Assembly: GCA_947501215.1 (NCBI GenBank)
Contig: CANMUS010000002.1
Span: 124,001 to 188,000, forward strand
DNA: 64,000 bases
Direction of reading: 5' to 3'
Source: an uncultured Erythrobacter sp.
GTDB lineage: Bacteria; Pseudomonadota; Alphaproteobacteria; Sphingomonadales; Sphingomonadaceae
Below are positions 1 through 64,000 of the stretch, in pieces. The notes beneath the pieces are model-generated. The model saw only the letters and a list, made by a program, of their open reading frames with translations. It did not search any database and was not told the DNA's origin. Position numbers and translations under genes: made by a program. Each line of letters starts with the position of its first letter. Position 1 is the stretch's first letter.

Positions 1-7
1 TGCCTAA

Positions 8-24
8 CCTCTCGAATCGAGAGG
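8..24 (+). promoter_or_regulatory. Short palindrome overlapping the ribosome binding site of the GMC oxidoreductase gene
   Basis: CCTCTCGAATCGAGAGG can fold into a 7-bp stem with an AAT loop. Its right arm contains part of the purine-rich Shine-Dalgarno stretch GAGAGGAG (19-26), which lies five bases before the ATG at 32. The fold could hide the ribosome binding site, or the dyad could be a repressor operator. The sequence does not decide between these. Confidence 0.4.
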
Positions 25-31
25 AGATATC

Positions 32-1618
32 ATGGATGAATTCGACGTGGTCGTCGTGGGCGGCGGTAGCGGAGGCAGCGCGGTCGCGGGCCGGCTGGCA
101 GAGGCCGGCAAGCGCGTGTGCCTGCTGGAGGCAGGAGGGCGCAACAATACTGCCCTGATCAAGACGCCGGGCTTCATGCCCTTCCTCACGGACAAGTCGA
201 ACTACCGCTACGAAACGGTGCCACAAAAGGGGCTGAACGGGCGCACCGGCTACCAGCCGCGCGGACGCGGGCTCGGCGGCTCCTCCGCGATCAACGCCAT
301 GGTCTATATCCGCGGCAATAGCTGGGATTACGACAATTGGGCCGCGCTCGGCTGCTCCGGCTGGAGCTATGATGACGTGCTCCCCTATTTCAAACGCGCC
401 GAACACAATGTGCGGGGCGAGGACGAATTTCACGGCGACGATGGCCCGCTGTGGGTCAGCGACCAGAAATGGCCCAACCCAGGCAGCCTGGCATTCGTTG
501 AGGCCGCCGCGCAGTTGCAGCTCCCGCGCAATACCGATTTCAACGGAGCCACCCAGGCAGGGTTCGGCCTCTACCAAGTGACGCAGAAGGATGGCGAACG
601 CTGGTCCGCCGCGCGCGCCTATGTCGAGCCGAAGCGGAAGTCGAAAAACCTCGACATCCGCATCGGCGTCACTGTCCAGCGACTGGAGATCACCGACGGC
701 CGTGTCACCGGGGTGACCTATTCGGTCGGCGGCAAGGAGCGTATGGTCTCAGCGCGCGGAGCCGTGGTGCTCTCCGCCGGAGCTTTCAACTCGCCGCAGA
801 TCCTGATGCTGTCCGGTGTCGGGCCGGCGGCGCACCTGCGCGAGCATGGGATCGAGGTGAAGCTGGACAAGCCCGCCGTCGGGTCGGACCTGCAGGACCA
901 TATCGACTACGTCTCCAGCTGGGAAACGCAGAGCAAGGACTTCATCGGCGACAGCCTCGCGGGCACCGTGCGCATGGCCAAGGCCATCGTCGAGCACCGG
1001 CGCAAGCGTACCGGCATCATGACCACGCCCTATGCCGAAGCCGGCGGGTTCTGGAAGGTCATGCCCGATGCACCTGCACCCGACATCCAGTGGCACTTCG
1101 TACCCGCCATGCTGGAGGATCACGGACGCGAGAAGGTGAAAGGCCACGGCTTTTCATTGCACGCCTGCGTGCTGCGGCCCGAGAGCCGGGGCACCGTGCG
1201 CCTCGACAGCCGCGAAGCGAGCCACGCTCCGCGCATCGACCCGAACTTCCTCGACGACGACCGCGATATGGCGACCTTGCGCGAAGGCGTGCGGCTGTCG
1301 CACCGGATTGCGTCCTCGCCGAGCCTTGCGCGCTACGAGCCGAAGGACCGCTACGCGATCGACCTCGACGACGATGCGCAGCTTGACGAACTGATCCGCA
1401 GCCGCGCCGACACCGTCTACCACCCGGTCGGTACGTGCCGCATGGGCGCAGATGCCGACGCGGTAGTCGATCCGACGCTGAAAGCGCGCGGGATCGACGG
1501 GCTCTACATCGCCGATGCCAGCATCATGCCACGTCTCGTCAGCGGCAATACCAATGCCCCGAGCATCATGATCGGCGAACGCTGCGCCGACTTTGTGAAG
1601 GACGCGTTGGCTGCATAG
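32..1618 (+). CDS. GMC-family FAD-dependent oxidoreductase (choline/alcohol dehydrogenase-like)
   Basis: A 528-residue flavoenzyme of the glucose-methanol-choline family, expected to oxidise an alcohol with FAD; the substrate cannot be read from sequence. An N-terminal dinucleotide-binding motif (VVVGGGSGGSAVAGRL, residues about 6-21) is followed by the first GMC signature (GRGLGGSSAINAMVYIRG, about 82-99). The C-terminal substrate region has YHPVGTCRMG with the likely catalytic His near 464, and GNTNAPS with the partner Asn near 506-508. Length is normal for choline dehydrogenase-like members (about 530-560). There is no signal peptide, so it is probably cytoplasmic. AGGAG lies five bases before the ATG. 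It converges on a TonB-dependent receptor; a shared role in uptake and oxidation of one compound is possible but unproven. Confidence 0.93.
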   Translation: MDEFDVVVVGGGSGGSAVAGRLAEAGKRVCLLEAGGRNNTALIKTPGFMPFLTDKSNYRYETVPQKGLNGRTGYQPRGRGLGGSSAINAMVYIRGNSWDYDNWAALGCSGWSYDDVLPYFKRAEHNVRGEDEFHGDDGPLWVSDQKWPNPGSLAFVEAAAQLQLPRNTDFNGATQAGFGLYQVTQKDGERWSAARAYVEPKRKSKNLDIRIGVTVQRLEITDGRVTGVTYSVGGKERMVSARGAVVLSAGAFNSPQILMLSGVGPAAHLREHGIEVKLDKPAVGSDLQDHIDYVSSWETQSKDFIGDSLAGTVRMAKAIVEHRRKRTGIMTTPYAEAGGFWKVMPDAPAPDIQWHFVPAMLEDHGREKVKGHGFSLHACVLRPESRGTVRLDSREASHAPRIDPNFLDDDRDMATLREGVRLSHRIASSPSLARYEPKDRYAIDLDDDAQLDELIRSRADTVYHPVGTCRMGADADAVVDPTLKARGIDGLYIADASIMPRLVSGNTNAPSIMIGERCADFVKDALAA

Positions 1619-1624
1619 CAAAAC

Positions 1625-1652
1625 AAAAAGAGGCGGGATCGAAGCCCGCCCC
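1625..1652 (-). terminator. Intrinsic terminator of the TonB-dependent receptor gene
   Basis: Read on the minus strand, a GGCGGG/CCCGCC stem with a seven-base loop is followed by TCTTTTTG. It lies 20-45 bases past the stop of the receptor gene and 7 bases past the end of the converging oxidoreductase gene. The T-run is on the minus-strand side. Confidence 0.7.
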
Positions 1653-1671
1653 TCTAGTTTACTCGCGCCTC

Positions 1672-4095
1672 TTAAAACGACTGGCGCGCCGTTATGCCGA
1701 AGGTCCGCGGCGTGCTGACCCGATAGCCGAGACGCGCCCGGCCACCGCGCTCGCGGTCGAAGCTGAGCAGAGCATTCTCGTCGAGCAGATTGTTCACGTA
1801 GACAACCAGCGAGAAGCCCGAGTCGAAATCGACGCCTGCATTCAAGTTCACCAGATCGTAGGACGGCAGCAGCAGATCGACCGTGGTCGATGCGTCGGCC
1901 GGGGCTCCGCGGAACGGCAGGCCATGCACGAAGGTGCGCGGATTGTTCTCCTGGTCCGCCGGCTGCGTATAGCGATTGCCGACATGGCTGTAGGATGCCG
2001 CCACATAGGCATCCGCTGTGGCCGAAACCGGGAATTCGTAGCTGCCCGAGACCGAAAGCTGGAATTCCGGCACCGACGGAAGCCGGTTGCCCTCGCGAAT
2101 GCCGGTGGCGGTGGCCAGCGGCTCGGGCAGGGTCGAATCGAATTCCGCTTCGATCAGGCTGCCTGAGAAGACGAAGTCCAGGCCCGGGGTGGGTGAGAAG
2201 CCGACTTCGGCTTCCACACCCGTCGAATGGGCATCCGGAACGTTGAACACCACGCGTGAAGAGCAACTGCCCGCATCGAGCGTAACCTGCAGGTCGCTGA
2301 TGTCGTTATAGAAGCCCGCGACATTGGCATAGAGACCGCGCCCCTGCGCCTTTGCGCCGACTTCGTAGTTCCACAGGCTTTCGTCGTCATAGCTCTGGAA
2401 CGAGCCGAACAGCGCTTCGTCGTCCGGCGAACAGAGCGTAACGTTGAGCGGATCGTTCACCCCACCGAGGCGGAAGCCCTTCGATGCCTGTGCGTTGAGC
2501 GTCAGCGTGTCGTTGACGTCGTAGCTGAGCAGAATACGCGGGCTCACGCCGTCGGATTTCGTGGTATCTGCCGCATTGTCGCCATTGGCGAACAGACCGC
2601 CCGAGATGAAGCGGCGGCTTTCCTCGAAGTCGTAATAACGCGCACCGACCGTCACATCGAAAGCATCGGTGATAGCGTAGGTCGCTTCCCCGAAAATGGC
2701 GATCTGCTCCAGTTCGTAGGGAATATCGGCATTGTAGGGCGAATCGAGGTTCGGGAAACCATTGGCGACTGCTGCCGAGGTTCCCGCGCCAAGCGTAGCA
2801 TCGGTCGCCGCCGCGTAGCCCGGTGTCGGCAGGCGCTGGCGGTAGAAGCGATCGGTGCTCGAATAGAACCCGCCGACAACCCACTGGAACGGCCCGCTGC
2901 CATTGGACGACAGCCGCAGCTCCTGCGTGATCGCGTTTACATCGGTCGTATCGCGCAAGTTCGACGGCAGGTTGATCGCAGCGGTTGGATAGCCGAGATC
3001 GACCGAAACCGATCCGCTCAGCGCGCTGCCATCGCGGCTCACCAGGATATCGCGATTGGTGTAAGAGCTGACCGAGGTCAACGTGACCGCGCCGAGTTCC
3101 GCCTCGACCCCCAGGTCGGCGATCAGTGTTTCGTCCTCGAACGCCTCGCGCAGCTTCAGATATTGCTCGCGCTCGTCGAAGACGGTCGGATCGGCTTGGT
3201 CGGGGTTGGCGTAGAGGTTCCAGATCTCCTGCCGGTTGAAGCCGTCGGCGGTGATCTTCTGGTAGATGAAGCGCGGGGTGATGCTGAAGCCTTCGCCCGT
3301 GTCGATGGTCAGCGCCAGCCGGCCGCCATAGCGTTCGCCGCCATTGATGTCCTCGCCGCCAGCCGGGCCGATCGCATCGATGAAGCCACCATACTGCGTG
3401 TAATAACCGACGGCGCGGATGGCTGCACGTTCACCGAGCGGCAGGTTGACCATACCCTTGGCGTGCCAGCCTAGATCGTCCCCGTCGACGAGGTTCACAT
3501 TGCCCTCGACAAGGCCTTCGGTCACACCGATCAGCGGCTGGTTGGTGATGTACCGGATTGTGCCGCCGACGCTGCCCGAGCCGAACAGCGTGCCTTGCGG
3601 ACCGCGCAGCGTTTCGACGCGATTGAGATCGAACAGGTCGAGATCGGGCGTGAACAGCGAGAGCGAAATGACGCTTTCATCGAGATAGACACCGACCTGC
3701 TCCTTCACACCCGGCTGGTCGCGCACGACCTGGCCGGCGGAAACGCCGCGCACCGACACCTGGCTCTGGCCCGGCCCGAGGTTCTGGACCGAAAGCCCGG
3801 CGACGTTGCGCGACAGGTCCTCAAGATTGCCTGCGCCCGATTTCTGGATGTCTTCCTGCGTCTGCGCATTGATCGAAAACGGCACGTCCTGAATCGTGGA
3901 GTCGCGCTTGGTCGCAGTGACGATGATGACATCCTGGTCGCCTTCGACTTGCTCCGCGACCTGTGCGGTCGCCGGGCTCGCAATAGCGACGAGGCCGCAG
4001 CCTGCGAGCAGCGCCGCGGTGCGGCTCCTCCTGCGTGCGGGCGTTTTCAACCCTGCAACAACAAGCGGGATGAATCCGGGATGGAGACTTATCAA
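1672..4095 (-). CDS. TonB-dependent outer-membrane receptor
   Basis: About 800 residues, the usual size of a TonB-dependent transporter: an N-terminal plug in a 22-strand outer-membrane barrel, powered by TonB-ExbB-ExbD. A signal peptide (hydrophobic stretch ending SPATAQ near residue 45) precedes a TonB-box-like IIVTATKRD (about 55-63). The plug follows (VPFSINAQTQEDI, then SVRGVSAGQ). The protein ends in a classic barrel terminus, TFGITARQSF, with a C-terminal Phe. The ligand is unknown; the plug resembles the large sphingomonad family linked to diverse organics. The start is uncertain: TTG at 4095 gives a long n-region, and a TTG at 4050 (MKTPARRRSRTAA) gives a more normal signal peptide. 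Neither has a strong ribosome binding site. It converges with the GMC oxidoreductase gene. Confidence 0.92.
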   Translation of the reverse strand: MISLHPGFIPLVVAGLKTPARRRSRTAALLAGCGLVAIASPATAQVAEQVEGDQDVIIVTATKRDSTIQDVPFSINAQTQEDIQKSGAGNLEDLSRNVAGLSVQNLGPGQSQVSVRGVSAGQVVRDQPGVKEQVGVYLDESVISLSLFTPDLDLFDLNRVETLRGPQGTLFGSGSVGGTIRYITNQPLIGVTEGLVEGNVNLVDGDDLGWHAKGMVNLPLGERAAIRAVGYYTQYGGFIDAIGPAGGEDINGGERYGGRLALTIDTGEGFSITPRFIYQKITADGFNRQEIWNLYANPDQADPTVFDEREQYLKLREAFEDETLIADLGVEAELGAVTLTSVSSYTNRDILVSRDGSALSGSVSVDLGYPTAAINLPSNLRDTTDVNAITQELRLSSNGSGPFQWVVGGFYSSTDRFYRQRLPTPGYAAATDATLGAGTSAAVANGFPNLDSPYNADIPYELEQIAIFGEATYAITDAFDVTVGARYYDFEESRRFISGGLFANGDNAADTTKSDGVSPRILLSYDVNDTLTLNAQASKGFRLGGVNDPLNVTLCSPDDEALFGSFQSYDDESLWNYEVGAKAQGRGLYANVAGFYNDISDLQVTLDAGSCSSRVVFNVPDAHSTGVEAEVGFSPTPGLDFVFSGSLIEAEFDSTLPEPLATATGIREGNRLPSVPEFQLSVSGSYEFPVSATADAYVAASYSHVGNRYTQPADQENNPRTFVHGLPFRGAPADASTTVDLLLPSYDLVNLNAGVDFDSGFSLVVYVNNLLDENALLSFDRERGGRARLGYRVSTPRTFGITARQSF

Positions 4096-4164
4096 TAGTT
4101 ATAATATGCGAGCACTCATTTGACGGATACTGCGTAGCAATCGAGTCACATCGGCGTGGCGCGC

Positions 4165-4195
4165 AAAAAAGGGGCCGGAGAATGATCTCCGGCCC
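4165..4195 (-). terminator. Intrinsic terminator downstream of amtB
   Basis: On the minus strand a GGGCCGGAG/CTCCGGCCC stem is followed by CTTTTTTGC. It lies about 150 bases past the amtB stop and before the receptor promoter region, so it should end the glnK-amtB transcript. Confidence 0.8.
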
Positions 4196-4296
4196 TTGAA
4201 GGCTCATGTTCGCAGGAGGAACATCGTTTGGCAGGGCCACCTCCGAGAGGAGAGGAGAGAGAAGAGGCGACCCCGCCTAACTCGTATGTTCGGGTC

Positions 4297-4340
4297 GCGT
4301 CGCGAAGGGCGAAAACCGGTGCCCACTTTTCGCGCGACGC
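4297..4340. repeat. Small palindromic repeat with AAAACCGGTGCCCACTTTT core
   Basis: Outer arms GCGTCGCG (4297-4304) and CGCGACGC (4333-4340) enclose a core with CGAAAA opposite TTTTCG. The core resembles a short dyad I recall as scattered through alphaproteobacterial intergenic regions (AAACCGGTTCCCACTTTT). It starts eight bases past the amtB stop. Only one copy is in this window, so its repeat status rests on recall. Confidence 0.45.
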
Positions 4341-4347
4341 TCCCGTA

Positions 4348-5691
4348 TCAGTTGTAGGCCCGCTCCCCGTGTTCGGAGATGTCGAGGCCGTCGACTTCGG
4401 CTTCCTCGGTGACCCTGAGGCCGAGCAGCATCTTGACGACCAGTCCGACGACCAGGGTGCCGATACCGGCCCAGGCAATCGTCACTAGTACGCTGTAGAT
4501 CTGGACCCAGAGCTGGGCGCCGAGTGCGGTCGAGCCGTCGCCAGGACCGGCAAGGAACGGCTGGTAGACCACCGCCGTGCCGATCGCGCCGACGATGCCG
4601 CCGATACCGTGGATGCCGAAGGCGTCGAGGCTGTCGTCGTAACCGAGCTTGGCCTTGATCTTCGCCACGAATACGTAGCAGACGGTCGAGCTGACGATGC
4701 CGAGCAGGATCGCGCCGAAGGGACCGCTGTTACCCGCTGCAGGCGTCACGGCGACGAGGCCGGCGATGACGCCCGAGCAGAAGCCGAGAGCCGAGCCCTT
4801 GTGCCCTGCCAGCTTCTCGATCACCATCCACGTCAGCGCACCTGCCGCCGTGGCGACGAAGGTATTAATCATGGCAAGTCCGGCCGAAGCATCCGCCTCG
4901 AGTGCCGAACCGGCGTTGAAGCCGAACCAGCCCACCCACAGGAGGCCCGTGCCGACCATGGTCAGCGTCAGGCTGTGCGGCGGCATCGGCTCAGCCGGAT
5001 AGCCGCGACGCTTGCCGAGAAGGTAAGCAAGCACGAGGCCCGAGACACCGGCGTTGATGTGCACCACGGTACCGCCCGCAAAGTCGAGCGCGCCGTCTTC
5101 GAACAGCAGCCCGCCACCGGCCCAGACCATGTGGGCGATCGGGAAATAGACGATTGTCAGCCATAGCGGCACGAACAGCATGACGGCGCTGAATTTCATC
5201 CGCTCTGCCGTCGCGCCCAGGATGAGCGCCGCGGTAATAGCCGCGAAGGTCATCTGGAAACTGATGAACACGAACTCGCTGATCACCTCGTCGGTGAAGG
5301 TCGCGGCCGTGCTCGATGCGTCGGTCTGCGCCAGGAAGAGATTGCCCCAGCTGAAGAACGCATTGCCTTCCGGACCGAAGGCGGTGGAATAGCCCCACAT
5401 CACCCAGACGAGCATCGCCAGCGAGGCGGTCGCGCCGATCTGGGTCATGGTAGAGAGCATGTTTTTGGAGCGGGTGAGGCCGCCGTAGAACAGCGCGAGG
5501 CCTGGCAGGATCATCAGCATGACCAAGACGGTCGCGGTCATCATCCAGGCATTGTTGCCGGGATTGGGCACGGCTGCCGCCGCTTCCGCGACTGCAACGG
5601 GCGCCTGGAGCCCCGGATCTTGCGCAAATGCCGCAACCGGCGCGAGGAACGCGAGGCCGACGGCGCTCACGCGGGAAAGAGTGCGAAGCAT
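4348..5691 (-). CDS. amtB: Ammonium transporter
   Basis: An Amt/MEP/Rh channel of 447 residues that conducts ammonia/ammonium across the inner membrane as a trimer. A cleavable signal peptide (LAFLAPVAAFAQD) is followed by eleven predicted helices. The family motif at helix 5 is seen in FAGGTVVHINAG (one pore His), with the second pore His in FGIHGIGG near the C-terminus. ATG at 5691 was chosen because AAGGAA lies six bases before it; a GTG at 5715 would overlap glnK and extend the signal peptide. Coupling to glnK is the standard arrangement: GlnK plugs AmtB when nitrogen is plentiful. The sigma-54 site upstream of glnK should control both. Confidence 0.96.
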   Translation of the reverse strand: MLRTLSRVSAVGLAFLAPVAAFAQDPGLQAPVAVAEAAAAVPNPGNNAWMMTATVLVMLMILPGLALFYGGLTRSKNMLSTMTQIGATASLAMLVWVMWGYSTAFGPEGNAFFSWGNLFLAQTDASSTAATFTDEVISEFVFISFQMTFAAITAALILGATAERMKFSAVMLFVPLWLTIVYFPIAHMVWAGGGLLFEDGALDFAGGTVVHINAGVSGLVLAYLLGKRRGYPAEPMPPHSLTLTMVGTGLLWVGWFGFNAGSALEADASAGLAMINTFVATAAGALTWMVIEKLAGHKGSALGFCSGVIAGLVAVTPAAGNSGPFGAILLGIVSSTVCYVFVAKIKAKLGYDDSLDAFGIHGIGGIVGAIGTAVVYQPFLAGPGDGSTALGAQLWVQIYSVLVTIAWAGIGTLVVGLVVKMLLGLRVTEEAEVDGLDISEHGERAYN

Positions 5692-5711
5692 GGTTGGTTC
5701 CTTCATCGTCG

Positions 5712-6050
5712 TCACAGCGCAGTATCGCCGGTTTCGCCGGTGCGGATGCGGGTGGCGCTGGCGAGGTCGAAGACGAAGATCTTCCCGTCGCCGATCGCCT
5801 CGCTGCTGGCGGTTTGCTGGATGGTTTCGACCACTTGCGGCGCAAGGTCGTCGCTGGTCGCGATCTCCAGCTTCACCTTGGGCAGCATGTTGGTCGAATA
5901 TTCGGCGCCGCGATAAATCTCGGTCTGCCCCTTCTGGCGCCCGAAGCCCTTGACCTCGGACACGGTCATTCCGGCCACACCCACCGCGCCGAGCGCTTCG
6001 CGCACTTCGTCGAGCTTGTATGGCTTGATGACGGCGATGATGAATTTCAC
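5712..6050 (-). CDS. glnK: Nitrogen regulatory protein P-II
   Basis: A 112-residue P-II trimer subunit that senses 2-oxoglutarate, ATP/ADP and, through GlnD uridylylation, glutamine. The N-terminus MKFIIAVIKPYKLDEVREAL is canonical. The T-loop reads GFGRQKGQTEIYRGAEYS, with the target Tyr in EYS near residue 51. The C-terminal part has GDGKIFVFDLASATRIRTGETG. The start codon is GTG at 6050, preceded by AGGGGG. It is followed closely by amtB, which favours GlnK over GlnB as the name. A sigma-54 promoter sits 55-70 bases upstream. Confidence 0.95.
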   Translation of the reverse strand: MKFIIAVIKPYKLDEVREALGAVGVAGMTVSEVKGFGRQKGQTEIYRGAEYSTNMLPKVKLEIATSDDLAPQVVETIQQTASSEAIGDGKIFVFDLASATRIRTGETGDTAL

Positions 6051-6104
6051 GCGTTCACCCCCTGCTGGCTATCGGCCGGCCCCGATGCCGGCTCTCGCAG
6101 GTGC

Positions 6105-6120
6105 AGCATGAAGCGTGCCA
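6105..6120 (-). promoter_or_regulatory. Sigma-54 promoter for glnK-amtB
   Basis: The minus strand reads TGGCACG-CTTC-ATGCT against the sigma-54 consensus TGGCACG-N4-TTGCW: one mismatch, with the essential GG (-24) and GC (-12) at correct spacing. Transcription would start near 6094, giving a 5' leader of about 44 bases before the glnK GTG. This fits NtrC-controlled nitrogen-starvation expression. No clear NtrC enhancer was recognised upstream. Confidence 0.75.
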
Positions 6121-6195
6121 AATTGAATTGTGAAGGCCACGGGCCCCAGGTCGGGGCCGAAAATCAGCCGGTCTGCCTAAATTATAATCGGCTGA

Positions 6196-6900
6196 TCATT
6201 TTGTGTGCAGTTTCAGCCGCGCGACGATTGGGAGGTGATCCGATGCGATCGCAGCCAGGGAGGTGTGATGCACCTTCGTGTCGACGCATTCCCAGTGGCG
6301 CGTGGCGGCGATCCGGTCGAGCGTCGCAATCGGCTGGCGGCTCGGATAGCTGCGGCCCGGTGTGACCAGCTGCCAGCCCTTGCCGAATTCCCGCATGGCG
6401 CCGGTATGGCGGCCCCACTGATTGAAATCGCCGAGGATGACAGAGGGCAAATCGCGTTTGCAGGCCTCGACATAGGTCAGGAGCGAGCGAATCTGGTCGC
6501 GGCGACGCAGGCCGGAAAGGTCTAGATGCGTGCCGATCACGCGCAACAGCCTGCCCTCCACGGCGATCTCGCCGCACGCCGCGCCCCGCGGCTCGAGGGT
6601 CGGAATGTCGAGCGCGTGGCTCGCGACGATCTCCACATCCCGCCTGACCAGCAGCGCATTGCCGTGCCAGCCGATGCTGCGCGGCCGCCGCGCGACCTCG
6701 ACCACCCGCCATCTGGTATCGTCGAGCGCAGCGCGCGGCAGCACCGTCGCCCGGTCGCCGATGCGCCGGTCCGCTTCCTGCAACGCGATGATATCAGCGT
6801 CCATCTCGTGCAGTACCGAGAGAATACGCTCGGGATCGCGCCGGCGATCGAGGCCCACTGCCTTATGTATGTTGTAGCTGGCGAAAGTGAGGTGCACCAT
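6196..6900 (-). CDS. Endonuclease/exonuclease/phosphatase family hydrolase
   Basis: A 234-residue DNase I-fold metal-dependent phosphoesterase. Family motifs appear in order: TFASYNIHK near the N-terminus, IIALQEAD (metal-binding Glu, about 41), GTHLDLSG (about 130), GDFNQWG (catalytic Asp/Asn, about 163) and SDHLPIVARL at the C-terminus (catalytic His). There is no signal peptide or membrane segment. In the family this compact form (COG3568-like) includes lipid phosphoesterases and nucleases; the substrate cannot be told. It stands apart from glnK by 145 bases and follows the alpha/beta hydrolase gene on the same strand. Confidence 0.85.
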   Translation of the reverse strand: MVHLTFASYNIHKAVGLDRRRDPERILSVLHEMDADIIALQEADRRIGDRATVLPRAALDDTRWRVVEVARRPRSIGWHGNALLVRRDVEIVASHALDIPTLEPRGAACGEIAVEGRLLRVIGTHLDLSGLRRRDQIRSLLTYVEACKRDLPSVILGDFNQWGRHTGAMREFGKGWQLVTPGRSYPSRQPIATLDRIAATRHWECVDTKVHHTSLAAIASDHLPIVARLKLHTK

Positions 6901-6935
6901 CGATCAACGCAAACGGTGCTGCGATGGTGCCATCG

Positions 6936-7823
6936 TCAGAGGAAATCCTTGAGCGTCGCCATGAACCGGTCGAACTGGTCGTGGTGGAGCCAGTGCCCCG
7001 CATTCTCGAACTCGATCACCTCGGCGTTGGCGAAGTGGTCGAGCCGCCCGTCGCCTTCGGGGTTCGAGGCCCAGCTGTCGGCGCCGTAAAGCAACAGGGT
7101 GGGCGCGGTGATCGCGGCCCAGGTCTGGTGGAGGAACTCGTCGGCGATGTCCTCGACCGGCCAGACGTTAAGGTGCGGGTCGAACTTCCAGCTATAGGTG
7201 CCGTCCTCGTTGCGATTGACACCGTGGATGGTGAGGTGCCGGGCCTGTTCCTCGGTGAGGTAGCTGTTCTCCTCGATCATCCGCGCGAAGGCGGCTTCGA
7301 TGCTCTCGTATTTGCGCGGGGATCGACCCGACGCGGCGCGCTTCTTGCCGATCCATTCGTTCAGCCGCTCGGGATAGGGCTTGGCGCGCATCTCTTCCTG
7401 CCGCTTGGGGCTGGGGCCGAGGCCTTCGATGGCGACGATCTTGGCGACCATGTCGGGAAAAGTCCCAGCATAGCGCAGTGAGACATTGCCGCCCATCGAG
7501 TGGCTGACGATAGTTACCGGGCCGACGCCGAGCTGGTGGATCAACTGCGCCAGATCATACACCATGTCGCTGGCAGAATAGTTGCCGTCCGAAACCCAGT
7601 CGGAGTCGCCATGGCCGCGGTGATCCATCGCGACCACGTGCCAGTCCTGACAAAGCTCTTCCGCCACCCAGTCCCAGCTGCGCGCATGGTCGCGCCCGCC
7701 ATGGACCAGCACGAGCGGCGGCTTCCCCCGATTGCCCCAATCGAGATAGTTGAGGCGCAGGCGCTGCGAGATGAAGGTCTGGGAAGTCGGGCCGGGAATG
7801 GTCATGTGCGGGCTTTGCGACAA
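6936..7823 (-). CDS. Alpha/beta hydrolase
   Basis: A 295-residue alpha/beta-hydrolase fold protein. The oxyanion region is VLVHGGRDHARSW (about 38-50), the nucleophile elbow is VSHSMGGN (Ser near 112), and the catalytic His is in NAGHWLHHDQF near residue 278. A candidate acid lies in LLYGADSW. A short lid domain separates core strands, as in epoxide hydrolases, haloalkane dehalogenases and esterases; the motifs do not choose among these. No signal peptide is visible. It follows prfC by 19 bases and could be co-transcribed with it. Confidence 0.86.
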   Translation of the reverse strand: MSQSPHMTIPGPTSQTFISQRLRLNYLDWGNRGKPPLVLVHGGRDHARSWDWVAEELCQDWHVVAMDHRGHGDSDWVSDGNYSASDMVYDLAQLIHQLGVGPVTIVSHSMGGNVSLRYAGTFPDMVAKIVAIEGLGPSPKRQEEMRAKPYPERLNEWIGKKRAASGRSPRKYESIEAAFARMIEENSYLTEEQARHLTIHGVNRNEDGTYSWKFDPHLNVWPVEDIADEFLHQTWAAITAPTLLLYGADSWASNPEGDGRLDHFANAEVIEFENAGHWLHHDQFDRFMATLKDFL

Positions 7824-7842
7824 GCCCCGCGCAGTTTCAACC

Positions 7843-9378
7843 TCAACGCTCCTTCGTGGCGGAGAAGGTCAGGTCCGGGTTCTTTTCTTCCTGGTAGTTC
7901 ACGTCCCACGGGCTCTTGGCCATGAACACCAGATCGCCATCGCGGTCGCGGGCAAGATTGGCGCGGTTGAATTTCTCGAATTCGTCCAGCGCCTTGTCGT
8001 CGCCCTTGACCCAGCGTGCCGTGGCGAAGGGCGAAGGCTCGAGATTGGCCTTTACCTTGTACTCTGCCTCCATGCGCGAGATCAGCACCTCCAGCTGCAG
8101 CTGGCCAACCACGCCGACGATATGCTGCGCGCCCAGCTCGGGATAGAAGACCTGGATCACGCCTTCCTCGGAAAGATCGTCGAGCGCCTTGCGTAGCTGC
8201 TTGGTCTTGGTGGGATCGGCCAGCACCACGCGGCGCAGGATTTCCGGCGCGAAGTTCGGCAGGCCGGTAAAGCGCACGTCGTTCTTCTCGGACAGCGTAT
8301 CGCCGACGCGCAGCGTACCGTGGTTCGGAATGCCGATGATGTCGCCCGCGAAGGCCGTATCCGCGATCTCGCGATCCTGCGCAAAGAACAGGATCGGCGA
8401 GTGGACCGCGATCGGCTTGCCAAGCCCGCTCGGGGTCAGCTTCATGCCGCGTTTGAAGGTTCCAGACACCTGCCGCATGAAGGCGATCCGGTCGCGGTGG
8501 TTCGGGTCCATATTGGCCTGCACCTTGAAGATGAAGCCCGTGACCTCGTCGCGCTCCGGGCTGATCTCGTCCTCGCCGGCCGGCTGCGGGCGCGGCGGCG
8601 GGGCCCATTTGGCGATCGCTTCGATGAGCTCCTCGACCCCGAAATTCTTGAGTGCCGAGCCGAAGAACACCGGTGTAAGATCACCATTGCGATAGGCTTC
8701 GAGGTCGAATTCGGGATAGCCGATCTTCGTCAGCTCGATCTCTTCCTCGAGCTCCTCGGGCAGATCGCCCAGCGGCTCGCGCTTGCCGAGGAACTCCTTG
8801 CTACCACCTTCGGGCCGCGTGACCGTGTCGGTGGCGAAATCCAGCACGCCAGTGAACAGCCCGCCCATGCCGAGCGGAGCATTCTGCGGGCTGACATCGA
8901 GCGCCAGCGCATCGGCCACCTCGTCGAGGATCTCGAACAGCGGCCGCCCTTCGCGGTCCACCTTGTTGACGAAAGTGATGATCGGCACGTTCCGCAGACG
9001 GCAGACTTCGAACAGCTTACGCGTCTGGCTCTCGATCCCTTTGGCGACGTCGATCACCATGATGGCGGAATCGACCGCGGTCAGCGTACGGTAGGTGTCT
9101 TCGGAGAAATCCTCGTGCCCCGGCGTGTCAAGCAGATTGAAGGTGATGACTTCCCCGTCGATCTCTTTCTCGAAGGTCATCACGCTGGAAGTGACCGAGA
9201 TGCCGCGCTGCTGCTCGATTTTCATCCAGTCCGACCGCGCCCGCCGCGCCGCACCGCGCGCCTTGACCTCGCCCGCGAGGTGGATCGCGCCGCCCTGCAG
9301 CAGCAGCTTTTCGGTGAGCGTCGTTTTACCCGCGTCGGGGTGCGAAATAATCGCAAAGGTGCGGCGATTTGAGGTCAT
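7843..9378 (-). CDS. prfC: Peptide chain release factor 3
   Basis: RF3 is a translational GTPase that removes RF1/RF2 from the ribosome after termination. The 511-residue product has the G1 motif SHPDAGKTTLTEKL at the N-terminus, DTPGHEDFSEDTYR (G3, about 85-98) and FVNKVDREGRPLFE (G4, about 136-149), then the beta-barrel and C-terminal domains. It is a little shorter than E. coli RF3 (529) but looks complete. Similarity to elongation factor G was considered; the early G1 motif and the EDTYRTLTAVDSA stretch favour RF3. Confidence 0.95.
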   Translation of the reverse strand: MTSNRRTFAIISHPDAGKTTLTEKLLLQGGAIHLAGEVKARGAARRARSDWMKIEQQRGISVTSSVMTFEKEIDGEVITFNLLDTPGHEDFSEDTYRTLTAVDSAIMVIDVAKGIESQTRKLFEVCRLRNVPIITFVNKVDREGRPLFEILDEVADALALDVSPQNAPLGMGGLFTGVLDFATDTVTRPEGGSKEFLGKREPLGDLPEELEEEIELTKIGYPEFDLEAYRNGDLTPVFFGSALKNFGVEELIEAIAKWAPPPRPQPAGEDEISPERDEVTGFIFKVQANMDPNHRDRIAFMRQVSGTFKRGMKLTPSGLGKPIAVHSPILFFAQDREIADTAFAGDIIGIPNHGTLRVGDTLSEKNDVRFTGLPNFAPEILRRVVLADPTKTKQLRKALDDLSEEGVIQVFYPELGAQHIVGVVGQLQLEVLISRMEAEYKVKANLEPSPFATARWVKGDDKALDEFEKFNRANLARDRDGDLVFMAKSPWDVNYQEEKNPDLTFSATKER

Positions 9379-9412
9379 CGGCTTTTCTTACTTGTCAAAA
9401 TCGAACCCCGAA

Positions 9413-9485
9413 CTGCTCATGCTGAGCCTGTCGAAGCATAGTCGCAGTGTTGCACCAAACCCCTCGACAGGCTCAGGGTGAGCGG
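9413..9485. repeat. Inverted pair of sphingomonad REP-like repeats
   Basis: Left unit CTGCTCATGCTGAGCCTGTC (from 9413) and right unit CCCTCGACAGGCTCAGGGTG (from 9462) are imperfect inverted copies about 25 bases long, facing each other across a short spacer. The same element family occurs inside ileS at 57348-57426. It lies between the prfC start and the end of the SDR gene, a typical intergenic position. Confidence 0.8.
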
Positions 9486-9495
9486 GCCTTGGTGG

Positions 9496-10245
9496 CTAAC
9501 TCTCCCGCGCCACGCGGAAGCCGGCGAAATCCTGGCTCACCGGCATCAGCTCGATACGGTTGATATTGAGGTGCGGGGGCAGCTCGGCGACCCACAGGAT
9601 AGTGTTCGCGATGTCCTCGCCCGTCATCGGGTCGGAGCCGCGATAGAGATCGTCGCTGGCCTGCTGGCTGCCGGTGCGCACGAGCGTGAATTCGGTCTCG
9701 ACCATGCCCGGTTCGATGCTGGTCACGCGCACGCCAGTGCCGTGCAGGTCGGCGCGCAGGGCGAGCGTGAAGTGGTTCGCAAAGGCCTTGGAGCCTGCAT
9801 AGACATTGCCGCCCGGATAGACATAGCTCCCGGCGACCGAGCCGATCGCGATGATCGCGCCCTTGCGCTCGATCAGCACGGGCAGCAGTTTGCGCGTCAG
9901 CTTGACCATGGCCGTCACATTGGTGTCGATCATGGTCTGCCAGTCGTCGAGGTTCGCCTCCTGCGCGGGCGAGAGGCCCTGCGCGAGACCGGCATTGTTT
10001 ACCAGCAGATCTATCCCGGTAAAGTCCTCGGGCAGGCTGGCAATTGCGGCATCCATCGCAGCCTCGTCGCGGACATCGAAGACGCAGGGAAGGACCTTGT
10101 CCGCCCCGAGTTCCGCAACCAGCGCTTCGAGCCGTTCCTTGCGGCGTCCCGTCGCCACGCAGCGCCAGCCCTTGTCGACCAGCGCACGGACGGTCGCCTC
10201 CCCAATTCCTGCGGTAGCTCCGGTAACGAAAGCAGTCCTGGTCAT
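9496..10245 (-). CDS. SDR oxidoreductase, YdfG-like
   Basis: A 249-residue classical short-chain dehydrogenase. It has the NADP-type glycine motif VTGATAGIGEAT (about 7-18) with a following ATGRRKERLE (basic residues suggest NADPH), NNAGLAQG (about 86-93), the active Ser in AIGSVAGSYVYP, and YAGSK with Tyr/Lys near 153-157. Overall it resembles E. coli YdfG, a 3-hydroxy acid/L-allo-threonine dehydrogenase; that assignment is an inference. Its ATG overlaps the pheT stop (ATGA), so it is probably the last gene of a pheS-pheT-SDR transcript. Confidence 0.88.
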   Translation of the reverse strand: MTRTAFVTGATAGIGEATVRALVDKGWRCVATGRRKERLEALVAELGADKVLPCVFDVRDEAAMDAAIASLPEDFTGIDLLVNNAGLAQGLSPAQEANLDDWQTMIDTNVTAMVKLTRKLLPVLIERKGAIIAIGSVAGSYVYPGGNVYAGSKAFANHFTLALRADLHGTGVRVTSIEPGMVETEFTLVRTGSQQASDDLYRGSDPMTGEDIANTILWVAELPPHLNINRIELMPVSQDFAGFRVARES

Positions 10246-12635
10246 CCGCGTAGCTCCGCGCCCTGCTTGGCGGCGGCGGCTATCACCTTGTCCGAGATTG
10301 CCTTGATCTCCTCGTCGGTGAAGCTTTTCTCGCCCGGCTGGAGCACGACTTCGACCGCCACCGATTTCTTGCCTTCGGGGACGCCCTGCCCGGCGAAAAC
10401 ATCGAATACGCGCGCGGAGACGATCGCCTGCTTGTCCGCGCCCCTCACCGCACGTACGAGGTCGGCGGCGGCGAGATCGGCAGGGACGAGGAAGGCGAAG
10501 TCGCGCGTGATCGCTTGCAGCGCGGGCGGCGTATAGGTCGGGCGCGCGAAACCACTTCCGCCCTTCTTCGCCGGGATCGAATCGAGAAAAACCTCGACCG
10601 CGACCACCGGGCCGTCCACGTCGAAGGCCTTCAGCGTTTTCGGATGCAGCGCGCCGAAACGAGCCAACACGTTCTTCGGGCCGAGCCGCAACGTGGCGGA
10701 CTGGCCGGGGTGGAACTGGTCGCCAGCCTCACTCATGACCATCAGATTGTCGACCGGCGCACCGGCAGCTTCGAGCAGGGCGAGCGCTTCGGCCTTGGCG
10801 TCAAAAGCGTCGAACTGACTTGCCTTGCCCTGCGCCCATCCCCGCGGTGTCTTCTCGCCTACGAGCACGACGCCCAGCGTCGGCTTCTCGTCGCTCGACC
10901 CATTCTTGCCCCGGAAATAACGTCGTCCGATTTCGAACAGGCGCGTGCCCGGCGCGCCGCGATCGGCATTGCGCTTGGCCGCGGCGAGCAGGCCCGGGAT
11001 GAGCGAGGGGCGCATGGCCTTCATGTCCTCGCTGATCGGATTGTCGAGCACCCATAGCTGCGCGCCGTCCGCGAAATGCTCGGCGTCGGCGGTGGGAAGG
11101 AAGGACCAGGTTACCGCCTCGTTCAGCCCACGAGCGGCCGCCGCGCGGCGCAGTTTGCGCTCGAGCTTCTGTAGCGGCGAAGCGGTCGGTTGCGCGACCC
11201 CGTCGGCACGCGGCAGGGCGACGCTGGCGACCTTGTCGAGCCCGTGGATACGGACCACTTCCTCGACCAGATCGGCCGGGCCTTCGATGTCATGGCGACG
11301 CGGCGGGCAGGTGACCTGCCAGTCGGGGCCTACCTTGAAGTCGAGCTCGGTCAGGATGCGACGCTGCTCGTCCTCGGCCACGTCGACGCCGCCCAAGCGG
11401 CTCGTCAGTGCGGGATCGAACGGCACCACCATCGGCTCGACCGGCGGCTTTCCGGCGCGCGCCACTTCGGTGGGAGCGCCACCGCAGGTCTGAACTATCA
11501 GATCGGTGAGAAGCGCAAGACCGTCGTCCAGAAATGTCGGATCGACGCCGCGCTCGAATCGCGTACGCGCGTCCGATGCGAGGCCCAGTTTGCGACCCGT
11601 CACACCGATGCGCTCGGGATCGAAATAGGCGATCTCGAGCAATACGTCGGTCGTGCCCTCGGTCGCGCCCGAATGCTCGCCGCCCATGATCCCGCCGATG
11701 TCGTGCACGCCGGCATCGTCGGCGATAACCGTCATCGTGTCATCGAGCGTGTAGGTCTTCTCGTTCAGCGCCCCAATCGTCTCGCCATCTTGGGCGCGAC
11801 GCGCGACGACAGGGCCGGACAGCTTGGCGACATCGTAAACGTGCGCGGGACGCCCGCAGGCGAGCATGAGGTAGTTCGTGCAATCCACCAGAGCGCTGAT
11901 CGGTCGCTGACCCGCAGCCTTCAGGCCGCGCTGAATCCATTCCGGCGACGGCTTGGTGTTGTCGACTCCGCGGATGACGCGGCCATAAAACGCCGGGCAG
12001 CCCTCGGGATCGTCGGTGCGGATCTCGACCGGGCACGGGCCCTCGCCGTCGATGGTCGGGACCTCAACAGGTTTGAACGTGCCGAGCCCCCCGGCAGCGA
12101 GATCGCGCGCGATGCCCATCACGCCCATGCAGTCGGGGCGGTTGGGCGTGATCGCGACGTCGAACACCGGAGAGGCGTCGCTGTAATCTGCAAAGCTCTC
12201 CCCGACCGGCGCATCCTCGGGCAGTTCGATAATGCCGTCATGCTCGTCGCCGAGCTCGAGTTCGCGCACCGAGCACATCATGCCGTTGCTCTCGACGCCG
12301 CGGATGGCGCTCTTGCGCAATTCCATGCCGTTCGCGGGGACGACCGCGCCGGGCAGGCCGAGCACGCCCTTCATACCGCTGCGCGCATTGGGCGCGCCGC
12401 AGACGACCTGGAGCGGCTCGCCGTCACCGGTATCGACGCTGAGCACCTGCAGCTTGTCGGCGTCGGGGTGCTTTTCTGCCGTCAGCACCTTCGCAACGCG
12501 AAAGCCGGCGAGCTTGTCCGCCGGGTCCTCGATCCCCTCGACCTCATGGCCGATCCGGTTCAGCGCAGCCGCGATCTCCGCCAGCGAAGCGTCGGTGTCG
12601 AGGAAATGCTTCAGCCATTCGAGCGAGAACTTCAT
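10242..12635 (-). CDS. pheT: Phenylalanine-tRNA ligase beta subunit
   Basis: 797 residues, the usual bacterial length, forming the alpha2-beta2 enzyme with PheS. The N-terminus [21 protein letters not shown] is canonical. An OB-fold tRNA-binding domain follows ([21 protein letters not shown], about 48-68), then the B3/B4 editing domain (about 200-390), B5 (about 410-480), the synthetase core, and a C-terminal anticodon-binding domain starting near [17 protein letters not shown]. The start overlaps the pheS stop by four bases, and the stop overlaps the downstream SDR start. Confidence 0.97.
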
Positions 12636-13732
12636 GCGCGCGCTCCTACGCCGGCAGACAGGGTGGGCTGATCGAAGGGCGAGAAGCCGTAATGCTCCGC
12701 CCAGCGATAATCGCCGTCGAAGAAGGCGCGCAGGTCGTCCATGCCGTATTTCAGCATGGCGAGCCGATCGACGCCGAGGCCCCAGGCGAAGCCCGAATAA
12801 ACGTCCGGATCGACGCCTGCGAATTCCAGCACGCGGCGATTGACCATGCCGCTGCCGAGCAGCTCCATCCAGCCATGACCCGGCGCATCGCCGTCCCCGC
12901 CAAGCACGCGGCGACCATTCACATCTTGCCAGCCGACATCGACTTCGACCGACGGTTCGGTGAAGGGGAAATAGCTCGGGCGCAGGCGCAGCACGATATC
13001 GTCGCGCTCGAAGAAGGCCTTAAGGAAGGTTTCCAACGTCCACTTCAAGTGGCCGAGGTGGATGCCCTTGTCGATCACGAGACCTTCAACCTGGTGGAAC
13101 ATCGGTGTGTGCGTCGCATCGCTGTCACTGCGGTAGACGCGGCCCGGTGCGATGATGCGGATCGGCGCCCCCTGCTCGGCCATGGAGCGGATCTGGACGG
13201 GCGAGGTATGCGTGCGGAGAAGCATGCGACGGCCGTCGGTGTCCACATCCGGGAAATAGAACGTGTCGTGCATCGCGCGCGCGGGGTGCGTTTCCGCCAT
13301 GTTGAGCGCGGTGAAATTGTGCCAATCGTCCTCGATCTCCGGCCCGGTGGCGACGGTGAAGCCGAGGTCCGCGAAAATCTCCGCCAGTTCGTCCATTACC
13401 TGGCTGACAGGGTGGACCGACCCCTTCGGCGTAGCGGGGGCAGGCAGCGTCAGGTCGAGCACCTCGCTCGCCAGTCTTGCTTCCAGCTCGGCCTCTTCGA
13501 GCTGCTCTTTCTTGGCAGCGATCGCGTCGGCCACGTCGCCGCGGAGGCTCTGGATCTTGGGCGCTTCGGTTTGGCGCTCTTCGGGCGTCATCTTGCCGAG
13601 CGTCTTCATGAGGCCCGAAATCGAGCCCTGCTTGCCGAGGAATTCCACGCGCAGAGCTTCGAGTGCAGCGGCATCGCCAGTATCATCAATACGTGCGAGC
13701 GCGGTGTCCCGCATATTTGCCAGATCGGTCAT
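12632..13732 (-). CDS. pheS: Phenylalanine-tRNA ligase alpha subunit
   Basis: A 366-residue class II synthetase catalytic subunit. The N-terminal coiled-coil region includes [18 protein letters not shown] (about 30-47). Class II motif 2 lies around [20 protein letters not shown], and motif 3 in [22 protein letters not shown] near the C-terminus. In many bacteria pheST directly follows rpmI-rplT. Here the same strand and order are kept, but three AraC-type genes (13785-16641) separate them, so pheS probably has its own promoter. Confidence 0.97.
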
Positions 13733-13784
13733 CTATTCCTCGGCTGTGTCCTGCGCGCTGCCTCTAGCGGCAACCGCCCGAATG

Positions 13785-14708
13785 CTAAAGCCCAGTTTGT
13801 GCCGCTTGCGCATGGTCCGGGTGATAGAGCGCCTGCATCGCTACACCGCCGCCTTGATGAATGACTGTCACTGCGGCGGTGACGATCGGATGCGGTCGCT
13901 TGGCATATTCACCCGGCGTCATGCCCATGGTCGCACGGAAGTCGCGAATGAAATGGGCCTGGTCCCAATAATGCGAGTCCAGCGAATTGATCCAGCGCAT
14001 GGAAGGATCAAGCATGTATTGGCCGAGACTGCGCAGGAAGCGCTGCCGCCTGAGCAGGCTACGCGGCACGAACCCGAAGTGCCGCTGGCAGAAGCGGGCC
14101 AAAGTGCGCGGGTTCATGCCTGCTGCCTCGGCCAAAGGTGCCACCGCGTCATGGTCTTCGGAGACCAGCTGGCGATGGACAGCCTGGATTGCCTGCTCGT
14201 TCGCGGGGTCGGGTGTTAGCACGTCGCGCAGGGTTGCGTTGATCAGCTGGGCTGCACTCTCGAGATCGTCGCCTATGTCGCGAAGCTGGTGAAGCATCGG
14301 CGCCAAGGAAGGCGGCGCGTCCGAGGCGCTGATATCGACGAAGCGGTTGGCGCTTTTATGTGCCGGCAAACCGATCAGCCGCGACCATCCAGCCGGCGTG
14401 AGGCCGATGCCCCAGAACTTGCCGTGGGTGATCCGTAGCCGCGTCACCCGGTCCGTCGGCCCCGAGATGATCGCCGGCGGCACGTCGCGCATGTCCTCGT
14501 TTCCGATGGCGGCCTGATAATGCTCCGCCTCTCCTGTCCGCAGATTGGCTTCTTCGGGAGGCAGCCAGTCTTCGACCGTGGCACCCTCCGCCACCTCGGT
14601 GCGGTAGTAGCCCGAAAGATACGGAGCGAGATCGTTGGGCGGGGCGACCAGCCGCAGGCGCAACTTATCCGAGCTGAATTCCGTGATCGGCAACGATGGG
14701 CGCGACAT
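13785..14708 (-). CDS. AraC-family transcriptional regulator, copy 1 of 3
   Basis: A 307-residue predicted activator. The N-terminal sensing domain begins LRLVAPPNDLAPYLSGYYR. The C-terminal DNA-binding domain has two helix-turn-helices: AEAAGMNPRTLARFCQRHFG, then DSHYWDQAHFIRDFRATMGM with TPGEYAK, the AraC signature. The start at 14708 was chosen because AAAGGA lies just before it and it matches the N-termini of the two paralogues. The inducer and targets are unknown. It is the most downstream member of a tandem triplet lying between rplT and pheS. Confidence 0.88.
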   Translation of the reverse strand: MSRPSLPITEFSSDKLRLRLVAPPNDLAPYLSGYYRTEVAEGATVEDWLPPEEANLRTGEAEHYQAAIGNEDMRDVPPAIISGPTDRVTRLRITHGKFWGIGLTPAGWSRLIGLPAHKSANRFVDISASDAPPSLAPMLHQLRDIGDDLESAAQLINATLRDVLTPDPANEQAIQAVHRQLVSEDHDAVAPLAEAAGMNPRTLARFCQRHFGFVPRSLLRRQRFLRSLGQYMLDPSMRWINSLDSHYWDQAHFIRDFRATMGMTPGEYAKRPHPIVTAAVTVIHQGGGVAMQALYHPDHAQAAQTGL

Positions 14709-14793
14709 GAAGTCCTTTCGATGCGACGGACGATTGGAGCAGCTTGAGACATCAACGCACAAGCTTCGCTATCGGGCCCGTGCACGCCGGATG

Positions 14794-15684
14794 TCAGTCT
14801 GCGGGCGGTTTGTGCAGCACCTGCATCGCTTCCCCCGCGATCGCCTTGCGGGCATGCGCGGCGGCTCCGAGTACGGGGTGAGGCTGTTTGGCATAGGCGC
14901 TCGGGCTCATGCCCATGAAACGCTTGAAGTCCCGCACGAAATGCGCCTGATCGTGATAGTGGCTGTCGAGCGTTTCGATCCATTTAAGCGAAGGGTCGAG
15001 CATGAACTGCGCGAGGCTGCGCAGGAATCGCTGACGTCGCAACAGCAGCTGCGGAGTGAAACCGAAGACGGATTTGGACAGGCGTTCGAGCGTACGAAGG
15101 CTCATGCCGGTATTCGCTGCAAGATGCGAAACCGTGTGCACGCTCTTGTCCACCAAGGCACGTTCCAACCCGACGATGTCGGTGTCGCGGGGCTGTGGGG
15201 AGAGCAACAGCGTTCGGATCGCGTCGGCGAGGCAATCCTTGAACGTTTGCGGATCGGACGGTTCGATCGCGAGACATGCGGTTATCGGCGCCAGCCGTTC
15301 GAGTGCGCGCTCCTGCGATAGATCGGCGAAACGATCGGCATACTCGTCTGCCGGCTGGTCGAGGATCCGCGCCCAACCGAGCGGCATCAGTCCGATGCCC
15401 CAGCTCTGCGCGGCCTCCGCGCGGAAGCGGGTTGCGCGGCTGGTCGGTCCGACAAGGATCGCTCGCGGCACGCGCTCCAGCCGCGCGTCACCGACCGAGG
15501 CTTCGATGTCGCCTTGGGTGATCAAGCGGATATTGGCCCACTCGGGATGCAGGGCATCCTCGATCGGTCCGGCCGGATCCGGGCTCACGTCGAGCCGGTA
15601 GATGGTAGTTACGAAAGGGCGCAGGTCTTCGGGTGGCAGGTAAAGGCGCACTTTGACCGCGCTGCCGAGCGCAGAGCCGCTCAT
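14794..15684 (-). CDS. AraC-family transcriptional regulator, copy 2 of 3
   Basis: A 296-residue paralogue of the flanking genes. The N-terminal domain begins VRLYLPPEDLRPFVTTIYRL and continues IEDALHPEWANIRLI, matching EDWLPPEEANLR in copy 1 and VDMLLPEWANMRFF in copy 3. The C-terminal half has LAANTGMSLRTLERL and DSHYHDQAHFVRDFKRFMGM-SPSAYAKQPHPVLGA. The three proteins share architecture throughout but differ at many positions, so the duplication is old. Its ligand is unknown, and it has no adjacent non-regulatory gene to suggest a target. Confidence 0.88.
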   Translation of the reverse strand: MSGSALGSAVKVRLYLPPEDLRPFVTTIYRLDVSPDPAGPIEDALHPEWANIRLITQGDIEASVGDARLERVPRAILVGPTSRATRFRAEAAQSWGIGLMPLGWARILDQPADEYADRFADLSQERALERLAPITACLAIEPSDPQTFKDCLADAIRTLLLSPQPRDTDIVGLERALVDKSVHTVSHLAANTGMSLRTLERLSKSVFGFTPQLLLRRQRFLRSLAQFMLDPSLKWIETLDSHYHDQAHFVRDFKRFMGMSPSAYAKQPHPVLGAAAHARKAIAGEAMQVLHKPPAD

Positions 15685-15771
15685 GCGCGGGGCCCGCCCA
15701 CGCGCAGGATCGATGGCGTTCGGATCAGCATCGGTACGGGCAGTAGCAAAATGCGACCGCTTTGCGAAAAA

Positions 15772-16641
15772 CTATCCTCGCCTGTCCAAGGACTGGACGG
15801 GTGATCCCCAGACCCTGCGCCGTTCGGCAGCGAAGGCACCGAGCACGGGATGCGGCATCGCCACATACTCGCTCGGGCTCATACCAATGAAGGACTTGAA
15901 TTCGTGAACGAAATGCGCCTGATCGTGATAGTGCCGATCGATCACCGAGGTCCATCTTCCGGGTTCGGTCAGGAAGGCACCCAATGTGCGTACCAAACGC
16001 TGCCGCCGCAGCAGCACGCGCGGACTAAAGCCGCAATGGCGTTTACACAGTCGCTCCAGCGTTCGTTTCGACAGGTTCAGCCTGTCAGAGAAATCCTCGA
16101 CATGGGTAAGGTAGGGATCGGACATCGCCTCCTGTACGGCGATAATCCTATCGGCGTCTTTCGGCATGGGCGCTGCCGTTCGCAGGTGTTCGCACACTGA
16201 CTCGAATTGCCGATCGAGGTCTCGCTCGGCGCCGCATAGCATTTCGCAAAGCGTGCTTAGCTTGGCGAACGCCTCTTCGGCCTCTCCATCGAAAACCAGG
16301 TTCACGAAGTCGGCCGCCTCCGCGCCCACATAGCGCGCCCAGCCCAGCGGACTGAGGCCCATGCCCCACACTCGGCTCCGCCCGATCTCGAAGCGGGTCG
16401 GCTGTGCGCTCGGCCCGGTTGCCTGGAAGCGTTGCGCCCCGGCGGACCGCAGCGCAGCCGAGTCCGGTCCTGCGACCGTATCGCTGAAAAAGCGCATGTT
16501 CGCCCACTCGGGCAGCAGCATATCGACCACTCGCTCGCCGGGCGGAAGATCGACAGTCATGAGATAGATAGTAGTAAAGCAGGGAGCGAGATCCGCCGGT
16601 GCGGCAAAGAATTGCACGTCGATCTGGCAATCGCTGGCCAC
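15772..16641 (-). CDS. AraC-family transcriptional regulator, copy 3 of 3
   Basis: A 289-residue AraC-type regulator when read from the GTG at 16641, which has GGAGG six bases upstream and aligns with the N-termini of its two paralogues. An ATG at 16701 would add 20 residues without homology. The N-terminal domain contains VQFFAAPADLAPCFTTIYLM, and the DNA-binding domain has LNLSKRTLERLCKRHCGFSP and DRHYHDQAHFVHEFKSFIGM. It is the first of the triplet on this strand, about 60 bases past the rplT terminator, so any promoter must lie in that short gap or overlap the terminator. Confidence 0.86.
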   Translation of the reverse strand: MASDCQIDVQFFAAPADLAPCFTTIYLMTVDLPPGERVVDMLLPEWANMRFFSDTVAGPDSAALRSAGAQRFQATGPSAQPTRFEIGRSRVWGMGLSPLGWARYVGAEAADFVNLVFDGEAEEAFAKLSTLCEMLCGAERDLDRQFESVCEHLRTAAPMPKDADRIIAVQEAMSDPYLTHVEDFSDRLNLSKRTLERLCKRHCGFSPRVLLRRQRLVRTLGAFLTEPGRWTSVIDRHYHDQAHFVHEFKSFIGMSPSEYVAMPHPVLGAFAAERRRVWGSPVQSLDRRG

Positions 16642-16699
16642 TCGACACCTCCCTCCCTGTATCATTGTAGCGCCACGGAAGCATTCGACAAGTTGGAAC

Positions 16700-16727
16700 A
16701 AAAAAGGGCGCCCGACCGGACGCCCTT
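16700..16727 (-). terminator. Intrinsic terminator of rpmI-rplT
   Basis: The minus strand has an AGGGCG/CGCCCT stem around TCCGGTCGGG, followed by TTTTT. It lies about 30 bases past the rplT stop and separates the ribosomal genes from the AraC triplet. Confidence 0.75.
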
Positions 16728-16757
16728 TCTCATATAGACAATCGCTTGAGGCGAAGT

Positions 16758-17117
16758 TTACGCCGGCAGCGCTTTTTTGGCCTGTTCGATGATCGCCTTG
16801 AAGGCCGCGCCTTCGTTCATGGCGAGATCGGCCATGACTTTACGGTCGAGCTCGATACCGGCCAGCTTCGTGCCGTGCATGAACTGCGAATAGGTCAAGC
16901 CTTCGGCGCGGACCGCGGCGTTGATACGCTGGATCCACAGAGCGCGGAAGTTGCGCTTCTTAACCTTGCGGTCGCGATAGGCATACTGGCCGGCCTTTTC
17001 GACGGCCTGGCGCGCGACGCGGATGGTGTTCTTGCGGCGACCGCGATAGCCCTTGGCCTGGTCCAGAAGCCGCTTGTGCTTGGTGCGGGTGGTAACCCCG
17101 CGCTTGATACGTGGCAT
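16758..17117 (-). CDS. rplT: 50S ribosomal protein L20
   Basis: 119 residues, the standard L20 length. The N-terminus [20 protein letters not shown] and the block [20 protein letters not shown] are diagnostic. L20 binds 23S rRNA early in assembly and in E. coli represses its own operon. It follows rpmI by 31 bases. No infC lies directly upstream in this window. Confidence 0.98.
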
Positions 17118-17148
17118 GCTGTTGTACTCCTAAAAAACGCAGACGGGC

Positions 17149-17352
17149 TTAGTCGAGGCCGTAGGGGGCCCACTTCTTCACCGCTTTCCAGTCGCTTTCG
17201 GACAGGACGGTGGTGCCGCGGTTCTGGCGGATGTACTTGGCATTGTGGCTCATCAGGCGGTGGCGCTTGCCGGCCACACCGTGCTTTACCTTGCCGGTCG
17301 CGGTGATCTTGAAGCGCTTCTTCACACCGCTCTTGGTCTTCAGCTTGGGCAT
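17149..17352 (-). CDS. rpmI: 50S ribosomal protein L35
   Basis: 67 residues starting [20 protein letters not shown], with the basic stretch [19 protein letters not shown] typical of L35. ATG at 17352 was chosen because AAGGAG lies six bases upstream and it gives the standard N-terminus; an ATG two codons earlier overlaps the spacer. It is co-oriented with rplT. Confidence 0.97.
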
Positions 17353-17475
17353 TTTCATCTCCTTTGCAGAGACACGTCCGACCAGCCCTGGCAGCCCTTT
17401 CGGCCAGACCGGCGGTGATTCACGTGTCGGTGAAGGGCGCGCAGATAGCGATTCTGGGCGGAAATGCAAGCGCAG

Positions 17476-18228
17476 TTAGAAGTGGGTGACGTAACCGCCA
17501 TCGACGATCAGCGTGTGGCCGGTGACGTAGGATCCGTCCTGTGAAACCAAGAATGCCACTGCGCCGGCAATTTCTTCGGGCTTGGCCCAACGGCCGAGCG
17601 AGGTGCGGCGCGCGAGATGGTCGGCGATTTCGCTCGATCCCTCGAACCACTCCGCATTCGCCTCGGTCAGCACGAAGCCCGGGGCGACTGCGTTGACCGT
17701 GATGCCATCGGGTCCGAGCTCCGCCGCGAGCGAGCGGGTCACGCCATCGAGCCCCGCTTTGCTCGCCGTATAGGACGCATCGCCGCGCGCGATCTCGCTG
17801 GCGATGGAGGTGACGTTGACGATGCGGCCATAGCCCCGCGCGCGCATCAGCGGCACCACGCGCCGCGCAAGATCGAACGGCGCGACGAGATTTGTGCGCA
17901 GCAGCCGTTCCATGTCGGCGCGTTCGATTTCGGCGAAACCGCGCCGGTCGCGCGCTCCGGCATTGTTAACAAGGATATCGAGCCCTGTGGCTCCCTCGAT
18001 CTCGGCAAGAGCTGCGACACAGGCGGCTTCGTCGTCGATATCGAAGGCGAGCACCCGCGCCTCCCCGTCGATTGTAACTGTCACGTCTTCGAGCGCCGCC
18101 CGATCCCGACCACCGAGCCAAACGGTCGCCCCCTCGACTGCCAATCGCCGCACGATCTCAAGTCCCATGCCGCGCGCCGCGCCGGTCACCAGCGCGACCC
18201 TGCCGCGAAGTCTGCCCCCCAGATCCAT
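17476..18228 (-). CDS. SDR-family oxidoreductase
   Basis: A 250-residue classical SDR. It has VTGAARGMGLEIV (cofactor motif, about 14-26), GGRDRAALEDV (Arg after strand 2 suggests NADP), NNAGARDRRG, the catalytic YTASKAG (Tyr/Lys near 155-159) and the terminal GHTLIVDGGYVTHF seen in FabG-like enzymes. The substrate is unknown. Its ATG lies one base past the stop of the next SDR gene, so the two are translationally close. Resemblance to FabG is generic and should not be taken as a fatty-acid role. Confidence 0.86.
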   Translation of the reverse strand: MDLGGRLRGRVALVTGAARGMGLEIVRRLAVEGATVWLGGRDRAALEDVTVTIDGEARVLAFDIDDEAACVAALAEIEGATGLDILVNNAGARDRRGFAEIERADMERLLRTNLVAPFDLARRVVPLMRARGYGRIVNVTSIASEIARGDASYTASKAGLDGVTRSLAAELGPDGITVNAVAPGFVLTEANAEWFEGSSEIADHLARRTSLGRWAKPEEIAGAVAFLVSQDGSYVTGHTLIVDGGYVTHF

Positions 18229-18229
18229 G

Positions 18230-18988
18230 TCAGTCTTCGTAGATCATCTTGCGTGTCATGCCACCATCGACATTGAGGTGCTGGCCCGTGACGAAGCCCG
18301 CGCCATGCAAATATTCGACGGCCTCCGCGACGTCCTGCGGCGTGCCGACACGTCCGACAGGATGCTGGTCGCAGTCCTTTTCGCGGTGGTTAGCTTCGCG
18401 TCGTTCGCCGGTCTTCTGCCATGGTCCCGTCTCGATCCAGCCGGGCCGGATGGCATTGACGCGGATCTCGGGGCCGAGCGAGACTGCCATCGCATGGGTC
18501 AGCGCATCGAGCCCGCCCTTGGCCGAGGCGTAGGCGAAACATTCCGGCTCGCTCATCACCGCGCGCGTGCTGGAGATATTGACGATGCTCGCCCCGGTCT
18601 CGGCGCAGCGGAGCAGCGGCACAGCGGCCCGGCTGCACAGGAAGGCGGCAGTCAGGCTCGCATCGATCCACGCCTGCCAGTCGGACAACGCAAGGTCCTC
18701 CAGCGGCCCGCAATAGGGATCGGCGATGCCGGCATTGTTGACGAGGCAGTCGAGCGCCGCGCCATCGAGCCAATCCTCCATCCGCGCGAAGCTGCGCGTC
18801 ACGTCGCCTTCCTTGCCGACATCGCAGGTCAGCAGCAGCGCAGTATCGCGCGGCAGGGCCGTTCGCAGTTCGGCCAGAGCTTCGGCATCCTTGTCGAGGC
18901 CGACCACCCGCCAGCCAGCTCCGTGAAAATGCATCAGGGTCGCCCGGCCGATGCCCGCGCCCGCTCCGGTTACGCAAATCGTTTTCAT
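18230..18988 (-). CDS. SDR-family oxidoreductase
   Basis: A 252-residue classical SDR. The start MKTICVTGAGAGIGRATLMH was chosen because the cofactor motif should lie near the N-terminus; upstream extension has no homology. An Asp after strand 2 (VVGLDKDAEAL) suggests NAD preference. NNAGIADP and YASAKGGLDALTH supply the family Asn and Tyr/Lys. It ends GQHLNVDGGMTRKMIYED. It is placed 25 bases after the HisN-like phosphatase and one base before the second SDR, which suggests a shared pathway that the sequence does not identify. Confidence 0.86.
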   Translation of the reverse strand: MKTICVTGAGAGIGRATLMHFHGAGWRVVGLDKDAEALAELRTALPRDTALLLTCDVGKEGDVTRSFARMEDWLDGAALDCLVNNAGIADPYCGPLEDLALSDWQAWIDASLTAAFLCSRAAVPLLRCAETGASIVNISSTRAVMSEPECFAYASAKGGLDALTHAMAVSLGPEIRVNAIRPGWIETGPWQKTGERREANHREKDCDQHPVGRVGTPQDVAEAVEYLHGAGFVTGQHLNVDGGMTRKMIYED

Positions 18989-19013
18989 TGTGGCGGAACG
19001 TGCCGCGCCTCGC

Positions 19014-19829
19014 TCAGTGCCCGTCGTGATCATGGCTGTCGCTAGCGATACCGCCCATCGCTTCGAGCACGTCCTCGAGCCGGGCCGGCTCTCCCAGAGC
19101 CAGCACACGGCCATCGCTGTTCGCGTCGAGCGGATTGCCCTGCCAGTCGCTCATCGTTCCGCCGGCGCCCTCGACGACGGGCACCAGCGCGGCGAAATCA
19201 TACAGCTTGAGCCCGCTTTCGATGACGATGTCGAGATGGCCCGCTGCAAGCAGGCCGTAATTGTAGCAGTCCCCGCCATATACCGGCCAAGGACGCTGCG
19301 GATAGGCTTTAGCCACCACCCGCAGATAGGCATCCACGTCGTCCTCGGCAAAAGCATGCGGGCTGGTGGTGGCGATCGACGCGCCTTGCAGGGCAAGGCA
19401 TCGGCGCGTGCTGACAGCCTTGCCGTTGAGCGTCGTCGGTTGTCCGATGGCGCCCACCCAGCGTTCCCCCAGGATCGGCTGGTTGATGATGCCGAGGACC
19501 GGCCACCCGTCCTGCAGCAGGGCAATCAGCGTTCCGAAAATCGGCCGGCCGGCAACGAAGCTCTGCGTCCCGTCGATCGGGTCGAGCACCCATTGGCGCG
19601 CCGCGCCTTCGCGCACGCTGCCGTACTCCTCGCCAATTATGCCGTCATCCCGGCGTTCGACCTCCAGCAGGGAACGCATGGCTGCTTCGGCAGCGCGATC
19701 CGCTTCGGTCACGGCAGAGTGATCTTCTTTCTGCTCCGCCTGCCAATCCCCGCGAAAGAGCGGCCTGATCGCTTCGCCGGCAACCTCGGCGAGGCGCTGC
19801 GCGAGCGCTATGTCTTCTTGCATGTCCAT
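19014..19829 (-). CDS. hisN: Inositol-monophosphatase-family phosphatase, histidinol-phosphatase (HisN) type
   Basis: A 271-residue Mg/Li-sensitive phosphatase. The signature EEYGSVR...WVLDPIDGTQSFVAGRP (about 67-100) holds the metal-binding Glu and Asp residues, and ESGLKLYDFAALVPVVEGAGG near the C-terminus is the second motif. GGDCYNYGLLAAGHLDIV is the form common in HisN proteins that hydrolyse L-histidinol phosphate. ATG at 19829 was chosen because AAAGG lies six bases upstream. The tail SHDHDGH is histidine-rich, an unusual end that might bind metal. It follows prs, a supplier of PRPP for histidine synthesis, by about 50 bases. Confidence 0.8.
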   Translation of the reverse strand: MDMQEDIALAQRLAEVAGEAIRPLFRGDWQAEQKEDHSAVTEADRAAEAAMRSLLEVERRDDGIIGEEYGSVREGAARQWVLDPIDGTQSFVAGRPIFGTLIALLQDGWPVLGIINQPILGERWVGAIGQPTTLNGKAVSTRRCLALQGASIATTSPHAFAEDDVDAYLRVVAKAYPQRPWPVYGGDCYNYGLLAAGHLDIVIESGLKLYDFAALVPVVEGAGGTMSDWQGNPLDANSDGRVLALGEPARLEDVLEAMGGIASDSHDHDGH

Positions 19830-19878
19830 GCCGCGCCTTTGCAATGCCCGCCACTGCGGTCAAGCAGCGCGTTCGGCA

Positions 19879-20814
<936 letters not shown>

Positions 20815-20960
20815 TGCTGGCGAATCCCCGTCGGCTGGCAGTGCCACTCGCCTAGCGACACGTCATGGGATTGCAACATGGGAAGGAGGGTTTTGAAGAG
20901 GAGCTGGTTGCTGGGGGCGGGAGTTTTGTATTTGTTTGGTGCGGGATATTTGTTGCGTGC

Positions 20961-20982
20961 GCCTTCGACATCCGTCGAAGGC
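20961..20982 (+). repeat. ATCC-loop hairpin, copy 1
   Basis: A 9-bp perfect stem GCCTTCGAC / GTCGAAGGC around an ATCC tetraloop, on the plus strand. The inner GAC-ATCC-GTC is shared with hairpins at 21070 and 49339 (both on the minus strand), 54650 and 63945, while outer stem bases differ and stay paired. It lies in a T- and G-rich 290-base gap between prs and glpX. Confidence 0.8.
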
Positions 20983-20994
20983 TTACGGTACCGG

Positions 20995-21057
20995 CCCGCT
21001 CCCCCACCCGACCACCCATAGAATACCGTGCCGTGGGTGGTCGGGTGGGGGAGCGGG
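20995..21057. repeat. Long hairpin element, copy A
   Basis: A perfect 24-bp inverted repeat (arms 20995-21018 and 21034-21057) around the 15-base loop TAGAATACCGTGCCG. After one mismatch three further outer pairs form. A second copy at 49255-49335 has the identical loop and four stem differences, all compensated. Both copies are followed on the plus-strand side by ACAGCAA and an ATCC-family hairpin. No T-run follows, so it is not a standard terminator. Confidence 0.88.
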
Positions 21058-21069
21058 ACGGCACAGCAA

Positions 21070-21091
21070 GGTCAGGACGGATGTCCTGACC
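21070..21091 (-). repeat. ATCC-loop hairpin, copy 2
   Basis: Stem GGTCAGGAC / GTCCTGACC with loop GGAT, i.e. ATCC on the minus strand, where it lies 13 bases past the glpX stop. It is identical in sequence to the hairpin at 49339-49360 and sits in the same position relative to the long hairpin. Confidence 0.8.
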
Positions 21092-21103
21092 GCACGCAAC
21101 CAA

Positions 21104-22078
21104 CTACCCTACCTTATGCTCGCCCTTGATCCAGCGCACCGTGCCGCTGCTGGCGCGCATCACCACGCTTTCGGTCGTCATCGTGCCGCCCCGGCGGTAC
21201 TTCACGCCTTCGAGCAGGCTGCCGCTGGTCACGCCCGTCGCGGCGAAGATGCAATCGCCTTTGACGAGGTCGTCGCGCGTATAGATGCGGTCGAAATCCT
21301 CGATGCCCCATTTGCGGGCGCGAGCCTTCTCGTCCTCGTTGCGGAAGACGAGGCGGCCGTTGAACTGGCCGCCGACGCAGCGCAATGCGGCTGCAGCCAG
21401 CACGCCCTCTGGCGCGCCGCCCTGGCCCATATACATGTCGATCGTGGTGTCCTCGTCGGTCACCGCGATCACGCCTGCGACGTCGCCGTCACCGATCAGA
21501 ACTACACCGCAGCCGATCGAGCGCAGTTCCGCGATGAGGTCCGCATGGCGCGGTCGGTCGAGCACGCAGACGATGATGTCGGCAGGCTCCACTCCCTTGG
21601 CGTCGGCCACTGCCGTGACGTTCTCGGTCGGCGTTTTCGCAAGGTCGATAATGCCGTCGGGATAGCCCGGCCCAACCGCGATCTTGTCCATATAGACGTC
21701 CGGCGCGTTGAGCAGGCAGCCCTCGGCGCTGGCGGCCAGCACGGCCAGCGAATTGGGGCCGGCCTTCGCGGTGATCGTCGTGCCTTCCAGCGGATCGAGC
21801 GCGATATCTATCTTCGGGCCTTCCCCAGGCGCACCGCCGACCTTCTCACCGATATAAAGCATTGGCGCTTCGTCGCGCTCGCCCTCGCCGATCACCACGG
21901 TGCCGTCCATGTAGAGCGTGTCGAACGCCTTGCGCATCGCTTCGACAGCGGCGGCGTCAGCAGCCTTTTCGTCGCCGCGACCGATCAGCTTCGACGCCGC
22001 GACTGCGGCCGCTTCGGTGACGCGGACCATTTCGAGCACGAGGATGCGGTCGAGCGGGTTGTCGGCAGGCGAATTCAT
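21104..22078 (-). CDS. glpX: Fructose-1,6-bisphosphatase class II
   Basis: A 324-residue GlpX-type enzyme that converts fructose 1,6-bisphosphate to fructose 6-phosphate in gluconeogenesis. Metal and substrate motifs are GEGERDEAPMLYIGE (about 62-76) and the DPLEGTT block (about 92-98), then KIAVGPGYPDG. The start MNSPADNPLDRILVLEMVRVT matches the family; 34 codons upstream do not. In many alphaproteobacteria glpX lies directly after hom. Here the order and strand are kept, but two plus-strand genes intervene. Confidence 0.95.
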   Translation of the reverse strand: MNSPADNPLDRILVLEMVRVTEAAAVAASKLIGRGDEKAADAAAVEAMRKAFDTLYMDGTVVIGEGERDEAPMLYIGEKVGGAPGEGPKIDIALDPLEGTTITAKAGPNSLAVLAASAEGCLLNAPDVYMDKIAVGPGYPDGIIDLAKTPTENVTAVADAKGVEPADIIVCVLDRPRHADLIAELRSIGCGVVLIGDGDVAGVIAVTDEDTTIDMYMGQGGAPEGVLAAAALRCVGGQFNGRLVFRNEDEKARARKWGIEDFDRIYTRDDLVKGDCIFAATGVTSGSLLEGVKYRRGGTMTTESVVMRASSGTVRWIKGEHKVG

Positions 22079-22179
22079 AAGCGGTTCAGTCCCTCGTAGG
22101 TGTATCGGCCCCGGAAGTCGGGTGGCGCTTCGGTCATGCAATCGTATGCGCGAGCGCCCGATAGACAGGGAGCCATGCA

Positions 22180-22599
22180 TTGTCGAGACGACTGGTCGTG
22201 CTGACCCCGGTCCTTGTCGTATTCGCTCCCGGAGCCGCGCAAGCGCAGGGGTCGACCTCCGAAGAGCTTTCTGCCGACGAGCGCGCGTGCCTGCGCAAAC
22301 AGGAGGCCGCGCTTATCTCCGGCGAGATCGTCGTCTGCGGCGACCGGTCGGAGAACGATCGATACCGCCTCGGCCCGCTGGGCGAAGTGCGAAAGCGGTA
22401 TGCCGAAGAGACGATGGATCGCGGCCTTGGCCTGGCCCCCGATTTCAAGCCGCCGCCGTGCCGACCCGGTCTGTTGACCTTGTGCCCCGAGCTGGGAGCC
22501 GCAGGTGAACGCCCGGTGACCGTGGATTTCGATGCCTTGCCCGATGCGCCCGAAGGCTCCGATGCGGACCGCATCGCGAAGGGCGAGACCCCGCAATGA
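22180..22599 (+). CDS. Small secreted protein of unknown function, paralogue of the next gene
   Basis: 139 residues read from TTG at 22180, with AGGGAG seven bases upstream. An N-terminal signal peptide (LVVLTPVLVVFAPGAAQAQ) predicts export. The mature part has a pair of cysteines in CLRKQEAALISGEIVVCGDR, then RKRYAEETMDRG, a Cys pair in PPCRPGLLTLCPELG, and VDFDALPDAPEGSDADRIAK near the end. The same ordered blocks occur in the following gene, so the two arose by duplication. I do not recognise a named family. It is divergent from glpX (about 100 bases apart), and its stop overlaps the next start (ATGA). Confidence 0.75.
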   Translation: MSRRLVVLTPVLVVFAPGAAQAQGSTSEELSADERACLRKQEAALISGEIVVCGDRSENDRYRLGPLGEVRKRYAEETMDRGLGLAPDFKPPPCRPGLLTLCPELGAAGERPVTVDFDALPDAPEGSDADRIAKGETPQ

Positions 22600-23192
22600 G
22601 GTTCTCTTTGTTCGCAACTGTCCTTGTAGCAGCCGTCGCTTCACCGGTGGTAGCGCAGGACGCCGAAACTCCGCTACAGCCGCAGCAAGGCTCGCCTCCC
22701 GAACGGATCGATTTGCTTGCGGCAGCGCGCGAGGCCGACGAACCGCTCGAAGATTGTAGCGAAGAGCAGGAAGCGGCGCTTCTGTCCGGCGAGATCATCG
22801 TCTGCCGCCGCCGCAGCGACCTCGATGAGTATGGCTACGACAAGGAGCGGGCCGAACGTCGCTATGCCCGCGAGACGATGAACAAGGGCAACCCAAGCGC
22901 GCCCGATGTCTTCGGCATACCCGATCAAGGCGTGGTCGCGGCCCGCGGCTGCTTCATTCCGCCATGCCCGCCACCGCCGGCCTATATCATCGATTTCGAG
23001 AGCCTGCCGGACGCGCCGCCAGGATCCGACGCCGATCGCATCGCGCGGGGGTTGCCGCCGCTGGGGCGCGATGTCGCAACGCCCGAAGCCGCAGCAAGAG
23101 CGCGCGCCGAGCAACTCGGTCTTCCGGAGCCGGGGATTGGTGAGGTCAGTCCCCCAGAATCGGCATCACTAGAGGATCTGCCGCAAGACTAG
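22596..23192 (+). CDS. Secreted protein of unknown function, larger paralogue of the preceding gene
   Basis: 198 residues with a signal peptide (VLVAAVASPVVAQD). Shared blocks with the upstream paralogue are CSEEQEAALLSGEIIVCRRR, ERRYARETMNKG, CFIPPCPPPPAYIIDFESLP and PDAPPGSDADRIARG. It adds an acidic stretch before the first block and an Ala/Glu-rich C-terminal tail. Four cysteines in two pairs suggest disulfides in the periplasm. Function unknown. The last 47 bases overlap the 3' end of hom on the other strand. Confidence 0.75.
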   Translation: MRFSLFATVLVAAVASPVVAQDAETPLQPQQGSPPERIDLLAAAREADEPLEDCSEEQEAALLSGEIIVCRRRSDLDEYGYDKERAERRYARETMNKGNPSAPDVFGIPDQGVVAARGCFIPPCPPPPAYIIDFESLPDAPPGSDADRIARGLPPLGRDVATPEAAARARAEQLGLPEPGIGEVSPPESASLEDLPQD

Positions 23193-24456
23193 GCGATCCT
23201 TCGAGCAATTCGAGCGCGGCGGTCACGCAGCGCTCGGGCCCCTCGTGCGTCACCATTGCGACCTGTACCTCGCCGCCGTCATGATCACGGCCGCGCTGGA
23301 TGAGGCTTTCGATGGATACTCCCGCATCGCGCATCGCCGCAGTGATTTCTGCGAGTACGCCCGGCCGGTCGGCCACGGTAAAGCGGATGTAGTCACGACC
23401 CACGCGCTCGCCGGAATCGCCCTGCTCTGCCGTGGCCAGCTGGCTCACGGGCACTGAGAATGGCGCTCCGGCCTGCCCGCGTGCGATGTCGATCAGGTCG
23501 GCAACGACAGCGCTGGCCGTCGGCTTGTCGCCCGCGCCCGCGCCCTGAAAGAGCAGACGCCCGGAGAAATCGCCTTCCGCCACGACGGCATTGGTCGGTC
23601 CGGTCACCGCGGCAAGCGGGTGGCGGAAGGGGACGAGACACGGGCGCACGCGCTGGAGCAACCGTCCGGTCGCCTCGTCGCCGTTCTCCATGCTGGCGAT
23701 CCCGACGAGCCTCACGACGTAACCGAGCGCATCGGCCTGCGCGATATCGGTCGCGCTGACCTGGGTGATGCCACTGCACCGTACCGCTTCGAAATCGATG
23801 CGCGTGCCGAAGCCGATTGCGGCGAGGATCGCCAGCTTGTGCGCAGCGTCCACGCCCTCGATGTCGAAGGTCGGATCGGCCTCGGCATAGCCCTTTTCCT
23901 GTGCCGCACTCAGCATCTCGCCGAAATCGGCACCGGTCCGCTCCATCTCCGACAGGATGTAATTGCAGGTGCCATTGAGGATGCCGTAGATGCGGGTAAG
24001 CGCATTGGCCGCCGTGCCTTCGCGCAGGCCCTTCACCACCGGAATGCCGCCCGCGACCGCCGCCTCGAAAGCGAAGGGCGCGGATTTGATCGCGGCCAGT
24101 TCGGCCAGCTCCATCCCGTGATGCGCCACCATCGCCTTGTTCGCGGTGACGAAGCCTTTGCCTGCATCGAGTGCGGAGCGGGCAAGCGTCAGCGCGGGTC
24201 CGTCCGATCCGCCGACCAGCTCGACCACCACATCGACATCGGCGCGGGTCGCCATGGCCTGCATATCGTCGACCCAGGCGAAGCGGGAGAGGTCGACGCC
24301 GCGATCCTTGCCGCGCTCTCGCGCATTGACTGCAACGACTTCGATCGCTCGCCCCGCGCGGCGCTCCACGACGTCGCGATTGGCTTCGAGCAGGCGGATG
24401 ACGCCGGTGCCGACCGTACCGAGGCCGGCGATCGCAAGGCGCAGCGGCTCAGCCAT
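23146..24456 (-). CDS. hom: Homoserine dehydrogenase
   Basis: A 436-residue monofunctional enzyme that reduces aspartate semialdehyde to homoserine for threonine and methionine. The N-terminal NAD(P) domain begins LRLAIAGLGTVGTGVIRLLE. The catalytic domain contains GILNGTCNYILSEMERTGADF and EADPTFDIEGVDAAHKLAILA (about 200-220). A C-terminal ACT domain (FTVADRPGVLAEITAAMRDA) predicts feedback regulation by an amino acid, usually threonine. It converges with and overlaps the secreted-protein gene by 47 bases. Confidence 0.96.
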   Translation of the reverse strand: MAEPLRLAIAGLGTVGTGVIRLLEANRDVVERRAGRAIEVVAVNARERGKDRGVDLSRFAWVDDMQAMATRADVDVVVELVGGSDGPALTLARSALDAGKGFVTANKAMVAHHGMELAELAAIKSAPFAFEAAVAGGIPVVKGLREGTAANALTRIYGILNGTCNYILSEMERTGADFGEMLSAAQEKGYAEADPTFDIEGVDAAHKLAILAAIGFGTRIDFEAVRCSGITQVSATDIAQADALGYVVRLVGIASMENGDEATGRLLQRVRPCLVPFRHPLAAVTGPTNAVVAEGDFSGRLLFQGAGAGDKPTASAVVADLIDIARGQAGAPFSVPVSQLATAEQGDSGERVGRDYIRFTVADRPGVLAEITAAMRDAGVSIESLIQRGRDHDGGEVQVAMVTHEGPERCVTAALELLEGSPSLAADPLVMPILGD

Positions 24457-24583
24457 GGGTCGGGTGCGCCACGGTCGGGAGTGGAAAATCGGAGTAGAAG
24501 CTCATGCGCTGGCGACTAGCCCAGCAGCGGGGCGCTTTGGAACCAGTTTGTCTTGCCCCGCGCCAAGGCGAAGCTGTCGGCCC

Positions 24584-25423
24584 TCAGCCCGGCGAACGTG
24601 TGCGCGGGCAGGTGCCCAATTGCTCGATAACCAGCGCGTAGTCCTGTTCCGCCAACTCACGGGCCCGCGGATCGCGCGAGATATTGGCCTCTCCCGGCAG
24701 GCCTGAAGGCAGGAAACAGGCAAGGCGATACCATTCGAGCGTGTCCCGCCGCGGCGGGCGGGCGGCCTGGTCGACGATTTCGGTCCATGAAACGCCCCAA
24801 CGCGGTGCCTGGTTCGGCCGCCGCACGACGGTCACGGAAACCGGCCCGTCGTTCTCGGTATCGAGGAACAGCTGGGTTTCGGATTCGCCGACCAGCGTAC
24901 CTTCGACTGCGAGCGCATCACGCACGCCGGTAACGCGTGGCGGGGCGTTTGGCGCAAGCAACGAAGCCAGAACCGACCGCAGGCTGGCGGCAAACGCGTC
25001 AGTATAGGGGAACTGTGCATCGGCCTCGACCAGCTGGATTTCGGCCGGACGTCCGGGCACGGTGCGCGCGAACAGGACGACGTCCTGCTTCTTCAGTTTC
25101 GGCGCCTTGCCTTTCTCGTCCAGCGGAAGATCAACGAGGTAGCGCAGCGATTCGCCAACCGGAACATTCCCGGCGATCAGAGCTGTAGTCTCCGCTTCGA
25201 TGTAAAGCCGGACATGGCCCGGGGCGAGGCCCGGCGAGCGCTCCGGCTCGACCGTCGCCTGATCGCGGATTTTGGCACGAAGGACCAAGGGCGACTTGTC
25301 CGCCAGATCCACAATGTCAGCATAGGTCAGCTGCGTTTGCGGCGCAGGTTCCTGCGCAGCAAGCGGGGTTACTGCCAAAGCGGCAGCGAGCGCTATCGGG
25401 GTAAACAAGGTAGATCGGATCAT
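24584..25423 (-). CDS. Secreted protein of unknown function
   Basis: 279 residues with a clear signal peptide (FTPIALAAALAVTPLAAQE). The mature chain begins LTYADIVDLADKSPLVLRAK and continues as a beta-rich domain of alternating hydrophobic and charged residues. Two cysteines (LACFLPSG, LGTCPRTR) near the C-terminus could form a disulfide. I do not recognise a domain; I recall similar annotated hypothetical proteins in sphingomonads but cannot check. It is upstream of hom on the same strand (128 bases) and may have its own promoter in the 370-base gap to tonB. Confidence 0.75.
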   Translation of the reverse strand: MIRSTLFTPIALAAALAVTPLAAQEPAPQTQLTYADIVDLADKSPLVLRAKIRDQATVEPERSPGLAPGHVRLYIEAETTALIAGNVPVGESLRYLVDLPLDEKGKAPKLKKQDVVLFARTVPGRPAEIQLVEADAQFPYTDAFAASLRSVLASLLAPNAPPRVTGVRDALAVEGTLVGESETQLFLDTENDGPVSVTVVRRPNQAPRWGVSWTEIVDQAARPPRRDTLEWYRLACFLPSGLPGEANISRDPRARELAEQDYALVIEQLGTCPRTRSPG

Positions 25424-25796
25424 GATGTTTCCAGCTGGGCGAATGCGAAATTACTCGTGCGGGCGACTCGGTCAATGGCGGGCGAGGCCCCGAGGTTCCC
25501 CAGCAGATTTCCGGGTAACGGACTGAATCGGTCCTTAACCGACAAAGGGTTTGCGGTGCGCGGGCATCGTGGGTAAGGGATGGGCGGGCCCAAGCGATGA
25601 TACATTGTTGCTTGGGGGAGAGGTCTTGGGGTTCTTTCGGGAACTTCGGGTCTTCTGCATCGCTGTCGGCCTCAGGGTAAACACGATGTTCTGAATGAAA
25701 AACGAGGCAGCGGGTCGCATGCATGTTGCACCCTCCCGCATTAAGCCTCTCAATCCCGGCCTCGCACCGGGATGACCGATGGAGTGAAGCGACCGA
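25424..25796. other. Non-coding gap between a secreted-protein gene and tonB
   Basis: This 373-base divergent gap must carry promoters for both flanking genes. No reading frame in it looks like a protein. A small dyad, CCCGG-CCTCGCA-CCGGG (25755-25771), lies about 25 bases before the tonB start. No Fur box was recognised with confidence. Confidence 0.6.
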
Positions 25797-26474
25797 ATGG
25801 CATATGCTGACCAGGAGATGAGCGGCAATCGCATTGTCGCGATTATCATCGTTGCTCTCATCCATATCGCTCTCGGTTACGCTCTCATCACCGGCCTCGC
25901 ATACAATGCGGTGCAGCAGGTGGTGGAACGCGTGACGACGATCGATATCGAAGAGCCGCCGCCGCCCGAGCCGGAGGACGAGCCTCCGCCGCCACCTGAA
26001 CCCGATACGGCCCCGCCGCCGCCGGTGGCACCGCCGCCGCCGATCAGTATTGCGCCGGCCCCACCGCCGATCCGTACGCAGACGACGATTCCGCCGCCGG
26101 CACCCCCTGCGCTGCGTATTCCGCCGCCTGCACCGCCGGCGCCGCCGCCGCCTCCGCCCGCACCGCCCGCACCGTCCAAGGCTCGGGGCGCATCGCCCAA
26201 AGGCCAGGCCGGCTGGGCGCGTCGCATCCAGTCGAACTATCCCCGCCGCGCCGAGCGCGAGGGCACCGAAGGTAATGTCGGCGTCTCGGTCACCGTCGGT
26301 ACGGACGGCCGCGTAGCCGGCTGCACGGTCACGAGTTCGAGCGGTTCGAGCGATCTCGACTCGGCTGCATGCGACGGTATGACCCGCTATGCGCGGTTCG
26401 ACCCGGCGCTAGACCGCGCGGGCAACCCGATTACGGATACCTACCGGACGACGATCGTCTACCAGCTCAACTAG
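25797..26474 (+). CDS. tonB: Energy transducer TonB
   Basis: A 225-residue TonB protein. One N-terminal inner-membrane helix (IVAIIIVALIHIALGYALI, about 13-31) contains the His that pairs with ExbB/ExbD in the family. A long Pro/Glu-rich spacer (about 50-140) spans the periplasm. The C-terminal domain has AGWARRIQSNYPRRAEREGT, then VGVSVTVGTDGRVAGCTVTS and the final RTTIVYQLN. GGAG lies about 12 bases before the ATG. It heads a tonB-exbB-exbD-exbD cluster and should energise receptors such as the one at 1672-4095. Confidence 0.94.
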   Translation: MAYADQEMSGNRIVAIIIVALIHIALGYALITGLAYNAVQQVVERVTTIDIEEPPPPEPEDEPPPPPEPDTAPPPPVAPPPPISIAPAPPPIRTQTTIPPPAPPALRIPPPAPPAPPPPPPAPPAPSKARGASPKGQAGWARRIQSNYPRRAEREGTEGNVGVSVTVGTDGRVAGCTVTSSSGSSDLDSAACDGMTRYARFDPALDRAGNPITDTYRTTIVYQLN

Positions 26475-26525
26475 GCTTTCCCGTCGTCCCAGGCGGAACC
26501 CAATTACTCAAGAGGACTACTCGCT

Positions 26526-27350
26526 ATGACCTTTCAAATCCTTGCTGCCGCCGGCGAAGCGGCCCCGCAGAACTCCTTCGGCTTCCTCGAAGCAATGGAA
26601 CAGGGCGGCTTCGTCGCCTGGTTCATCCTCGGCGTCATGGTCATCATGTCGGTCGGCTCGTTCTACATCCTGTTCACCAAGCTGTTCGAACAGCGCAAGG
26701 TGATGAGCCAGTACGGCGCCGTCCGTAACCAGTTCTGGAAGCAGAGCAGCCTCAAGGAAGGCGCGACCAAGCTCGAGAAGAACAGCGCTTGGCGCCAGCT
26801 CGTCGATGATGCCCTCATGGCCGAAGACCAGCACTCGAAGATGACCGACAAGCTCGAAGCGCACGACTGGATGCACGGCTCCCTCGCGCGTTCGGAAGAT
26901 GCGATCAACGCGAAGCTCGCCAGCGGCCTGCCGTTCCTCGCCACCGTCGGCGCGACTGCACCGTTCGTCGGCCTGCTCGGCACCGTGATCGGGATCTACC
27001 GCGCGCTGATCAACATCGGCATCGCCGGCTCGGCCTCGATCGACAAGGTTGCCGGCCCCGTCGGCGAAGCGCTCATCATGACCGCCATCGGCCTGCTGGT
27101 CGCGGTTCCGGCCGTGTTTGCCTATAACTGGCTGCAGAGCCGCAACCGCCGGATCGCCGAGATGCTCAACGGCTTCTCGACCGACCTGCTGGCGAACATC
27201 AACTCGAACGGCACCGTCAAGCCGGTCACCACGACGGCTTCGGCTCGTCCCGCAACGGCCAAGTCGGCCTCGGCAACCAAGACGACGACGACCACTGGCG
27301 CGAAGCCGGCCACGACCAACCCGGGCACCACCGGCGCGATCAAGAAGTAA
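26526..27350 (+). CDS. exbB: ExbB/TolQ-family proton channel subunit
   Basis: A 274-residue MotA/TolQ/ExbB protein forming the pentameric inner-membrane channel that powers TonB. Three membrane segments are visible: about 38-58 (FVAWFILGVMVIMSVGSFYI), about 140-160 (FLATVGATAPFVGLLGTVIG, the conserved signature) and about 180-200 (LIMTAIGLLVAVPAVFAYNW). The C-terminal tail is rich in Thr, Ala and Lys and looks unstructured. Its location after tonB and before exbD favours ExbB over TolQ. Confidence 0.94.
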   Translation: MTFQILAAAGEAAPQNSFGFLEAMEQGGFVAWFILGVMVIMSVGSFYILFTKLFEQRKVMSQYGAVRNQFWKQSSLKEGATKLEKNSAWRQLVDDALMAEDQHSKMTDKLEAHDWMHGSLARSEDAINAKLASGLPFLATVGATAPFVGLLGTVIGIYRALINIGIAGSASIDKVAGPVGEALIMTAIGLLVAVPAVFAYNWLQSRNRRIAEMLNGFSTDLLANINSNGTVKPVTTTASARPATAKSASATKTTTTTGAKPATTNPGTTGAIKK

Positions 27351-27428
27351 TTCGGTATCGGGCGGGAGCGCTGAGCGTTTCCGCCCATCCGCCGAATGAA
27401 CCCAAGCTAGAACGATAGGATTTAAACC

Positions 27429-27959
27429 ATGGCGATTTCGACAGGAGGGGGCGCTAATACGCCGATGTCGGACATCAACACCACGCCGCTCGTGGACGTG
27501 ATGCTGGTGCTTCTCATCATCTTCCTCATCGCGGTCCCGGTCGCGATCCAGACGATCGAAAAGCTCGAGATTCCGGTTTTCGAATCGGTGGAATCGAAAG
27601 ACAAGGTCGAGAATCTGCTTCTGACCGTAAGTACCACCGATAGTGCCGGCCGCAGTGCTGGGGAGCCTGGTTTCGAAGGTGCCTCGCGCAACGGCGATTG
27701 CCGCGTGTATTTCAACAATATCTCGCCGGTCACCTCGGAAGAGCTCTACGACCAGGCTTTCGAACGTCTCGATGCAATCGTGCAGCGCGCAGGCGGCCCG
27801 GAAGCCATCATGGACGATCCGGATGCCATTCCGCAGGTACACATCCGTGGTGATGTCAATGCGCCGTGGTCCTGCGTGGCCGGTGCCATCTACAACGTCC
27901 AGGCGGCCGGCTACCCGACCGTCGGCTTCATCTCGAACCCGGTCGACCCGAACGCGTAA
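27429..27959 (+). CDS. exbD: ExbD-family protein, first copy
   Basis: A 176-residue biopolymer transporter subunit. The N-terminal membrane helix [20 protein letters not shown] (about 17-36) has the conserved proton-path Asp in PLVDV. The periplasmic domain is longer than in the next copy. It carries two cysteines ([10 protein letters not shown] and [12 protein letters not shown]), possibly a disulfide. It follows exbB by 78 bases and precedes a second exbD by 38 bases. Paired unlike exbD genes are common in alphaproteobacteria and Xanthomonas. Confidence 0.93.
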
Positions 27960-27997
27960 AACCGGGTCCGGCAGAGAAGAACTAGGAGTAACCCACT

Positions 27998-28435
27998 ATG
28001 GCAATGTCAGGCGGCAAGGATGATGGCGCCCCGATGATGGAAATGAACATGACGCCGTTGATCGACGTCCTGCTCGTGCTCCTCATCATGTTCATCATCA
28101 CGATCCCGGTTGCGACCCACGCGGTCAATATCGACCTCCCGGCGCCGAGCCCGACCCCGCCCGACGTGATCGTCGAGCCGGAAAAGAACAAGCTCGTTCT
28201 CACCGCGACCGACGAGATCCTGTGGAACGGCAATACGATCAACGACGGCCAGTTGCGCACGCTCCTGGCACAGTCGACGCAGATGGCCGTCGAGCCCGAA
28301 CTGCAGTTCGAACCTGAAGCGCTCGCCAGCTACGATCTGGCAGCGCGCGTGCTGCAGATCATCAAGGCCAGCGGCGTGACCAAGTTCGGCTTCGTCGGTA
28401 ACGAGCGGTACCGGACCTTCGGCTCCGCCGGTTAA
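27998..28435 (+). CDS. exbD: ExbD-family protein, second copy
   Basis: A 145-residue ExbD of normal length. The helix EMNMTPLIDVLLVLLIMFII (about 12-31) has the conserved Asp, then VATHAVNIDLPAP. The periplasmic domain has DEILWNGNTINDGQLRTLLA and ends GFVGNERYRTFG. It is the closest relative of the third copy at 28660. A strong terminator follows, so it ends the tonB-exbB-exbD-exbD transcript. Confidence 0.94.
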   Translation: MAMSGGKDDGAPMMEMNMTPLIDVLLVLLIMFIITIPVATHAVNIDLPAPSPTPPDVIVEPEKNKLVLTATDEILWNGNTINDGQLRTLLAQSTQMAVEPELQFEPEALASYDLAARVLQIIKASGVTKFGFVGNERYRTFGSAG

Positions 28436-28458
28436 TCCGAATAATCATCGATAATTGG

Positions 28459-28490
28459 GAAAGGGGCGGAGCGATCCGCCCCTTTTCTTT
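28459..28490 (+). terminator. Intrinsic terminator ending the tonB-exbB-exbD-exbD unit
   Basis: AAGGGGCGGA and TCCGCCCCTT form a 10-bp stem with a GCGA loop, followed by TTCTTTT. It lies about 25 bases past the second exbD stop. Confidence 0.9.
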
Positions 28491-28659
28491 TGCGTGCAGT
28501 GACCGGAGCCCGGCACGTCAAAGCCCTCGGTGAGAGACAAACGCCAAACCGCTGCCTTTGACCGGATCGCTCATAGTCGAAGTCCGTGGCAAACACCACC
28601 GGCGCTTGCCATCCTGCCGTATCTGTGATGTTATCTCATTGCAACGAAGGAGAGCTTCC

Positions 28660-29091
28660 ATGCCGTACCCTCACTCCCCTCGCAGTAGAGTCGGCCAGCC
28701 GATGTCCGAGATGAACATCACGCCGCTGATCGATGTCATGCTCGTCCTGCTGATAATGTTCATTATCGTGATCCCGATCGCAACGCATGCGCTCGCCATC
28801 CCGCTGCCCAATGGCAAAGGCATATTCCGGACCGAGGCCATTAATACGGTCCATATCGATGCGCGGCGCGACCGGCTGTTTTGGAATGGCCAGTCGCTCG
28901 ATCGCCAGCAACTCCTGAACCAGCTCGCTGGAGCCGCGGCCCTCACCGATCAACCGCAAATCCGCTTCGATCCCGATCCCCGCGCCAGCTACGACCGTAG
29001 CGCACGCACGATCGCTCTCATCAAGGACTCGGGGATCGAGAAATTCGCCTTCGTCGGAAATGAACGGTATCGGGCTTTCGGTGCCCACTAA
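28660..29091 (+). CDS. ExbD-family protein, third copy
   Basis: 143 residues from ATG at 28660, which has AAGGAGA seven bases upstream; an in-frame start at 28558 lacks this. The helix [20 protein letters not shown] keeps the proton-path Asp. The periplasmic domain DRLFWNGQSLDRQQLLNQLA ends FAFVGNERYRAFGAH, close to copy two, so it likely derives from it. It lies beyond a terminator and so forms a separate unit with the following gene, whose ATG abuts its stop (TAAATG). Confidence 0.9.
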   Translation: MPYPHSPRSRVGQPMSEMNITPLIDVMLVLLIMFIIVIPIATHALAIPLPNGKGIFRTEAINTVHIDARRDRLFWNGQSLDRQQLLNQLAGAAALTDQPQIRFDPDPRASYDRSARTIALIKDSGIEKFAFVGNERYRAFGAH

Positions 29092-29595
29092 ATGGGTCAA
29101 CGGCCACGGCACCGCTATAGCCACGGCGAGCCGATCGGCAGGCCCGATAGCCTGCCGATCCTGCTCTTCGTCTTCACCCTCATTGCGGGCCTGCTCGCAA
29201 TGTCCCCGCGCGCCACGCACATCCTAAAGGTGGACTTGCCGACGCCGTACCCGCCTGGTCATCTCGGTGTCCTGACGCCTAGCTATGACCGGATCGTAAT
29301 CGACGCGAACGGTGCTGCCCGATGGAATTCGGTCCCGGTGAGTGATGAGCAACTTCACGCGATCCTCGATCAGTCCGCAATGCGTCCGCTGCAGCATAGC
29401 CTGCTTCTGACGCCGGACGGGCACGCTCCCTATCCGCGCGTTCTAGAGATACTCCGCCTCATCACAGCTACCGGCCTGAACGACCGTTGCTTCCGTTTTT
29501 CCGGCAACGCCCGCTTCGCGCGATATGACAGGTCCGAAACTTTCGATGACCTGGTCCCTGCCGAAACCGTCGAGTGCTTTCCCTCTTACGAGTAA
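29092..29595 (+). CDS. Divergent ExbD-like membrane protein lacking the proton-path aspartate
   Basis: 167 residues. The single N-terminal membrane segment reads SLPILLFVFTLIAGLLAMSP and leads into RATHILKVDLPTPYP, matching PIATHALAIPLP in the third exbD. The later blocks IDANGAARWNSVPVSDEQLH, LEILRLITATGLNDRCF and FSGNARFARY also follow the ExbD order. The TPLIDV motif is gone: a Leu stands where the conserved Asp should be, and a Cys-bearing tail is added. It therefore cannot work as a normal proton-conducting ExbD; it may be a regulatory or structural partner, or decaying. The last 10 bases overlap the helicase gene on the other strand. Confidence 0.75.
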   Translation: MGQRPRHRYSHGEPIGRPDSLPILLFVFTLIAGLLAMSPRATHILKVDLPTPYPPGHLGVLTPSYDRIVIDANGAARWNSVPVSDEQLHAILDQSAMRPLQHSLLLTPDGHAPYPRVLEILRLITATGLNDRCFRFSGNARFARYDRSETFDDLVPAETVECFPSYE

Positions 29596-32051
29596 GGCAG
29601 TTCGTCCACCCGCATCGCCGCGCCCGCCAGGCTCTCCGCCTCCAGCAGCAATTCATCGTCAACCGAGCCCTGCGGTGTCGCCTCGCGGCCGATCATGACC
29701 ATCACCGGAACCGCCAGCGGGCTCACACGGTCGAGCTCGACATGCACCAGTTGCTCGGCCGAGCGATCGAGCAAGTCGCCCAGCCTGCCGACATCAGTCA
29801 TTCGCGTGCGGGCGTCGGCCCAGGCGGCCTCCAGCAGCACGTGATCGGGCTCGTATTTGCGGAGCACGTCGTAGATCAGGTCGGTCGAGAAGGTGACCTG
29901 CTTGCCCGTCTTGCGCTTGCCCGGATGCTGCCGCTCTACCAGGCCGCCGATCACCGCGACCTCGCGGAAGGCCCGGCGCAGCAGGTGCGAATTCTGTACC
30001 CACTCGATGAATTCGTCCTGCAAGATATCCGGCGATAGCAGCGGCGCCGGGTCGGTCACCGGTTTCAAGCCCCACACCGCCAGCGAGTAATCGTTCGCCA
30101 CGAAGCCGCCCGGCAGCAGCCCCATGTCTTCCATGCGCCGCGTGATCAGCATGCCAAGGCTCTGGTTCGCGTTCCACCCTTCGAACGTGTAATAGACGCT
30201 GTAGTGGCGCTTGGCGTGCGGGAAGCTTTCGACCAGCAGTTGGCCCGGCCCCGGCATCCGGCTGCGCCAGTCCTGCACCTCCAGCCATTCGCGCACGTCG
30301 TCCGGAAAACGCGCCCAGCCAGCGCGATCGACCAGCATTTCGCGCACCCGCTCGGCAAGGTGCGTGGTGAGCGGCATGCGCTGGCCGCCATAGCTCGGGA
30401 TCATTACATTGGACGTCGCAGCCTTCACCAGCACTTCCATGTCCTGCAGCTTGATGACCTCCAGACTCATCCCGGCGAAGGCGAAGGTATCGCCGGGGGA
30501 TAGCGAGGCGGCAAAGCGTTCCTCGATCTTGCCGAGGCTGCGCCCGCCCCGCCCACGCCCCGAATTGATCCGCACCTCCAGCATCTCGCTATCGATGATG
30601 ATCCCGGCGTTCATCCGGTGCCGCTGGGCCTGCTCGGGATGAGTGAGCCGCCACACGCCCTGCCTGTCGCGCACGATGCGCTTGAACTTGTCATAGGCCT
30701 TGAGCGAATAGCCACCGGTCTCGACGAAAGAGAGCACCCGCTGCCAAGCCTCTTCGTCGACCCAGGCATAGGCGAGGCTGGAGCGTACTTCCGCGAGCAG
30801 CGCGTCTTCCTGAAACGGTGCTGCGCAGGCGCAGGCCATCACGTGCTGGGCGAGCACGTCGAGCCCGCCGGGGCGAAAATCCTCGCCGTCTCGCTGCCCC
30901 TCGTCCACCGCCTCGCGCGCTGCCGTCGCCTCGAGAAATTCGAAGCGGTTGCCCGGCACCAGCAGCGCGCGGCTTGGCTGGTCGAGCCGGTGATTGGCGC
31001 GACCGATGCGCTGCAGAAGGCGGCTCGATCCTTTCGGGGCGCCCATCTGTACGACGAGGTCGATATCGCCCCAGTCGACCCCGAGGTCGAGACTGGCCGT
31101 CGCCACAAGCGCACGCAGTTCGCCGCGCGCCATCGCGCCCTCCACCTTGCGCCGCGCCTCTTTCGAGAGGGAGCCGTGATGGACGCCGATGGGGAAGTTG
31201 TCCTCGTTGACGTCCCACAGGTGCTGGAAAATATACTCAGCAAGGAAGCGGGTGTTGGTGAAAATTAGCGAGGTGCGGTTGGTCTTGATCTGCTCGTAAA
31301 GCTGCGGGATCGCCCAGGTCGCGGCATGCCCGCCCCAAGGCACACGCTCCTCGTCGGGCAGGAGGATTTCGACCTCGGCGGGCGCGCCGGCCTCACCCTC
31401 GACGAGTTCGACCGTGTCGATGTCACCCCACGGCGCCAGCCATTCGCGAAACTTCTCCGGCTCGGCCACAGTGGCCGAGAGCGCGGCGCGTTGCAGGTCC
31501 GGGGCGATCGCTTGCAGGCGCGAGAGAGCCAGCGCCAGCAAATCACCACGCTTGCCGGTGGCGAAGGCATGCACCTCGTCGATGACGATGCGCTTGAGGC
31601 CGGCGAAGAGTTCGAAACTGTCGGGGTAGCTGAGCAGCAGCGACAGGCTTTCCGGCGTGGTCAGCAGCACATGCGGTGGCTTCGTGCGCTGGCGCTTCTT
31701 GCGATCCGACGGGGTATCGCCGCTGCGCGTCTCGACGCGGATCGGCAGGCCGATTTCCTCGATCGGCGTCAGCAGGTTGCGCTGAACGTCATGCGCCAGC
31801 GCCTTGAGCGGCGAGACATAGAGCGTGTGGAGGCCATCCGGAGGCGCGGCGCCATTCAGCCGCGAAGGCGCGAAATCGGCCAGAGTCGGCAGGAACCCGG
31901 CCAATGTCTTGCCAGCCCCGGTATCGGCCACCAGCAGTGCATGCCGCCCCGCATCGCTGGCGCCGAGCATCTCTGCCTGGTGTCGCCGAACGCGCCACTC
32001 GCGCGCCGCAAACCATTCGGCGATCTCGGGAGGGACGGCACCGGGCTTCAT
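29586..32051 (-). CDS. Lhr-type DEXH-box helicase (ligase-associated DNA repair family)
   Basis: An 821-residue superfamily 2 helicase. Motif I is VADTGAGKTLAGFLP (about 41-55), the Walker B/DEVH box is RIVIDEVHAFATG (about 155), motif III is LSATVAE, and motif VI is LLQRIGRANHRLD (about 345). The C-terminal winged-helix and Lhr core regions follow. Length fits the short Lhr form usually called ligase-associated DNA damage response helicase, which often sits with an ATP-dependent ligase, exonuclease and metallophosphoesterase. None of those are next to it here. The start at 32051 (MKPGAVPPEIAEWFAARE) was preferred to one seven codons upstream. Confidence 0.9.
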   Translation of the reverse strand: MKPGAVPPEIAEWFAAREWRVRRHQAEMLGASDAGRHALLVADTGAGKTLAGFLPTLADFAPSRLNGAAPPDGLHTLYVSPLKALAHDVQRNLLTPIEEIGLPIRVETRSGDTPSDRKKRQRTKPPHVLLTTPESLSLLLSYPDSFELFAGLKRIVIDEVHAFATGKRGDLLALALSRLQAIAPDLQRAALSATVAEPEKFREWLAPWGDIDTVELVEGEAGAPAEVEILLPDEERVPWGGHAATWAIPQLYEQIKTNRTSLIFTNTRFLAEYIFQHLWDVNEDNFPIGVHHGSLSKEARRKVEGAMARGELRALVATASLDLGVDWGDIDLVVQMGAPKGSSRLLQRIGRANHRLDQPSRALLVPGNRFEFLEATAAREAVDEGQRDGEDFRPGGLDVLAQHVMACACAAPFQEDALLAEVRSSLAYAWVDEEAWQRVLSFVETGGYSLKAYDKFKRIVRDRQGVWRLTHPEQAQRHRMNAGIIIDSEMLEVRINSGRGRGGRSLGKIEERFAASLSPGDTFAFAGMSLEVIKLQDMEVLVKAATSNVMIPSYGGQRMPLTTHLAERVREMLVDRAGWARFPDDVREWLEVQDWRSRMPGPGQLLVESFPHAKRHYSVYYTFEGWNANQSLGMLITRRMEDMGLLPGGFVANDYSLAVWGLKPVTDPAPLLSPDILQDEFIEWVQNSHLLRRAFREVAVIGGLVERQHPGKRKTGKQVTFSTDLIYDVLRKYEPDHVLLEAAWADARTRMTDVGRLGDLLDRSAEQLVHVELDRVSPLAVPVMVMIGREATPQGSVDDELLLEAESLAGAAMRVDELPYS

Positions 32052-32086
32052 CAGGATACAGCGCTGGCGCAAGGCGAGCGTTCCCG

Positions 32087-33388
32087 TCAGATGGCGCGGA
32101 GCAGAGCAGTCGGCGCTTCGTCCGGATCGGCCAGCGCCGCCTCGACGACTGCGATGCGCGCGTCACAGGCGGCAGGATGGGTTTCGTCGCCGAGAGCCCG
32201 GGCGATTTCGGGCGCGCTCAAACCCGTTTCGGCAGCGACAACAGCTGCGATGTCTTCCGGTATGGTGTAGCCTTCCTCCTCTTGGAGCTGCGGCCGCAGC
32301 CACCCTCGATCGAGCAGGTCTCGCGCCACCTGCCGCTCGCGCTCGGTCGACTCGCCCGACAGCTGCGGTATGCCTTCGAAAAAGCTGCGACTGAGCACCT
32401 CGCGGCAGTTGCCATCGCCCGAAGCGCGCGCTGCGCGGAGCCAGTCGAAGTAGAGCGTATCGATGGCGACAAGCGTTTCCCGATCGGCAATGTCGCGCGC
32501 CGACAAGATTCCGACCCTCAGATCTTCGCGCAGTCTGAACTGCGGGTCGTTGCCGCGCATGATATTACCGAGCACTCCGGCAACCAGCCGTGCCTCTCGC
32601 TCGCCGACATAGGCCGCTGTCGCATTATCGCCGAAAACCTCGATCAGCAGACGGTCCGCCTCGGCAAGATTTCTCGGCGATACGCGGTCCTGCAAATCCT
32701 GGGCGACGCGCTCCGATGGGTCGGGTCTATCCGCCGCGTATTCGGCGAATTCGGTGAACGCGAAGACCGCCACAAGAAGGAGGACGAGCACGACGCAACC
32801 GGATAATGTCCGCTCCTTCGACGGGGTCCCGCTCGACTGCGCCACATTGTCCGGCCTCCCGACCACGAGCCGATTGTCCTGTTCGAAAGACGGATCGACA
32901 TATTCGGCCGCTCGCACTTGGGAGACGGGCTGCGCTCTCGCTCCCGCCTCGGGTTCGGGAGCGGGAGCGGGAGCGGGAGCGGGAGCGGGAGCGGGAGCGG
33001 GAGCGGGAGCGGGAGCGGGAGCGGGAGCGGGCGGCTCTGTTTCGATAGGTGTCGCGTCAACCGGAGCGGGCCTGAAATCCTCCGGATCGAGTTCCTCGGC
33101 TTCGGGGAGGGCGATTTCGGGCGGAGCCGGGGGTGGTGCGAGATCCGCAATCGGCGGTGGCGCGACAACGCTCGGTCGCCCGGCAGGGCCACGATCTCCG
33201 CGCTCTGCCGCGCGGAGCATCTCCGATGCCAGGAACAGGGCCTTCTCGCGCGCCTCGGTCAGCCGCGCGAAGGCCGAGATCTGCATCGCCTTGTCGAGGT
33301 CGGCCTTCCGCGCTGCATAGGCCGCGCGGATTGCCTCCTTGTCGGAGGTTTCTGCGATTCCGAGGTCCGACCAGGGCCAGTCAGCCAC
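32087..33388 (-). CDS. J-domain-like membrane protein with an Ala-Pro repeat linker
   Basis: 433 residues. The first 60 residues (WPWSDLGIAETSDKEAIRAA, then AYAARKADLDKAM) resemble a J-domain of the type lacking the HPD tripeptide, so DnaK stimulation is doubtful. A Pro/Ala/Glu-rich region (about 75-150) contains some 13 Ala-Pro units encoded by a hexanucleotide repeat. One membrane helix follows (VVLVLLLVAVFAFTEFAEYA, about 200-220), then a 200-residue helical C-terminal domain rich in Asp, Glu and Arg. The membrane topology suggests a cytosolic N-terminus and periplasmic C-terminus. No specific function is recognised. It lies between DUF2059 and the helicase in a co-oriented run. Confidence 0.75.
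   Translation of the reverse strand: MADWPWSDLGIAETSDKEAIRAAYAARKADLDKAMQISAFARLTEAREKALFLASEMLRAAERGDRGPAGRPSVVAPPPIADLAPPPAPPEIALPEAEELDPEDFRPAPVDATPIETEPPAPAPAPAPAPAPAPAPAPAPAPAPEPEAGARAQPVSQVRAAEYVDPSFEQDNRLVVGRPDNVAQSSGTPSKERTLSGCVVLVLLLVAVFAFTEFAEYAADRPDPSERVAQDLQDRVSPRNLAEADRLLIEVFGDNATAAYVGEREARLVAGVLGNIMRGNDPQFRLREDLRVGILSARDIADRETLVAIDTLYFDWLRAARASGDGNCREVLSRSFFEGIPQLSGESTERERQVARDLLDRGWLRPQLQEEEGYTIPEDIAAVVAAETGLSAPEIARALGDETHPAACDARIAVVEAALADPDEAPTALLRAI
32956..33030. repeat. Hexanucleotide tandem repeat (CGGGAG)n inside a coding region
   Basis: About 12.5 uninterrupted copies of CGGGAG on the plus strand encode alternating Ala-Pro on the minus strand. The unit is a multiple of three, so gain or loss of copies changes linker length without frameshift. 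The lack of interruptions suggests recent expansion. Confidence 0.9.
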
Positions 33389-33429
33389 GGCCTGTCAAAT
33401 CCTCCCAGCGTTTCCCGAACACCGTGCCT

Positions 33430-34278
33430 CTACATTTCTTCCAGTTCGCCGTCGGCTTCGTCCATCGGTTTGGGTGGCTTGACCACGTCTTCCAATGCCG
33501 CTGCATCGACGCCCACCAATTCTGCCATCCTCGCTCGCTCTGCTTCGGTCAGATCGGCATAGCTACGCTCGGTCGGCAATGTTGCCATCGCCTCCGTCAT
33601 TGCGGTCTCCATGTCCCCGAAACTGCCCATGATTGCGGGCAGTGCCTGCATGCTCGATTGCATGACCTGCGGATCGGCGAACAGCGCCATTTGCTCGCGC
33701 GCGTAGATCTCACCCGTCGGGGTCGCGAAAAACGCCGCAATGTCTGCCAACTGGTTCTCGTCGAACCGCGCCGCATAGGCCTTCGACAAGCCTTCCCGCA
33801 TCGGTTCTTCCATTACCGAGAAGGCGCCGCCCATCTTGTCGGTCATTACGGTGATGATTGCATCGGCGCGTTCGGCATAAGCTGGATCGAGCAGGCCAGC
33901 GAGCTCGGCACGGCGTTCCTCGTCCAGTGCGTCGATCCGCTCTTGGTCGATCTCCAAGCGGCCCGCTAGGACGAACTTCGGCTGGGTGAACATCGACATC
34001 ATCGGACGCATCATCTTGTCCATCATGTCGCTCATCATGGTGCCGTAGAACCTTTCCGGCATCATCGTGCCAACCAGCGCCTCGGCCTGCGGCAGCCGCG
34101 CCTCCTGCTCGTCAGTCAGTGGCTCGGTCTGAAAAATACCGCCCAACATCTTCGCGAAATCGGCCATGCCGTCGCCCGCCGGAATTTCGCTCGTAATCTC
34201 GGCTTCGTCCTGGGCCCAGGCCGGTGTCGTCATGGCTAGAGCCAGGCTAAAGATTGCCGTCTTCAGAACATTGCGCAT
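33430..34278 (-). CDS. Secreted DUF2059-containing protein
   Basis: 282 residues from ATG at 34278, giving a clean signal peptide (LKTAIFSLALAMTTPAWAQD). The C-terminal half has the DUF2059 pattern in AYAARFDENQLADIAAFFAT followed by PTGEIYAREQ. The middle has an unusual Met-rich stretch (MMPERFYGTMMSDMMDKMM). DUF2059 proteins are periplasmic and of unknown function. It follows the phosphomannomutase by 22 bases and lies 41 bases before the J-like gene, so it is probably in the same transcript. Confidence 0.82.
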   Translation of the reverse strand: MRNVLKTAIFSLALAMTTPAWAQDEAEITSEIPAGDGMADFAKMLGGIFQTEPLTDEQEARLPQAEALVGTMMPERFYGTMMSDMMDKMMRPMMSMFTQPKFVLAGRLEIDQERIDALDEERRAELAGLLDPAYAERADAIITVMTDKMGGAFSVMEEPMREGLSKAYAARFDENQLADIAAFFATPTGEIYAREQMALFADPQVMQSSMQALPAIMGSFGDMETAMTEAMATLPTERSYADLTEAERARMAELVGVDAAALEDVVKPPKPMDEADGELEEM

Positions 34279-34300
34279 TGTCGATCCCCCCGGTTGAATA

Positions 34301-35707
34301 TCAGTGCCCCACGGTTTCACCGCGCTCCAGCCCGCTCAGCGCCAGTTGCTCGTCGATTTGGGCCATCAGGCGGGACAGCCCCGCCTGCGTTTCGCTTTCC
34401 GCGCGGGCGACGAGCACGTCCTGCGTGTTCGAGGCGCGTAGCAGCCACCAGCCATCGTCATTGGTCACGCGCACGCCGTCGGTCCCGTCGACCTCGTCCG
34501 AGCTGTCCTTCAGCCGCTCCTTGACCTCCTCGATCGCGGCGAACTTGCGGCTTTCATCGACCTGGAAGCGCATTTCGGGCGTGTTGATCATATCCGGCAT
34601 CGCGCTGCGCAGATCGGTGACCGACTTGCCGAGCCGCGCCGATGCCGCGAGCAACCGCACCCCGGCATAAAGCGCGTCGTCGAAGCCGTAATATTCGTCG
34701 GCGAAGAACACGTGGCCGCTCATCTCACCCGCCAGCGGCGAACCCGTTTCCTTCATTTTGGATTTAATGAGCGAGTGGCCGGTCTTCCACATCAGCGGCT
34801 TGCCGCCGCAGACGGCGACGTGATCGTAAAGCGCACGGCTGGCCTTCACATCGGCGATAATCACGGGCGAATCATCGCGCCGCGCCAGCAGGTCCTCGGC
34901 ATAGATCATCAGCAGCTGGTCGCCCCAGATGACCCGGCCCTGCCCGTCGATCGCCCCGATCCGGTCCCCGTCCCCGTCGAAAGCGACGCCGAAATCGAGC
35001 GACTTGTCCGCGACAAGCGCGCGCAGGTCTTCGAGATTGGCCTCCACGGTCGGATCGGGATGATGATTGGGGAAATTGCCATCGACTTCGGTAAACAGCA
35101 GGTGGTGTTCGCCGGGCAGCCGCTCGACGAGTTGCTCGAGCGCGGGACCGGCGGCGCCATTGCCCGCGTCCCACCCGACGCGCAGTTTTTCGAGCGCCGT
35201 TCCGTCGATATCGGCCAGCGCATCGACCATCTTGGCGATATAGGCGGCCATCACGTCGCGGGTTTCGACCTCGCCTCTCCCGTCGGCCCATTCGCCGGCG
35301 GCGGACCGGCGGCCCAGCTCCTGAATGTCCGCGCCGAAGAACGGACGCCCCTGGAATACCATCTTGAAGCCATTGTAATTGGCGGGGTTATGGCTGCCGG
35401 TTATCTGGATGCCGCCATCGATCTCCTCGTCCGATGCTTCGGCATAATATAACATCGGTGTCGGCCCCATGCCGACGCGGACCGCATCGCAGCCCGCCGC
35501 CGTCAGCCCTTCGACAAGCGCATGTTCCAGGATCGGCGAGGATACGCGTCCGTCGTAACCTACTGCAACGCGAGAGCCGCCCGCTTCGCGCAGTATCGAT
35601 CCGAAGGTCCGCCCGATGGCACGCGCATCGTCCGGGCTAAGGGTTTCGCCGATGATTCCGCGAATGTCGTATTCGCGCAGCACGGTGGGGTCGAATTCAT
35701 GGCTCAT
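34301..35707 (-). CDS. Phosphomannomutase/phosphoglucomutase
   Basis: A 468-residue alpha-D-phosphohexomutase of the AlgC/ManB type, interconverting 6- and 1-phosphates of mannose or glucose for surface polysaccharide and nucleotide-sugar synthesis. The N-terminus is LREYDIRGIIGETLSPDDA. The active phosphoserine is in ITGSHNPANYNGFKM (about 105), the Mg site is FDGDGDRIGAID (about 245), the sugar-binding loop is GEMSGHVFF (about 330), and a C-terminal phosphate-binding region follows. The start overlaps the J-protein stop (ATGA). Confidence 0.94.
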   Translation of the reverse strand: MSHEFDPTVLREYDIRGIIGETLSPDDARAIGRTFGSILREAGGSRVAVGYDGRVSSPILEHALVEGLTAAGCDAVRVGMGPTPMLYYAEASDEEIDGGIQITGSHNPANYNGFKMVFQGRPFFGADIQELGRRSAAGEWADGRGEVETRDVMAAYIAKMVDALADIDGTALEKLRVGWDAGNGAAGPALEQLVERLPGEHHLLFTEVDGNFPNHHPDPTVEANLEDLRALVADKSLDFGVAFDGDGDRIGAIDGQGRVIWGDQLLMIYAEDLLARRDDSPVIIADVKASRALYDHVAVCGGKPLMWKTGHSLIKSKMKETGSPLAGEMSGHVFFADEYYGFDDALYAGVRLLAASARLGKSVTDLRSAMPDMINTPEMRFQVDESRKFAAIEEVKERLKDSSDEVDGTDGVRVTNDDGWWLLRASNTQDVLVARAESETQAGLSRLMAQIDEQLALSGLERGETVGH

Positions 35708-36006
35708 TCGGGTCGCTCCGGTGGTTCGTGGGGCATTTCGCCCAGAAGCAGGTCGCGCGCGGCGTTGAGGTCCTGCATTGCGGCATTTGTTCCGCCGCGA
35801 TCCGGATGGATCATGGCGGTCATTCTTCTATGGGCGTCACGGATTTCCCGCGCATCGGCGCGCTTGCCCACTCCCAGCAATTTGCGTGCCTTGAACAGCG
35901 CTTGCGAGCGGGTGTCCGGGGCGCGAAGATATTCCCATGGCCAGCGCCCGAAAATCCACCGGCAGGCGACCGACAGCAGCACGGCCAGGGCGATCAGGCG
36001 AAGCAT
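35704..36006 (-). CDS. Membrane-anchored J-domain protein
   Basis: 100 residues. One N-terminal membrane helix (MLRLIALAVLLSVACRWIFG) is followed by a J-domain with an intact HPD in MTAMIHPDRGGTNAAMQDLN (HPD at about 67-69). Intact HPD predicts stimulation of DnaK at the membrane. Its ATG overlaps the mipZ stop (TGATG), and its stop overlaps the phosphomannomutase start, so the three genes are translationally coupled. In the family such small anchored J-proteins act on a local substrate; which one is unknown here. Confidence 0.87.
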   Translation of the reverse strand: MLRLIALAVLLSVACRWIFGRWPWEYLRAPDTRSQALFKARKLLGVGKRADAREIRDAHRRMTAMIHPDRGGTNAAMQDLNAARDLLLGEMPHEPPERPE

Positions 36007-36815
36007 CAGGCGGCGCTTTCGGCAGGCGCGGCACTCGACGCACCGGGCAAGCGGAGATTGGCGATCAGCGTGCGCAGTTCCTGCCGTGCGACGAGGTGGC
36101 TGGTGCCGAGATCGCCCAGATGCCCCTTGTCCAGCAACGTCAGGCCCGAGGGGAACAGCTCGCGATAGATCACACGCTCGGACAGTCCCTTCGCGACGCG
36201 GAAGCCCACGCGTTTCGACATCTCTGACAGAGCCTGTTCGATGCGCGCCATGTTGCGCGCCTCGGTATAGCCGGTGCGGTTGCGCACGACGACCCAGTCC
36301 ATCTCGCGCCGGTTCTGTTCGAGGCCTGCGCGGCTGCGCTTGATCCGCGCCTCCCAGATCAACTCGGCGTAGAAGGACAGTTTCTTGACCTTGAAGCTCT
36401 CGCCCTCGACCTGGCCGATGAGGTCGAAATCGACGAAGCTGTCGTTCATCGGGGTCACGAGCGTATCGGCCGTGGTCGCGGCATGGCGCGCCAGCGGATC
36501 GTCGCGGCCGGGCGTGTCGATCACGACGACGTCGGCACCCGCGGAATGCTCGCCGACGAAAGCCTCGAACTGGCTTTCGTCCATCCCTTCGGCGACGTGA
36601 CATTCGGCGGTAGGCAACTCGATGCCCCGCCGTGCCATCGTATCGGCGCGGTTTTCGAAATAGCGGCACATCGTGCGCTGACGGTGGTCGAGGTCGAAAG
36701 CGACCACGCGGGCGCCGCGAAACGCCAGAGCGACGGCGACATGGACGGCGGTCGTCGACTTGCCCGTACCGCCCTTTTCATTGGCGAAAACAATACGGTG
36801 GGGGGCGGACGTCAT
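36006..36815 (-). CDS. mipZ: Division-plane positioning ATPase MipZ
   Basis: A 269-residue ParA-type ATPase. The deviant Walker A is VFANEKGGTGKSTTAVHVAV (about 8-27), then AFDLDHRQRTMCRYFENRAD, diagnostic of MipZ against ordinary ParA, and Walker B region VVVIDTPGRDD (about 95). In Caulobacter MipZ binds ParB at the poles, forms a gradient and inhibits FtsZ away from midcell. ATG at 36815 (MTSAPHRIVFANEKGG) was chosen because the P-loop should lie near the N-terminus. It is divergent from the CsgG-family gene across 223 bases. Confidence 0.93.
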   Translation of the reverse strand: MTSAPHRIVFANEKGGTGKSTTAVHVAVALAFRGARVVAFDLDHRQRTMCRYFENRADTMARRGIELPTAECHVAEGMDESQFEAFVGEHSAGADVVVIDTPGRDDPLARHAATTADTLVTPMNDSFVDFDLIGQVEGESFKVKKLSFYAELIWEARIKRSRAGLEQNRREMDWVVVRNRTGYTEARNMARIEQALSEMSKRVGFRVAKGLSERVIYRELFPSGLTLLDKGHLGDLGTSHLVARQELRTLIANLRLPGASSAAPAESAA

Positions 36816-37038
36816 CGAACGAGAATACCTGTAAAACGAGTTGTCGGCCTTTCCCCTATCCAACCCGCCGCCGGGCCGCAACGCACCGCAGCTGGCCGAA
36901 CGAGGAATAATCGGGATTTGGCGTTGCTATACAAGCCTTCTGCATGAGACTGGCGTATCTCGAGCATCAGGGGCGCAATGGATCGGTGGTCGCGGCAAAA
37001 GCTGGCTGCCGTAAGATTGGAATGGGGGATACCTTACA

Positions 37039-37812
37039 ATGAACAAGTTCGCAGTGGCGGCGTTGGCCGTGGTCGCGTCCTTCAGCATGGCAGCCGAGCC
37101 GGTCAATGCGCAGGGCCGCTCGTCCGGGCGCAAGGCGCAGGATCGCGCCACGATGGAAATCCCGCGTTGCACGCGCAATCTGGGCACGGTCGCGATCGTC
37201 GAGCCGGACAATCAATGGTGGCGCGAGTTCAATCTCGGCAGCCCCGAAGCGATCATCCGCGTGTTCGTACAACGGTCGGGATGCTTCACGCTCGTCAATC
37301 GCGGCCGGTCCATGCAGAGCCGCGCGATGGAGCGGGCGCTCGCCGACCAGGGTGAGTTGCAGGAAGGCTCGAACCTCGGCCGCGGCCAGGTGAAGGCCGC
37401 CGATTACTTCCTCCAGCCCGACATCGTTTCGGCCAATTCGAACTCCGGCGGCGGCGGCGGCGTCCTTGGCGGCGTGGTTGGCGGCCTGTTCGGGCGCACC
37501 GCAGGCGCACTGGCCGGCGGCATCCGGGTCAAGAAGGGCGAGGCCAATGTTACGCTCTCGATCGTCAATGCGCGCACCACGGTAGAGGAAGCGCTGGTCG
37601 AAGGCTATTTCCGCAAGAAGGACCTCGGCTGGGCGGCCGGTGGCGGCCTGTTCGGCGGCGGCGGCGGGGCCGCGGGCGGCTTCGGCAGCTATGAAAACAC
37701 GGCGATCGGCCAGATCATCGTGCTTGCCTATCTCAATGCCTATAGCGACCTCGTCTACCAGCTGGGCGGATTGCCGGAAGATGCGGCTGCTGCGGCGCCA
37801 GAGGCCCGCTAG
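37039..37812 (+). CDS. CsgG/HfaB-family secreted protein
   Basis: 257 residues with a signal peptide (VAALAVVASFSMAAEPVNAQ). The mature domain reads TVAIVEPDNQWWREFNLGSP, then CFTLVNRGRSMQSRAMERAL, ADYFLQPDIVSANS and ANVTLSIVNARTTVEEALVE, the order seen in CsgG-like proteins. Two Gly-rich segments (about 135-160 and 200-220) replace parts of the fold. CsgG forms an outer-membrane curli secretion pore, but this copy lacks an obvious lipobox and no curli genes are nearby, so a curli role should not be assumed. A terminator-like hairpin follows. Confidence 0.8.
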   Translation: MNKFAVAALAVVASFSMAAEPVNAQGRSSGRKAQDRATMEIPRCTRNLGTVAIVEPDNQWWREFNLGSPEAIIRVFVQRSGCFTLVNRGRSMQSRAMERALADQGELQEGSNLGRGQVKAADYFLQPDIVSANSNSGGGGGVLGGVVGGLFGRTAGALAGGIRVKKGEANVTLSIVNARTTVEEALVEGYFRKKDLGWAAGGGLFGGGGGAAGGFGSYENTAIGQIIVLAYLNAYSDLVYQLGGLPEDAAAAAPEAR

Positions 37813-37837
37813 TCCAGCAGGTCAAGACGCGATAGAG

Positions 37838-37868
37838 GGGCGGTGCGGCTACGGTCGCGCCGCCCTTT
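37838..37868 (+). terminator. Terminator-like hairpin between the CsgG-family gene and panC
   Basis: GGGCGGTGCG and CGCGCCGCCC form a 10-bp stem (one G-T pair) with an eight-base loop, followed by TTTGT. It ends 12 bases before the panC ribosome binding site, so it could also limit panC read-through. Confidence 0.55.
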
Positions 37869-37891
37869 GTCTATCCGCCGGAGAGATTGCC

Positions 37892-38740
37892 CTGGACACC
37901 ATTACGACGCTCGCCGAGCTACGCTCCGCGACCGATACACTGCGAAGCGAGGGCACGCTGGCGCTGGTGCCTACGATGGGCGCGCTCCACGAAGGTCACC
38001 TCACTCTGGTGCGCGCGGCGAAAGCGGCAGCCGACCATGTGGCGGTATCGATCTTCGTCAATCCGCGGCAGTTCGGCGAAGGTGAGGATCTGGACGCCTA
38101 TCCGCGTCAGCTCGCGCGAGATTCCGAACTGCTCGAAAATGAGGGCGTGGCGCTGCTGTGGGCGCCCCCACCGGCCGAGGTCTATCCGCCGGGCTATGCG
38201 ACCAATATCACGGTGGCGGGCGTCAGCGAAGGGCTGTGCGGTGGCGACCGCCCGGGCCATTTCGACGGCGTGGCGACGGTGGTCTGCAAGCTGTTCAACC
38301 AGGTCGGGCCCGACATGGCCTTCTTCGGCGAAAAGGACTGGCAGCAACTGGCGGTTATCCGGCGGATGGCGCGCGACCTCGACCTAGTCCGGCCGCCCGT
38401 CGATGCCATCCATGGCATTCCAATCGTGCGCGAGAGCGACGGTCTCGCGATGAGCAGTCGCAATGCCTATCTATCGGCAGAGCAGCGGGAGGCCGCTGCG
38501 GCCCTACCCAGAGCGATGCGAGACGCGATTGCCGTCCTTGCGGAAGGTGGCGCTGCCGAAAGACCGCTCGGCAATCTGCGCGAGGTGCTGAACGTATCCG
38601 GCTTCGATTCGGTGGACTATGTCGAGCTACGCGATGCCGATAGCCTGGGCCCGCTGGACAGCGACAATGGCAATGCCCGGCTGTTCGTCGCGGCCCGTAT
38701 CGGCGGCACTCGACTAATCGACAATATGGCGGTGGAATAA
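37892..38740 (+). CDS. panC: Pantothenate synthetase, probable CTG start
   Basis: A 282-residue enzyme joining pantoate and beta-alanine with ATP in coenzyme A synthesis. Motifs are LVPTMGALHEGHLTLVRAA (HxGH, about 26-44), SIFVNPRQFGEGEDL (about 56-70), FGEKDWQQLAVIRRM (about 147) and GLAMSSRNAYLS (KMSKS-like, about 182). No in-frame ATG, GTG or TTG precedes the conserved region within the 5' leader. CTG at 37892 has GGAGAG six bases upstream and matches the usual N-terminus (xTITTLAELR). An in-frame ATG at 37640 lies deep inside the CsgG-family gene and would add 84 non-homologous residues. Confidence 0.93.
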   Translation: MDTITTLAELRSATDTLRSEGTLALVPTMGALHEGHLTLVRAAKAAADHVAVSIFVNPRQFGEGEDLDAYPRQLARDSELLENEGVALLWAPPPAEVYPPGYATNITVAGVSEGLCGGDRPGHFDGVATVVCKLFNQVGPDMAFFGEKDWQQLAVIRRMARDLDLVRPPVDAIHGIPIVRESDGLAMSSRNAYLSAEQREAAAALPRAMRDAIAVLAEGGAAERPLGNLREVLNVSGFDSVDYVELRDADSLGPLDSDNGNARLFVAARIGGTRLIDNMAVE

Positions 38741-38748
38741 GGAGAGGA

Positions 38749-38822
38749 TGGAGCGGGTAAGGGGAATCGAACCCCTCTAGCCAGCTTGGAAGGCTGGAGC
38801 ATTACCACTATGCTATACCCGC
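38749..38822 (-). tRNA. tRNA-Gly (anticodon TCC)
   Basis: On the minus strand the acceptor stem GCGGGTA/TACCCGC encloses a D-arm, an anticodon arm CCAGC-CTTCCAA-GCTGG with anticodon TCC, and a T-arm GGGG-TTCGATT-CCCC. The discriminator is T and CCA is encoded (38749-38751). The gene lies just past panC on the other strand. Confidence 0.97.
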
Positions 38823-38909
38823 CCGATCTCGGCGCGCATGACCTGTGCGACAGCAGCGCCCTTGCCACTGCTTCGGCCCTTTCGTCAACAAGGCTTCTTC
38901 GTCGGACTG

Positions 38910-39542
38910 CTATTGCGGAGAATCGTCCGCCTCGGCGGTCTCGGCTTCCAGTTCACCGGCCAGCGTTTCCGCAATAGTCGGCTCTTCCGGTGCGGCAGAC
39001 GTTTCCTGGCCATCGGGCGCGGCGACGTAAATTTCGACGCGCCGGTTTCGGCGGCGCCCCTCTTCGTTGGGAGTTCCATCCGGCAGCGCGTTCGGAGCTA
39101 CGGGATTCTGCTCGCCGAATGCAATAATCTCGATCCGGTCTTCAGCCACACCGCCATCGATCAGGAACGCCGCAATCGCTTCGGCTCGCTCCCGCGAAGC
39201 AGTCATGTTCGCCTCGTCGCTGCCGCCTGCGTCCGAATGCCCGCGCAGGACGATTTCCCCGCCTTGCGCGATCTGGGGCGAGCGCAGGATGGTCGCGAGT
39301 TCGGCCCGGGCCCCTTCGGTCAGCTCGGCTCCGTCCGGTAAGGCGATCGTCGTCTCGAGCGGGGCGATGAGCGGCGCGGTCTCGGCACCCTCGCCGGTTT
39401 CGCCATCGGTGAAGATGGAGCGCGGTTCCTCGCTCGGTTGCGGCGGCGGGGGCGGTTCGCTTTCACGGTCGCCGCACGCGACAAGCAGAGCCGACCCGGC
39501 GGCCAGCGAGAACATTGCTTTTAGAGTAATGATTGGCCTCAC
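38910..39542 (-). CDS. OmpA-family lipoprotein
   Basis: 210 residues. A lipobox LLVAC near residue 22 predicts an outer-membrane lipoprotein. An acidic Pro-rich linker follows, then an OmpA-like peptidoglycan-binding domain: GGEIVLRGHSDAGGSDEANM (about 95-114), ASRERAEAIAAFLIDGGV, and RRRNRRVEIYV (about 165). Its start overlaps the antiporter stop by four bases, so the two are co-transcribed. It resembles Pal/YiaD-type envelope anchors. Confidence 0.88.
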   Translation of the reverse strand: MRPIITLKAMFSLAAGSALLVACGDRESEPPPPPQPSEEPRSIFTDGETGEGAETAPLIAPLETTIALPDGAELTEGARAELATILRSPQIAQGGEIVLRGHSDAGGSDEANMTASRERAEAIAAFLIDGGVAEDRIEIIAFGEQNPVAPNALPDGTPNEEGRRRNRRVEIYVAAPDGQETSAAPEEPTIAETLAGELEAETAEADDSPQ

Positions 39543-41404
39543 GCCGGTGCCTCCTTGCCACCTTCACGCGGCTTCTTCTTGCTTGCACGTTTCGCCGCGA
39601 CGCCCCCCGGGCTGCGCTCCTGCGGCGGGGAGAAACTGATGATAGTGTCGCCGGCGCGCGGTTCGGGGCGCGCGGCATGGGTGAAGAAACGGATCGTCCC
39701 GTTCTCCCGCATCAACAGCAGCATATTGGCCGCTTCGGGCAACCGCTCCTGAGCTGCCTCGAAATCGAATTCGTCGGACAATTTGGTCTTGCGGAAGACC
39801 CAGCCTTGCGCCTGCCGTTCGTTTACGTCCTCGACGCCGAAACCGGATTCGAACAGCGCACGCCCGCGCAGACCGATCGGAAGCGCATGCTTGTCGTCCT
39901 CGTCGGCAGATTCGCCGAGTTGAAACACCTTGTCTCGCCCGATTTCATGCGCAAATTCATTGCAAACGAGCGTATTGTACGCCTCGTTTTCGGTTGCTGC
40001 GACGAGGTTCTGGTACGGCGCCAGCTCGAGATTGTGCTCGGTCGCCTCGTTGAGTATCTCGCCGTGATAGAACGGCAGGCCCTTCTGGCGCGCAAGGCCG
40101 AGGCGCTGCCAACTGGCATCGACGACCAGTACCGGCGCCTTAAGGTCGCGGATCTGTTCGGCCAAGGCAATCGTCCAAGGCGTGCTGCCGACGAACAGGA
40201 TGCCGGGGCGGCTGGCTCCTTTCACGCCGAGCCATCGCGCAACGATGTCCACAGTGAAGCCATGGGCTACGATAGTCACGACGACGACGGCGAAGCTCAG
40301 CCCGATCAGCAGATTTCCGTCGCTGAAGCCCAGTTCAGACAGGCGCAGCGCGAACAGGCCGGAAATGGCGACCAACACGATCCCGCGCGGCGCGATCCAG
40401 GCGAGGAAGAGGCGCTCGTTCCAGGGGATCGAGCTGCCCAGCAGGCTCAGTATGATCGTCGCCGGCCGCACGACGAAGAGCAGCGCCAGCAGGAATGCAG
40501 CGATCGACCAGTTGAAATAGCGGACATCGGCCGGCTCCAGCGAGGCCGAGAGCAGGATGAATATGCCCGACACCAGCAGGACCGCGACATTTTCCTTGAA
40601 GGGATGAATGCTGCGTAGGCTGGAGACGTTCATATTTGCCAAAGCAACGCCCATGACAGTAACGGCGACGAGGCCGGCCTCATGCTCGATCAGGTTCGAG
40701 ATCACGAAGACGCAGATCACCGTGGTCAGGAGCACTGGGACCTTGAGGTATTCCGGCACCGCCCCGCGCGGGAAGGCCCAAGCTATGGCTACGGCCGCGA
40801 CATAACCGATGAGCCCTGCGATGATGGCTGCGATGATGAGCGGCGGGACGACTTCGAAGAGGCTGGCGCCTGGCGATTCGGCGACCTTGCGGAAGTATTC
40901 GTAAGCGATCACGGCGCAGAGCGCGCCGGTGGGATCGTTGACGATCGCCTCCCATTTGAGGATCGATGCGGGGCGCGCCTTGACCGAACTTTGCCGGAGC
41001 AGCGGAATGACCACGGTCGGGCCGGTGACCACCAGAATGCCGCCGAACAGGATCGCGACTTCGGGAGCGAGACCGGCGATATAGATCCCGGCCAGGGCGC
41101 CGAAGAGCCAGCCGAGAATGACGCCGATTGTCGCAAGGCGCATGACGGCGCTGCCGGTATGGCGGAGTTCTCGGAAATCGAGGCTCAGCCCACCTTCGAA
41201 AAGGATGAGGGCGACGCCGATAGCGACCATCGGTTCAAGCAGGCTGCCGAAAGCATGTTCTGGATCGAATACTCCCAAAACCGGCCCGGCAAGAAAACCT
41301 GCGGCGAGCATGAGGACGATGGCTGGCCAGCCGGTCCGCCAGGCGAGCCATTGGGCGCCGATGCCCAGTATGCCGACCATCGCAATGACTAGTGTCTGTT
41401 CCAT
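39539..41404 (-). CDS. Cation:proton antiporter (CPA1/NhaP-like) with C-terminal nucleotide-binding-like domain
   Basis: A 621-residue membrane transporter. The N-terminal 400 residues have about twelve helices with WEAIVNDPTGALCAVIAYEY (about 150-169), where the Asn-Asp pair is the usual ion site. The C-terminal part contains ILFVGSTPWTIALAEQIRDL (about 402-421), a Rossmann-like TrkA-N/RCK fold, then a further regulatory domain. This architecture fits Na+ or K+/H+ exchange gated by a ligand. It shares an overlapping junction with the OmpA lipoprotein gene. Confidence 0.9.
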   Translation of the reverse strand: MEQTLVIAMVGILGIGAQWLAWRTGWPAIVLMLAAGFLAGPVLGVFDPEHAFGSLLEPMVAIGVALILFEGGLSLDFRELRHTGSAVMRLATIGVILGWLFGALAGIYIAGLAPEVAILFGGILVVTGPTVVIPLLRQSSVKARPASILKWEAIVNDPTGALCAVIAYEYFRKVAESPGASLFEVVPPLIIAAIIAGLIGYVAAVAIAWAFPRGAVPEYLKVPVLLTTVICVFVISNLIEHEAGLVAVTVMGVALANMNVSSLRSIHPFKENVAVLLVSGIFILLSASLEPADVRYFNWSIAAFLLALLFVVRPATIILSLLGSSIPWNERLFLAWIAPRGIVLVAISGLFALRLSELGFSDGNLLIGLSFAVVVVTIVAHGFTVDIVARWLGVKGASRPGILFVGSTPWTIALAEQIRDLKAPVLVVDASWQRLGLARQKGLPFYHGEILNEATEHNLELAPYQNLVAATENEAYNTLVCNEFAHEIGRDKVFQLGESADEDDKHALPIGLRGRALFESGFGVEDVNERQAQGWVFRKTKLSDEFDFEAAQERLPEAANMLLLMRENGTIRFFTHAARPEPRAGDTIISFSPPQERSPGGVAAKRASKKKPREGGKEAPA

Positions 41405-41502
41405 GCCCCTCGCATTTATGGCTGAGCCTGCGAAAGGACTTCGCAGGTGCGTTCCTACGTCAATGCCCTAAGCCGAGGATATTTCCAAATTTCCGGCGAG
41501 GA

Positions 41503-42033
41503 TCAGTCGCCTTCGAAATCCATCAGGGCGCGGACGGCTACGTCTTCTGCCTGCAGTCTGCTGCTGCCGCCCAGATCGGGAAGGTCGATCACGAATGCCG
41601 CGGTGGTGACCGCAGCCCCGGCCTCGCGCAACAGCTTCGTCGCGGCCCGCGCAGTCCCTCCCGTCGCCAAGAGGTCATCGACAATCGCAACGGATTGCCC
41701 GTCGCTCACCGATTGGGGATCGAGTTCGAGCCGGTCCATGCCATATTCGAGTTCGTAATCGACGCCGATGACCTCGCAAGGGAGCTTGCCGGGCTTGCGG
41801 ATAGGAAGGAACGGCAGGCCGAGGCGCGCTGCCACCGCCGCTCCGAAGATAAAACCTCGCGCCTCCATGCCGGCGACCGCCTCGCTTCCCTCCACCTGCT
41901 CTGCGAGCCAGTCCACCGCAGCGGAGAAGCCCCGCCCGTGCCCGATGAGGGTCGTGATGTCGCGGAACTGGATGCCCTGCTTGGGAAAATCCGGAATGGT
42001 GCGCACCAGCGCTTTCAACTCAGCCGGGGTCAT
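41503..42033 (-). CDS. apt: Adenine phosphoribosyltransferase
   Basis: A 176-residue type I phosphoribosyltransferase salvaging adenine to AMP. Motifs are IPDFPKQGIQFRDITTLIGH (about 13-32), GMEARGFIFGAAVA (about 54) and the PRPP loop VAIVDDLLATGGTARAATKL (about 115-134). It lies downstream of petC but is separated from it by a hairpin with a T-run, so it probably has its own promoter. Confidence 0.96.
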   Translation of the reverse strand: MTPAELKALVRTIPDFPKQGIQFRDITTLIGHGRGFSAAVDWLAEQVEGSEAVAGMEARGFIFGAAVAARLGLPFLPIRKPGKLPCEVIGVDYELEYGMDRLELDPQSVSDGQSVAIVDDLLATGGTARAATKLLREAGAAVTTAAFVIDLPDLGGSSRLQAEDVAVRALMDFEGD

Positions 42034-42052
42034 TTTCTTTCTCCCACAATCG

Positions 42053-42088
42053 AAAGCGCCCCTCGCATCCGGCTGGATGGAGGGGCGC
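42053..42088 (-). terminator. Terminator of the petABC operon
   Basis: On the minus strand a GCGCCCCTC/GAGGGGCGC stem with an inner CATCC/GGATG stem and one bulge is followed by TTT. It lies about 33 bases past the petC stop and before apt. Confidence 0.65.
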
Positions 42089-42120
42089 CCGCTTGGCGAT
42101 AATCGCGATGATCGGTCGGT

Positions 42121-42972
42121 CTACTTCTTCTTGGGCTTCACCGCGGCCCAGATCTGGTTCTTCGACAGATAGGCCAGCACGGTGGCGAACAGCAGGAAGA
42201 TCAGTACCGGCCAGCCGGTCTGCTTGCGCTGCACCAGGGTCGGCTCGGCCGTCCAGGTCAGGAAGGCCGCCACATCGATCGACATCTGCTCAATGGTCGC
42301 TTCGGTGCCATCGTCATAGGTGACCTGTCCGGTCGACGTCAGGGGCGGAGCCATCGCCAGGTTGAGATTGGGGAAATAGGGATTGTGGTAGAGACCCGGG
42401 CTGGGTGCGGCCTCCGGATGCTCGGCCAGAAGCTCTGCACTCGGCTCCTGATAACCTGCAAGCAGCGAAGCGACGTAGTTCGTCCCGTCGCCACGCGCCT
42501 TTGTGATCAGCGAGAGGTCGGGCGGGATTGCGTTGTTGTTTGCCGCCGCAGCCGCAACTGCATTGGGATAGGGCGACGGGAAATAGTCGGTCGGCAGACC
42601 CGGACGCGTCGTGGCTTCGCCGGTGTTCGGATCAATGCCCGGGACCTGCTTGGAGGCGGCATAGGCTTTGACCTGGCCTTCATCGTAACCGATCTGCGAG
42701 AGGTTGCGGAAGGCGACGTATTTGAGGCTGTGGCAGGCCGAGCAGACCTCGTCATAAACCTTCAGGCCGCGTTGCAGCTGCTGCACGTCCCACTTGCCGG
42801 CAGGACCGTCGAAAGAAAAGGCAAAGTCGCGCGGTTCCTCGTACGGAAGGTGCGGGGCCGTTTCTTCGGTCAGGAAGGCGAAAGCGCCAACGACGAAGGA
42901 ATAGAGCGCTACAAGCGCGAAGCCGAGCCCTGCGAGAATGGCAACGAGGCGGATGCTGAGAAGCTTGGTCAT
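42121..42972 (-). CDS. petC: Cytochrome c1 of the bc1 complex
   Basis: A 283-residue haem c subunit. An N-terminal helix/signal (ILAGLGFALVALYSFVVGAF) precedes the haem motif CSACHSLKYVAFRNLSQIGY (CxxCH at about 76-80). The axial Met is probably in LAMAPPLTSTGQ (about 205). A C-terminal helix (WPVLIFLLFATVLAYLS) and the tail KPKKK anchor it to the inner membrane. Third gene of petABC. Confidence 0.96.
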   Translation of the reverse strand: MTKLLSIRLVAILAGLGFALVALYSFVVGAFAFLTEETAPHLPYEEPRDFAFSFDGPAGKWDVQQLQRGLKVYDEVCSACHSLKYVAFRNLSQIGYDEGQVKAYAASKQVPGIDPNTGEATTRPGLPTDYFPSPYPNAVAAAAANNNAIPPDLSLITKARGDGTNYVASLLAGYQEPSAELLAEHPEAAPSPGLYHNPYFPNLNLAMAPPLTSTGQVTYDDGTEATIEQMSIDVAAFLTWTAEPTLVQRKQTGWPVLIFLLFATVLAYLSKNQIWAAVKPKKK

Positions 42973-42991
42973 GTCTTTTCTCGTTACTCGC

Positions 42992-44287
42992 TTAGACGGC
43001 CGGCGAAGCGTTTTCGCCGAGCACTGCCTTCTTGTCCGATCCCAGCACGGCCTCCGTGATGGAATAGGGCAGCGGTTCAGGCTTCTCGATCTGGCCGACG
43101 ATCGGCAGGATCACGAGGAAGTGAAGGAAGTAGTATGCCGTCGCCAGCTGGCTGAGCATGACATAGGGCTCTTCCGCCGGCGCGCCGCCGCAGATGAACA
43201 GGACGATCATCGCCGGAATCAGGCCGAACCAGAAGAATTTGCGGAACAGCGGGCGATAATGGCCGCTGCGCACCGGCGACCGGTCGAGCCACGGCAGGAT
43301 GAACCACAGCAGGATCGAGCCGAACATCGCGATCACGCCCAGCAGCTTCGCCGGAATGAACAGGAAGTCGACCGTGAAGGCGCGCAGGATCGCGTAGAAG
43401 GGCCAGAAGTACCACTCCGGAACGATATGCGCCGGCGTCGAAAGCGGGTTCGCCTCGATATAGTTGTCCGGGTGACCGAGCGCGTTCGGGAGGAAGAAGA
43501 CCATGGTCATGAACAGGATCAGAGCGACGCCGAGGCCGAAGCCGTCCTTCACCGTATAATACGGGTGGAAGGGCAGCGTGTCGCTCTCGCTCTTGATCTC
43601 GACGCCCGTAGGGTTCGAGGAGCCCGGGATATGCAGCGCCCAGATGTGCAGGATGACACAGCCCGCGGTCACGAAGGGCAGCAGGAAGTGAAGGCTGAAG
43701 AAGCGGTTCAGCGCGGCATTGTCGGGCGCGTAGCCGCCGAGCAACCAGATCTGGATCGGTTCGCCGACCAGCGGGATTGCGCCGAACAAGCCGGTGATGA
43801 CCTTGGCGCCCCAGAAGCTCATCTGGCCCCAGGGCAGGACGTAGCCCATGAAGGCGGTCGCCATCATCAGCAGGAAGATCGTGACGCCGAGCAGCCAGAT
43901 CATCTCGCGCGGGGCCTTGTACGAACTGTAGTAGAAGCCGCGGAAGATATGGAGGTAGACGACGATGAAGAAGAAGCTCGCCCCGTTTGCGTGGGCATAG
44001 CGCATCAGCCAGCCCCAGTTGACGTTGCGCATGATGTGCTCGGTCGTGGCAAAGGCAACCTGGGCGTTCGCGGCATAATGCATCGCGAGGATGATGCCGG
44101 TGACGATCTGCAGCACGAGGAAGAAGCCGGCGAGAACGCCGAAATTCCAGAAATAGCTGAGGTTGCGCGGCACCGGATAGCCGGCACCGACGGCATTGTA
44201 GACGAGGCGCGGCAATGGCAGCTTCTCGTCGAGGAACTTGGTGAAGCCGTTGGCCGGCGTATATTCCTTGGCCCAGGGAAAGCTCAT
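42992..44287 (-). CDS. petB: Cytochrome b of the bc1 complex
   Basis: A 431-residue subunit with eight helices that binds two b haems and both quinone sites. Helix B has [20 protein letters not shown] (first haem ligand His), helix [21 protein letters not shown] (second ligand pair). [16 protein letters not shown] is the PEWY motif of the Qo site. It starts 23 bases past the petA stop and lies 19 bases before petC. Confidence 0.97.
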
Positions 44288-44310
44288 GATCGTATCTCGC
44301 GTCTCTTGGC

Positions 44311-44883
44311 TCAGCCGACCTGGATGGTGGTGTCGGAGGTGAAGGTATATTCCGGCACTTCGAGGTTGGTCGGCGCCGGTCCCTTCCGGATGCGTCCGGC
44401 GGTATCGTAGTGCGATCCGTGGCAGGGGCAGAAATATCCGCCGAACTCGCCCTTGACCTCGCCCTCGGCAGCACCCAGCGGGACGCAGCCGAGGTGGGTG
44501 CAGACCCCCATGGTCACCAGCATGTCCTGATGCCCTTCCTGCGTACGCTCGGCGAGCGTCTGCGGATCGCGCAGCGCACCGACGGGCGTGGCGTTCGCTT
44601 CCTGGACTTCGGCAGGCGTCAGGCGGCGCACAAACAGCGGCTGCTTGCGGAACACGGCCTTGATCGCCTGCCCCGGCTGGATCGCCGAGACATCGACCTC
44701 GGTCGTGCTCGCAGCGAGCACGTCCTTCGACGGCGCCATCTGGCTGATGAGCGGATAGAGCACCGCCAGACCGCCGACGCCGGCGGCGCTCACGGCAGCG
44801 ATGTCGATGAAATCGCGGCGACGGATGCCGTCGCCGGTTTCGCCTGTGGTTTCGGGTGTTGCGGTTGCAGCCGTGTCTGCCAT
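44311..44883 (-). CDS. petA: Ubiquinol-cytochrome c reductase iron-sulfur subunit (Rieske)
   Basis: A 190-residue Rieske protein. A twin-arginine motif [18 protein letters not shown] (about 21-38) directs Tat export and gives the anchoring helix. The cluster ligands are [10 protein letters not shown] (about 133-142) and [10 protein letters not shown] (about 155-164). The start [19 protein letters not shown] was chosen over one eleven codons upstream. It is the first gene of petABC. Confidence 0.96.
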
Positions 44884-45094
44884 CAGCGCTATGCCTTGCC
44901 TGCCTTGTCGATGCACCGGCGGGTCGCCCGCACAGTGCGTTTGCGATTGTTTCCGGCCCTGCGGAGAGCTCGATCGGCGCGCTTGTCAGAAACCTGCACG
45001 AAAGCCCCCGGCAAGCCGGTTTGGAGGGGCCTCTAGCGGGTCAGCGCTGCCTTGCCAACCGCGATTTTGGCAAGCTCCGTGGCACGTGGCGCAA

Positions 45095-45757
45095 TCAGTG
45101 TGGCAGGCCGATGACACTGAGCTGTCGGCCTGTCGTATTCTCACCCCGATGGCTGGCCCGGCGAAACGAGTGGAAGCGATCGGGCTGGCAGTAGGTGTCC
45201 TCTTTCAGATCATCCACCTGCTTGACCCCCGCCAGAGCGAGACGATGGGCGGCAAAACCGGGCAGATCGAATTGCCAATGGCCCTTGCGCCCGGACACGA
45301 AGAATCGGTCGTCGGCCTCCGTGAAGTTCGCCCGGAACGCTTCATCTACCTCATAGCTGGCCTGCGCGATCGTCGGCCCGATTGCAGCGCGGATATCGGT
45401 CGGATCGCTTCCCAATCGCGCCATCGCCGCTACCGTATTTTCGAGTACGCCGGACACTGCACCGCGCCAGCCCGCATGAGCAGCTCCGACGACGCCCGCC
45501 TGTCCGTCCACCAGCAAGACCGGCGCGCAATCGGCGGTAACGATGCCGAGCAGCAAACCCGGCCGGTCTGTGACCAATGCATCGGCCTCGAGCGGTGCCG
45601 CCATGGCCTCCGTTACGAACACCACTTCCGGCGAATGGACTTGCTTCACACGCACAAGCACGCTGTCCGGCAGAATCTCCTGCAGATCGAGCGGCGCGCG
45701 TGCCGAAAAGGCGTGCGGGATCTCCTTCAGCAGGTTCGATCGAAGGGCCTCAGCCAA
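45095..45757 (-). CDS. pgeF: Purine nucleoside phosphorylase/polyphenol oxidase family protein (YfiH/PgeF)
   Basis: A 220-residue Cu-oxidase_4/YfiH-fold protein. Zn ligands are visible in VRVKQVHSPEVVFV, GIVTADCAPVLLVD (about 91-104) and VVGAAHAGWRGAVSGVLENT (about 108-127). Family members act as adenosine deaminase/purine phosphorylase or peptidoglycan editing enzymes; older names call them laccases. Its start overlaps the end of pepN by eight bases. Confidence 0.9.
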   Translation of the reverse strand: MAEALRSNLLKEIPHAFSARAPLDLQEILPDSVLVRVKQVHSPEVVFVTEAMAAPLEADALVTDRPGLLLGIVTADCAPVLLVDGQAGVVGAAHAGWRGAVSGVLENTVAAMARLGSDPTDIRAAIGPTIAQASYEVDEAFRANFTEADDRFFVSGRKGHWQFDLPGFAAHRLALAGVKQVDDLKEDTYCQPDRFHSFRRASHRGENTTGRQLSVIGLPH

Positions 45758-48401
45758 GCGAGCGGCTCACCTGCTCGTATGTGTCCCGCGACAACTTGGG
45801 TGCAGCGGCAATCCGCTCTAGCTGCTCGCGCATCAGCGCGGCGCGTCCGGGCTCGATCCGCCGCCAACGGCCAAGCGGCGGCACGAAACGCGCCGCCGTC
45901 TGCGGATTGATCGGATCGAGCGCGAGGATGAGGTCGGCGATGATGCGATAGCCTTCGCCATCTTCGGCATGAAACGCATGCGGATTGGCTGCGAACGCCA
46001 TGTAGAGCGAGCGGACGCGGTTGGGGTTCTTCAGGGTGAAATCGAGATGGTCGGCCAGCGCCTTCACATGCTCGATCGCGTTCGGATGGAGCGACAAGGC
46101 CTGCAGCGCGAACCATTTGTCGATCACCAGCGCATTGCCCTGGAAGCGGTTGTAGAAATCGAGCAGCCGCGCCGTGCGCTCGGCGCTCTCGGTCCCGGCC
46201 AGCACCATCAGCGCGCCCTGCCGGTCGGTCATGTTGTCGGCGCGGTCGTATTGGTGCGCAGCCAATTCGACCGCTTTCGCCGGATCGCTGGCAGCGGCAT
46301 AGGTCAGCAGCTGGGTCTTGACCTTGCGCGCGCCTCTCGCCGCCAGATCGAGCGAATAAGGTAGCTGCTCCGCCCGCTCGTAGAGCCGCTGCATTTCCCT
46401 TTTCAAGCGTTGGCCCAGCTCGCGTTTGAGCTCTTCGCGCTCTGCATGGATGCGAGCCGGATCGGCAACCAGCATTTGCTCGGCGAGATAGGTCTGGCTC
46501 GGCAGCAGCATCAGTTCGCCCCGCATCAGGTCGTCGAGCCTTTCGTCCACCAGCACAGCACGCATTGCCTCGGCGATATCGCCGACCGCTTCTTCGCGTT
46601 CTTGCTCCTCCAGTCCGCCGCCCGCTGCCGCGACCAGATGGCCGGTCATCAGCTCCTGCATAGCCTCGTAGCGAGCGAAGGGATCATCGTCATGAGCGGC
46701 GAGGAACACGAGATCCTCGCGCGGAATGTCGCGCTCGATCGTGACCGGCGCCGAGAAAGTGCGGTTGATCGAGAGGACCGGCGGGCTCTCGAAACCTTCG
46801 AACTCGAACTCCGCCTTCGCCGAATCGAGCACGAGCAGCTCCTCGCCCGAATGCATGCCCGTCTCGCGGTCGAACAACGCGATCTTGAGCGGGATCGGCA
46901 TGGGCTGCTTGTCCGGCTGGCCAGGCGTCGGCGGCACAACCTGCGAGAGCGCAAGCTTGGCCGTCTGTCCCTCGTGCTGCAATTCGGCCGTGACCTTGGG
47001 CGTGCCGGCCTGCGAATACCACAGGCGAAACTGCTCGAGATCGAGGCCTGCGCCTTCCTCGATCGCGCTGACGAAATCTTCGCAGGTCGCAGCCTCCCCG
47101 TCGTGGCGCTCGAAATAAAGGTCGGTGCCCTGCCGGAAGCGCTCTTCGCCGGCCATCGTCCGCATCATGCGAATGACCTCGGCACCCTTGTTGTAGACAG
47201 TCGAGGTGTAGAAGTTGTTGATCTCACGATAGGAATCGGGCCGGATCGGGTGCGCCAACGGGCCGGAATCCTCGGGGAACTGCACGCTGCGCAGGATGCG
47301 CACATCCTCGATCCGCTTGACCGGCGCGCTGCCCATGTCGGCGCTGAACAGCTGGTCGCGCAACACGGTGAAGCCTTCCTTCAAGCTCAGCTGGAACCAG
47401 TCGCGGCAGGTGATGCGATTGCCGGACCAATTGTGAAAGTACTCGTGCCCGATGACGCCTTCGATGCCATCGAAGTCGCCGTCGGTCGCGGTTTCCGGGT
47501 CGGCGAGGACGTATTTTGTGTTGAAGACGTTGAGGCCCTTGTTCTCCATCGCACCCATGTTGAAATCGCTCACCGCGACGATGTTGAACAGGTCGAGGTC
47601 GTATTCGCGGCCGAACACCTCCTCATCCCACTTCATCGAGCGCTTGAGGCTCTCCATGGCATGCGCGGTGCGTTCCAGATCGCCGTCGCGGACATAGACG
47701 TTCAGCTCGACCTCGCGACCGCCCATGGTGGTGAAGCTGTCGGTCCGCGCCACCAGATCCCCGGCGACCAGCGCGAACAGATAGGACGGCTTGGGCCAGG
47801 GATCGTGCCATTCGGCCCAATGCTGCTCTCCATCTTCGCCGGTCTCGACGCGGTTGCCGTTGCACAGCAGGACGGGGAACTGCGCCTTCGGGCCGCGCAT
47901 GCGGACGGTATAGGTACTGAGTACGTCGGGTCGGTCGGGGAAGAAGGTGATGCGGCGGAAGCCCTCGGCCTCGCATTGCGTGCAGAGCATGCCGTTCGAG
48001 GCGTACAGGCCCATAAGCTGCGAATTGGCCGAAGGATCGATCTCGGTGACGATCTCGATCGTGTGACTGCTGCCTTCGAGCGTGACCACCAGATCGTCGC
48101 CATCCATCGTGTGTCCAGCGCATTCGGCTCCGTCGCAGGACAGCGAAACCAGCTCCAGCCCGTCGCCGTTCAGGCGGATCGTGGGCGAGGCTTCGGCATC
48201 GGGATTGCGCTCAACCGAGAGGGTCGCGGTGACCCGGGTCCGTTCCAGCCCGAGCTCGAAATCGAGCCGCGTTTCGGTCACCAGCCAGGGGAACGGGGTG
48301 TAGTCCTGGCGCCGGATGGTCGCGGGCTCATGCGGCTCGGGCGCTGCATCGGCCATTGCGGCATTGCCTTCGGGCGTGGCGGGGCTGCGGGCGATATCCA
48401 T
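45750..48401 (-). CDS. pepN: Aminopeptidase N
   Basis: An 883-residue M1 zinc metallopeptidase that removes N-terminal residues from peptides. The exopeptidase motif is MGAMENKGLNVFNTKYVL and the zinc site VIGHEYFHNWSGNR (HExxH, about 300), with the third ligand Glu in LSLKEGFTVLRD. The four-domain bacterial length fits E. coli PepN (870). ATG at 48401 has AGGA seven bases upstream; further upstream codons lack homology. It is divergent from the epimerase-like gene, 42 bases apart. Confidence 0.96.
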   Translation of the reverse strand: MDIARSPATPEGNAAMADAAPEPHEPATIRRQDYTPFPWLVTETRLDFELGLERTRVTATLSVERNPDAEASPTIRLNGDGLELVSLSCDGAECAGHTMDGDDLVVTLEGSSHTIEIVTEIDPSANSQLMGLYASNGMLCTQCEAEGFRRITFFPDRPDVLSTYTVRMRGPKAQFPVLLCNGNRVETGEDGEQHWAEWHDPWPKPSYLFALVAGDLVARTDSFTTMGGREVELNVYVRDGDLERTAHAMESLKRSMKWDEEVFGREYDLDLFNIVAVSDFNMGAMENKGLNVFNTKYVLADPETATDGDFDGIEGVIGHEYFHNWSGNRITCRDWFQLSLKEGFTVLRDQLFSADMGSAPVKRIEDVRILRSVQFPEDSGPLAHPIRPDSYREINNFYTSTVYNKGAEVIRMMRTMAGEERFRQGTDLYFERHDGEAATCEDFVSAIEEGAGLDLEQFRLWYSQAGTPKVTAELQHEGQTAKLALSQVVPPTPGQPDKQPMPIPLKIALFDRETGMHSGEELLVLDSAKAEFEFEGFESPPVLSINRTFSAPVTIERDIPREDLVFLAAHDDDPFARYEAMQELMTGHLVAAAGGGLEEQEREEAVGDIAEAMRAVLVDERLDDLMRGELMLLPSQTYLAEQMLVADPARIHAEREELKRELGQRLKREMQRLYERAEQLPYSLDLAARGARKVKTQLLTYAAASDPAKAVELAAHQYDRADNMTDRQGALMVLAGTESAERTARLLDFYNRFQGNALVIDKWFALQALSLHPNAIEHVKALADHLDFTLKNPNRVRSLYMAFAANPHAFHAEDGEGYRIIADLILALDPINPQTAARFVPPLGRWRRIEPGRAALMREQLERIAAAPKLSRDTYEQVSRSLG

Positions 48402-48443
48402 GGAAATCCTGTGCTTTTGCGTGTCTTCGGGTAATACGCCCCG

Positions 48444-49235
48444 ATGCCACAAATGTTCATCGTCGGGCTCGGCTACACGGCCAAACGGATCGCGCAAGCG
48501 CTGAGCACCGCCGGCTGGGCGGTCGAGGCTACCGGAAGCGACGGGACCATCGCTTTCGACGACGAGCCTGCCGTGCTTTCCGCACTGGCCGCTTCGAGCC
48601 ATGTTTTGAGTTCCGTCCCGCCGTCCGATGGCAGCGATCCGGTGCTGGACCGCTATGGCGCGGCGCTCGGCGAGAAATGGCTGGGATACCTCTCCTCGAC
48701 TGGCGTCTACGGCGACTGGCAAGGGGCGTGGGTGGACGAGGCAACCCCGACCGGCGGCGGGCGGCGCACCGCGCGCAGCGATTGCGATGCGCGCTGGCTG
48801 GAAATGGACGCGCGGGTCTTCCGCCTACCGGGAATCTACGGGCCGGGACGCAGTGCCTTTGACCGTATCCGAGAGGGCAAGGCCCACCGGATCGATCTGC
48901 CACAGCAGGTCTTCAGCCGCGTTCACGTGGACGATATCGTGAGCGGAGTGGTCGCCGCCGTCGAGGGCGACGTACCACCCGGCGCCTACAATCTCGCCGA
49001 CGATCTGGCGACCAGCCAGAATGCGGTGATCGAGGAAGCGTGCCGCCTGCTCGGGGTCGAGCCCCCGCCGCTGCAAACGATGGACGAGGCCGAGCTGTCA
49101 CCCATGGCGCGCGGTTTCTATGCCGAGAACCGCCGGGTGGCGAACGGCAAGGCGAAACGGGTGCTGGGTTGGCAGCCGGAATACCCGACTTTCCGAGAAG
49201 GTCTCGCTTCGATTATGGCGTCTAGTCGCGACTGA
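48444..49235 (+). CDS. NAD(P)-binding epimerase-like protein (YeeZ type)
   Basis: A 263-residue extended-SDR-like protein. The N-terminal motif is MFIVGLGYTAKRIAQALSTA (GxGYT rather than GxxGxxG). The core has YLSSTGVYGDWQGAWVDEAT, with Tyr in VYGD and no clear YxxxK Lys. FSRVHVDDIVSGVVAAVEG and YNLADDLATSQNAVIEEACR follow. It resembles E. coli YeeZ, whose substrate is unknown. The long hairpin repeat at 49255 follows its stop. Confidence 0.82.
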   Translation: MPQMFIVGLGYTAKRIAQALSTAGWAVEATGSDGTIAFDDEPAVLSALAASSHVLSSVPPSDGSDPVLDRYGAALGEKWLGYLSSTGVYGDWQGAWVDEATPTGGGRRTARSDCDARWLEMDARVFRLPGIYGPGRSAFDRIREGKAHRIDLPQQVFSRVHVDDIVSGVVAAVEGDVPPGAYNLADDLATSQNAVIEEACRLLGVEPPPLQTMDEAELSPMARGFYAENRRVANGKAKRVLGWQPEYPTFREGLASIMASSRD

Positions 49236-49254
49236 CTTTGTCAGCCGCTGCGCC

Positions 49255-49335
49255 CTGTTCCATCCCACGCCCCCTCCCGGCCACCCATAGAATACCGTGC
49301 CGTGGGTGGCCGGGAGGGGGCGTGGGATGGAACAG
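49255..49335. repeat. Long hairpin element, copy B
   Basis: A perfect 33-bp inverted repeat: arms 49255-49287 and 49303-49335 around the loop TAGAATACCGTGCCG. The inner 24 bp differ from copy A (20995-21057) at four pairs, each with both bases changed together. It lies between the convergent ends of the epimerase-like gene and the EamA transporter gene, 20 bases past the former. Confidence 0.9.
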
Positions 49336-49338
49336 CAA

Positions 49339-49360
49339 GGTCAGGACGGATGTCCTGACC
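49339..49360 (-). repeat. ATCC-loop hairpin, copy 3
   Basis: The stem GGTCAGGAC / GTCCTGACC with loop GGAT is identical to the hairpin at 21070-21091 and lies at the same side of its long hairpin. On the minus strand it starts 12 bases past the EamA transporter stop. Confidence 0.8.
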
Positions 49361-49372
49361 GCACCCAGCAAA

Positions 49373-50308
49373 TTACGGCTCGGGAGTAGCACGCCGGGGC
49401 GGCGGCGCGGCGCGGCCCCGCATGGCCACGACCATGCCGACCAGCGTGATTACGGCTCCCGCAGCCGGGAGTGGCCCCCACACGAAACCTTCGAACAAGG
49501 TCGACAAAATCATCGCGACAACCGGCACGATTACCGAGCTGTAGGCTGCTTTCCCCGCGCCGACCTTGCGAACGAGGCCGTAATAGAGCGGGAAAGTCAC
49601 CACCGATCCGGCGAGGCCGAGATAGAGGATGCCGAGCGTATAGGCCGGACGCTGGTCGAACACCGGCGGTCCCGAGACGACCAGCGCGAACGCCGCATTG
49701 ATGGCCACACCGACCAGCATCGCCCAGGCGAGCAGCGTGAGCAGCGGCTGTCGCTTGGCCCCCTCCATCGCCTGCACGATATTGGCAGCGCTTGCGGCGA
49801 GAATCCCGCCGATAGTCAGCGCCGCGCCGGTCAGCACTTCGCCGAGGGTCGCCGGAGAGGCACGATATTCCTGCGCGAACAGCATCGCTACTCCGACGGC
49901 AGCAATCGCCGAACCCAGCACGAATTCGCGGCTGATCGGCTGGCCGAGGAAGAGGCGCCCCAGCACCGCGTTCGGCACCACCAGCAGCGCGAACATTACC
50001 GCGACCAGCCCCGAAGTAATGAAGCGCTCCGCATTGTAGACGAAGCCGAAATTGAGCGAGAACTGGAACAGTGCCAGCGCGACAACCCAGCGCCAGCCGC
50101 CCGGCGCGACGCGCAGGCTTTCGCCGCGCAATTTCGCCAGCGCGAACATGCCGAGCGCGGCGACGATGAAGCGATAGGTGATGGACCAGGCAGGCGGGAC
50201 GCTCGAGATCTGGTCGCGGATGACCAGCCAGGTCCCGCCCCAAATGACGCTGACGAGCAGGAAGGCCCCGAAGTTGCGCGGGGTGAACAGGCTCTCGCTT
50301 GACGTCAT
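49373..50308 (-). CDS. EamA/DMT-superfamily transporter
   Basis: A 311-residue inner-membrane protein with ten predicted helices in two EamA repeats. The first repeat starts FGAFLLVSVIWGGTWLVIRD; the second ends PLPAAGAVITLVGMVVAMRG. WGGTW in helix 1 is typical of DMT exporters of amino acids or metabolites. ATG at 50308 was chosen because it overlaps the aldolase stop (ATGA), a normal coupling. The longer open frame upstream is a shadow of the aldolase gene. The substrate is unknown; pairing with a threonine-aldolase-like enzyme suggests amino-acid export. Confidence 0.9.
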   Translation of the reverse strand: MTSSESLFTPRNFGAFLLVSVIWGGTWLVIRDQISSVPPAWSITYRFIVAALGMFALAKLRGESLRVAPGGWRWVVALALFQFSLNFGFVYNAERFITSGLVAVMFALLVVPNAVLGRLFLGQPISREFVLGSAIAAVGVAMLFAQEYRASPATLGEVLTGAALTIGGILAASAANIVQAMEGAKRQPLLTLLAWAMLVGVAINAAFALVVSGPPVFDQRPAYTLGILYLGLAGSVVTFPLYYGLVRKVGAGKAAYSSVIVPVVAMILSTLFEGFVWGPLPAAGAVITLVGMVVAMRGRAAPPPRRATPEP

Positions 50309-51312
50309 AGGTCGGCGATAGCCTTCGACAGTGCCCGCGCATCCTCTTCGCGCGTGTTCCAGGCGGTCACGAAGCGGGCGGCATCCGCGCCCCAGTCGTA
50401 GAAGCCGAAGCCCTGTCCGCGCAGTGCCTCGCGCTCGGCAGCGGTGCAGCGCACGAACAGTTCGTTCGCTTCGACCGGGTGCATCAGGCGCTCGCCGCAC
50501 GCACCGGCGATCTCCGCCGCAGCCGCATTGGCTGAGCGTGCATTGGCGAGCCAGAGGTCGTCTTGAAGCATCGCATGGACCTGCGCGGCGAGGAAGCGGC
50601 CCTTGGACTGCAAATGGCCCGCCCGCTTCCGGCGATAGCGCGCCACATCGGCGGCCTGCATATCGAAGAATACGATGGCCTCGGCGCTCATGGCGCCGTT
50701 CTTCACGAAGCCGAAGCTGAGCGCGTCGACCGGGCCAGCGGCATCGGCGGCGCGGCAATCGAGGAAGGCCGCGGCATTGCCGAAGCGCGCGCCGTCCATA
50801 TGCAGGCCGAGCCCGCGCTCCTTCGCCAGCGCGGCAATCGCGGCGACCTCGTCCGCACGATAGCTGCGGCCGTATTCGCTGGCCTGCGTAATCGAGATCG
50901 CATGCGGCTGTACCTGGTGCACATCGTCGCGAATCGGATCGATCACCGCGCGGATGCTTTCGGGCGTCAGCTTCGCGCCCTCGCCTTCCGCCAGGAGCAG
51001 CTTCGCACCGTGAAGGTAGAAACCGGGCGCGCCGCCTTCGTCCATCTCGATATGCGCCTCGCGGTGGCAGACCACCCCGCCATGCGGCTGCACCATGGTG
51101 GCGAGCGCGATGCAGTTGGCCGCCGTACCGGTTGCGACCCAAAGCCCAGCGCATTCGCGGCCGAACATTGCCGAGAGCTTCTCGTCGAGCGCGCCGCTCA
51201 GCGCATCCCCGTCGTAGGGGCTGTCCGGCTCGTCGGCAGCGCGCATCGCCTCCCACACGGCAGGGTGAACGCTGGCGGCATTGTCGGACAGGAACTGCAT
51301 GGGAACGCGCAT
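50305..51312 (-). CDS. Low-specificity L-threonine aldolase-like PLP enzyme
   Basis: A 335-residue fold-type I PLP enzyme that cleaves beta-hydroxy amino acids to glycine and an aldehyde. Visible motifs are MQFLSDNAASVHPAVWEAM at the N-terminus, VATGTAANCIALA (PLP phosphate, about 60), GLGLHMDGARFGNAAAFL (Asp near 170) and LSFGFVKNGAMSAEAIVFFD with the Schiff-base Lys near 205. The ATG could be four codons later at 51300. It overlaps the EamA transporter gene by four bases. Confidence 0.9.
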   Translation of the reverse strand: MRVPMQFLSDNAASVHPAVWEAMRAADEPDSPYDGDALSGALDEKLSAMFGRECAGLWVATGTAANCIALATMVQPHGGVVCHREAHIEMDEGGAPGFYLHGAKLLLAEGEGAKLTPESIRAVIDPIRDDVHQVQPHAISITQASEYGRSYRADEVAAIAALAKERGLGLHMDGARFGNAAAFLDCRAADAAGPVDALSFGFVKNGAMSAEAIVFFDMQAADVARYRRKRAGHLQSKGRFLAAQVHAMLQDDLWLANARSANAAAAEIAGACGERLMHPVEANELFVRCTAAEREALRGQGFGFYDWGADAARFVTAWNTREEDARALSKAIADL

Positions 51313-51351
51313 AACGAGGCAGGCATTGGTTGCACAGAAAGGAATTCATGC

Positions 51352-51651
51352 ATGGGCCAGAGCAGCGAAATCACCGTCGAGAAGCAGGGAGACGAGAGCC
51401 GGGGTGCCTATACGGTCGACCTCGAGGGCGTCGAACGGAAGGCGGAACTGACCTGGGTTACGCGGAACGGCGTGCGCCATGCCAATCACACCTTCGTGCC
51501 GCCCGAGATGCGCGGCAAGGGGATTGCTGGAAAGCTGGTCGATGCGCTGATCGCCGACGCGCGCGAGCAGGGTTTCAAGATCGCGCCCGACTGCTCCTAT
51601 GTCGAGGCCGCCTTCCGCCGCAATCCCGAATGGTCAGACCTGCGCGTCTGA
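51352..51651 (+). CDS. Small GNAT-family N-acetyltransferase (YidJ/COG2388 type)
   Basis: A 99-residue compact GNAT. NHTFVPPEMRGKGIAGKLVD (about 47-66) holds the acetyl-CoA loop (Q/RxxGxG form RGKGIAG) and the C-terminus has IAPDCSYVEAAFRRNPEW. AAAGGA lies about eight bases before the ATG. Such single-domain proteins are common and their substrate is unknown. The last 18 bases overlap the PH-domain gene on the other strand. Confidence 0.88.
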   Translation: MGQSSEITVEKQGDESRGAYTVDLEGVERKAELTWVTRNGVRHANHTFVPPEMRGKGIAGKLVDALIADAREQGFKIAPDCSYVEAAFRRNPEWSDLRV

Positions 51652-53172
51652 GGGTTTGCGTTCGAGCATTTGCGAAAAATCGGTGGTGGCGATGCTGTCG
51701 AGGATCGCGCTGCGCCAGCGCTGCGCCTGTTCGACCGGCATCGCTTCGACCTCGAAGGTGCCGCCCGCAAGGCCGAGCTTCAGGACTGCATAACCACGTA
51801 GTTTCGCGAGCGGGCCCTGTTTGATCTCGACCGACTGAAAGCGGACTCTCGAGCCGATGGTGGTTTTCGGGGCCAGCCAGCCGTGGCGGGAATAGATAAA
51901 GCGGTCGCCGAGAGAATGACGGTCGAAGCGGTAGAGGTAATACTCGCGCACCGCGCCCAGCACGCCGATGCTGAGCGGCACCAGCGCGCTCCACCACAGC
52001 GGAGAGAACAGCCACACCGGTATGGCGATCGCGCCCGTGAAGGCAAGGTTGATCAGCGCGCCGTCGACGCTCGCCTTGGCGCTGCGCCTGTTCCAGCACA
52101 TCTCACCGCTCGGCAGGGCGAAACCCGTGGTCGCTGCAATCGGCTCGATCTCCTGCATTCTAGCGAAAGGCGCAGCCTCGTGATTGGCGGATGCGCTGTC
52201 GCTCGCAAGACTGACGACCCCGAGCCCGTACCAGCCGAACAGCCGCCGCACGAAGCTTGTCTTGAGCCGCAGGGCCTGCACGCGGTGGATAGGCATCACG
52301 ACATCGGTGCGCGTGACGAGGCCACGCCTGCGCCGCAGTCCGGTTTCGGTGCGCTCCAGCAGGAAGTTCCATTCGCGCAGGGCCGTGCGCACTATCCCTG
52401 TCGTGACTCCCACCGCGAGGAGCGCCGCGACCCCTGCCGCGATGCCGACGAACTGGGCGAGAGGGCCGAGTCCGGCGAGATATTGTTCCGGCCCTGCCAG
52501 CCGCTGCTGCCATTCGTCGATATCCCAAAGGTCGAAATCGATCAGGAAATCCAACTGCTGGACCGCGCCGAAAACCACGGCGACGACTGCCAGCGAAAAC
52601 TCGAACAGGCCGAAGGTCAGCACGCGGCGGGGCGGCATGGCGAAAAGAACGTTGGCTTCGGCCCGCTCGACCTCGACCTCGACCGCTGCTTCCGAGACTT
52701 CGCGCCCCTCGCGCCGCGCCTTAACGGTGTCGCGCAGCCGGTCGCCTTCGGCCTCGGTGAGATAGGCGAGCTTGAGATCGTCGCCCCCGCCCGCGCCGGT
52801 TTCGAATTTCACCTCGACCAGGCCGAACAGGCGCGGGATCAGCTTCTGTTCGACGCTGACGTCCTGGATGCGCTCGTAGGGGACGGAGCGCGCGGCGCGC
52901 GACAGCAGGCCGCTTTCAACCCGGATGTCGCTCTCGCGCACCTCGTAGGTGAGGCGCGTCCATTGCAGGTAGGCGAGCACGAATTGAAGTCCGATCACGA
53001 CCACGATCAGCGGCAGAAAATAGGTCAGCAGATCCGCCAGATCGCCGTCGTCGAGGATCGTGTAGCCGCCCACCACGATCGGGACGACCAGCTGCGTGAG
53101 CATGGTCGCCGCCTTGACTGCGAAGGTCTTCGGATGCGTGCGCTGCGGCCTAATTGCCGCTTCGAGGGTCAT
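51634..53172 (-). CDS. PH-domain (bPH2) membrane protein, YdbT-like
   Basis: A 512-residue membrane protein. Pairs of helices (about 22-65, 185-260, 365-400) alternate with bacterial PH-like domains. The first reads TYEVRESDIRVESGLLSRAA with VPYERIQDVSVEQKLIPRLF; the second RRGLVTRTDVVMPIHRVQAL; the third YSRHGWLAPKTTIGS. This three-repeat layout fits YdbT. Function is poorly known; the Bacillus pair influences antimicrobial resistance. Its start overlaps the YdbS-like stop. Confidence 0.88.
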   Translation of the reverse strand: MTLEAAIRPQRTHPKTFAVKAATMLTQLVVPIVVGGYTILDDGDLADLLTYFLPLIVVVIGLQFVLAYLQWTRLTYEVRESDIRVESGLLSRAARSVPYERIQDVSVEQKLIPRLFGLVEVKFETGAGGGDDLKLAYLTEAEGDRLRDTVKARREGREVSEAAVEVEVERAEANVLFAMPPRRVLTFGLFEFSLAVVAVVFGAVQQLDFLIDFDLWDIDEWQQRLAGPEQYLAGLGPLAQFVGIAAGVAALLAVGVTTGIVRTALREWNFLLERTETGLRRRRGLVTRTDVVMPIHRVQALRLKTSFVRRLFGWYGLGVVSLASDSASANHEAAPFARMQEIEPIAATTGFALPSGEMCWNRRSAKASVDGALINLAFTGAIAIPVWLFSPLWWSALVPLSIGVLGAVREYYLYRFDRHSLGDRFIYSRHGWLAPKTTIGSRVRFQSVEIKQGPLAKLRGYAVLKLGLAGGTFEVEAMPVEQAQRWRSAILDSIATTDFSQMLERKPSDAQV

Positions 53173-53633
53173 TGCGTGTCGCGCCGGATGGCAGCGCGGA
53201 TTTCCTCGCGCATCGCGGCGGCGTCTTCCTGCGCGAGGCCGGGCAGTGACACAGACGCGTTGTGCGATCCGGCGGTATGCACGGTGAGCGTCGCAAGGTG
53301 GAACAGCCGCTCCAGCGGGCCCTGGTTCACGTCGATATGCTGCACGCGCCCAAAGGGCACGACCGTGTCCGAGCGGAACAATATCCCGCGCACCACGCGC
53401 AGCCGCTCTTCGGCCAGCGAGTATCCGCGCGCGGCATAGCGGCGCATCGGCATGCGGATCAGCAGCCAGAGCGAAAAGACGATGACCGGGATCCAGACCG
53501 CCCCGGTATAGCCCGGTATCGCGATTTCCGCCCCCGTCGCTCCGGCGAGCAGCACCAGCGCGACAATCGCGAATTGCAGGCGGAGCATGGAGGCATAGGC
53601 CGGGTCGAGCGGCGTGAGCGGTTGGTCTTCCAT
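53169..53633 (-). CDS. PH-domain (bPH2) membrane protein, YdbS-like
   Basis: A 154-residue protein with two N-terminal helices (about 17-60) and one bPH2 domain (LRVVRGILFRSDTVVPFGRV, then QHIDVNQGPLERLFHLATLT). ATG at 53633 was preferred because the upstream twelve codons lack conservation. It is the usual small partner of the YdbT-like protein and is coupled to it by a four-base overlap. Confidence 0.88.
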   Translation of the reverse strand: MEDQPLTPLDPAYASMLRLQFAIVALVLLAGATGAEIAIPGYTGAVWIPVIVFSLWLLIRMPMRRYAARGYSLAEERLRVVRGILFRSDTVVPFGRVQHIDVNQGPLERLFHLATLTVHTAGSHNASVSLPGLAQEDAAAMREEIRAAIRRDTQ

Positions 53634-53718
53634 ACCGTCATAGCTACGCAATACAGCGCGCGCTTTCAATTGTTTCCACTGCCCGACTCGTTAGGCTCCG
53701 CCAGCGAAGGAGAGAGAC

Positions 53719-54615
53719 ATGGAAATCGACAGACTGATGTTCCGCGACGGGCTGATGGAGGGGGAGCGCATCTTGGTGACCGGCGGCGGAACGGGCCTCG
53801 GCAAGGTAATGACCGAAGCCTTCCTCAAGCTGGGCGCGGAGGTCCACATATGCGGGCGGCGGCAGGGCAAGCTCGACGAAACCGCTCAGGCGCTGATGGA
53901 CGCACACGGCGGCACGGTGATCGGCCATGCCTGCGACATTCGCGACGCCGATGCGATCAAGGCGATGGTCGATGCCATCTGGGAGCGCGGGCCGCTGACG
54001 GGCGTGGTCAACAATGCGGCGGGCAATTTCGTCAGCCGGACGGAGGATTTGTCGGTGAACGGCTTCAATGCGATTAGCGACATCGTCTTTCGCGGCACGT
54101 TCTACGTCACGCTGGAAGTCGGCAAGCGGTTGATCGCGGAAAAGCGCAAGGCAAGCTTCCTCTCGATCCTCACGACATGGGTCTGGAACGGCAGCGCTTT
54201 TGTTGTGCCTAGCGCGATGAGCAAGGCAGGTATCAATGCAATGACGCAGAGCCTGGCCGTCGAATGGGGCCGCTACGGCCTGCGTTTCAATGCGATCGCG
54301 CCCGGCCTCTTCCCGACCAAGGGCATGAGCGCGCGGCTTTCGCCCGGCGGACGCGGCGGCAATTCGAACGACGAGATGAACCCGATGGGCCGCCACGGCG
54401 AGATGCACGAACTGGCCAACCTCGCGACCTTCCTGATGGGGCCGGGTGCGGAATGGGTGAACGGCCAGACCATCGCTATCGACGGCGCTGGCTACCAGGC
54501 GACCGGCGGCACCTTCTGGGGCGCGCTCCACGGCCTCGGCGACGAGGAATGGAGCGCCATGCGCGACATGATTAAGGGGACGAATGCGCAGGATAAGGCT
54601 GAGCGGAGTACGTAG
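53719..54615 (+). CDS. SDR oxidoreductase related to 2,4-dienoyl-CoA reductase
   Basis: 298 residues. The cofactor motif is ILVTGGGTGLGKVMTEAFLK (about 18-37) with HICGRRQGKLDE (Arg pair, NADP). The part SAFVVPSAMSKAGINAMTQS, then EWGRYGLRFNAIAPG and PTKGMSARLSP, matches dienoyl-CoA reductase (DECR), whose canonical YxxxK Tyr is also absent. DECR instead uses a Tyr some 15 residues before the Lys; here that position appears to be Trp (ILTTWVWNGSAF). Catalysis on dienoyl-CoA is therefore unproven. AGGAGAG lies upstream of the ATG at 53719. Confidence 0.82.
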   Translation: MEIDRLMFRDGLMEGERILVTGGGTGLGKVMTEAFLKLGAEVHICGRRQGKLDETAQALMDAHGGTVIGHACDIRDADAIKAMVDAIWERGPLTGVVNNAAGNFVSRTEDLSVNGFNAISDIVFRGTFYVTLEVGKRLIAEKRKASFLSILTTWVWNGSAFVVPSAMSKAGINAMTQSLAVEWGRYGLRFNAIAPGLFPTKGMSARLSPGGRGGNSNDEMNPMGRHGEMHELANLATFLMGPGAEWVNGQTIAIDGAGYQATGGTFWGALHGLGDEEWSAMRDMIKGTNAQDKAERST

Positions 54616-54649
54616 GTTTCGCTGCGCATTCTGACTTTTGGTTTTTCGC

Positions 54650-54665
54650 ACCGACATCCGTCGGT
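54650..54665 (+). repeat. ATCC-loop hairpin, copy 4
   Basis: Stem ACCGAC / GTCGGT around ATCC on the plus strand. It shares the GAC-ATCC-GTC core with the other copies while the outer pairs differ. Confidence 0.75.
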
Positions 54666-54898
54666 CCGCCCTCGGCGCTGATCTTCCCTCGCTTCGCTCG
54701 GTCAGGCACCTGCGGGCGGGCGTGCAGGTGGCCTTTGGCCAGCGCACCATAGGTGCACTTCCGCCCTTGCCGGGCCTCCGCCGGCCCGGATTTTGCGCGA
54801 GCCCCCCCCCTCTTCGAGAGCACCGAGCGCAGCGAGGCAAGGCCGACCGGCCGCCCGCAGCGACGCGACCGCAGGTCGCGTGAGCGAGGATAGCCTAA

Positions 54899-54914
54899 GG
54901 CCGCGGATGCGGCC
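54899..54914 (-). repeat. ATCC-loop hairpin relative with a different closing pair
   Basis: On the minus strand GGCCGC / GCGGCC enclose ATCC. The closing pairs differ from the GAC/GTC of other copies but remain complementary. It is followed on that strand by TCCTCGCT and a second stem, as is the copy at 63945. Confidence 0.55.
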
Positions 54915-54933
54915 GCCGGCGCCTGAGGCTAAA

Positions 54934-55344
54934 TCAACCCGGTATTACCGCGACCGCGGTCGCGCCGTCACCTTCGGGGGCGGCGATGATGTCGCGGGTG
55001 ACCGAACCCTTGGCGACCGTCGCGGTGCCGGGATCGCCGACGCTGGAGCGGATGCCGGGTGCGGCTGCACCGGCGCGGTCGAGCACGCTGGTTTCCACGC
55101 TGGAGCGCGGGGCCGGGCCGCCGAACAGGGCGTCGAGCGCCTGTTCCGCCGTGGTGCCTTCGGCCGGGCGCGGAGCACCGGGTGCGGGCGGTTCGAGGTT
55201 GAAATCGGGCGGGACCACCAGCGGCGCCTGGCGCTGCACGGCGAATTCGTCGGGCCGGTCGCGATTGAGCAGGCCGCCGCTGCCGCAGGCTGCGGTCATG
55301 GTGCCGAGCCCGGCGATGAGGGCGATACGGGCGAATTTGGTCAT
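54934..55344 (-). CDS. DUF3035 lipoprotein
   Basis: 136 residues. The lipobox MTAAC (about 17-21) predicts a lipid-anchored envelope protein. RPDEFAVQRQAPLVVPPDFN is the DUF3035 hallmark, followed by a Pro-rich low-complexity chain. ATG at 55344 overlaps the lspA stop (TGATG). LspA is the peptidase that cleaves lipoprotein signal peptides, so this substrate-like gene lies beside its processing enzyme, an arrangement I recall as common in alphaproteobacteria. Function unknown. Confidence 0.88.
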   Translation of the reverse strand: MTKFARIALIAGLGTMTAACGSGGLLNRDRPDEFAVQRQAPLVVPPDFNLEPPAPGAPRPAEGTTAEQALDALFGGPAPRSSVETSVLDRAGAAAPGIRSSVGDPGTATVAKGSVTRDIIAAPEGDGATAVAVIPG

Positions 55345-55892
55345 CACTTGCTCTCCGCGGCATCGGCCGCCTTGGTGTTCATGAGGTCGTCGACCTCCTT
55401 GTCGTCATTGTCGCGCATGAAGAAGGCGCGCGCAAGGACGATGACAACGCCGATGGTAATGGCGGCATCGGCGACATTGAAGATCAGGAAGGGGCGGAAA
55501 TCCCCGAAATGCAGATCAGCGAAATCGACCACATAGCCGAGTTCGTAGCGATCCTTGATATTGCCCAGCGCTCCGCCGAGGATGAAGGACAGGGCAATGA
55601 TGTCGCCGAGCAGCTTCTCGCGCATCATCCACACCGTCACGACCAGCGCGATCAGGCCGGTGACCAGCACGAGGCCCCAGCGCATTTCCGGGCTGGTCGC
55701 CTCGAACATGCCGAGCGAGACGCCGAAATTGCGCGTGAAGCGCAGGTCGAAGATCGGCAGCAGCTCCATCGCCTTGCCGATCTCATTTATGCCGAGCGTC
55801 TTGGTGACGTAATTCTTCGACCACTGGTCGACCGCGAACAGCACCAGCGCGAAGACGCAGCCGATCAGGCGGTTCTTCATGACCGGATTCAT
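55344..55892 (-). CDS. lspA: Lipoprotein signal peptidase (signal peptidase II)
   Basis: A 182-residue integral membrane aspartic peptidase with four helices. The catalytic pair is in GGALGNIKDRYELGYVVDFA (Asp near 135) and FNVADAAITIG (Asp near 155). ATG at 55892 overlaps the ileS stop (ATGA); a second ATG at 55880 is also possible. The charged C-terminal tail is longer than usual. It sits in the ileS-lspA pair common across proteobacteria. Confidence 0.95.
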   Translation of the reverse strand: MNPVMKNRLIGCVFALVLFAVDQWSKNYVTKTLGINEIGKAMELLPIFDLRFTRNFGVSLGMFEATSPEMRWGLVLVTGLIALVVTVWMMREKLLGDIIALSFILGGALGNIKDRYELGYVVDFADLHFGDFRPFLIFNVADAAITIGVVIVLARAFFMRDNDDKEVDDLMNTKAADAAESK

Positions 55893-58795
55893 GCGGCTGC
55901 GTCCTGCGTGGCCACGACGTCCTCGCAGCGGTCGCACAGCGCGCCGTCCTCGGCCACGCTGGGCAACAGGCGCCAGCAGCGCCCGCATTTGTTCTCGTTG
56001 GTCCGGCTCACACTCACTGCGTCGCCCTGCCCCCGCGTGACTGACGCGGTGATGAACAGTTCGGCGAGATCTTCGTCGCTGAAGCCGTCCGGCACCGCAT
56101 CGGCAGGCACGGTGACATCGGCTTCGAGGCCGGAGCGGATCACCTTCTCGCGCCGCAGCGGCTCGATCGCTTCCATCACGTCTTCGCGCAAGTCGCGCAG
56201 CTTGGCCCACTTTGCACCATCGGCGGTGACGCCGGGCACCTGCGGCCATTCGAGCAAATGCACGCTGCCGCCATCCGGATAGCGCGTGCTCCAGACTTCT
56301 TCCGCCGTGAACACCAGCACCGGCGCGGCATAGCGGACGAGCGCGTGGAACAGCAGGTCGAGCACGGTGCGATAGGCGTTGCGCTTGGTGCTGTCCGGCC
56401 CGTCGCAATAGAGCACGTCCTTACGGATATCGAAGAAAAAGGCCGACAGGTCCTCGTTGCAGAAATCGACCAGCAGGCGCGTGTAGGCGTTGAAGTCGTA
56501 GTCATCGACTGCCTTGCGCAGCTTGCCGTCGAGATCGGCCAGCAGTGCGAGCACGTAAAGCTCCAGCTCCGGCACCTCGCCCGCATCGCCCATGTCGCCG
56601 ACGAAACCGTCGAGCGCGCCGAGCAGGTAGCGGAAGGTGTTGCGCAGCTTGCGATACTGGTCGGCGACGCCCTTCAGGATCTCGTCACCGATACGGTGAT
56701 CCTCGGTATAGTCGACCGAGAGGGCCCACAGCCGGATGATGTCCGCGCCGTATTGCTCCATCACCTTCAGCGGATCGATGGTGTTGCCGAGGCTCTTCGA
56801 CATCTTCTTGCCCTTGGCATCCATGGTGAAGCCGTGGGTCAGGATCTGGTTATAGGGCGCACGGCCCCGCGTGGCGCAGCTTTCCAGCAGGGAGGACTGG
56901 AACCAGCCGCGATGCTGGTCGCTGCCTTCGAGATAGAGGTCCGCCGGCCACTGCATTTCCGGCCAGCGCCCGCTTTCGAGCACGAAGGCATGGGTGCAGC
57001 CCGAATCGAACCAGACGTCGAGAATGTCGGTGACCATCTCGTAATCGTCAGGGTTGTGGTCGGCCCCGAGAAATTCGGCCTTGCGGCTCTCGTCCCAGGC
57101 ATCGACGCCCTGCTCGCGCACCGCCTCGACGACGCGCGCGTTGACGGCCGCGTCCTGCAGATACTCGCCGGTGCCGTTCTTGACGAACAGCGTGATCGGC
57201 ACGCCCCACGCGCGCTGGCGGGAGAGCACCCAGTCGGGACGGCCTTCGACCATGGAACCGATGCGGTTGCGGCCTTTTTCGGGCACGAAACGCGTGTCGG
57301 CGATTGCCTTGAGGGCGCGATTACGGAGTGTCGAGGGCAGCGCGTGGCCTTCGACAGGCTCAGGCTGAGCGGATGTGGTGTTGTCCGCTTGCACCTCTCC
57401 CCGCTCATCCTGAGCTTGTCGAAGGATAGGCACATCGGGTTCGCCGAGAGGCTTGTCCATCGGCACGAACCATTGCGGTGTGCAGCGGTAGATGACCTTG
57501 GCCTTGGAGCGCCAGCTGTGCGGGTAGGAGTGCTGGTAGTCGTCGCTCGCCGAAAGCAGCGCGCCGGCTTCGCGCAGGTCGGAGCAGATCGGGCCGTCGG
57601 GCGAATTGAATGTTTTGTTGATCACCGCGCGGCGGCGGTCGTCGTCCCCGCCCAGCCACGGCCAGTCGTCGCGATAGCGCCCGTCGGCCATCACTGCGAA
57701 TTGCGGCTCCAGCCCGTATTCGCGGCAAAGCAGGAAGTCGTCCTCGCCATGGTCGGGCGACATGTGGACGAGGCCCGTGCCGCTGTCGGTGGTGACGAAA
57801 TCGCCGGGCAGGAAGGGCCGCGGTTTGGCGTAGAACCCGCCGAGTTGATGCATCGGGTGGCGCGCGACGGTTTCGGCGAGGTCGGAGCCTTTGCCGCGCC
57901 AACCGCCGAAATTTAGCGCTGCGCTATCTTCACTCTCAGATGCGCGGACAAAAAACTCGTCAACTAGCTCCTCAGCGACAAGATACTTTGACCCATCCGC
58001 GATGTCCTTCATCAAAGTGTATTCGATGTCAGGCCCATAAGCCAAAGCCTGGTTCACCGGGATCGTCCACGGCGTCGTTGTCCAGATCACCGCATATGCG
58101 CCGACCAGTTCCGAAATCCGACTCTCGGTGATCTCGAACGCTACGTCGATCTGGGTCGAGACGATGTCCTCGTATTCGACCTCTGCCTCGGCCAGTGCGG
58201 TTTCCTCGACCGGGCTCCACATCACCGGTTTCGAGCCGCGATAGAGATTGCCCGCTTCGGCGAATTTCATCAGCTCGGCCACGATGGTCGCCTCGCTGTC
58301 GAACTGCATGGTGAGATAGGGATTGTCCCAATCCGCCATCACGCCGAGGCGCTTCAATTGCTCGCGCTGCACGTCGACCCAGTGCTGCGCATAGGCGCGG
58401 CATTCGGCGCGGAATTCCGCCGGGGGGACGGCCTTCTTGTCGAGCTTCTTCTTGCGATACTGCTCCTCGACCTTCCATTCGATCGGCAGGCCGTGGCAAT
58501 CCCAGCCGGGCACGTAAGGTGCATCCTTGCCCAGCAAGTTCTGCGTGCGGCAGACCATGTCCTTCAGAACATGGTTCAGCGCATGGCCGATATGCATGTC
58601 GCCATTGGCGTAGGGCGGGCCGTCGTGGAAGATGAATTTCTCGCGCCCGATGCGGGCCTCGCGCAGCTGGGTGTAGAGCTGCTCGTCCTCCCAGCGCGAC
58701 TGGATGCCCGGCTCCTTCTGGGGCAGGCCAGCCTTCATGGGAAAATCGGTCTTGGGCAGGAAGACCGTGTCTCTATAATCGCGCTGTTCGGACAT
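55889..58795 (-). CDS. ileS: Isoleucine-tRNA ligase with a repeat-derived insertion
   Basis: A 968-residue class I synthetase. HIGH is in ANGDMHIGHALNHVLKD (about 67), KMSKS in KGKKMSKSLGNTIDPLKVME (about 660), the editing domain lies between, and a C-terminal zinc finger reads CGRCWRLLPSV...CDRCEDVV. The segment ILRQAQDERGEVQADNTTSA and QPEPVEGHALPS (about 455-485) is encoded by a REP-like repeat pair (57348-57426) lying in frame before RNRALKAIADTRFVPEKGRN. It adds roughly 25-30 residues not expected in IleS. The frame stays open on both sides, so the enzyme is probably functional. Confidence 0.96.
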   Translation of the reverse strand: MSEQRDYRDTVFLPKTDFPMKAGLPQKEPGIQSRWEDEQLYTQLREARIGREKFIFHDGPPYANGDMHIGHALNHVLKDMVCRTQNLLGKDAPYVPGWDCHGLPIEWKVEEQYRKKKLDKKAVPPAEFRAECRAYAQHWVDVQREQLKRLGVMADWDNPYLTMQFDSEATIVAELMKFAEAGNLYRGSKPVMWSPVEETALAEAEVEYEDIVSTQIDVAFEITESRISELVGAYAVIWTTTPWTIPVNQALAYGPDIEYTLMKDIADGSKYLVAEELVDEFFVRASESEDSAALNFGGWRGKGSDLAETVARHPMHQLGGFYAKPRPFLPGDFVTTDSGTGLVHMSPDHGEDDFLLCREYGLEPQFAVMADGRYRDDWPWLGGDDDRRRAVINKTFNSPDGPICSDLREAGALLSASDDYQHSYPHSWRSKAKVIYRCTPQWFVPMDKPLGEPDVPILRQAQDERGEVQADNTTSAQPEPVEGHALPSTLRNRALKAIADTRFVPEKGRNRIGSMVEGRPDWVLSRQRAWGVPITLFVKNGTGEYLQDAAVNARVVEAVREQGVDAWDESRKAEFLGADHNPDDYEMVTDILDVWFDSGCTHAFVLESGRWPEMQWPADLYLEGSDQHRGWFQSSLLESCATRGRAPYNQILTHGFTMDAKGKKMSKSLGNTIDPLKVMEQYGADIIRLWALSVDYTEDHRIGDEILKGVADQYRKLRNTFRYLLGALDGFVGDMGDAGEVPELELYVLALLADLDGKLRKAVDDYDFNAYTRLLVDFCNEDLSAFFFDIRKDVLYCDGPDSTKRNAYRTVLDLLFHALVRYAAPVLVFTAEEVWSTRYPDGGSVHLLEWPQVPGVTADGAKWAKLRDLREDVMEAIEPLRREKVIRSGLEADVTVPADAVPDGFSDEDLAELFITASVTRGQGDAVSVSRTNENKCGRCWRLLPSVAEDGALCDRCEDVVATQDAAA
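57348..57426. repeat. REP-like inverted repeat pair inside ileS
   Basis: CCTTCGACAGGCTCAGGCTG (from 57348) and CCGCTCATCCTGAGCTTGTC (from 57401, continuing to 57426) are inverted copies of the sphingomonad repeat also found at 9413-9485. They are 28 bases apart. The whole unit keeps the ileS reading frame and encodes a Gln/Glu-rich peptide. Confidence 0.9.
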
Positions 58796-58836
58796 ACAGG
58801 CGAGCCGTTAGGGGATTTGGCCCCCGGGGTGAAGCG

Positions 58837-59889
58837 TCAATCGCCCCGCCGCGCCCGCCTGCGGTCCAGCCCGGCCTGCAAGCGCTCGAATTCCTCCGGC
58901 GTGCGGTCGTCGAAGCGCTGGATCAGGGCGGGGATCACCGCGAGGCTGTCGTCCACCATGACATAGCCGTTGAAGCTCGCCGGGATTTCGCCGAGCTGTT
59001 CGGGCAGGTCGAGCCCGCGCGGGCGGCCTTCGCCCTGCGGTCCGAGCACCACGATGCGCGCGCCGACCGATTCCATGCGCGCGATCATGCGGTTGGGCCA
59101 GCCCCAGAACGCCCATTGATAGTCCAGCGGCACGAACGCGGTGCCGTTCCGGCAGCTGTCGGGCACATAGCCGCTCCAGCCGAGCAGGAGGTAATCGCGC
59201 GAGCATTGCTCGCCTTCCTCGAGCGAGAAGGCCCAGGCATCGGGGAAATGCGTGCGGATGCGATCCACCGGCGCTTGCGCGCCGTAAAAGGCATCGCCGC
59301 GCGGGCCGGTGTCGCGATCGGCCGCGTTCATCTTCGCCGCCAGTAGGTCTGCCTCCGCCGGGTCCCTGCTCTTGAAATTGTAGAGCAGCTGCGCCCGGCC
59401 CGAAGCCTGCATCGCTTCCTCGAGCGAGGGGATCGCGCCCACGCCCTCCCCACGGAACGGAAAAGTCTCGCCGCCATCCGCGGTGTAGCCATAGCCCGCG
59501 TCGAGCGCTTTCAGCTCTGCCAGCGTAAAGTACCGCGTGTCGCCGCTCGCCTCTGTCCGGCAATCGACGGTCCAGTCATGGAACACCGCCATTTCGCCGT
59601 CGCTAGTGGGGGCGATATCGACCTCTACCAGAGTGGCGCCAAGTTTCGCCGTGCGGGCAATCGAGCGAGTGGTGTTTTCGAGGTAATCGTGCACCGGCTG
59701 CTCGATCCGCGTGGCGGTGCAATCGTCGCGGCCCAGCCCGGTCTTGTCGTATTGCTGGTAGATCCCGCGATGGGCGATGATCTTGGCCGCGCCCTTGGGC
59801 TCTGGCGCAAGCCAACTGGCGTTGACTACGGTGAGGACGAGGAACAGCACCGCGCCCGCCATGCCGAGGATCTTGAGCCAGCGCTTCAC
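58837..59889 (-). CDS. Glycerophosphodiester phosphodiesterase-like protein
   Basis: 350 residues from GTG at 59889, which overlaps the ribF stop (GTGA). An N-terminal helix (ILGMAGAVLFLVLTVVNASW) anchors or exports it. The GDPD site appears in IIAHRGIYQQ (about 33), TLVEVDIAPTSDGEMAVFHD (about 87-106, Glu, Asp and His of the site). FPDAWAFSLEEGEQCSRDYL lies later, where many GDPDs differ. It probably hydrolyses glycerophosphodiesters in the periplasm. Its place between ribF and ileS interrupts a classic ribF-ileS-lspA order. Confidence 0.87.
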   Translation of the reverse strand: MKRWLKILGMAGAVLFLVLTVVNASWLAPEPKGAAKIIAHRGIYQQYDKTGLGRDDCTATRIEQPVHDYLENTTRSIARTAKLGATLVEVDIAPTSDGEMAVFHDWTVDCRTEASGDTRYFTLAELKALDAGYGYTADGGETFPFRGEGVGAIPSLEEAMQASGRAQLLYNFKSRDPAEADLLAAKMNAADRDTGPRGDAFYGAQAPVDRIRTHFPDAWAFSLEEGEQCSRDYLLLGWSGYVPDSCRNGTAFVPLDYQWAFWGWPNRMIARMESVGARIVVLGPQGEGRPRGLDLPEQLGEIPASFNGYVMVDDSLAVIPALIQRFDDRTPEEFERLQAGLDRRRARRGD

Positions 59890-60812
59890 GCGAGCAGGTC
59901 TTTCGCCCGCTCGCAATCGCGCTCCATCTGCTCGATCAGCGTATCGAGACTGTCGAATTTCGCCTCGCCGCGCAGGAAGTGGTGGAAGGACACCTCGATT
60001 TCCTGCCCGTAGAGATCGCCGGAGAAGTCGAAGAAATAGGGCTCGAGCAATTCCTTGGGCGGATCGAATTGCGGGCGCACGCCGATATTCGCCGCGCCTT
60101 TCAGCTCCTGCCCGGTCGAGAGGATCCTCCCGGTGACGGCGTAGATCCCGTATTTCGGGCGCAGGTAGTGTTCGATCGGGAGGTTCGCGGTGGGATAGCC
60201 GATCTCGCGTCCGCGCTTGTCGCCATGCTGCACGATGCCGCGAATCGCGAAGGGTCGGGTCAGCAGGCGCGCGGCCTCCTGCGGATCGCCTTCGCGCAAG
60301 GCATCGCGCACCCGGCTGGAGGAGACGGGCTTGTCGTGGTCCATCACCGGCGTCGCGGCGCGCGCTTCGATGCCGACCTCCTTGCCGAGGCTCACCAGCT
60401 TGTCGAAATTGCCGCCACGCGCCTTGCCGAAAGTGAAGTCCTCGCCCGTGACCACGCCCGCCACGCCGAGATGCTCGCCGAGCAGCTTGCGGACGAAATC
60501 CTCCGCCGTCGTCCCCGCCAGTTCGGCGTCGAAATGGAACACCAGCATCGCGGTGGCCCCGGCGGCGAGGTAGAGTTCCTGCCGCTGCTCCAGCGTCGTC
60601 AGGCGGAAGGGCGGCGCGTCGGGCTGGAAATGGCGCACGGGATGCGGATCGAAAGTGGCGATGATGCTGGGCCGGCCCTCGGCGCGCGCCCAGTCGATCG
60701 CCTGCCGCGCGACCGCCTGATGGCCGAGATGGAACCCGTCGAAATTGCCGAGCGCGATCACTGCGCCGCGCAGGCTCTCGGGCAATTCGTCGCGGTGATC
60801 GAGGAACCTCAC
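59886..60812 (-). CDS. ribF: Bifunctional riboflavin kinase/FAD synthetase
   Basis: A 308-residue enzyme making FMN and FAD from riboflavin. The N-terminal FMN adenylyltransferase domain has IALGNFDGFHLGHQAVARQA (about 17-36), ATFDPHPVRHFQPD (about 50) and SSSRVRDALREGDPQEAARL (about 155). The C-terminal riboflavin kinase domain has YPTANLPIEHYLRPKYGIYA and ANIGVRPQFDPP. GTG at 60812 overlaps the folA stop; upstream codons are a shadow of folA. Confidence 0.95.
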   Translation of the reverse strand: MRFLDHRDELPESLRGAVIALGNFDGFHLGHQAVARQAIDWARAEGRPSIIATFDPHPVRHFQPDAPPFRLTTLEQRQELYLAAGATAMLVFHFDAELAGTTAEDFVRKLLGEHLGVAGVVTGEDFTFGKARGGNFDKLVSLGKEVGIEARAATPVMDHDKPVSSSRVRDALREGDPQEAARLLTRPFAIRGIVQHGDKRGREIGYPTANLPIEHYLRPKYGIYAVTGRILSTGQELKGAANIGVRPQFDPPKELLEPYFFDFSGDLYGQEIEVSFHHFLRGEAKFDSLDTLIEQMERDCERAKDLLA

Positions 60813-61315
60813 GCCGCGCTTTCGCCGACGCGTTCGTAGGTGAGGAAGGAATAGGCCGGGATCTCGCCCTCGGCCTCGAAATCCTGCCGTCCGGCGATCT
60901 CCCATTCGGGGCCGAGCGGCTGCATGAACACGTCGCCGTCGAATTCCTGGTGGATTTGCGTCAGCTCCACCCGCTCTGCCTGCGGCAGGAAGACATCGAA
61001 AATCGCCGCGCCGCCGATGACGGCGATGTCGGTCTCCCCGGCGACGGCCAGCGCTTCCTCGACCGAGCGAACGACTTCCGCGCCGGTCGAGTCCCACCGC
61101 TCGCGCCGGGTCAGCACGAGATGGCGGCGGCCGGGCAGCAGGCCGGGCAGGCTCTCGAAGGTCTTGCGGCCCATGATCATCGGCAGGCCCCGTTTGTCCG
61201 GCCCCATCGTCAGCGTCTTGAATCGCTTGAGGTCGGCAGGCAGGTGCCAGGGCAGGCGGCCGTCCTTGCCAATCGCGCCATTGGCGGCGCGGGCGTAGAT
61301 GCAGAACAGGCTCAT
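60809..61315 (-). CDS. folA: Dihydrofolate reductase
   Basis: A 168-residue DHFR reducing dihydrofolate with NADPH. The N-terminus FCIYARAANGAIGKDGRLPW holds the substrate loop and Trp. HLPADLKRFKTLTMG (about 24-38) has the catalytic Asp, and MIMGRKTFESLPGLLPGRRH and DIAVIGGAAIFDVFLPQAER complete the NADPH site. It overlaps purK upstream and ribF downstream by four bases each. It has no thymidylate synthase neighbour, the more common partner. Confidence 0.95.
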   Translation of the reverse strand: MSLFCIYARAANGAIGKDGRLPWHLPADLKRFKTLTMGPDKRGLPMIMGRKTFESLPGLLPGRRHLVLTRRERWDSTGAEVVRSVEEALAVAGETDIAVIGGAAIFDVFLPQAERVELTQIHQEFDGDVFMQPLGPEWEIAGRQDFEAEGEIPAYSFLTYERVGESAA

Positions 61316-62370
61316 GCGCGCGTCAGTCGCGTCAGATGGCCCATCTTGCGCCCCTCGCGCACCTCTCGCTTGCCGTAATCGTGCAGATGGCTGTCGGCAT
61401 CGGCGAGGAAGGCGTACGCACCCTCGATCTCAGAGCCCAGGATATTGCGCATCTCCACGCCCGCCGCGGTGGTGGCGGTATCGCCGAGCGGCAGGCCTGC
61501 GACGGCGCGGATGTGATTCTCGAACTGGCTGGTGGCCGCGCCCTCGATCGTCCAGTGGCCCGAATTGTGCACTCGGGGGGCCATCTCGTTGAAGATCGGC
61601 CCTTCATGCGTGGCGAAAAATTCGCAGGTCAACACGCCGACATACTTTAGCGCATCGGCGACTTCGCCCGCCAGCCGCCGGGCTTCGACGACCTGCGCAT
61701 CGACCAGCTCGCCCGCCGGCCATAGCGAGGCCGACAATATTCCGTCCTCATGCACGTTGCGCGTGCTGTCCCAGAAGCGGATTTCGCCATCCTGCCCGCG
61801 CACGAGGATGACCGAAAACTCCGCCCCGAACTCGACGAAGCCTTCGTAGATCAGCGGAGCGTCGGGGAGGCGCAGCGCGTCCGCATCGCGGCTCGATCCG
61901 ATACGCCACTGGCCCTTGCCGTCGTATCCGTCGCGCCGGGTCTTGAGGATGCCGGGCGCACCGAGGCGATCGACCGCCGCCATCAGCTCGCCGGGCGAAT
62001 CGACGCGGGCATAGGCTGCGGGCTTCCCGCCGAGACCCTCGACGAAGCGCTTCTCGTTCAGCCGGTCCTGCGCCGTTTCCAGCGCGCGCGGATGCGGGAA
62101 GATGCGGCCTTCCGGCATCGCCACGGCAGTGGCGACAGGGACGTTTTCGAACTCCCACGTCACGACATCGCATTTGGCGGCGAAGGCGGCGAGCGCGGCG
62201 GTATCGTCCCAGCGATTGGTGAACACATCGTCGCAGACGTCCTCGGCCACGGTGTCGCCGTCGGGTGCGTAGGCGATACAGCGATAGCCGAGCTGGACGG
62301 CACTCATCGCCATCATCCGGCCGAGCTGGCCGCCCCCGAGTATGCCGATCGTGCCCCCGCGCTTCAGCAT
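61312..62370 (-). CDS. purK: 5-(carboxyamino)imidazole ribonucleotide synthase
   Basis: A 352-residue ATP-grasp enzyme that makes N5-CAIR from AIR, bicarbonate and ATP. It has TIGILGGGQLGRMMAMSAVQ (about 7-26), GILKTRRDGYDGKGQWRI (ATP site, about 135-152) and FNEMAPRVHNSGHWTIEGAA (about 257-276). Its ATG shares one base with the purE stop and its end overlaps folA by four bases. Confidence 0.96.
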   Translation of the reverse strand: MLKRGGTIGILGGGQLGRMMAMSAVQLGYRCIAYAPDGDTVAEDVCDDVFTNRWDDTAALAAFAAKCDVVTWEFENVPVATAVAMPEGRIFPHPRALETAQDRLNEKRFVEGLGGKPAAYARVDSPGELMAAVDRLGAPGILKTRRDGYDGKGQWRIGSSRDADALRLPDAPLIYEGFVEFGAEFSVILVRGQDGEIRFWDSTRNVHEDGILSASLWPAGELVDAQVVEARRLAGEVADALKYVGVLTCEFFATHEGPIFNEMAPRVHNSGHWTIEGAATSQFENHIRAVAGLPLGDTATTAAGVEMRNILGSEIEGAYAFLADADSHLHDYGKREVREGRKMGHLTRLTRA

Positions 62371-62865
62371 CAGTCGACCGGCCGCTCGGTCACGGCCTCG
62401 CTGCGGGCGGCGCGCCAGTCCTGCAATCGCTGCGAGAGGTCTGCGTCGTGGTTGGCGAGGATCGCGGCGGCGAGCAGGCCCGCATTGGTCGCGCCTGCCT
62501 GGCCGATCGCCAGGGTCCCCACGGGGACCCCGGCAGGCATCTGGACGATGGAAAGCAGGCTGTCCTCACCCGACAGCGCTTTCGATTGCACCGGCACACC
62601 CAGCACCGGCAGATGCGTCAGCGCCGCGATCATGCCCGGCAGATGCGCCGCGCCGCCCGCACCGGCGATGATGACCTCGAACCCGGCCTTGGCCGCGCCT
62701 TTGGCGAAGTCGTACATACGGTCGGGCGTCCGGTGCGCCGAGACGATCCGCACGTCGCTCTCGACCTCGAGCTCATCGAGCACATCGGCAGCGCAGCGCA
62801 TAGTGTCCCAGTCGGACTGGCTACCCATGACTATCGCGACTTTCGGCGAGCTTGGGGCAGCCATC

Positions 62866-62873
<8 letters not shown>
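62370..62873 (-). CDS. purE: N5-carboxyaminoimidazole ribonucleotide mutase
   Basis: A 167-residue class I PurE converting N5-CAIR to CAIR. The motif [20 protein letters not shown] (about 12-31) and [13 protein letters not shown] (about 46) are diagnostic; [18 protein letters not shown] closes the site. It pairs with purK directly downstream, completing the two-step carboxylation. Its start overlaps the gpmA end by eight bases. Confidence 0.97.
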
Positions 62874-63552
<679 letters not shown>

Positions 63553-63583
63553 CGATGCTCCCCGGCTTGCGTGGCCTCGCGCG

Positions 63584-63727
63584 TTAGCGGTCCGGCCCAT
63601 CCTTGGAAAGCCCGTCCTCGCCCGAGTCGCGCAATTCGCGGGTCTGGGCCTTGCGGCGGCGAAGGTTCTCCCGAAGTTTCGCGGCAAGGCGCTCTTCGCG
63701 GGTCGATTTGTCGGTGTCGGCGCTCAT
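63584..63727 (-). CDS. Small charged protein of unknown function
   Basis: A 47-residue protein (MSADTDKSTREERLAAKLRE onward) with AAAAGG six bases before its ATG. It is Arg/Lys/Glu-rich and probably one amphipathic helix. I recall similar tiny proteins beside gpmA in sphingomonads but cannot confirm. It lies 31 bases upstream of gpmA on the same strand and could be the first gene of that run. It might instead be a leader peptide. Confidence 0.6.
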   Translation of the reverse strand: MSADTDKSTREERLAAKLRENLRRRKAQTRELRDSGEDGLSKDGPDR

Positions 63728-63838
63728 CGCGCAACCTTTTGCCAATTTCGCTGCGCGGCTCAAGCGAAGGTTGACTTTGCCGCCCGCTCTGCCATTAGCG
63801 CGCGCCTCCACCCCGCGAGGTTCTTGCGGTGGACCCGT

Positions 63839-63913
63839 GCTGCTGTAGCTCAGTGGTAGAGCGCACCCTTGGTAAGGGTGAGGCCGGGAGTTCAATCCTC
63901 CCCAGCAGCACCA
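63839..63913 (+). tRNA. tRNA-Thr (anticodon GGT)
   Basis: The acceptor stem GCTGCTG/CAGCAGC, D-arm GCTC-AGTGGTA-GAGC, anticodon arm CACCC-TTGGTAA-GGGTG with anticodon GGT, and T-arm GGGAG-TTCAATC-CTCCC are complete. The discriminator is A and CCA is encoded (63911-63913). Confidence 0.97.
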
Positions 63914-63935
63914 TTTTTCGAAGAAAAATGGTTTT
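63911..63935 (+). terminator. Intrinsic terminator of tRNA-Thr
   Basis: CCATTTTTC and GAAAAATGG form a 9-bp stem with a GAA loop, followed by TTTTC. The left arm starts at the encoded CCA, so termination is immediately after the tRNA. Confidence 0.75.
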
Positions 63936-63944
63936 CTTGTTTTG

Positions 63945-64000
63945 CGCATCGACATCCGTCGATGCGTCCTCGCTATGCGTGCAGCAAGCTGCACCCGCTG
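63945..64000 (+). repeat. ATCC-loop hairpin, copy 5, with second stem, cut by the window edge
   Basis: Stem CGCATCGAC / GTCGATGCG around ATCC (63945-63966) is followed by TCCTCGCT (63967-63974) and a second stem GTGCAGC/GCTGCAC with a two-base AA spacer (63979-63994), then CCGCTG. This order matches the minus strand of 54914-54856 (ATCC hairpin, TCCTCGCT, stem, CGCTG). The element runs off the window. Confidence 0.65.

Follow-up and report, generated by a model that had tools for sequence, protein, structure and literature searches.

The closest described systems are the REP palindromes with their BIME and REPIN composites and RAYT transposases, which, in the portion of PMC2817692 that was compared, carry the tag GTAG (or GTGG), occur as short palindromes in inverted pairs and mosaic composites, are usually present in more than 100 copies, and have their palindromes preserved through complementary mutations. 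RAYT-REP systems have a cognate Y1 transposase. The CGTC-tagged REPs belong mostly to the alphaproteobacteria and are defined, in the text of PMC3733652 that was considered, by a CGTC tag, an 8-9 bp stem starting with A/T pairs and a 4-5 base loop; they form head-to-head dimers, with complementary ends in some of the spacers. The Xanthomonas G-quadruplex repeats are, according to the sections of PMC4692102 used here, intergenic G-tract repeats, often in inverted pairs, that are built from tandem heptamers of the GGGNATC type in variable number. Template switching, as set out in the parts of PMC8794818 and PMC8604942 consulted, homogenises hairpin arms, yields compensatory changes in one event and inverts loops or spacers, as was described for RNA genes and yeast coding DNA.

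In the window, by which the whole 64-kb stretch of analysed DNA is meant, exact matches to the loop TAGAATACCGTGCCG were found only at 21019-21033 (copy A) and 49288-49302 (copy B), each inside a long hairpin on the plus strand. The arms of copy A lie at 20986-21018 and, G-rich, at 21034-21066, with a perfect inner 24 bp (20995-21018 with 21034-21057) and mismatches at positions 24, 28 and 31, counted outward from the loop with the innermost pair as 0. In copy B, the left arm (49255-49287) and the G-rich right arm (49303-49335) pair over 33 perfect bp, including the three positions mismatched in copy A; the longest perfect arm obtained by chance was 14 bp, as evident from 60 order-1 Markov simulations of the window with loops of 3-20 bases. 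The inner 24 bp of the two copies differ at positions 7, 12, 18 and 20 (A·T/G·C, A·T/T·A, T·A/G·C and G·C/A·T, respectively), with all eight pairs being Watson-Crick, and position 25, just outside, is likewise compensated. The shared 15-base loop, the four compensated differences and the 33 perfect bp of copy B had been reported in the initial annotation and were confirmed. By eye, copy A looks chimeric in its outer arms, the left being of the GGTACCGG type and the right of a type pairing with CTGTGCC. Elsewhere in the window, at 9415-9483, an inverted repeat of unrelated sequence (GCTCATGCTGAGCCTGTCGA..) was seen, with 20-nt arms that are 90% complementary and 29 nt between them.

Both window hairpins exist as initially annotated, but that description was incomplete, since each is the centre of a larger composite element of about 150 bp with a short hairpin on each side. 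The composite of copy A (20952-21100) is bounded by an outer inverted repeat GTTGCGTGCG/CGCACGCAAC and holds a left short hairpin CCTTCGAC-ATCC-GTCGAAGG at 20962-20981 on the plus strand, preceded by the tag GTGCG, the long hairpin, and a right short hairpin at 21070-21091 with its ATCC loop on the minus strand. The composite of copy B (49216-49372) starts with a left module TGGCGTCTAGTCGC..GCTGCGCC at 49216-49254 on the plus strand, which contains a small hairpin, CTGAC-TTT-GTCAG, and a CGTC motif, and ends with a right short hairpin at 49339-49360 on the minus strand, identical to that of copy A. The common downstream ATCC-family hairpin claimed for the two copies was recovered as 30 bases identical between them.

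In general, a short hairpin has the tag GTGCG, next a stem of some 8-9 bp that encloses the loop ATCC, and finally CTT. Such hairpins adjoin most long hairpins of the genome holding the window, hereafter the own genome, on one or both sides, and by eye some long hairpins (L036, L042 and L044) have no short-hairpin neighbour. Searching for GTGCG, stem, CATCCG, stem and CTT gave 34 genome matches versus one for the reversed control, 29 of them within 150 nt of a long hairpin. Among 35 short hairpins from own loci, the ATCC loop was present in 29 and a perfect stem in 24, the stem sequences being many. Flank stems of at least 6 bp were found in 68 of the 192 flanks of 96 named copies, versus 5/192 control stretches and 2/192 shuffles. 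Half elements, with a single arm whose partner is missing, are also present, as seen for the half arms in L007, L010 and L028. At the G002 site orthologous to L009 (L450), a short hairpin with a half arm is followed in tandem by a complete element, an arrangement that suggests elements growing or decaying in tandem.

Compared with the REP, BIME and REPIN elements as portrayed in the part of PMC2817692 considered, the family shares the tagged short palindromes in inverted pairs, as revealed by the 34 pattern matches, and the mosaic composites, but it has the tag GTGCG, it holds between its short hairpins a long, almost perfect one whose loop is conserved, and it occupies 24 places in the genome. 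A RAYT-driven REPIN was rejected because Y1_Tnp (PF01797) is absent from the own genome, which may nevertheless have had one in the past; 5 of 60 genus genomes carry one. The family works like a REP composite but departs from RAYT-REPs in tag and transposase, and it is not filed there. CGTC occurs in the left module of copy B, as GGCGTC, and in like modules of other copies, where the fit of stem and loop to the CGTC-tagged REPs is unclear; the common short hairpin has no CGTC tag, and the text of PMC3733652 that was compared makes no mention of the long hairpin. Set against the Xanthomonas repeats, as described in the sections used of PMC4692102, the element has one arm that is fixed instead of heptamers in variable number, and in addition a conserved loop and short hairpins on its flanks. 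A MITE, as a derivative of a DDE transposon, would have terminal inverted repeats, a target-site duplication and a related autonomous transposon with the same ends. Copy A has an outer inverted repeat, and TTA...TTA was seen at one site; a flank inverted-repeat score of at least 10 was reached in 17/94 named copies versus 7/94 controls, and 30/188 flanks versus 1/188 controls had CTAG no more than 70 nt away from the long hairpin, all at named loci (e.g., L140, L148, L174, L179, L204 and L207). Longer terminal inverted repeats were seen in L163, L143 and L093.

A covariance model built from the core of the own-genome copies placed the family at these 24 places through 48 matches on both strands. 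It was found in 43 of the 99 relatives' genomes searched and in 40 of 60 within the genus, own genome included in both counts, and order-wide in 101/246 genomes and 28/71 genera. The inner-stem pattern gave at least 117 stretches in named genomes, selected by a motif in which, of stem positions 0-16, only 6 and 11 are free; among the 80 matches listed, Sphingomonas, Novosphingobium, Qipengyuania, Kordiimonadales, Minwuia, Kiloniellales, Neoroseomonas, Roseospira and Hellea were represented. One family member (L152, 4176-4225) sits in a record labelled Bacillus sp. 2B10, a label at odds with an alphaproteobacterial family, which may reflect either a wrong label or a transfer, and one Minwuia contig (L098, 3641-7196) has three long hairpins inside 3.6 kb. 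Loops vary between species, many sharing a core like AGGATACTG or its complement. In three loci (L100, about 2971-3062; L104, about 3190-3280; L108, about 3962-4055), one long-hairpin arm contains a second hairpin, CCCCRCAAAGTANTACTTTGYGGGG, bordered on either side by a GTGGGGG-type stretch; it looks as though another kind of small element had been inserted into the palindrome.

The initial annotation knew of no named family with this loop, and this agrees with both searches made. At the Rfam gathering score, only two tRNAs were matched in the window and neither hairpin; at a lax threshold, copy B gave 57 matches, mostly microRNA precursors, all of them below the cut-off. No description of the element was found in the open-licence literature as far as it was consulted, nor in the portions compared of PMC4666352 on intrastrand triplexes, PMC12306157 on RepRanger and PMC13155455 on hairpins in many genomes. 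A phage origin was rejected, as a consensus composed for the family had no match in the phage collection and matched three plasmid records, all sphingomonad.

The copy B site was compared in 42 genomes with the EamA region: G000, G056 and G007 hold the full element, G002 holds part of it, and the other 38 have none. At element-free sites, the 3' ends of two convergent genes touch or are at most a few tens of bases apart, e.g., ..CTTCGATCAAGGCTCGGGAGTAG of G055. The empty site of G055 reads ..CTTCGATCAAGGCTCGGG, versus ..CTTCGATTA, the element and TTACGGCTCGGG in the own genome, i.e., ..GATTA, the 157-bp element and TTACGGCTCGGG. Judged from this alignment of filled and empty sites, copy B is a clean insertion, with a probable 3-bp target duplication of TTA at 49213-49215 and 49373-49375; the duplication rests on copy B, the one clean empty site with close relatives. 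The borders elsewhere are TTA/TTA in G007, TTG/TTA in G056 and TGA/TCA in G002. The gene to the left of copy B now ends within the element (49235), and the right TTA, read on the minus strand, is the stop codon of the EamA gene.

At the copy A site, 29 of 30 loci were comparable and the full element was present in four (G000, G056, G055 and G007, own genome included); G042 is collapsed to a single short hairpin, and the other 24 are by eye without a long hairpin. At another site, long hairpins were found in 5/12 loci, with G056 retaining one short hairpin only. The collapsed sites of G042 and G056 are probable losses, a direction that we infer. Upstream of gpmA, a long hairpin was found in 6 of 58 genomes, a comparison that left out two genus genomes with incomplete gpmA; two of the six have gapped or degenerate arms (one by eye), and G044 has, by eye, a deletion stub. 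An ancestral resident copy at gpmA was rejected on the basis of these few occurrences and the stub. The own gpmA (window 62872-63552, minus strand) has no upstream long hairpin, and some relatives have one right before the start codon.

Both copies were initially placed 3' of minus-strand genes. Copy A does lie 3' of glpX (21107-22180, minus) and copy B 3' of the EamA gene (49376-50287, minus), but copy A also lies 5' of the ribose-phosphate diphosphokinase gene (19879-20844, minus); all three genes were identified by Pfam and NCBIfam. The gene at 48444-49232 gave no Pfam match and a single NCBIfam match far below the cut-off. Neighbours were called for 18 of 22 own loci, yielding 12 tandem, 4 divergent and 2 convergent contexts, with one tandem call (L008) being wrong and divergent by eye. 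These contexts do not support a role tied to gene 3' ends. They also bear on the idea of a bidirectional transcription terminator maintained between genes, which fits the very stable hairpin and the position of copy B between convergent genes, and which we regard as very improbable: reading the sequence beside both arms of both copies on both strands revealed no T-run, as the initial annotation had stated; convergent contexts make up only 2 of the 18; and in G028, G032 and G035, a copy sits between two divergent start codons (of genes that are mutM- and ubiE-like by eye).

To follow the stems at orthologous sites, 60 loci from six relatives were used, and 73 of 78 hairpins could be registered (18 own and 60 others), with five being skipped. 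The orthologous set comprised 41 pairs matched in both flanks, covering 16 own loci at a mean flank identity of 92.8%; the pairs are non-independent, as one own locus may be paired with as many as six genomes. Over 1353 pair positions, 105 were changed on both arms with pairing kept and one on both arms without pairing, while 66 were changed on one arm (40 left only and 26 right only). The copies differ in their stems and uncompensated mismatches are few; neither a set of identical stems, as after simple recent duplication, nor an abundance of broken pairs, the two outcomes named beforehand as speaking against the initial interpretation, was encountered.

Of the 41 pairs, 19 share the same loop, 10 have it inverted and 12 have different loops. 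The loop of copy B is inverted at the orthologous site of G056, and in the copy B pair L006/L348 the loop is inverted, the arms are identical and the 50-base flanks are 96-98% alike. The loop is also inverted in L041/L374, with flanks 88% and 98% alike and three one-sided arm changes, and in L008/L375, with a left flank 98% and a right flank 68% alike. Both flanks are 88-98% alike in two of the ten loop-inverted pairs, whereas in the seven beyond these three both sides have changed, a point against the reading preferred below.

The symmetric changes sit on few positions, so that many of them could be drawn from an old stock of alleles exchanged in blocks, with no need for arm-to-arm copying. 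A rival explanation relies on whole-element exchange only: palindromes that already exist would be moved between sites by ordinary ectopic gene conversion or by re-insertion, and neither arm would be copied from the other. The outer positions 24, 28, 29 and 31, which nearly always switch together, speak in its favour, as do the 12 pairs with wholly different loop types and the glpX site of G007, where the left and right short hairpins are swapped as if the element had been inverted as a whole. Exchange of this kind leaves the source of new symmetric variants unexplained, however, and it does not sit well with the occurrence of all four allele combinations in 26 of 36 pairs of variable stem positions (73 hairpins) or with the inverted loop of copy B between identical arms and near-identical flanks. 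We consider it possible that such exchange accounts for everything, though rather unlikely.

Pairing selected in a structured RNA, be it an sRNA, an attenuator or an mRNA-stabilising hairpin, with compensatory mutations restoring the stem, was weighed against the mismatch spectrum. RNA selection from a fixed strand would favour G·T. Counting the first 26 pairs of 17 own, 31 genus and 124 named hairpins (4433 cells) gave 4320 Watson-Crick pairs, 36 G·T, 40 A·C and 37 other mismatches, so that no excess of G·T over A·C was detected, in a test that is weaker than it appears, as a palindrome can be read from either strand. In the 11 copies defined by their loop, 97.0% of 363 cells were paired versus 39.5-48.5% in slid controls, which is in line with a selected structure, as are the common core shared by loops and the few copies that immediately precede a start codon (in some relatives, that of gpmA); the same 363 cells hold only 3 G-U pairs versus 38 double changes. 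The covariation among these copies stood in three of five measures, with the cells paired, the cells doubly changed and the covariation score beating all 500 shuffles; it did not stand in the other two, as 9 pairs had a double change, a value reached by 121/500 shuffles, and 12 further pair types were counted, a value reached by 497/500. Inverted loops at orthologous sites and sites that are filled in some species and empty in others also run against an RNA role, which we judge improbable.

The initial annotation had left the choice between selected folding and hairpin-aware mobile copying. Folding is the less supported of the two, and DNA copying is the better reading because of the symmetric changes and inverted loops at orthologous sites, the insertion and probable loss of the element, and the lack of a G·T excess. 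We think it likely that the family is a non-autonomous, REP/BIME-like mobile element whose compensated differences are a product of DNA copying and not of RNA selection. In the element, two short hairpins would enclose a long one, whose stem measures about 24-38 bp and whose loop has some 15 bases; it would insert between genes, also at points where neighbouring genes abut. Once the palindrome becomes single-stranded, one arm may be copied from the other during replication or repair, by template switching within the hairpin, giving rise to symmetric new stem variants together with an inverted loop. Homogenised arms and inverted spacers are the described outcome of template switching in the parts of PMC8604942 and PMC8794818 consulted; in contrast to the RNA genes and yeast coding DNA of those studies, the present case would concern a dispersed bacterial element with longer arms. 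Recombination with other genome copies would then spread stem and loop types between sites. A mobilising enzyme would act in trans, presumably with no benefit to the host. An autonomous transposon between neighbouring hairpins was rejected, as the ORFs found there in L134, L100, L098 and L141 resemble ordinary genes by eye and none is listed in L202.

In the right arm, the variable stem positions fall between the G runs. Among 76 genus hairpins, with N-containing cells omitted, symmetric minority pairs occurred in 1/1332 paired cells of the G tracts and in 151/638 paired cells of the linkers, and one-sided mismatches in 18/1350 and 37/675 cells, respectively. In 41 out-of-genus hairpins (32 distinct), minority pairs were found in 0/571 paired tract cells and 61/281 paired linker cells, with 5 mismatches in tracts and 7 in linkers; this sample consists of the best-scoring matches of a model trained on the own genome, which favours conservation. 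The linkers are not all variable, positions 7, 18 and 23 of this tract/linker count being nearly constant. In a blind scan of named loci, the hairpins of L103, L156 and L207 had kept their tracts and changed their linkers, and four G-runs separated by 1-7 bases could be fitted to 46 of the 47 right arms examined.

That symmetric changes are almost missing from the tracts shows the stem to be restrained from free drift. A quadruplex motif is matched by the G-rich arms, so there may be a constraint on the stem sequence as such; the tracts may be conserved through folding as a quadruplex, through recognition by a protein or because conversion purges changes. We put forward tentatively, as a reading with a minor share of probability, an ancient alphaproteobacterial DNA structure in which selection would hold the guanine tracts for the G-rich arm to fold as a G-quadruplex, the free linkers would be rewritten symmetrically by template switching, and a switch between hairpin or cruciform and quadruplex or i-motif would underlie mobilisation or an effect on replication.

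Compensatory changes are a usual proof of a real RNA structure. Here, dozens of compensated changes at orthologous sites are better explained by DNA copying between arms, together with the loop inversion that such copying predicts. The family is apparently an undescribed, widespread and dispersed group of REP/BIME-like mobile palindromes, with arms that carry a quadruplex motif. As such, it offers a natural test bed for template switching in bacteria and a warning for RNA discovery based on covariation.
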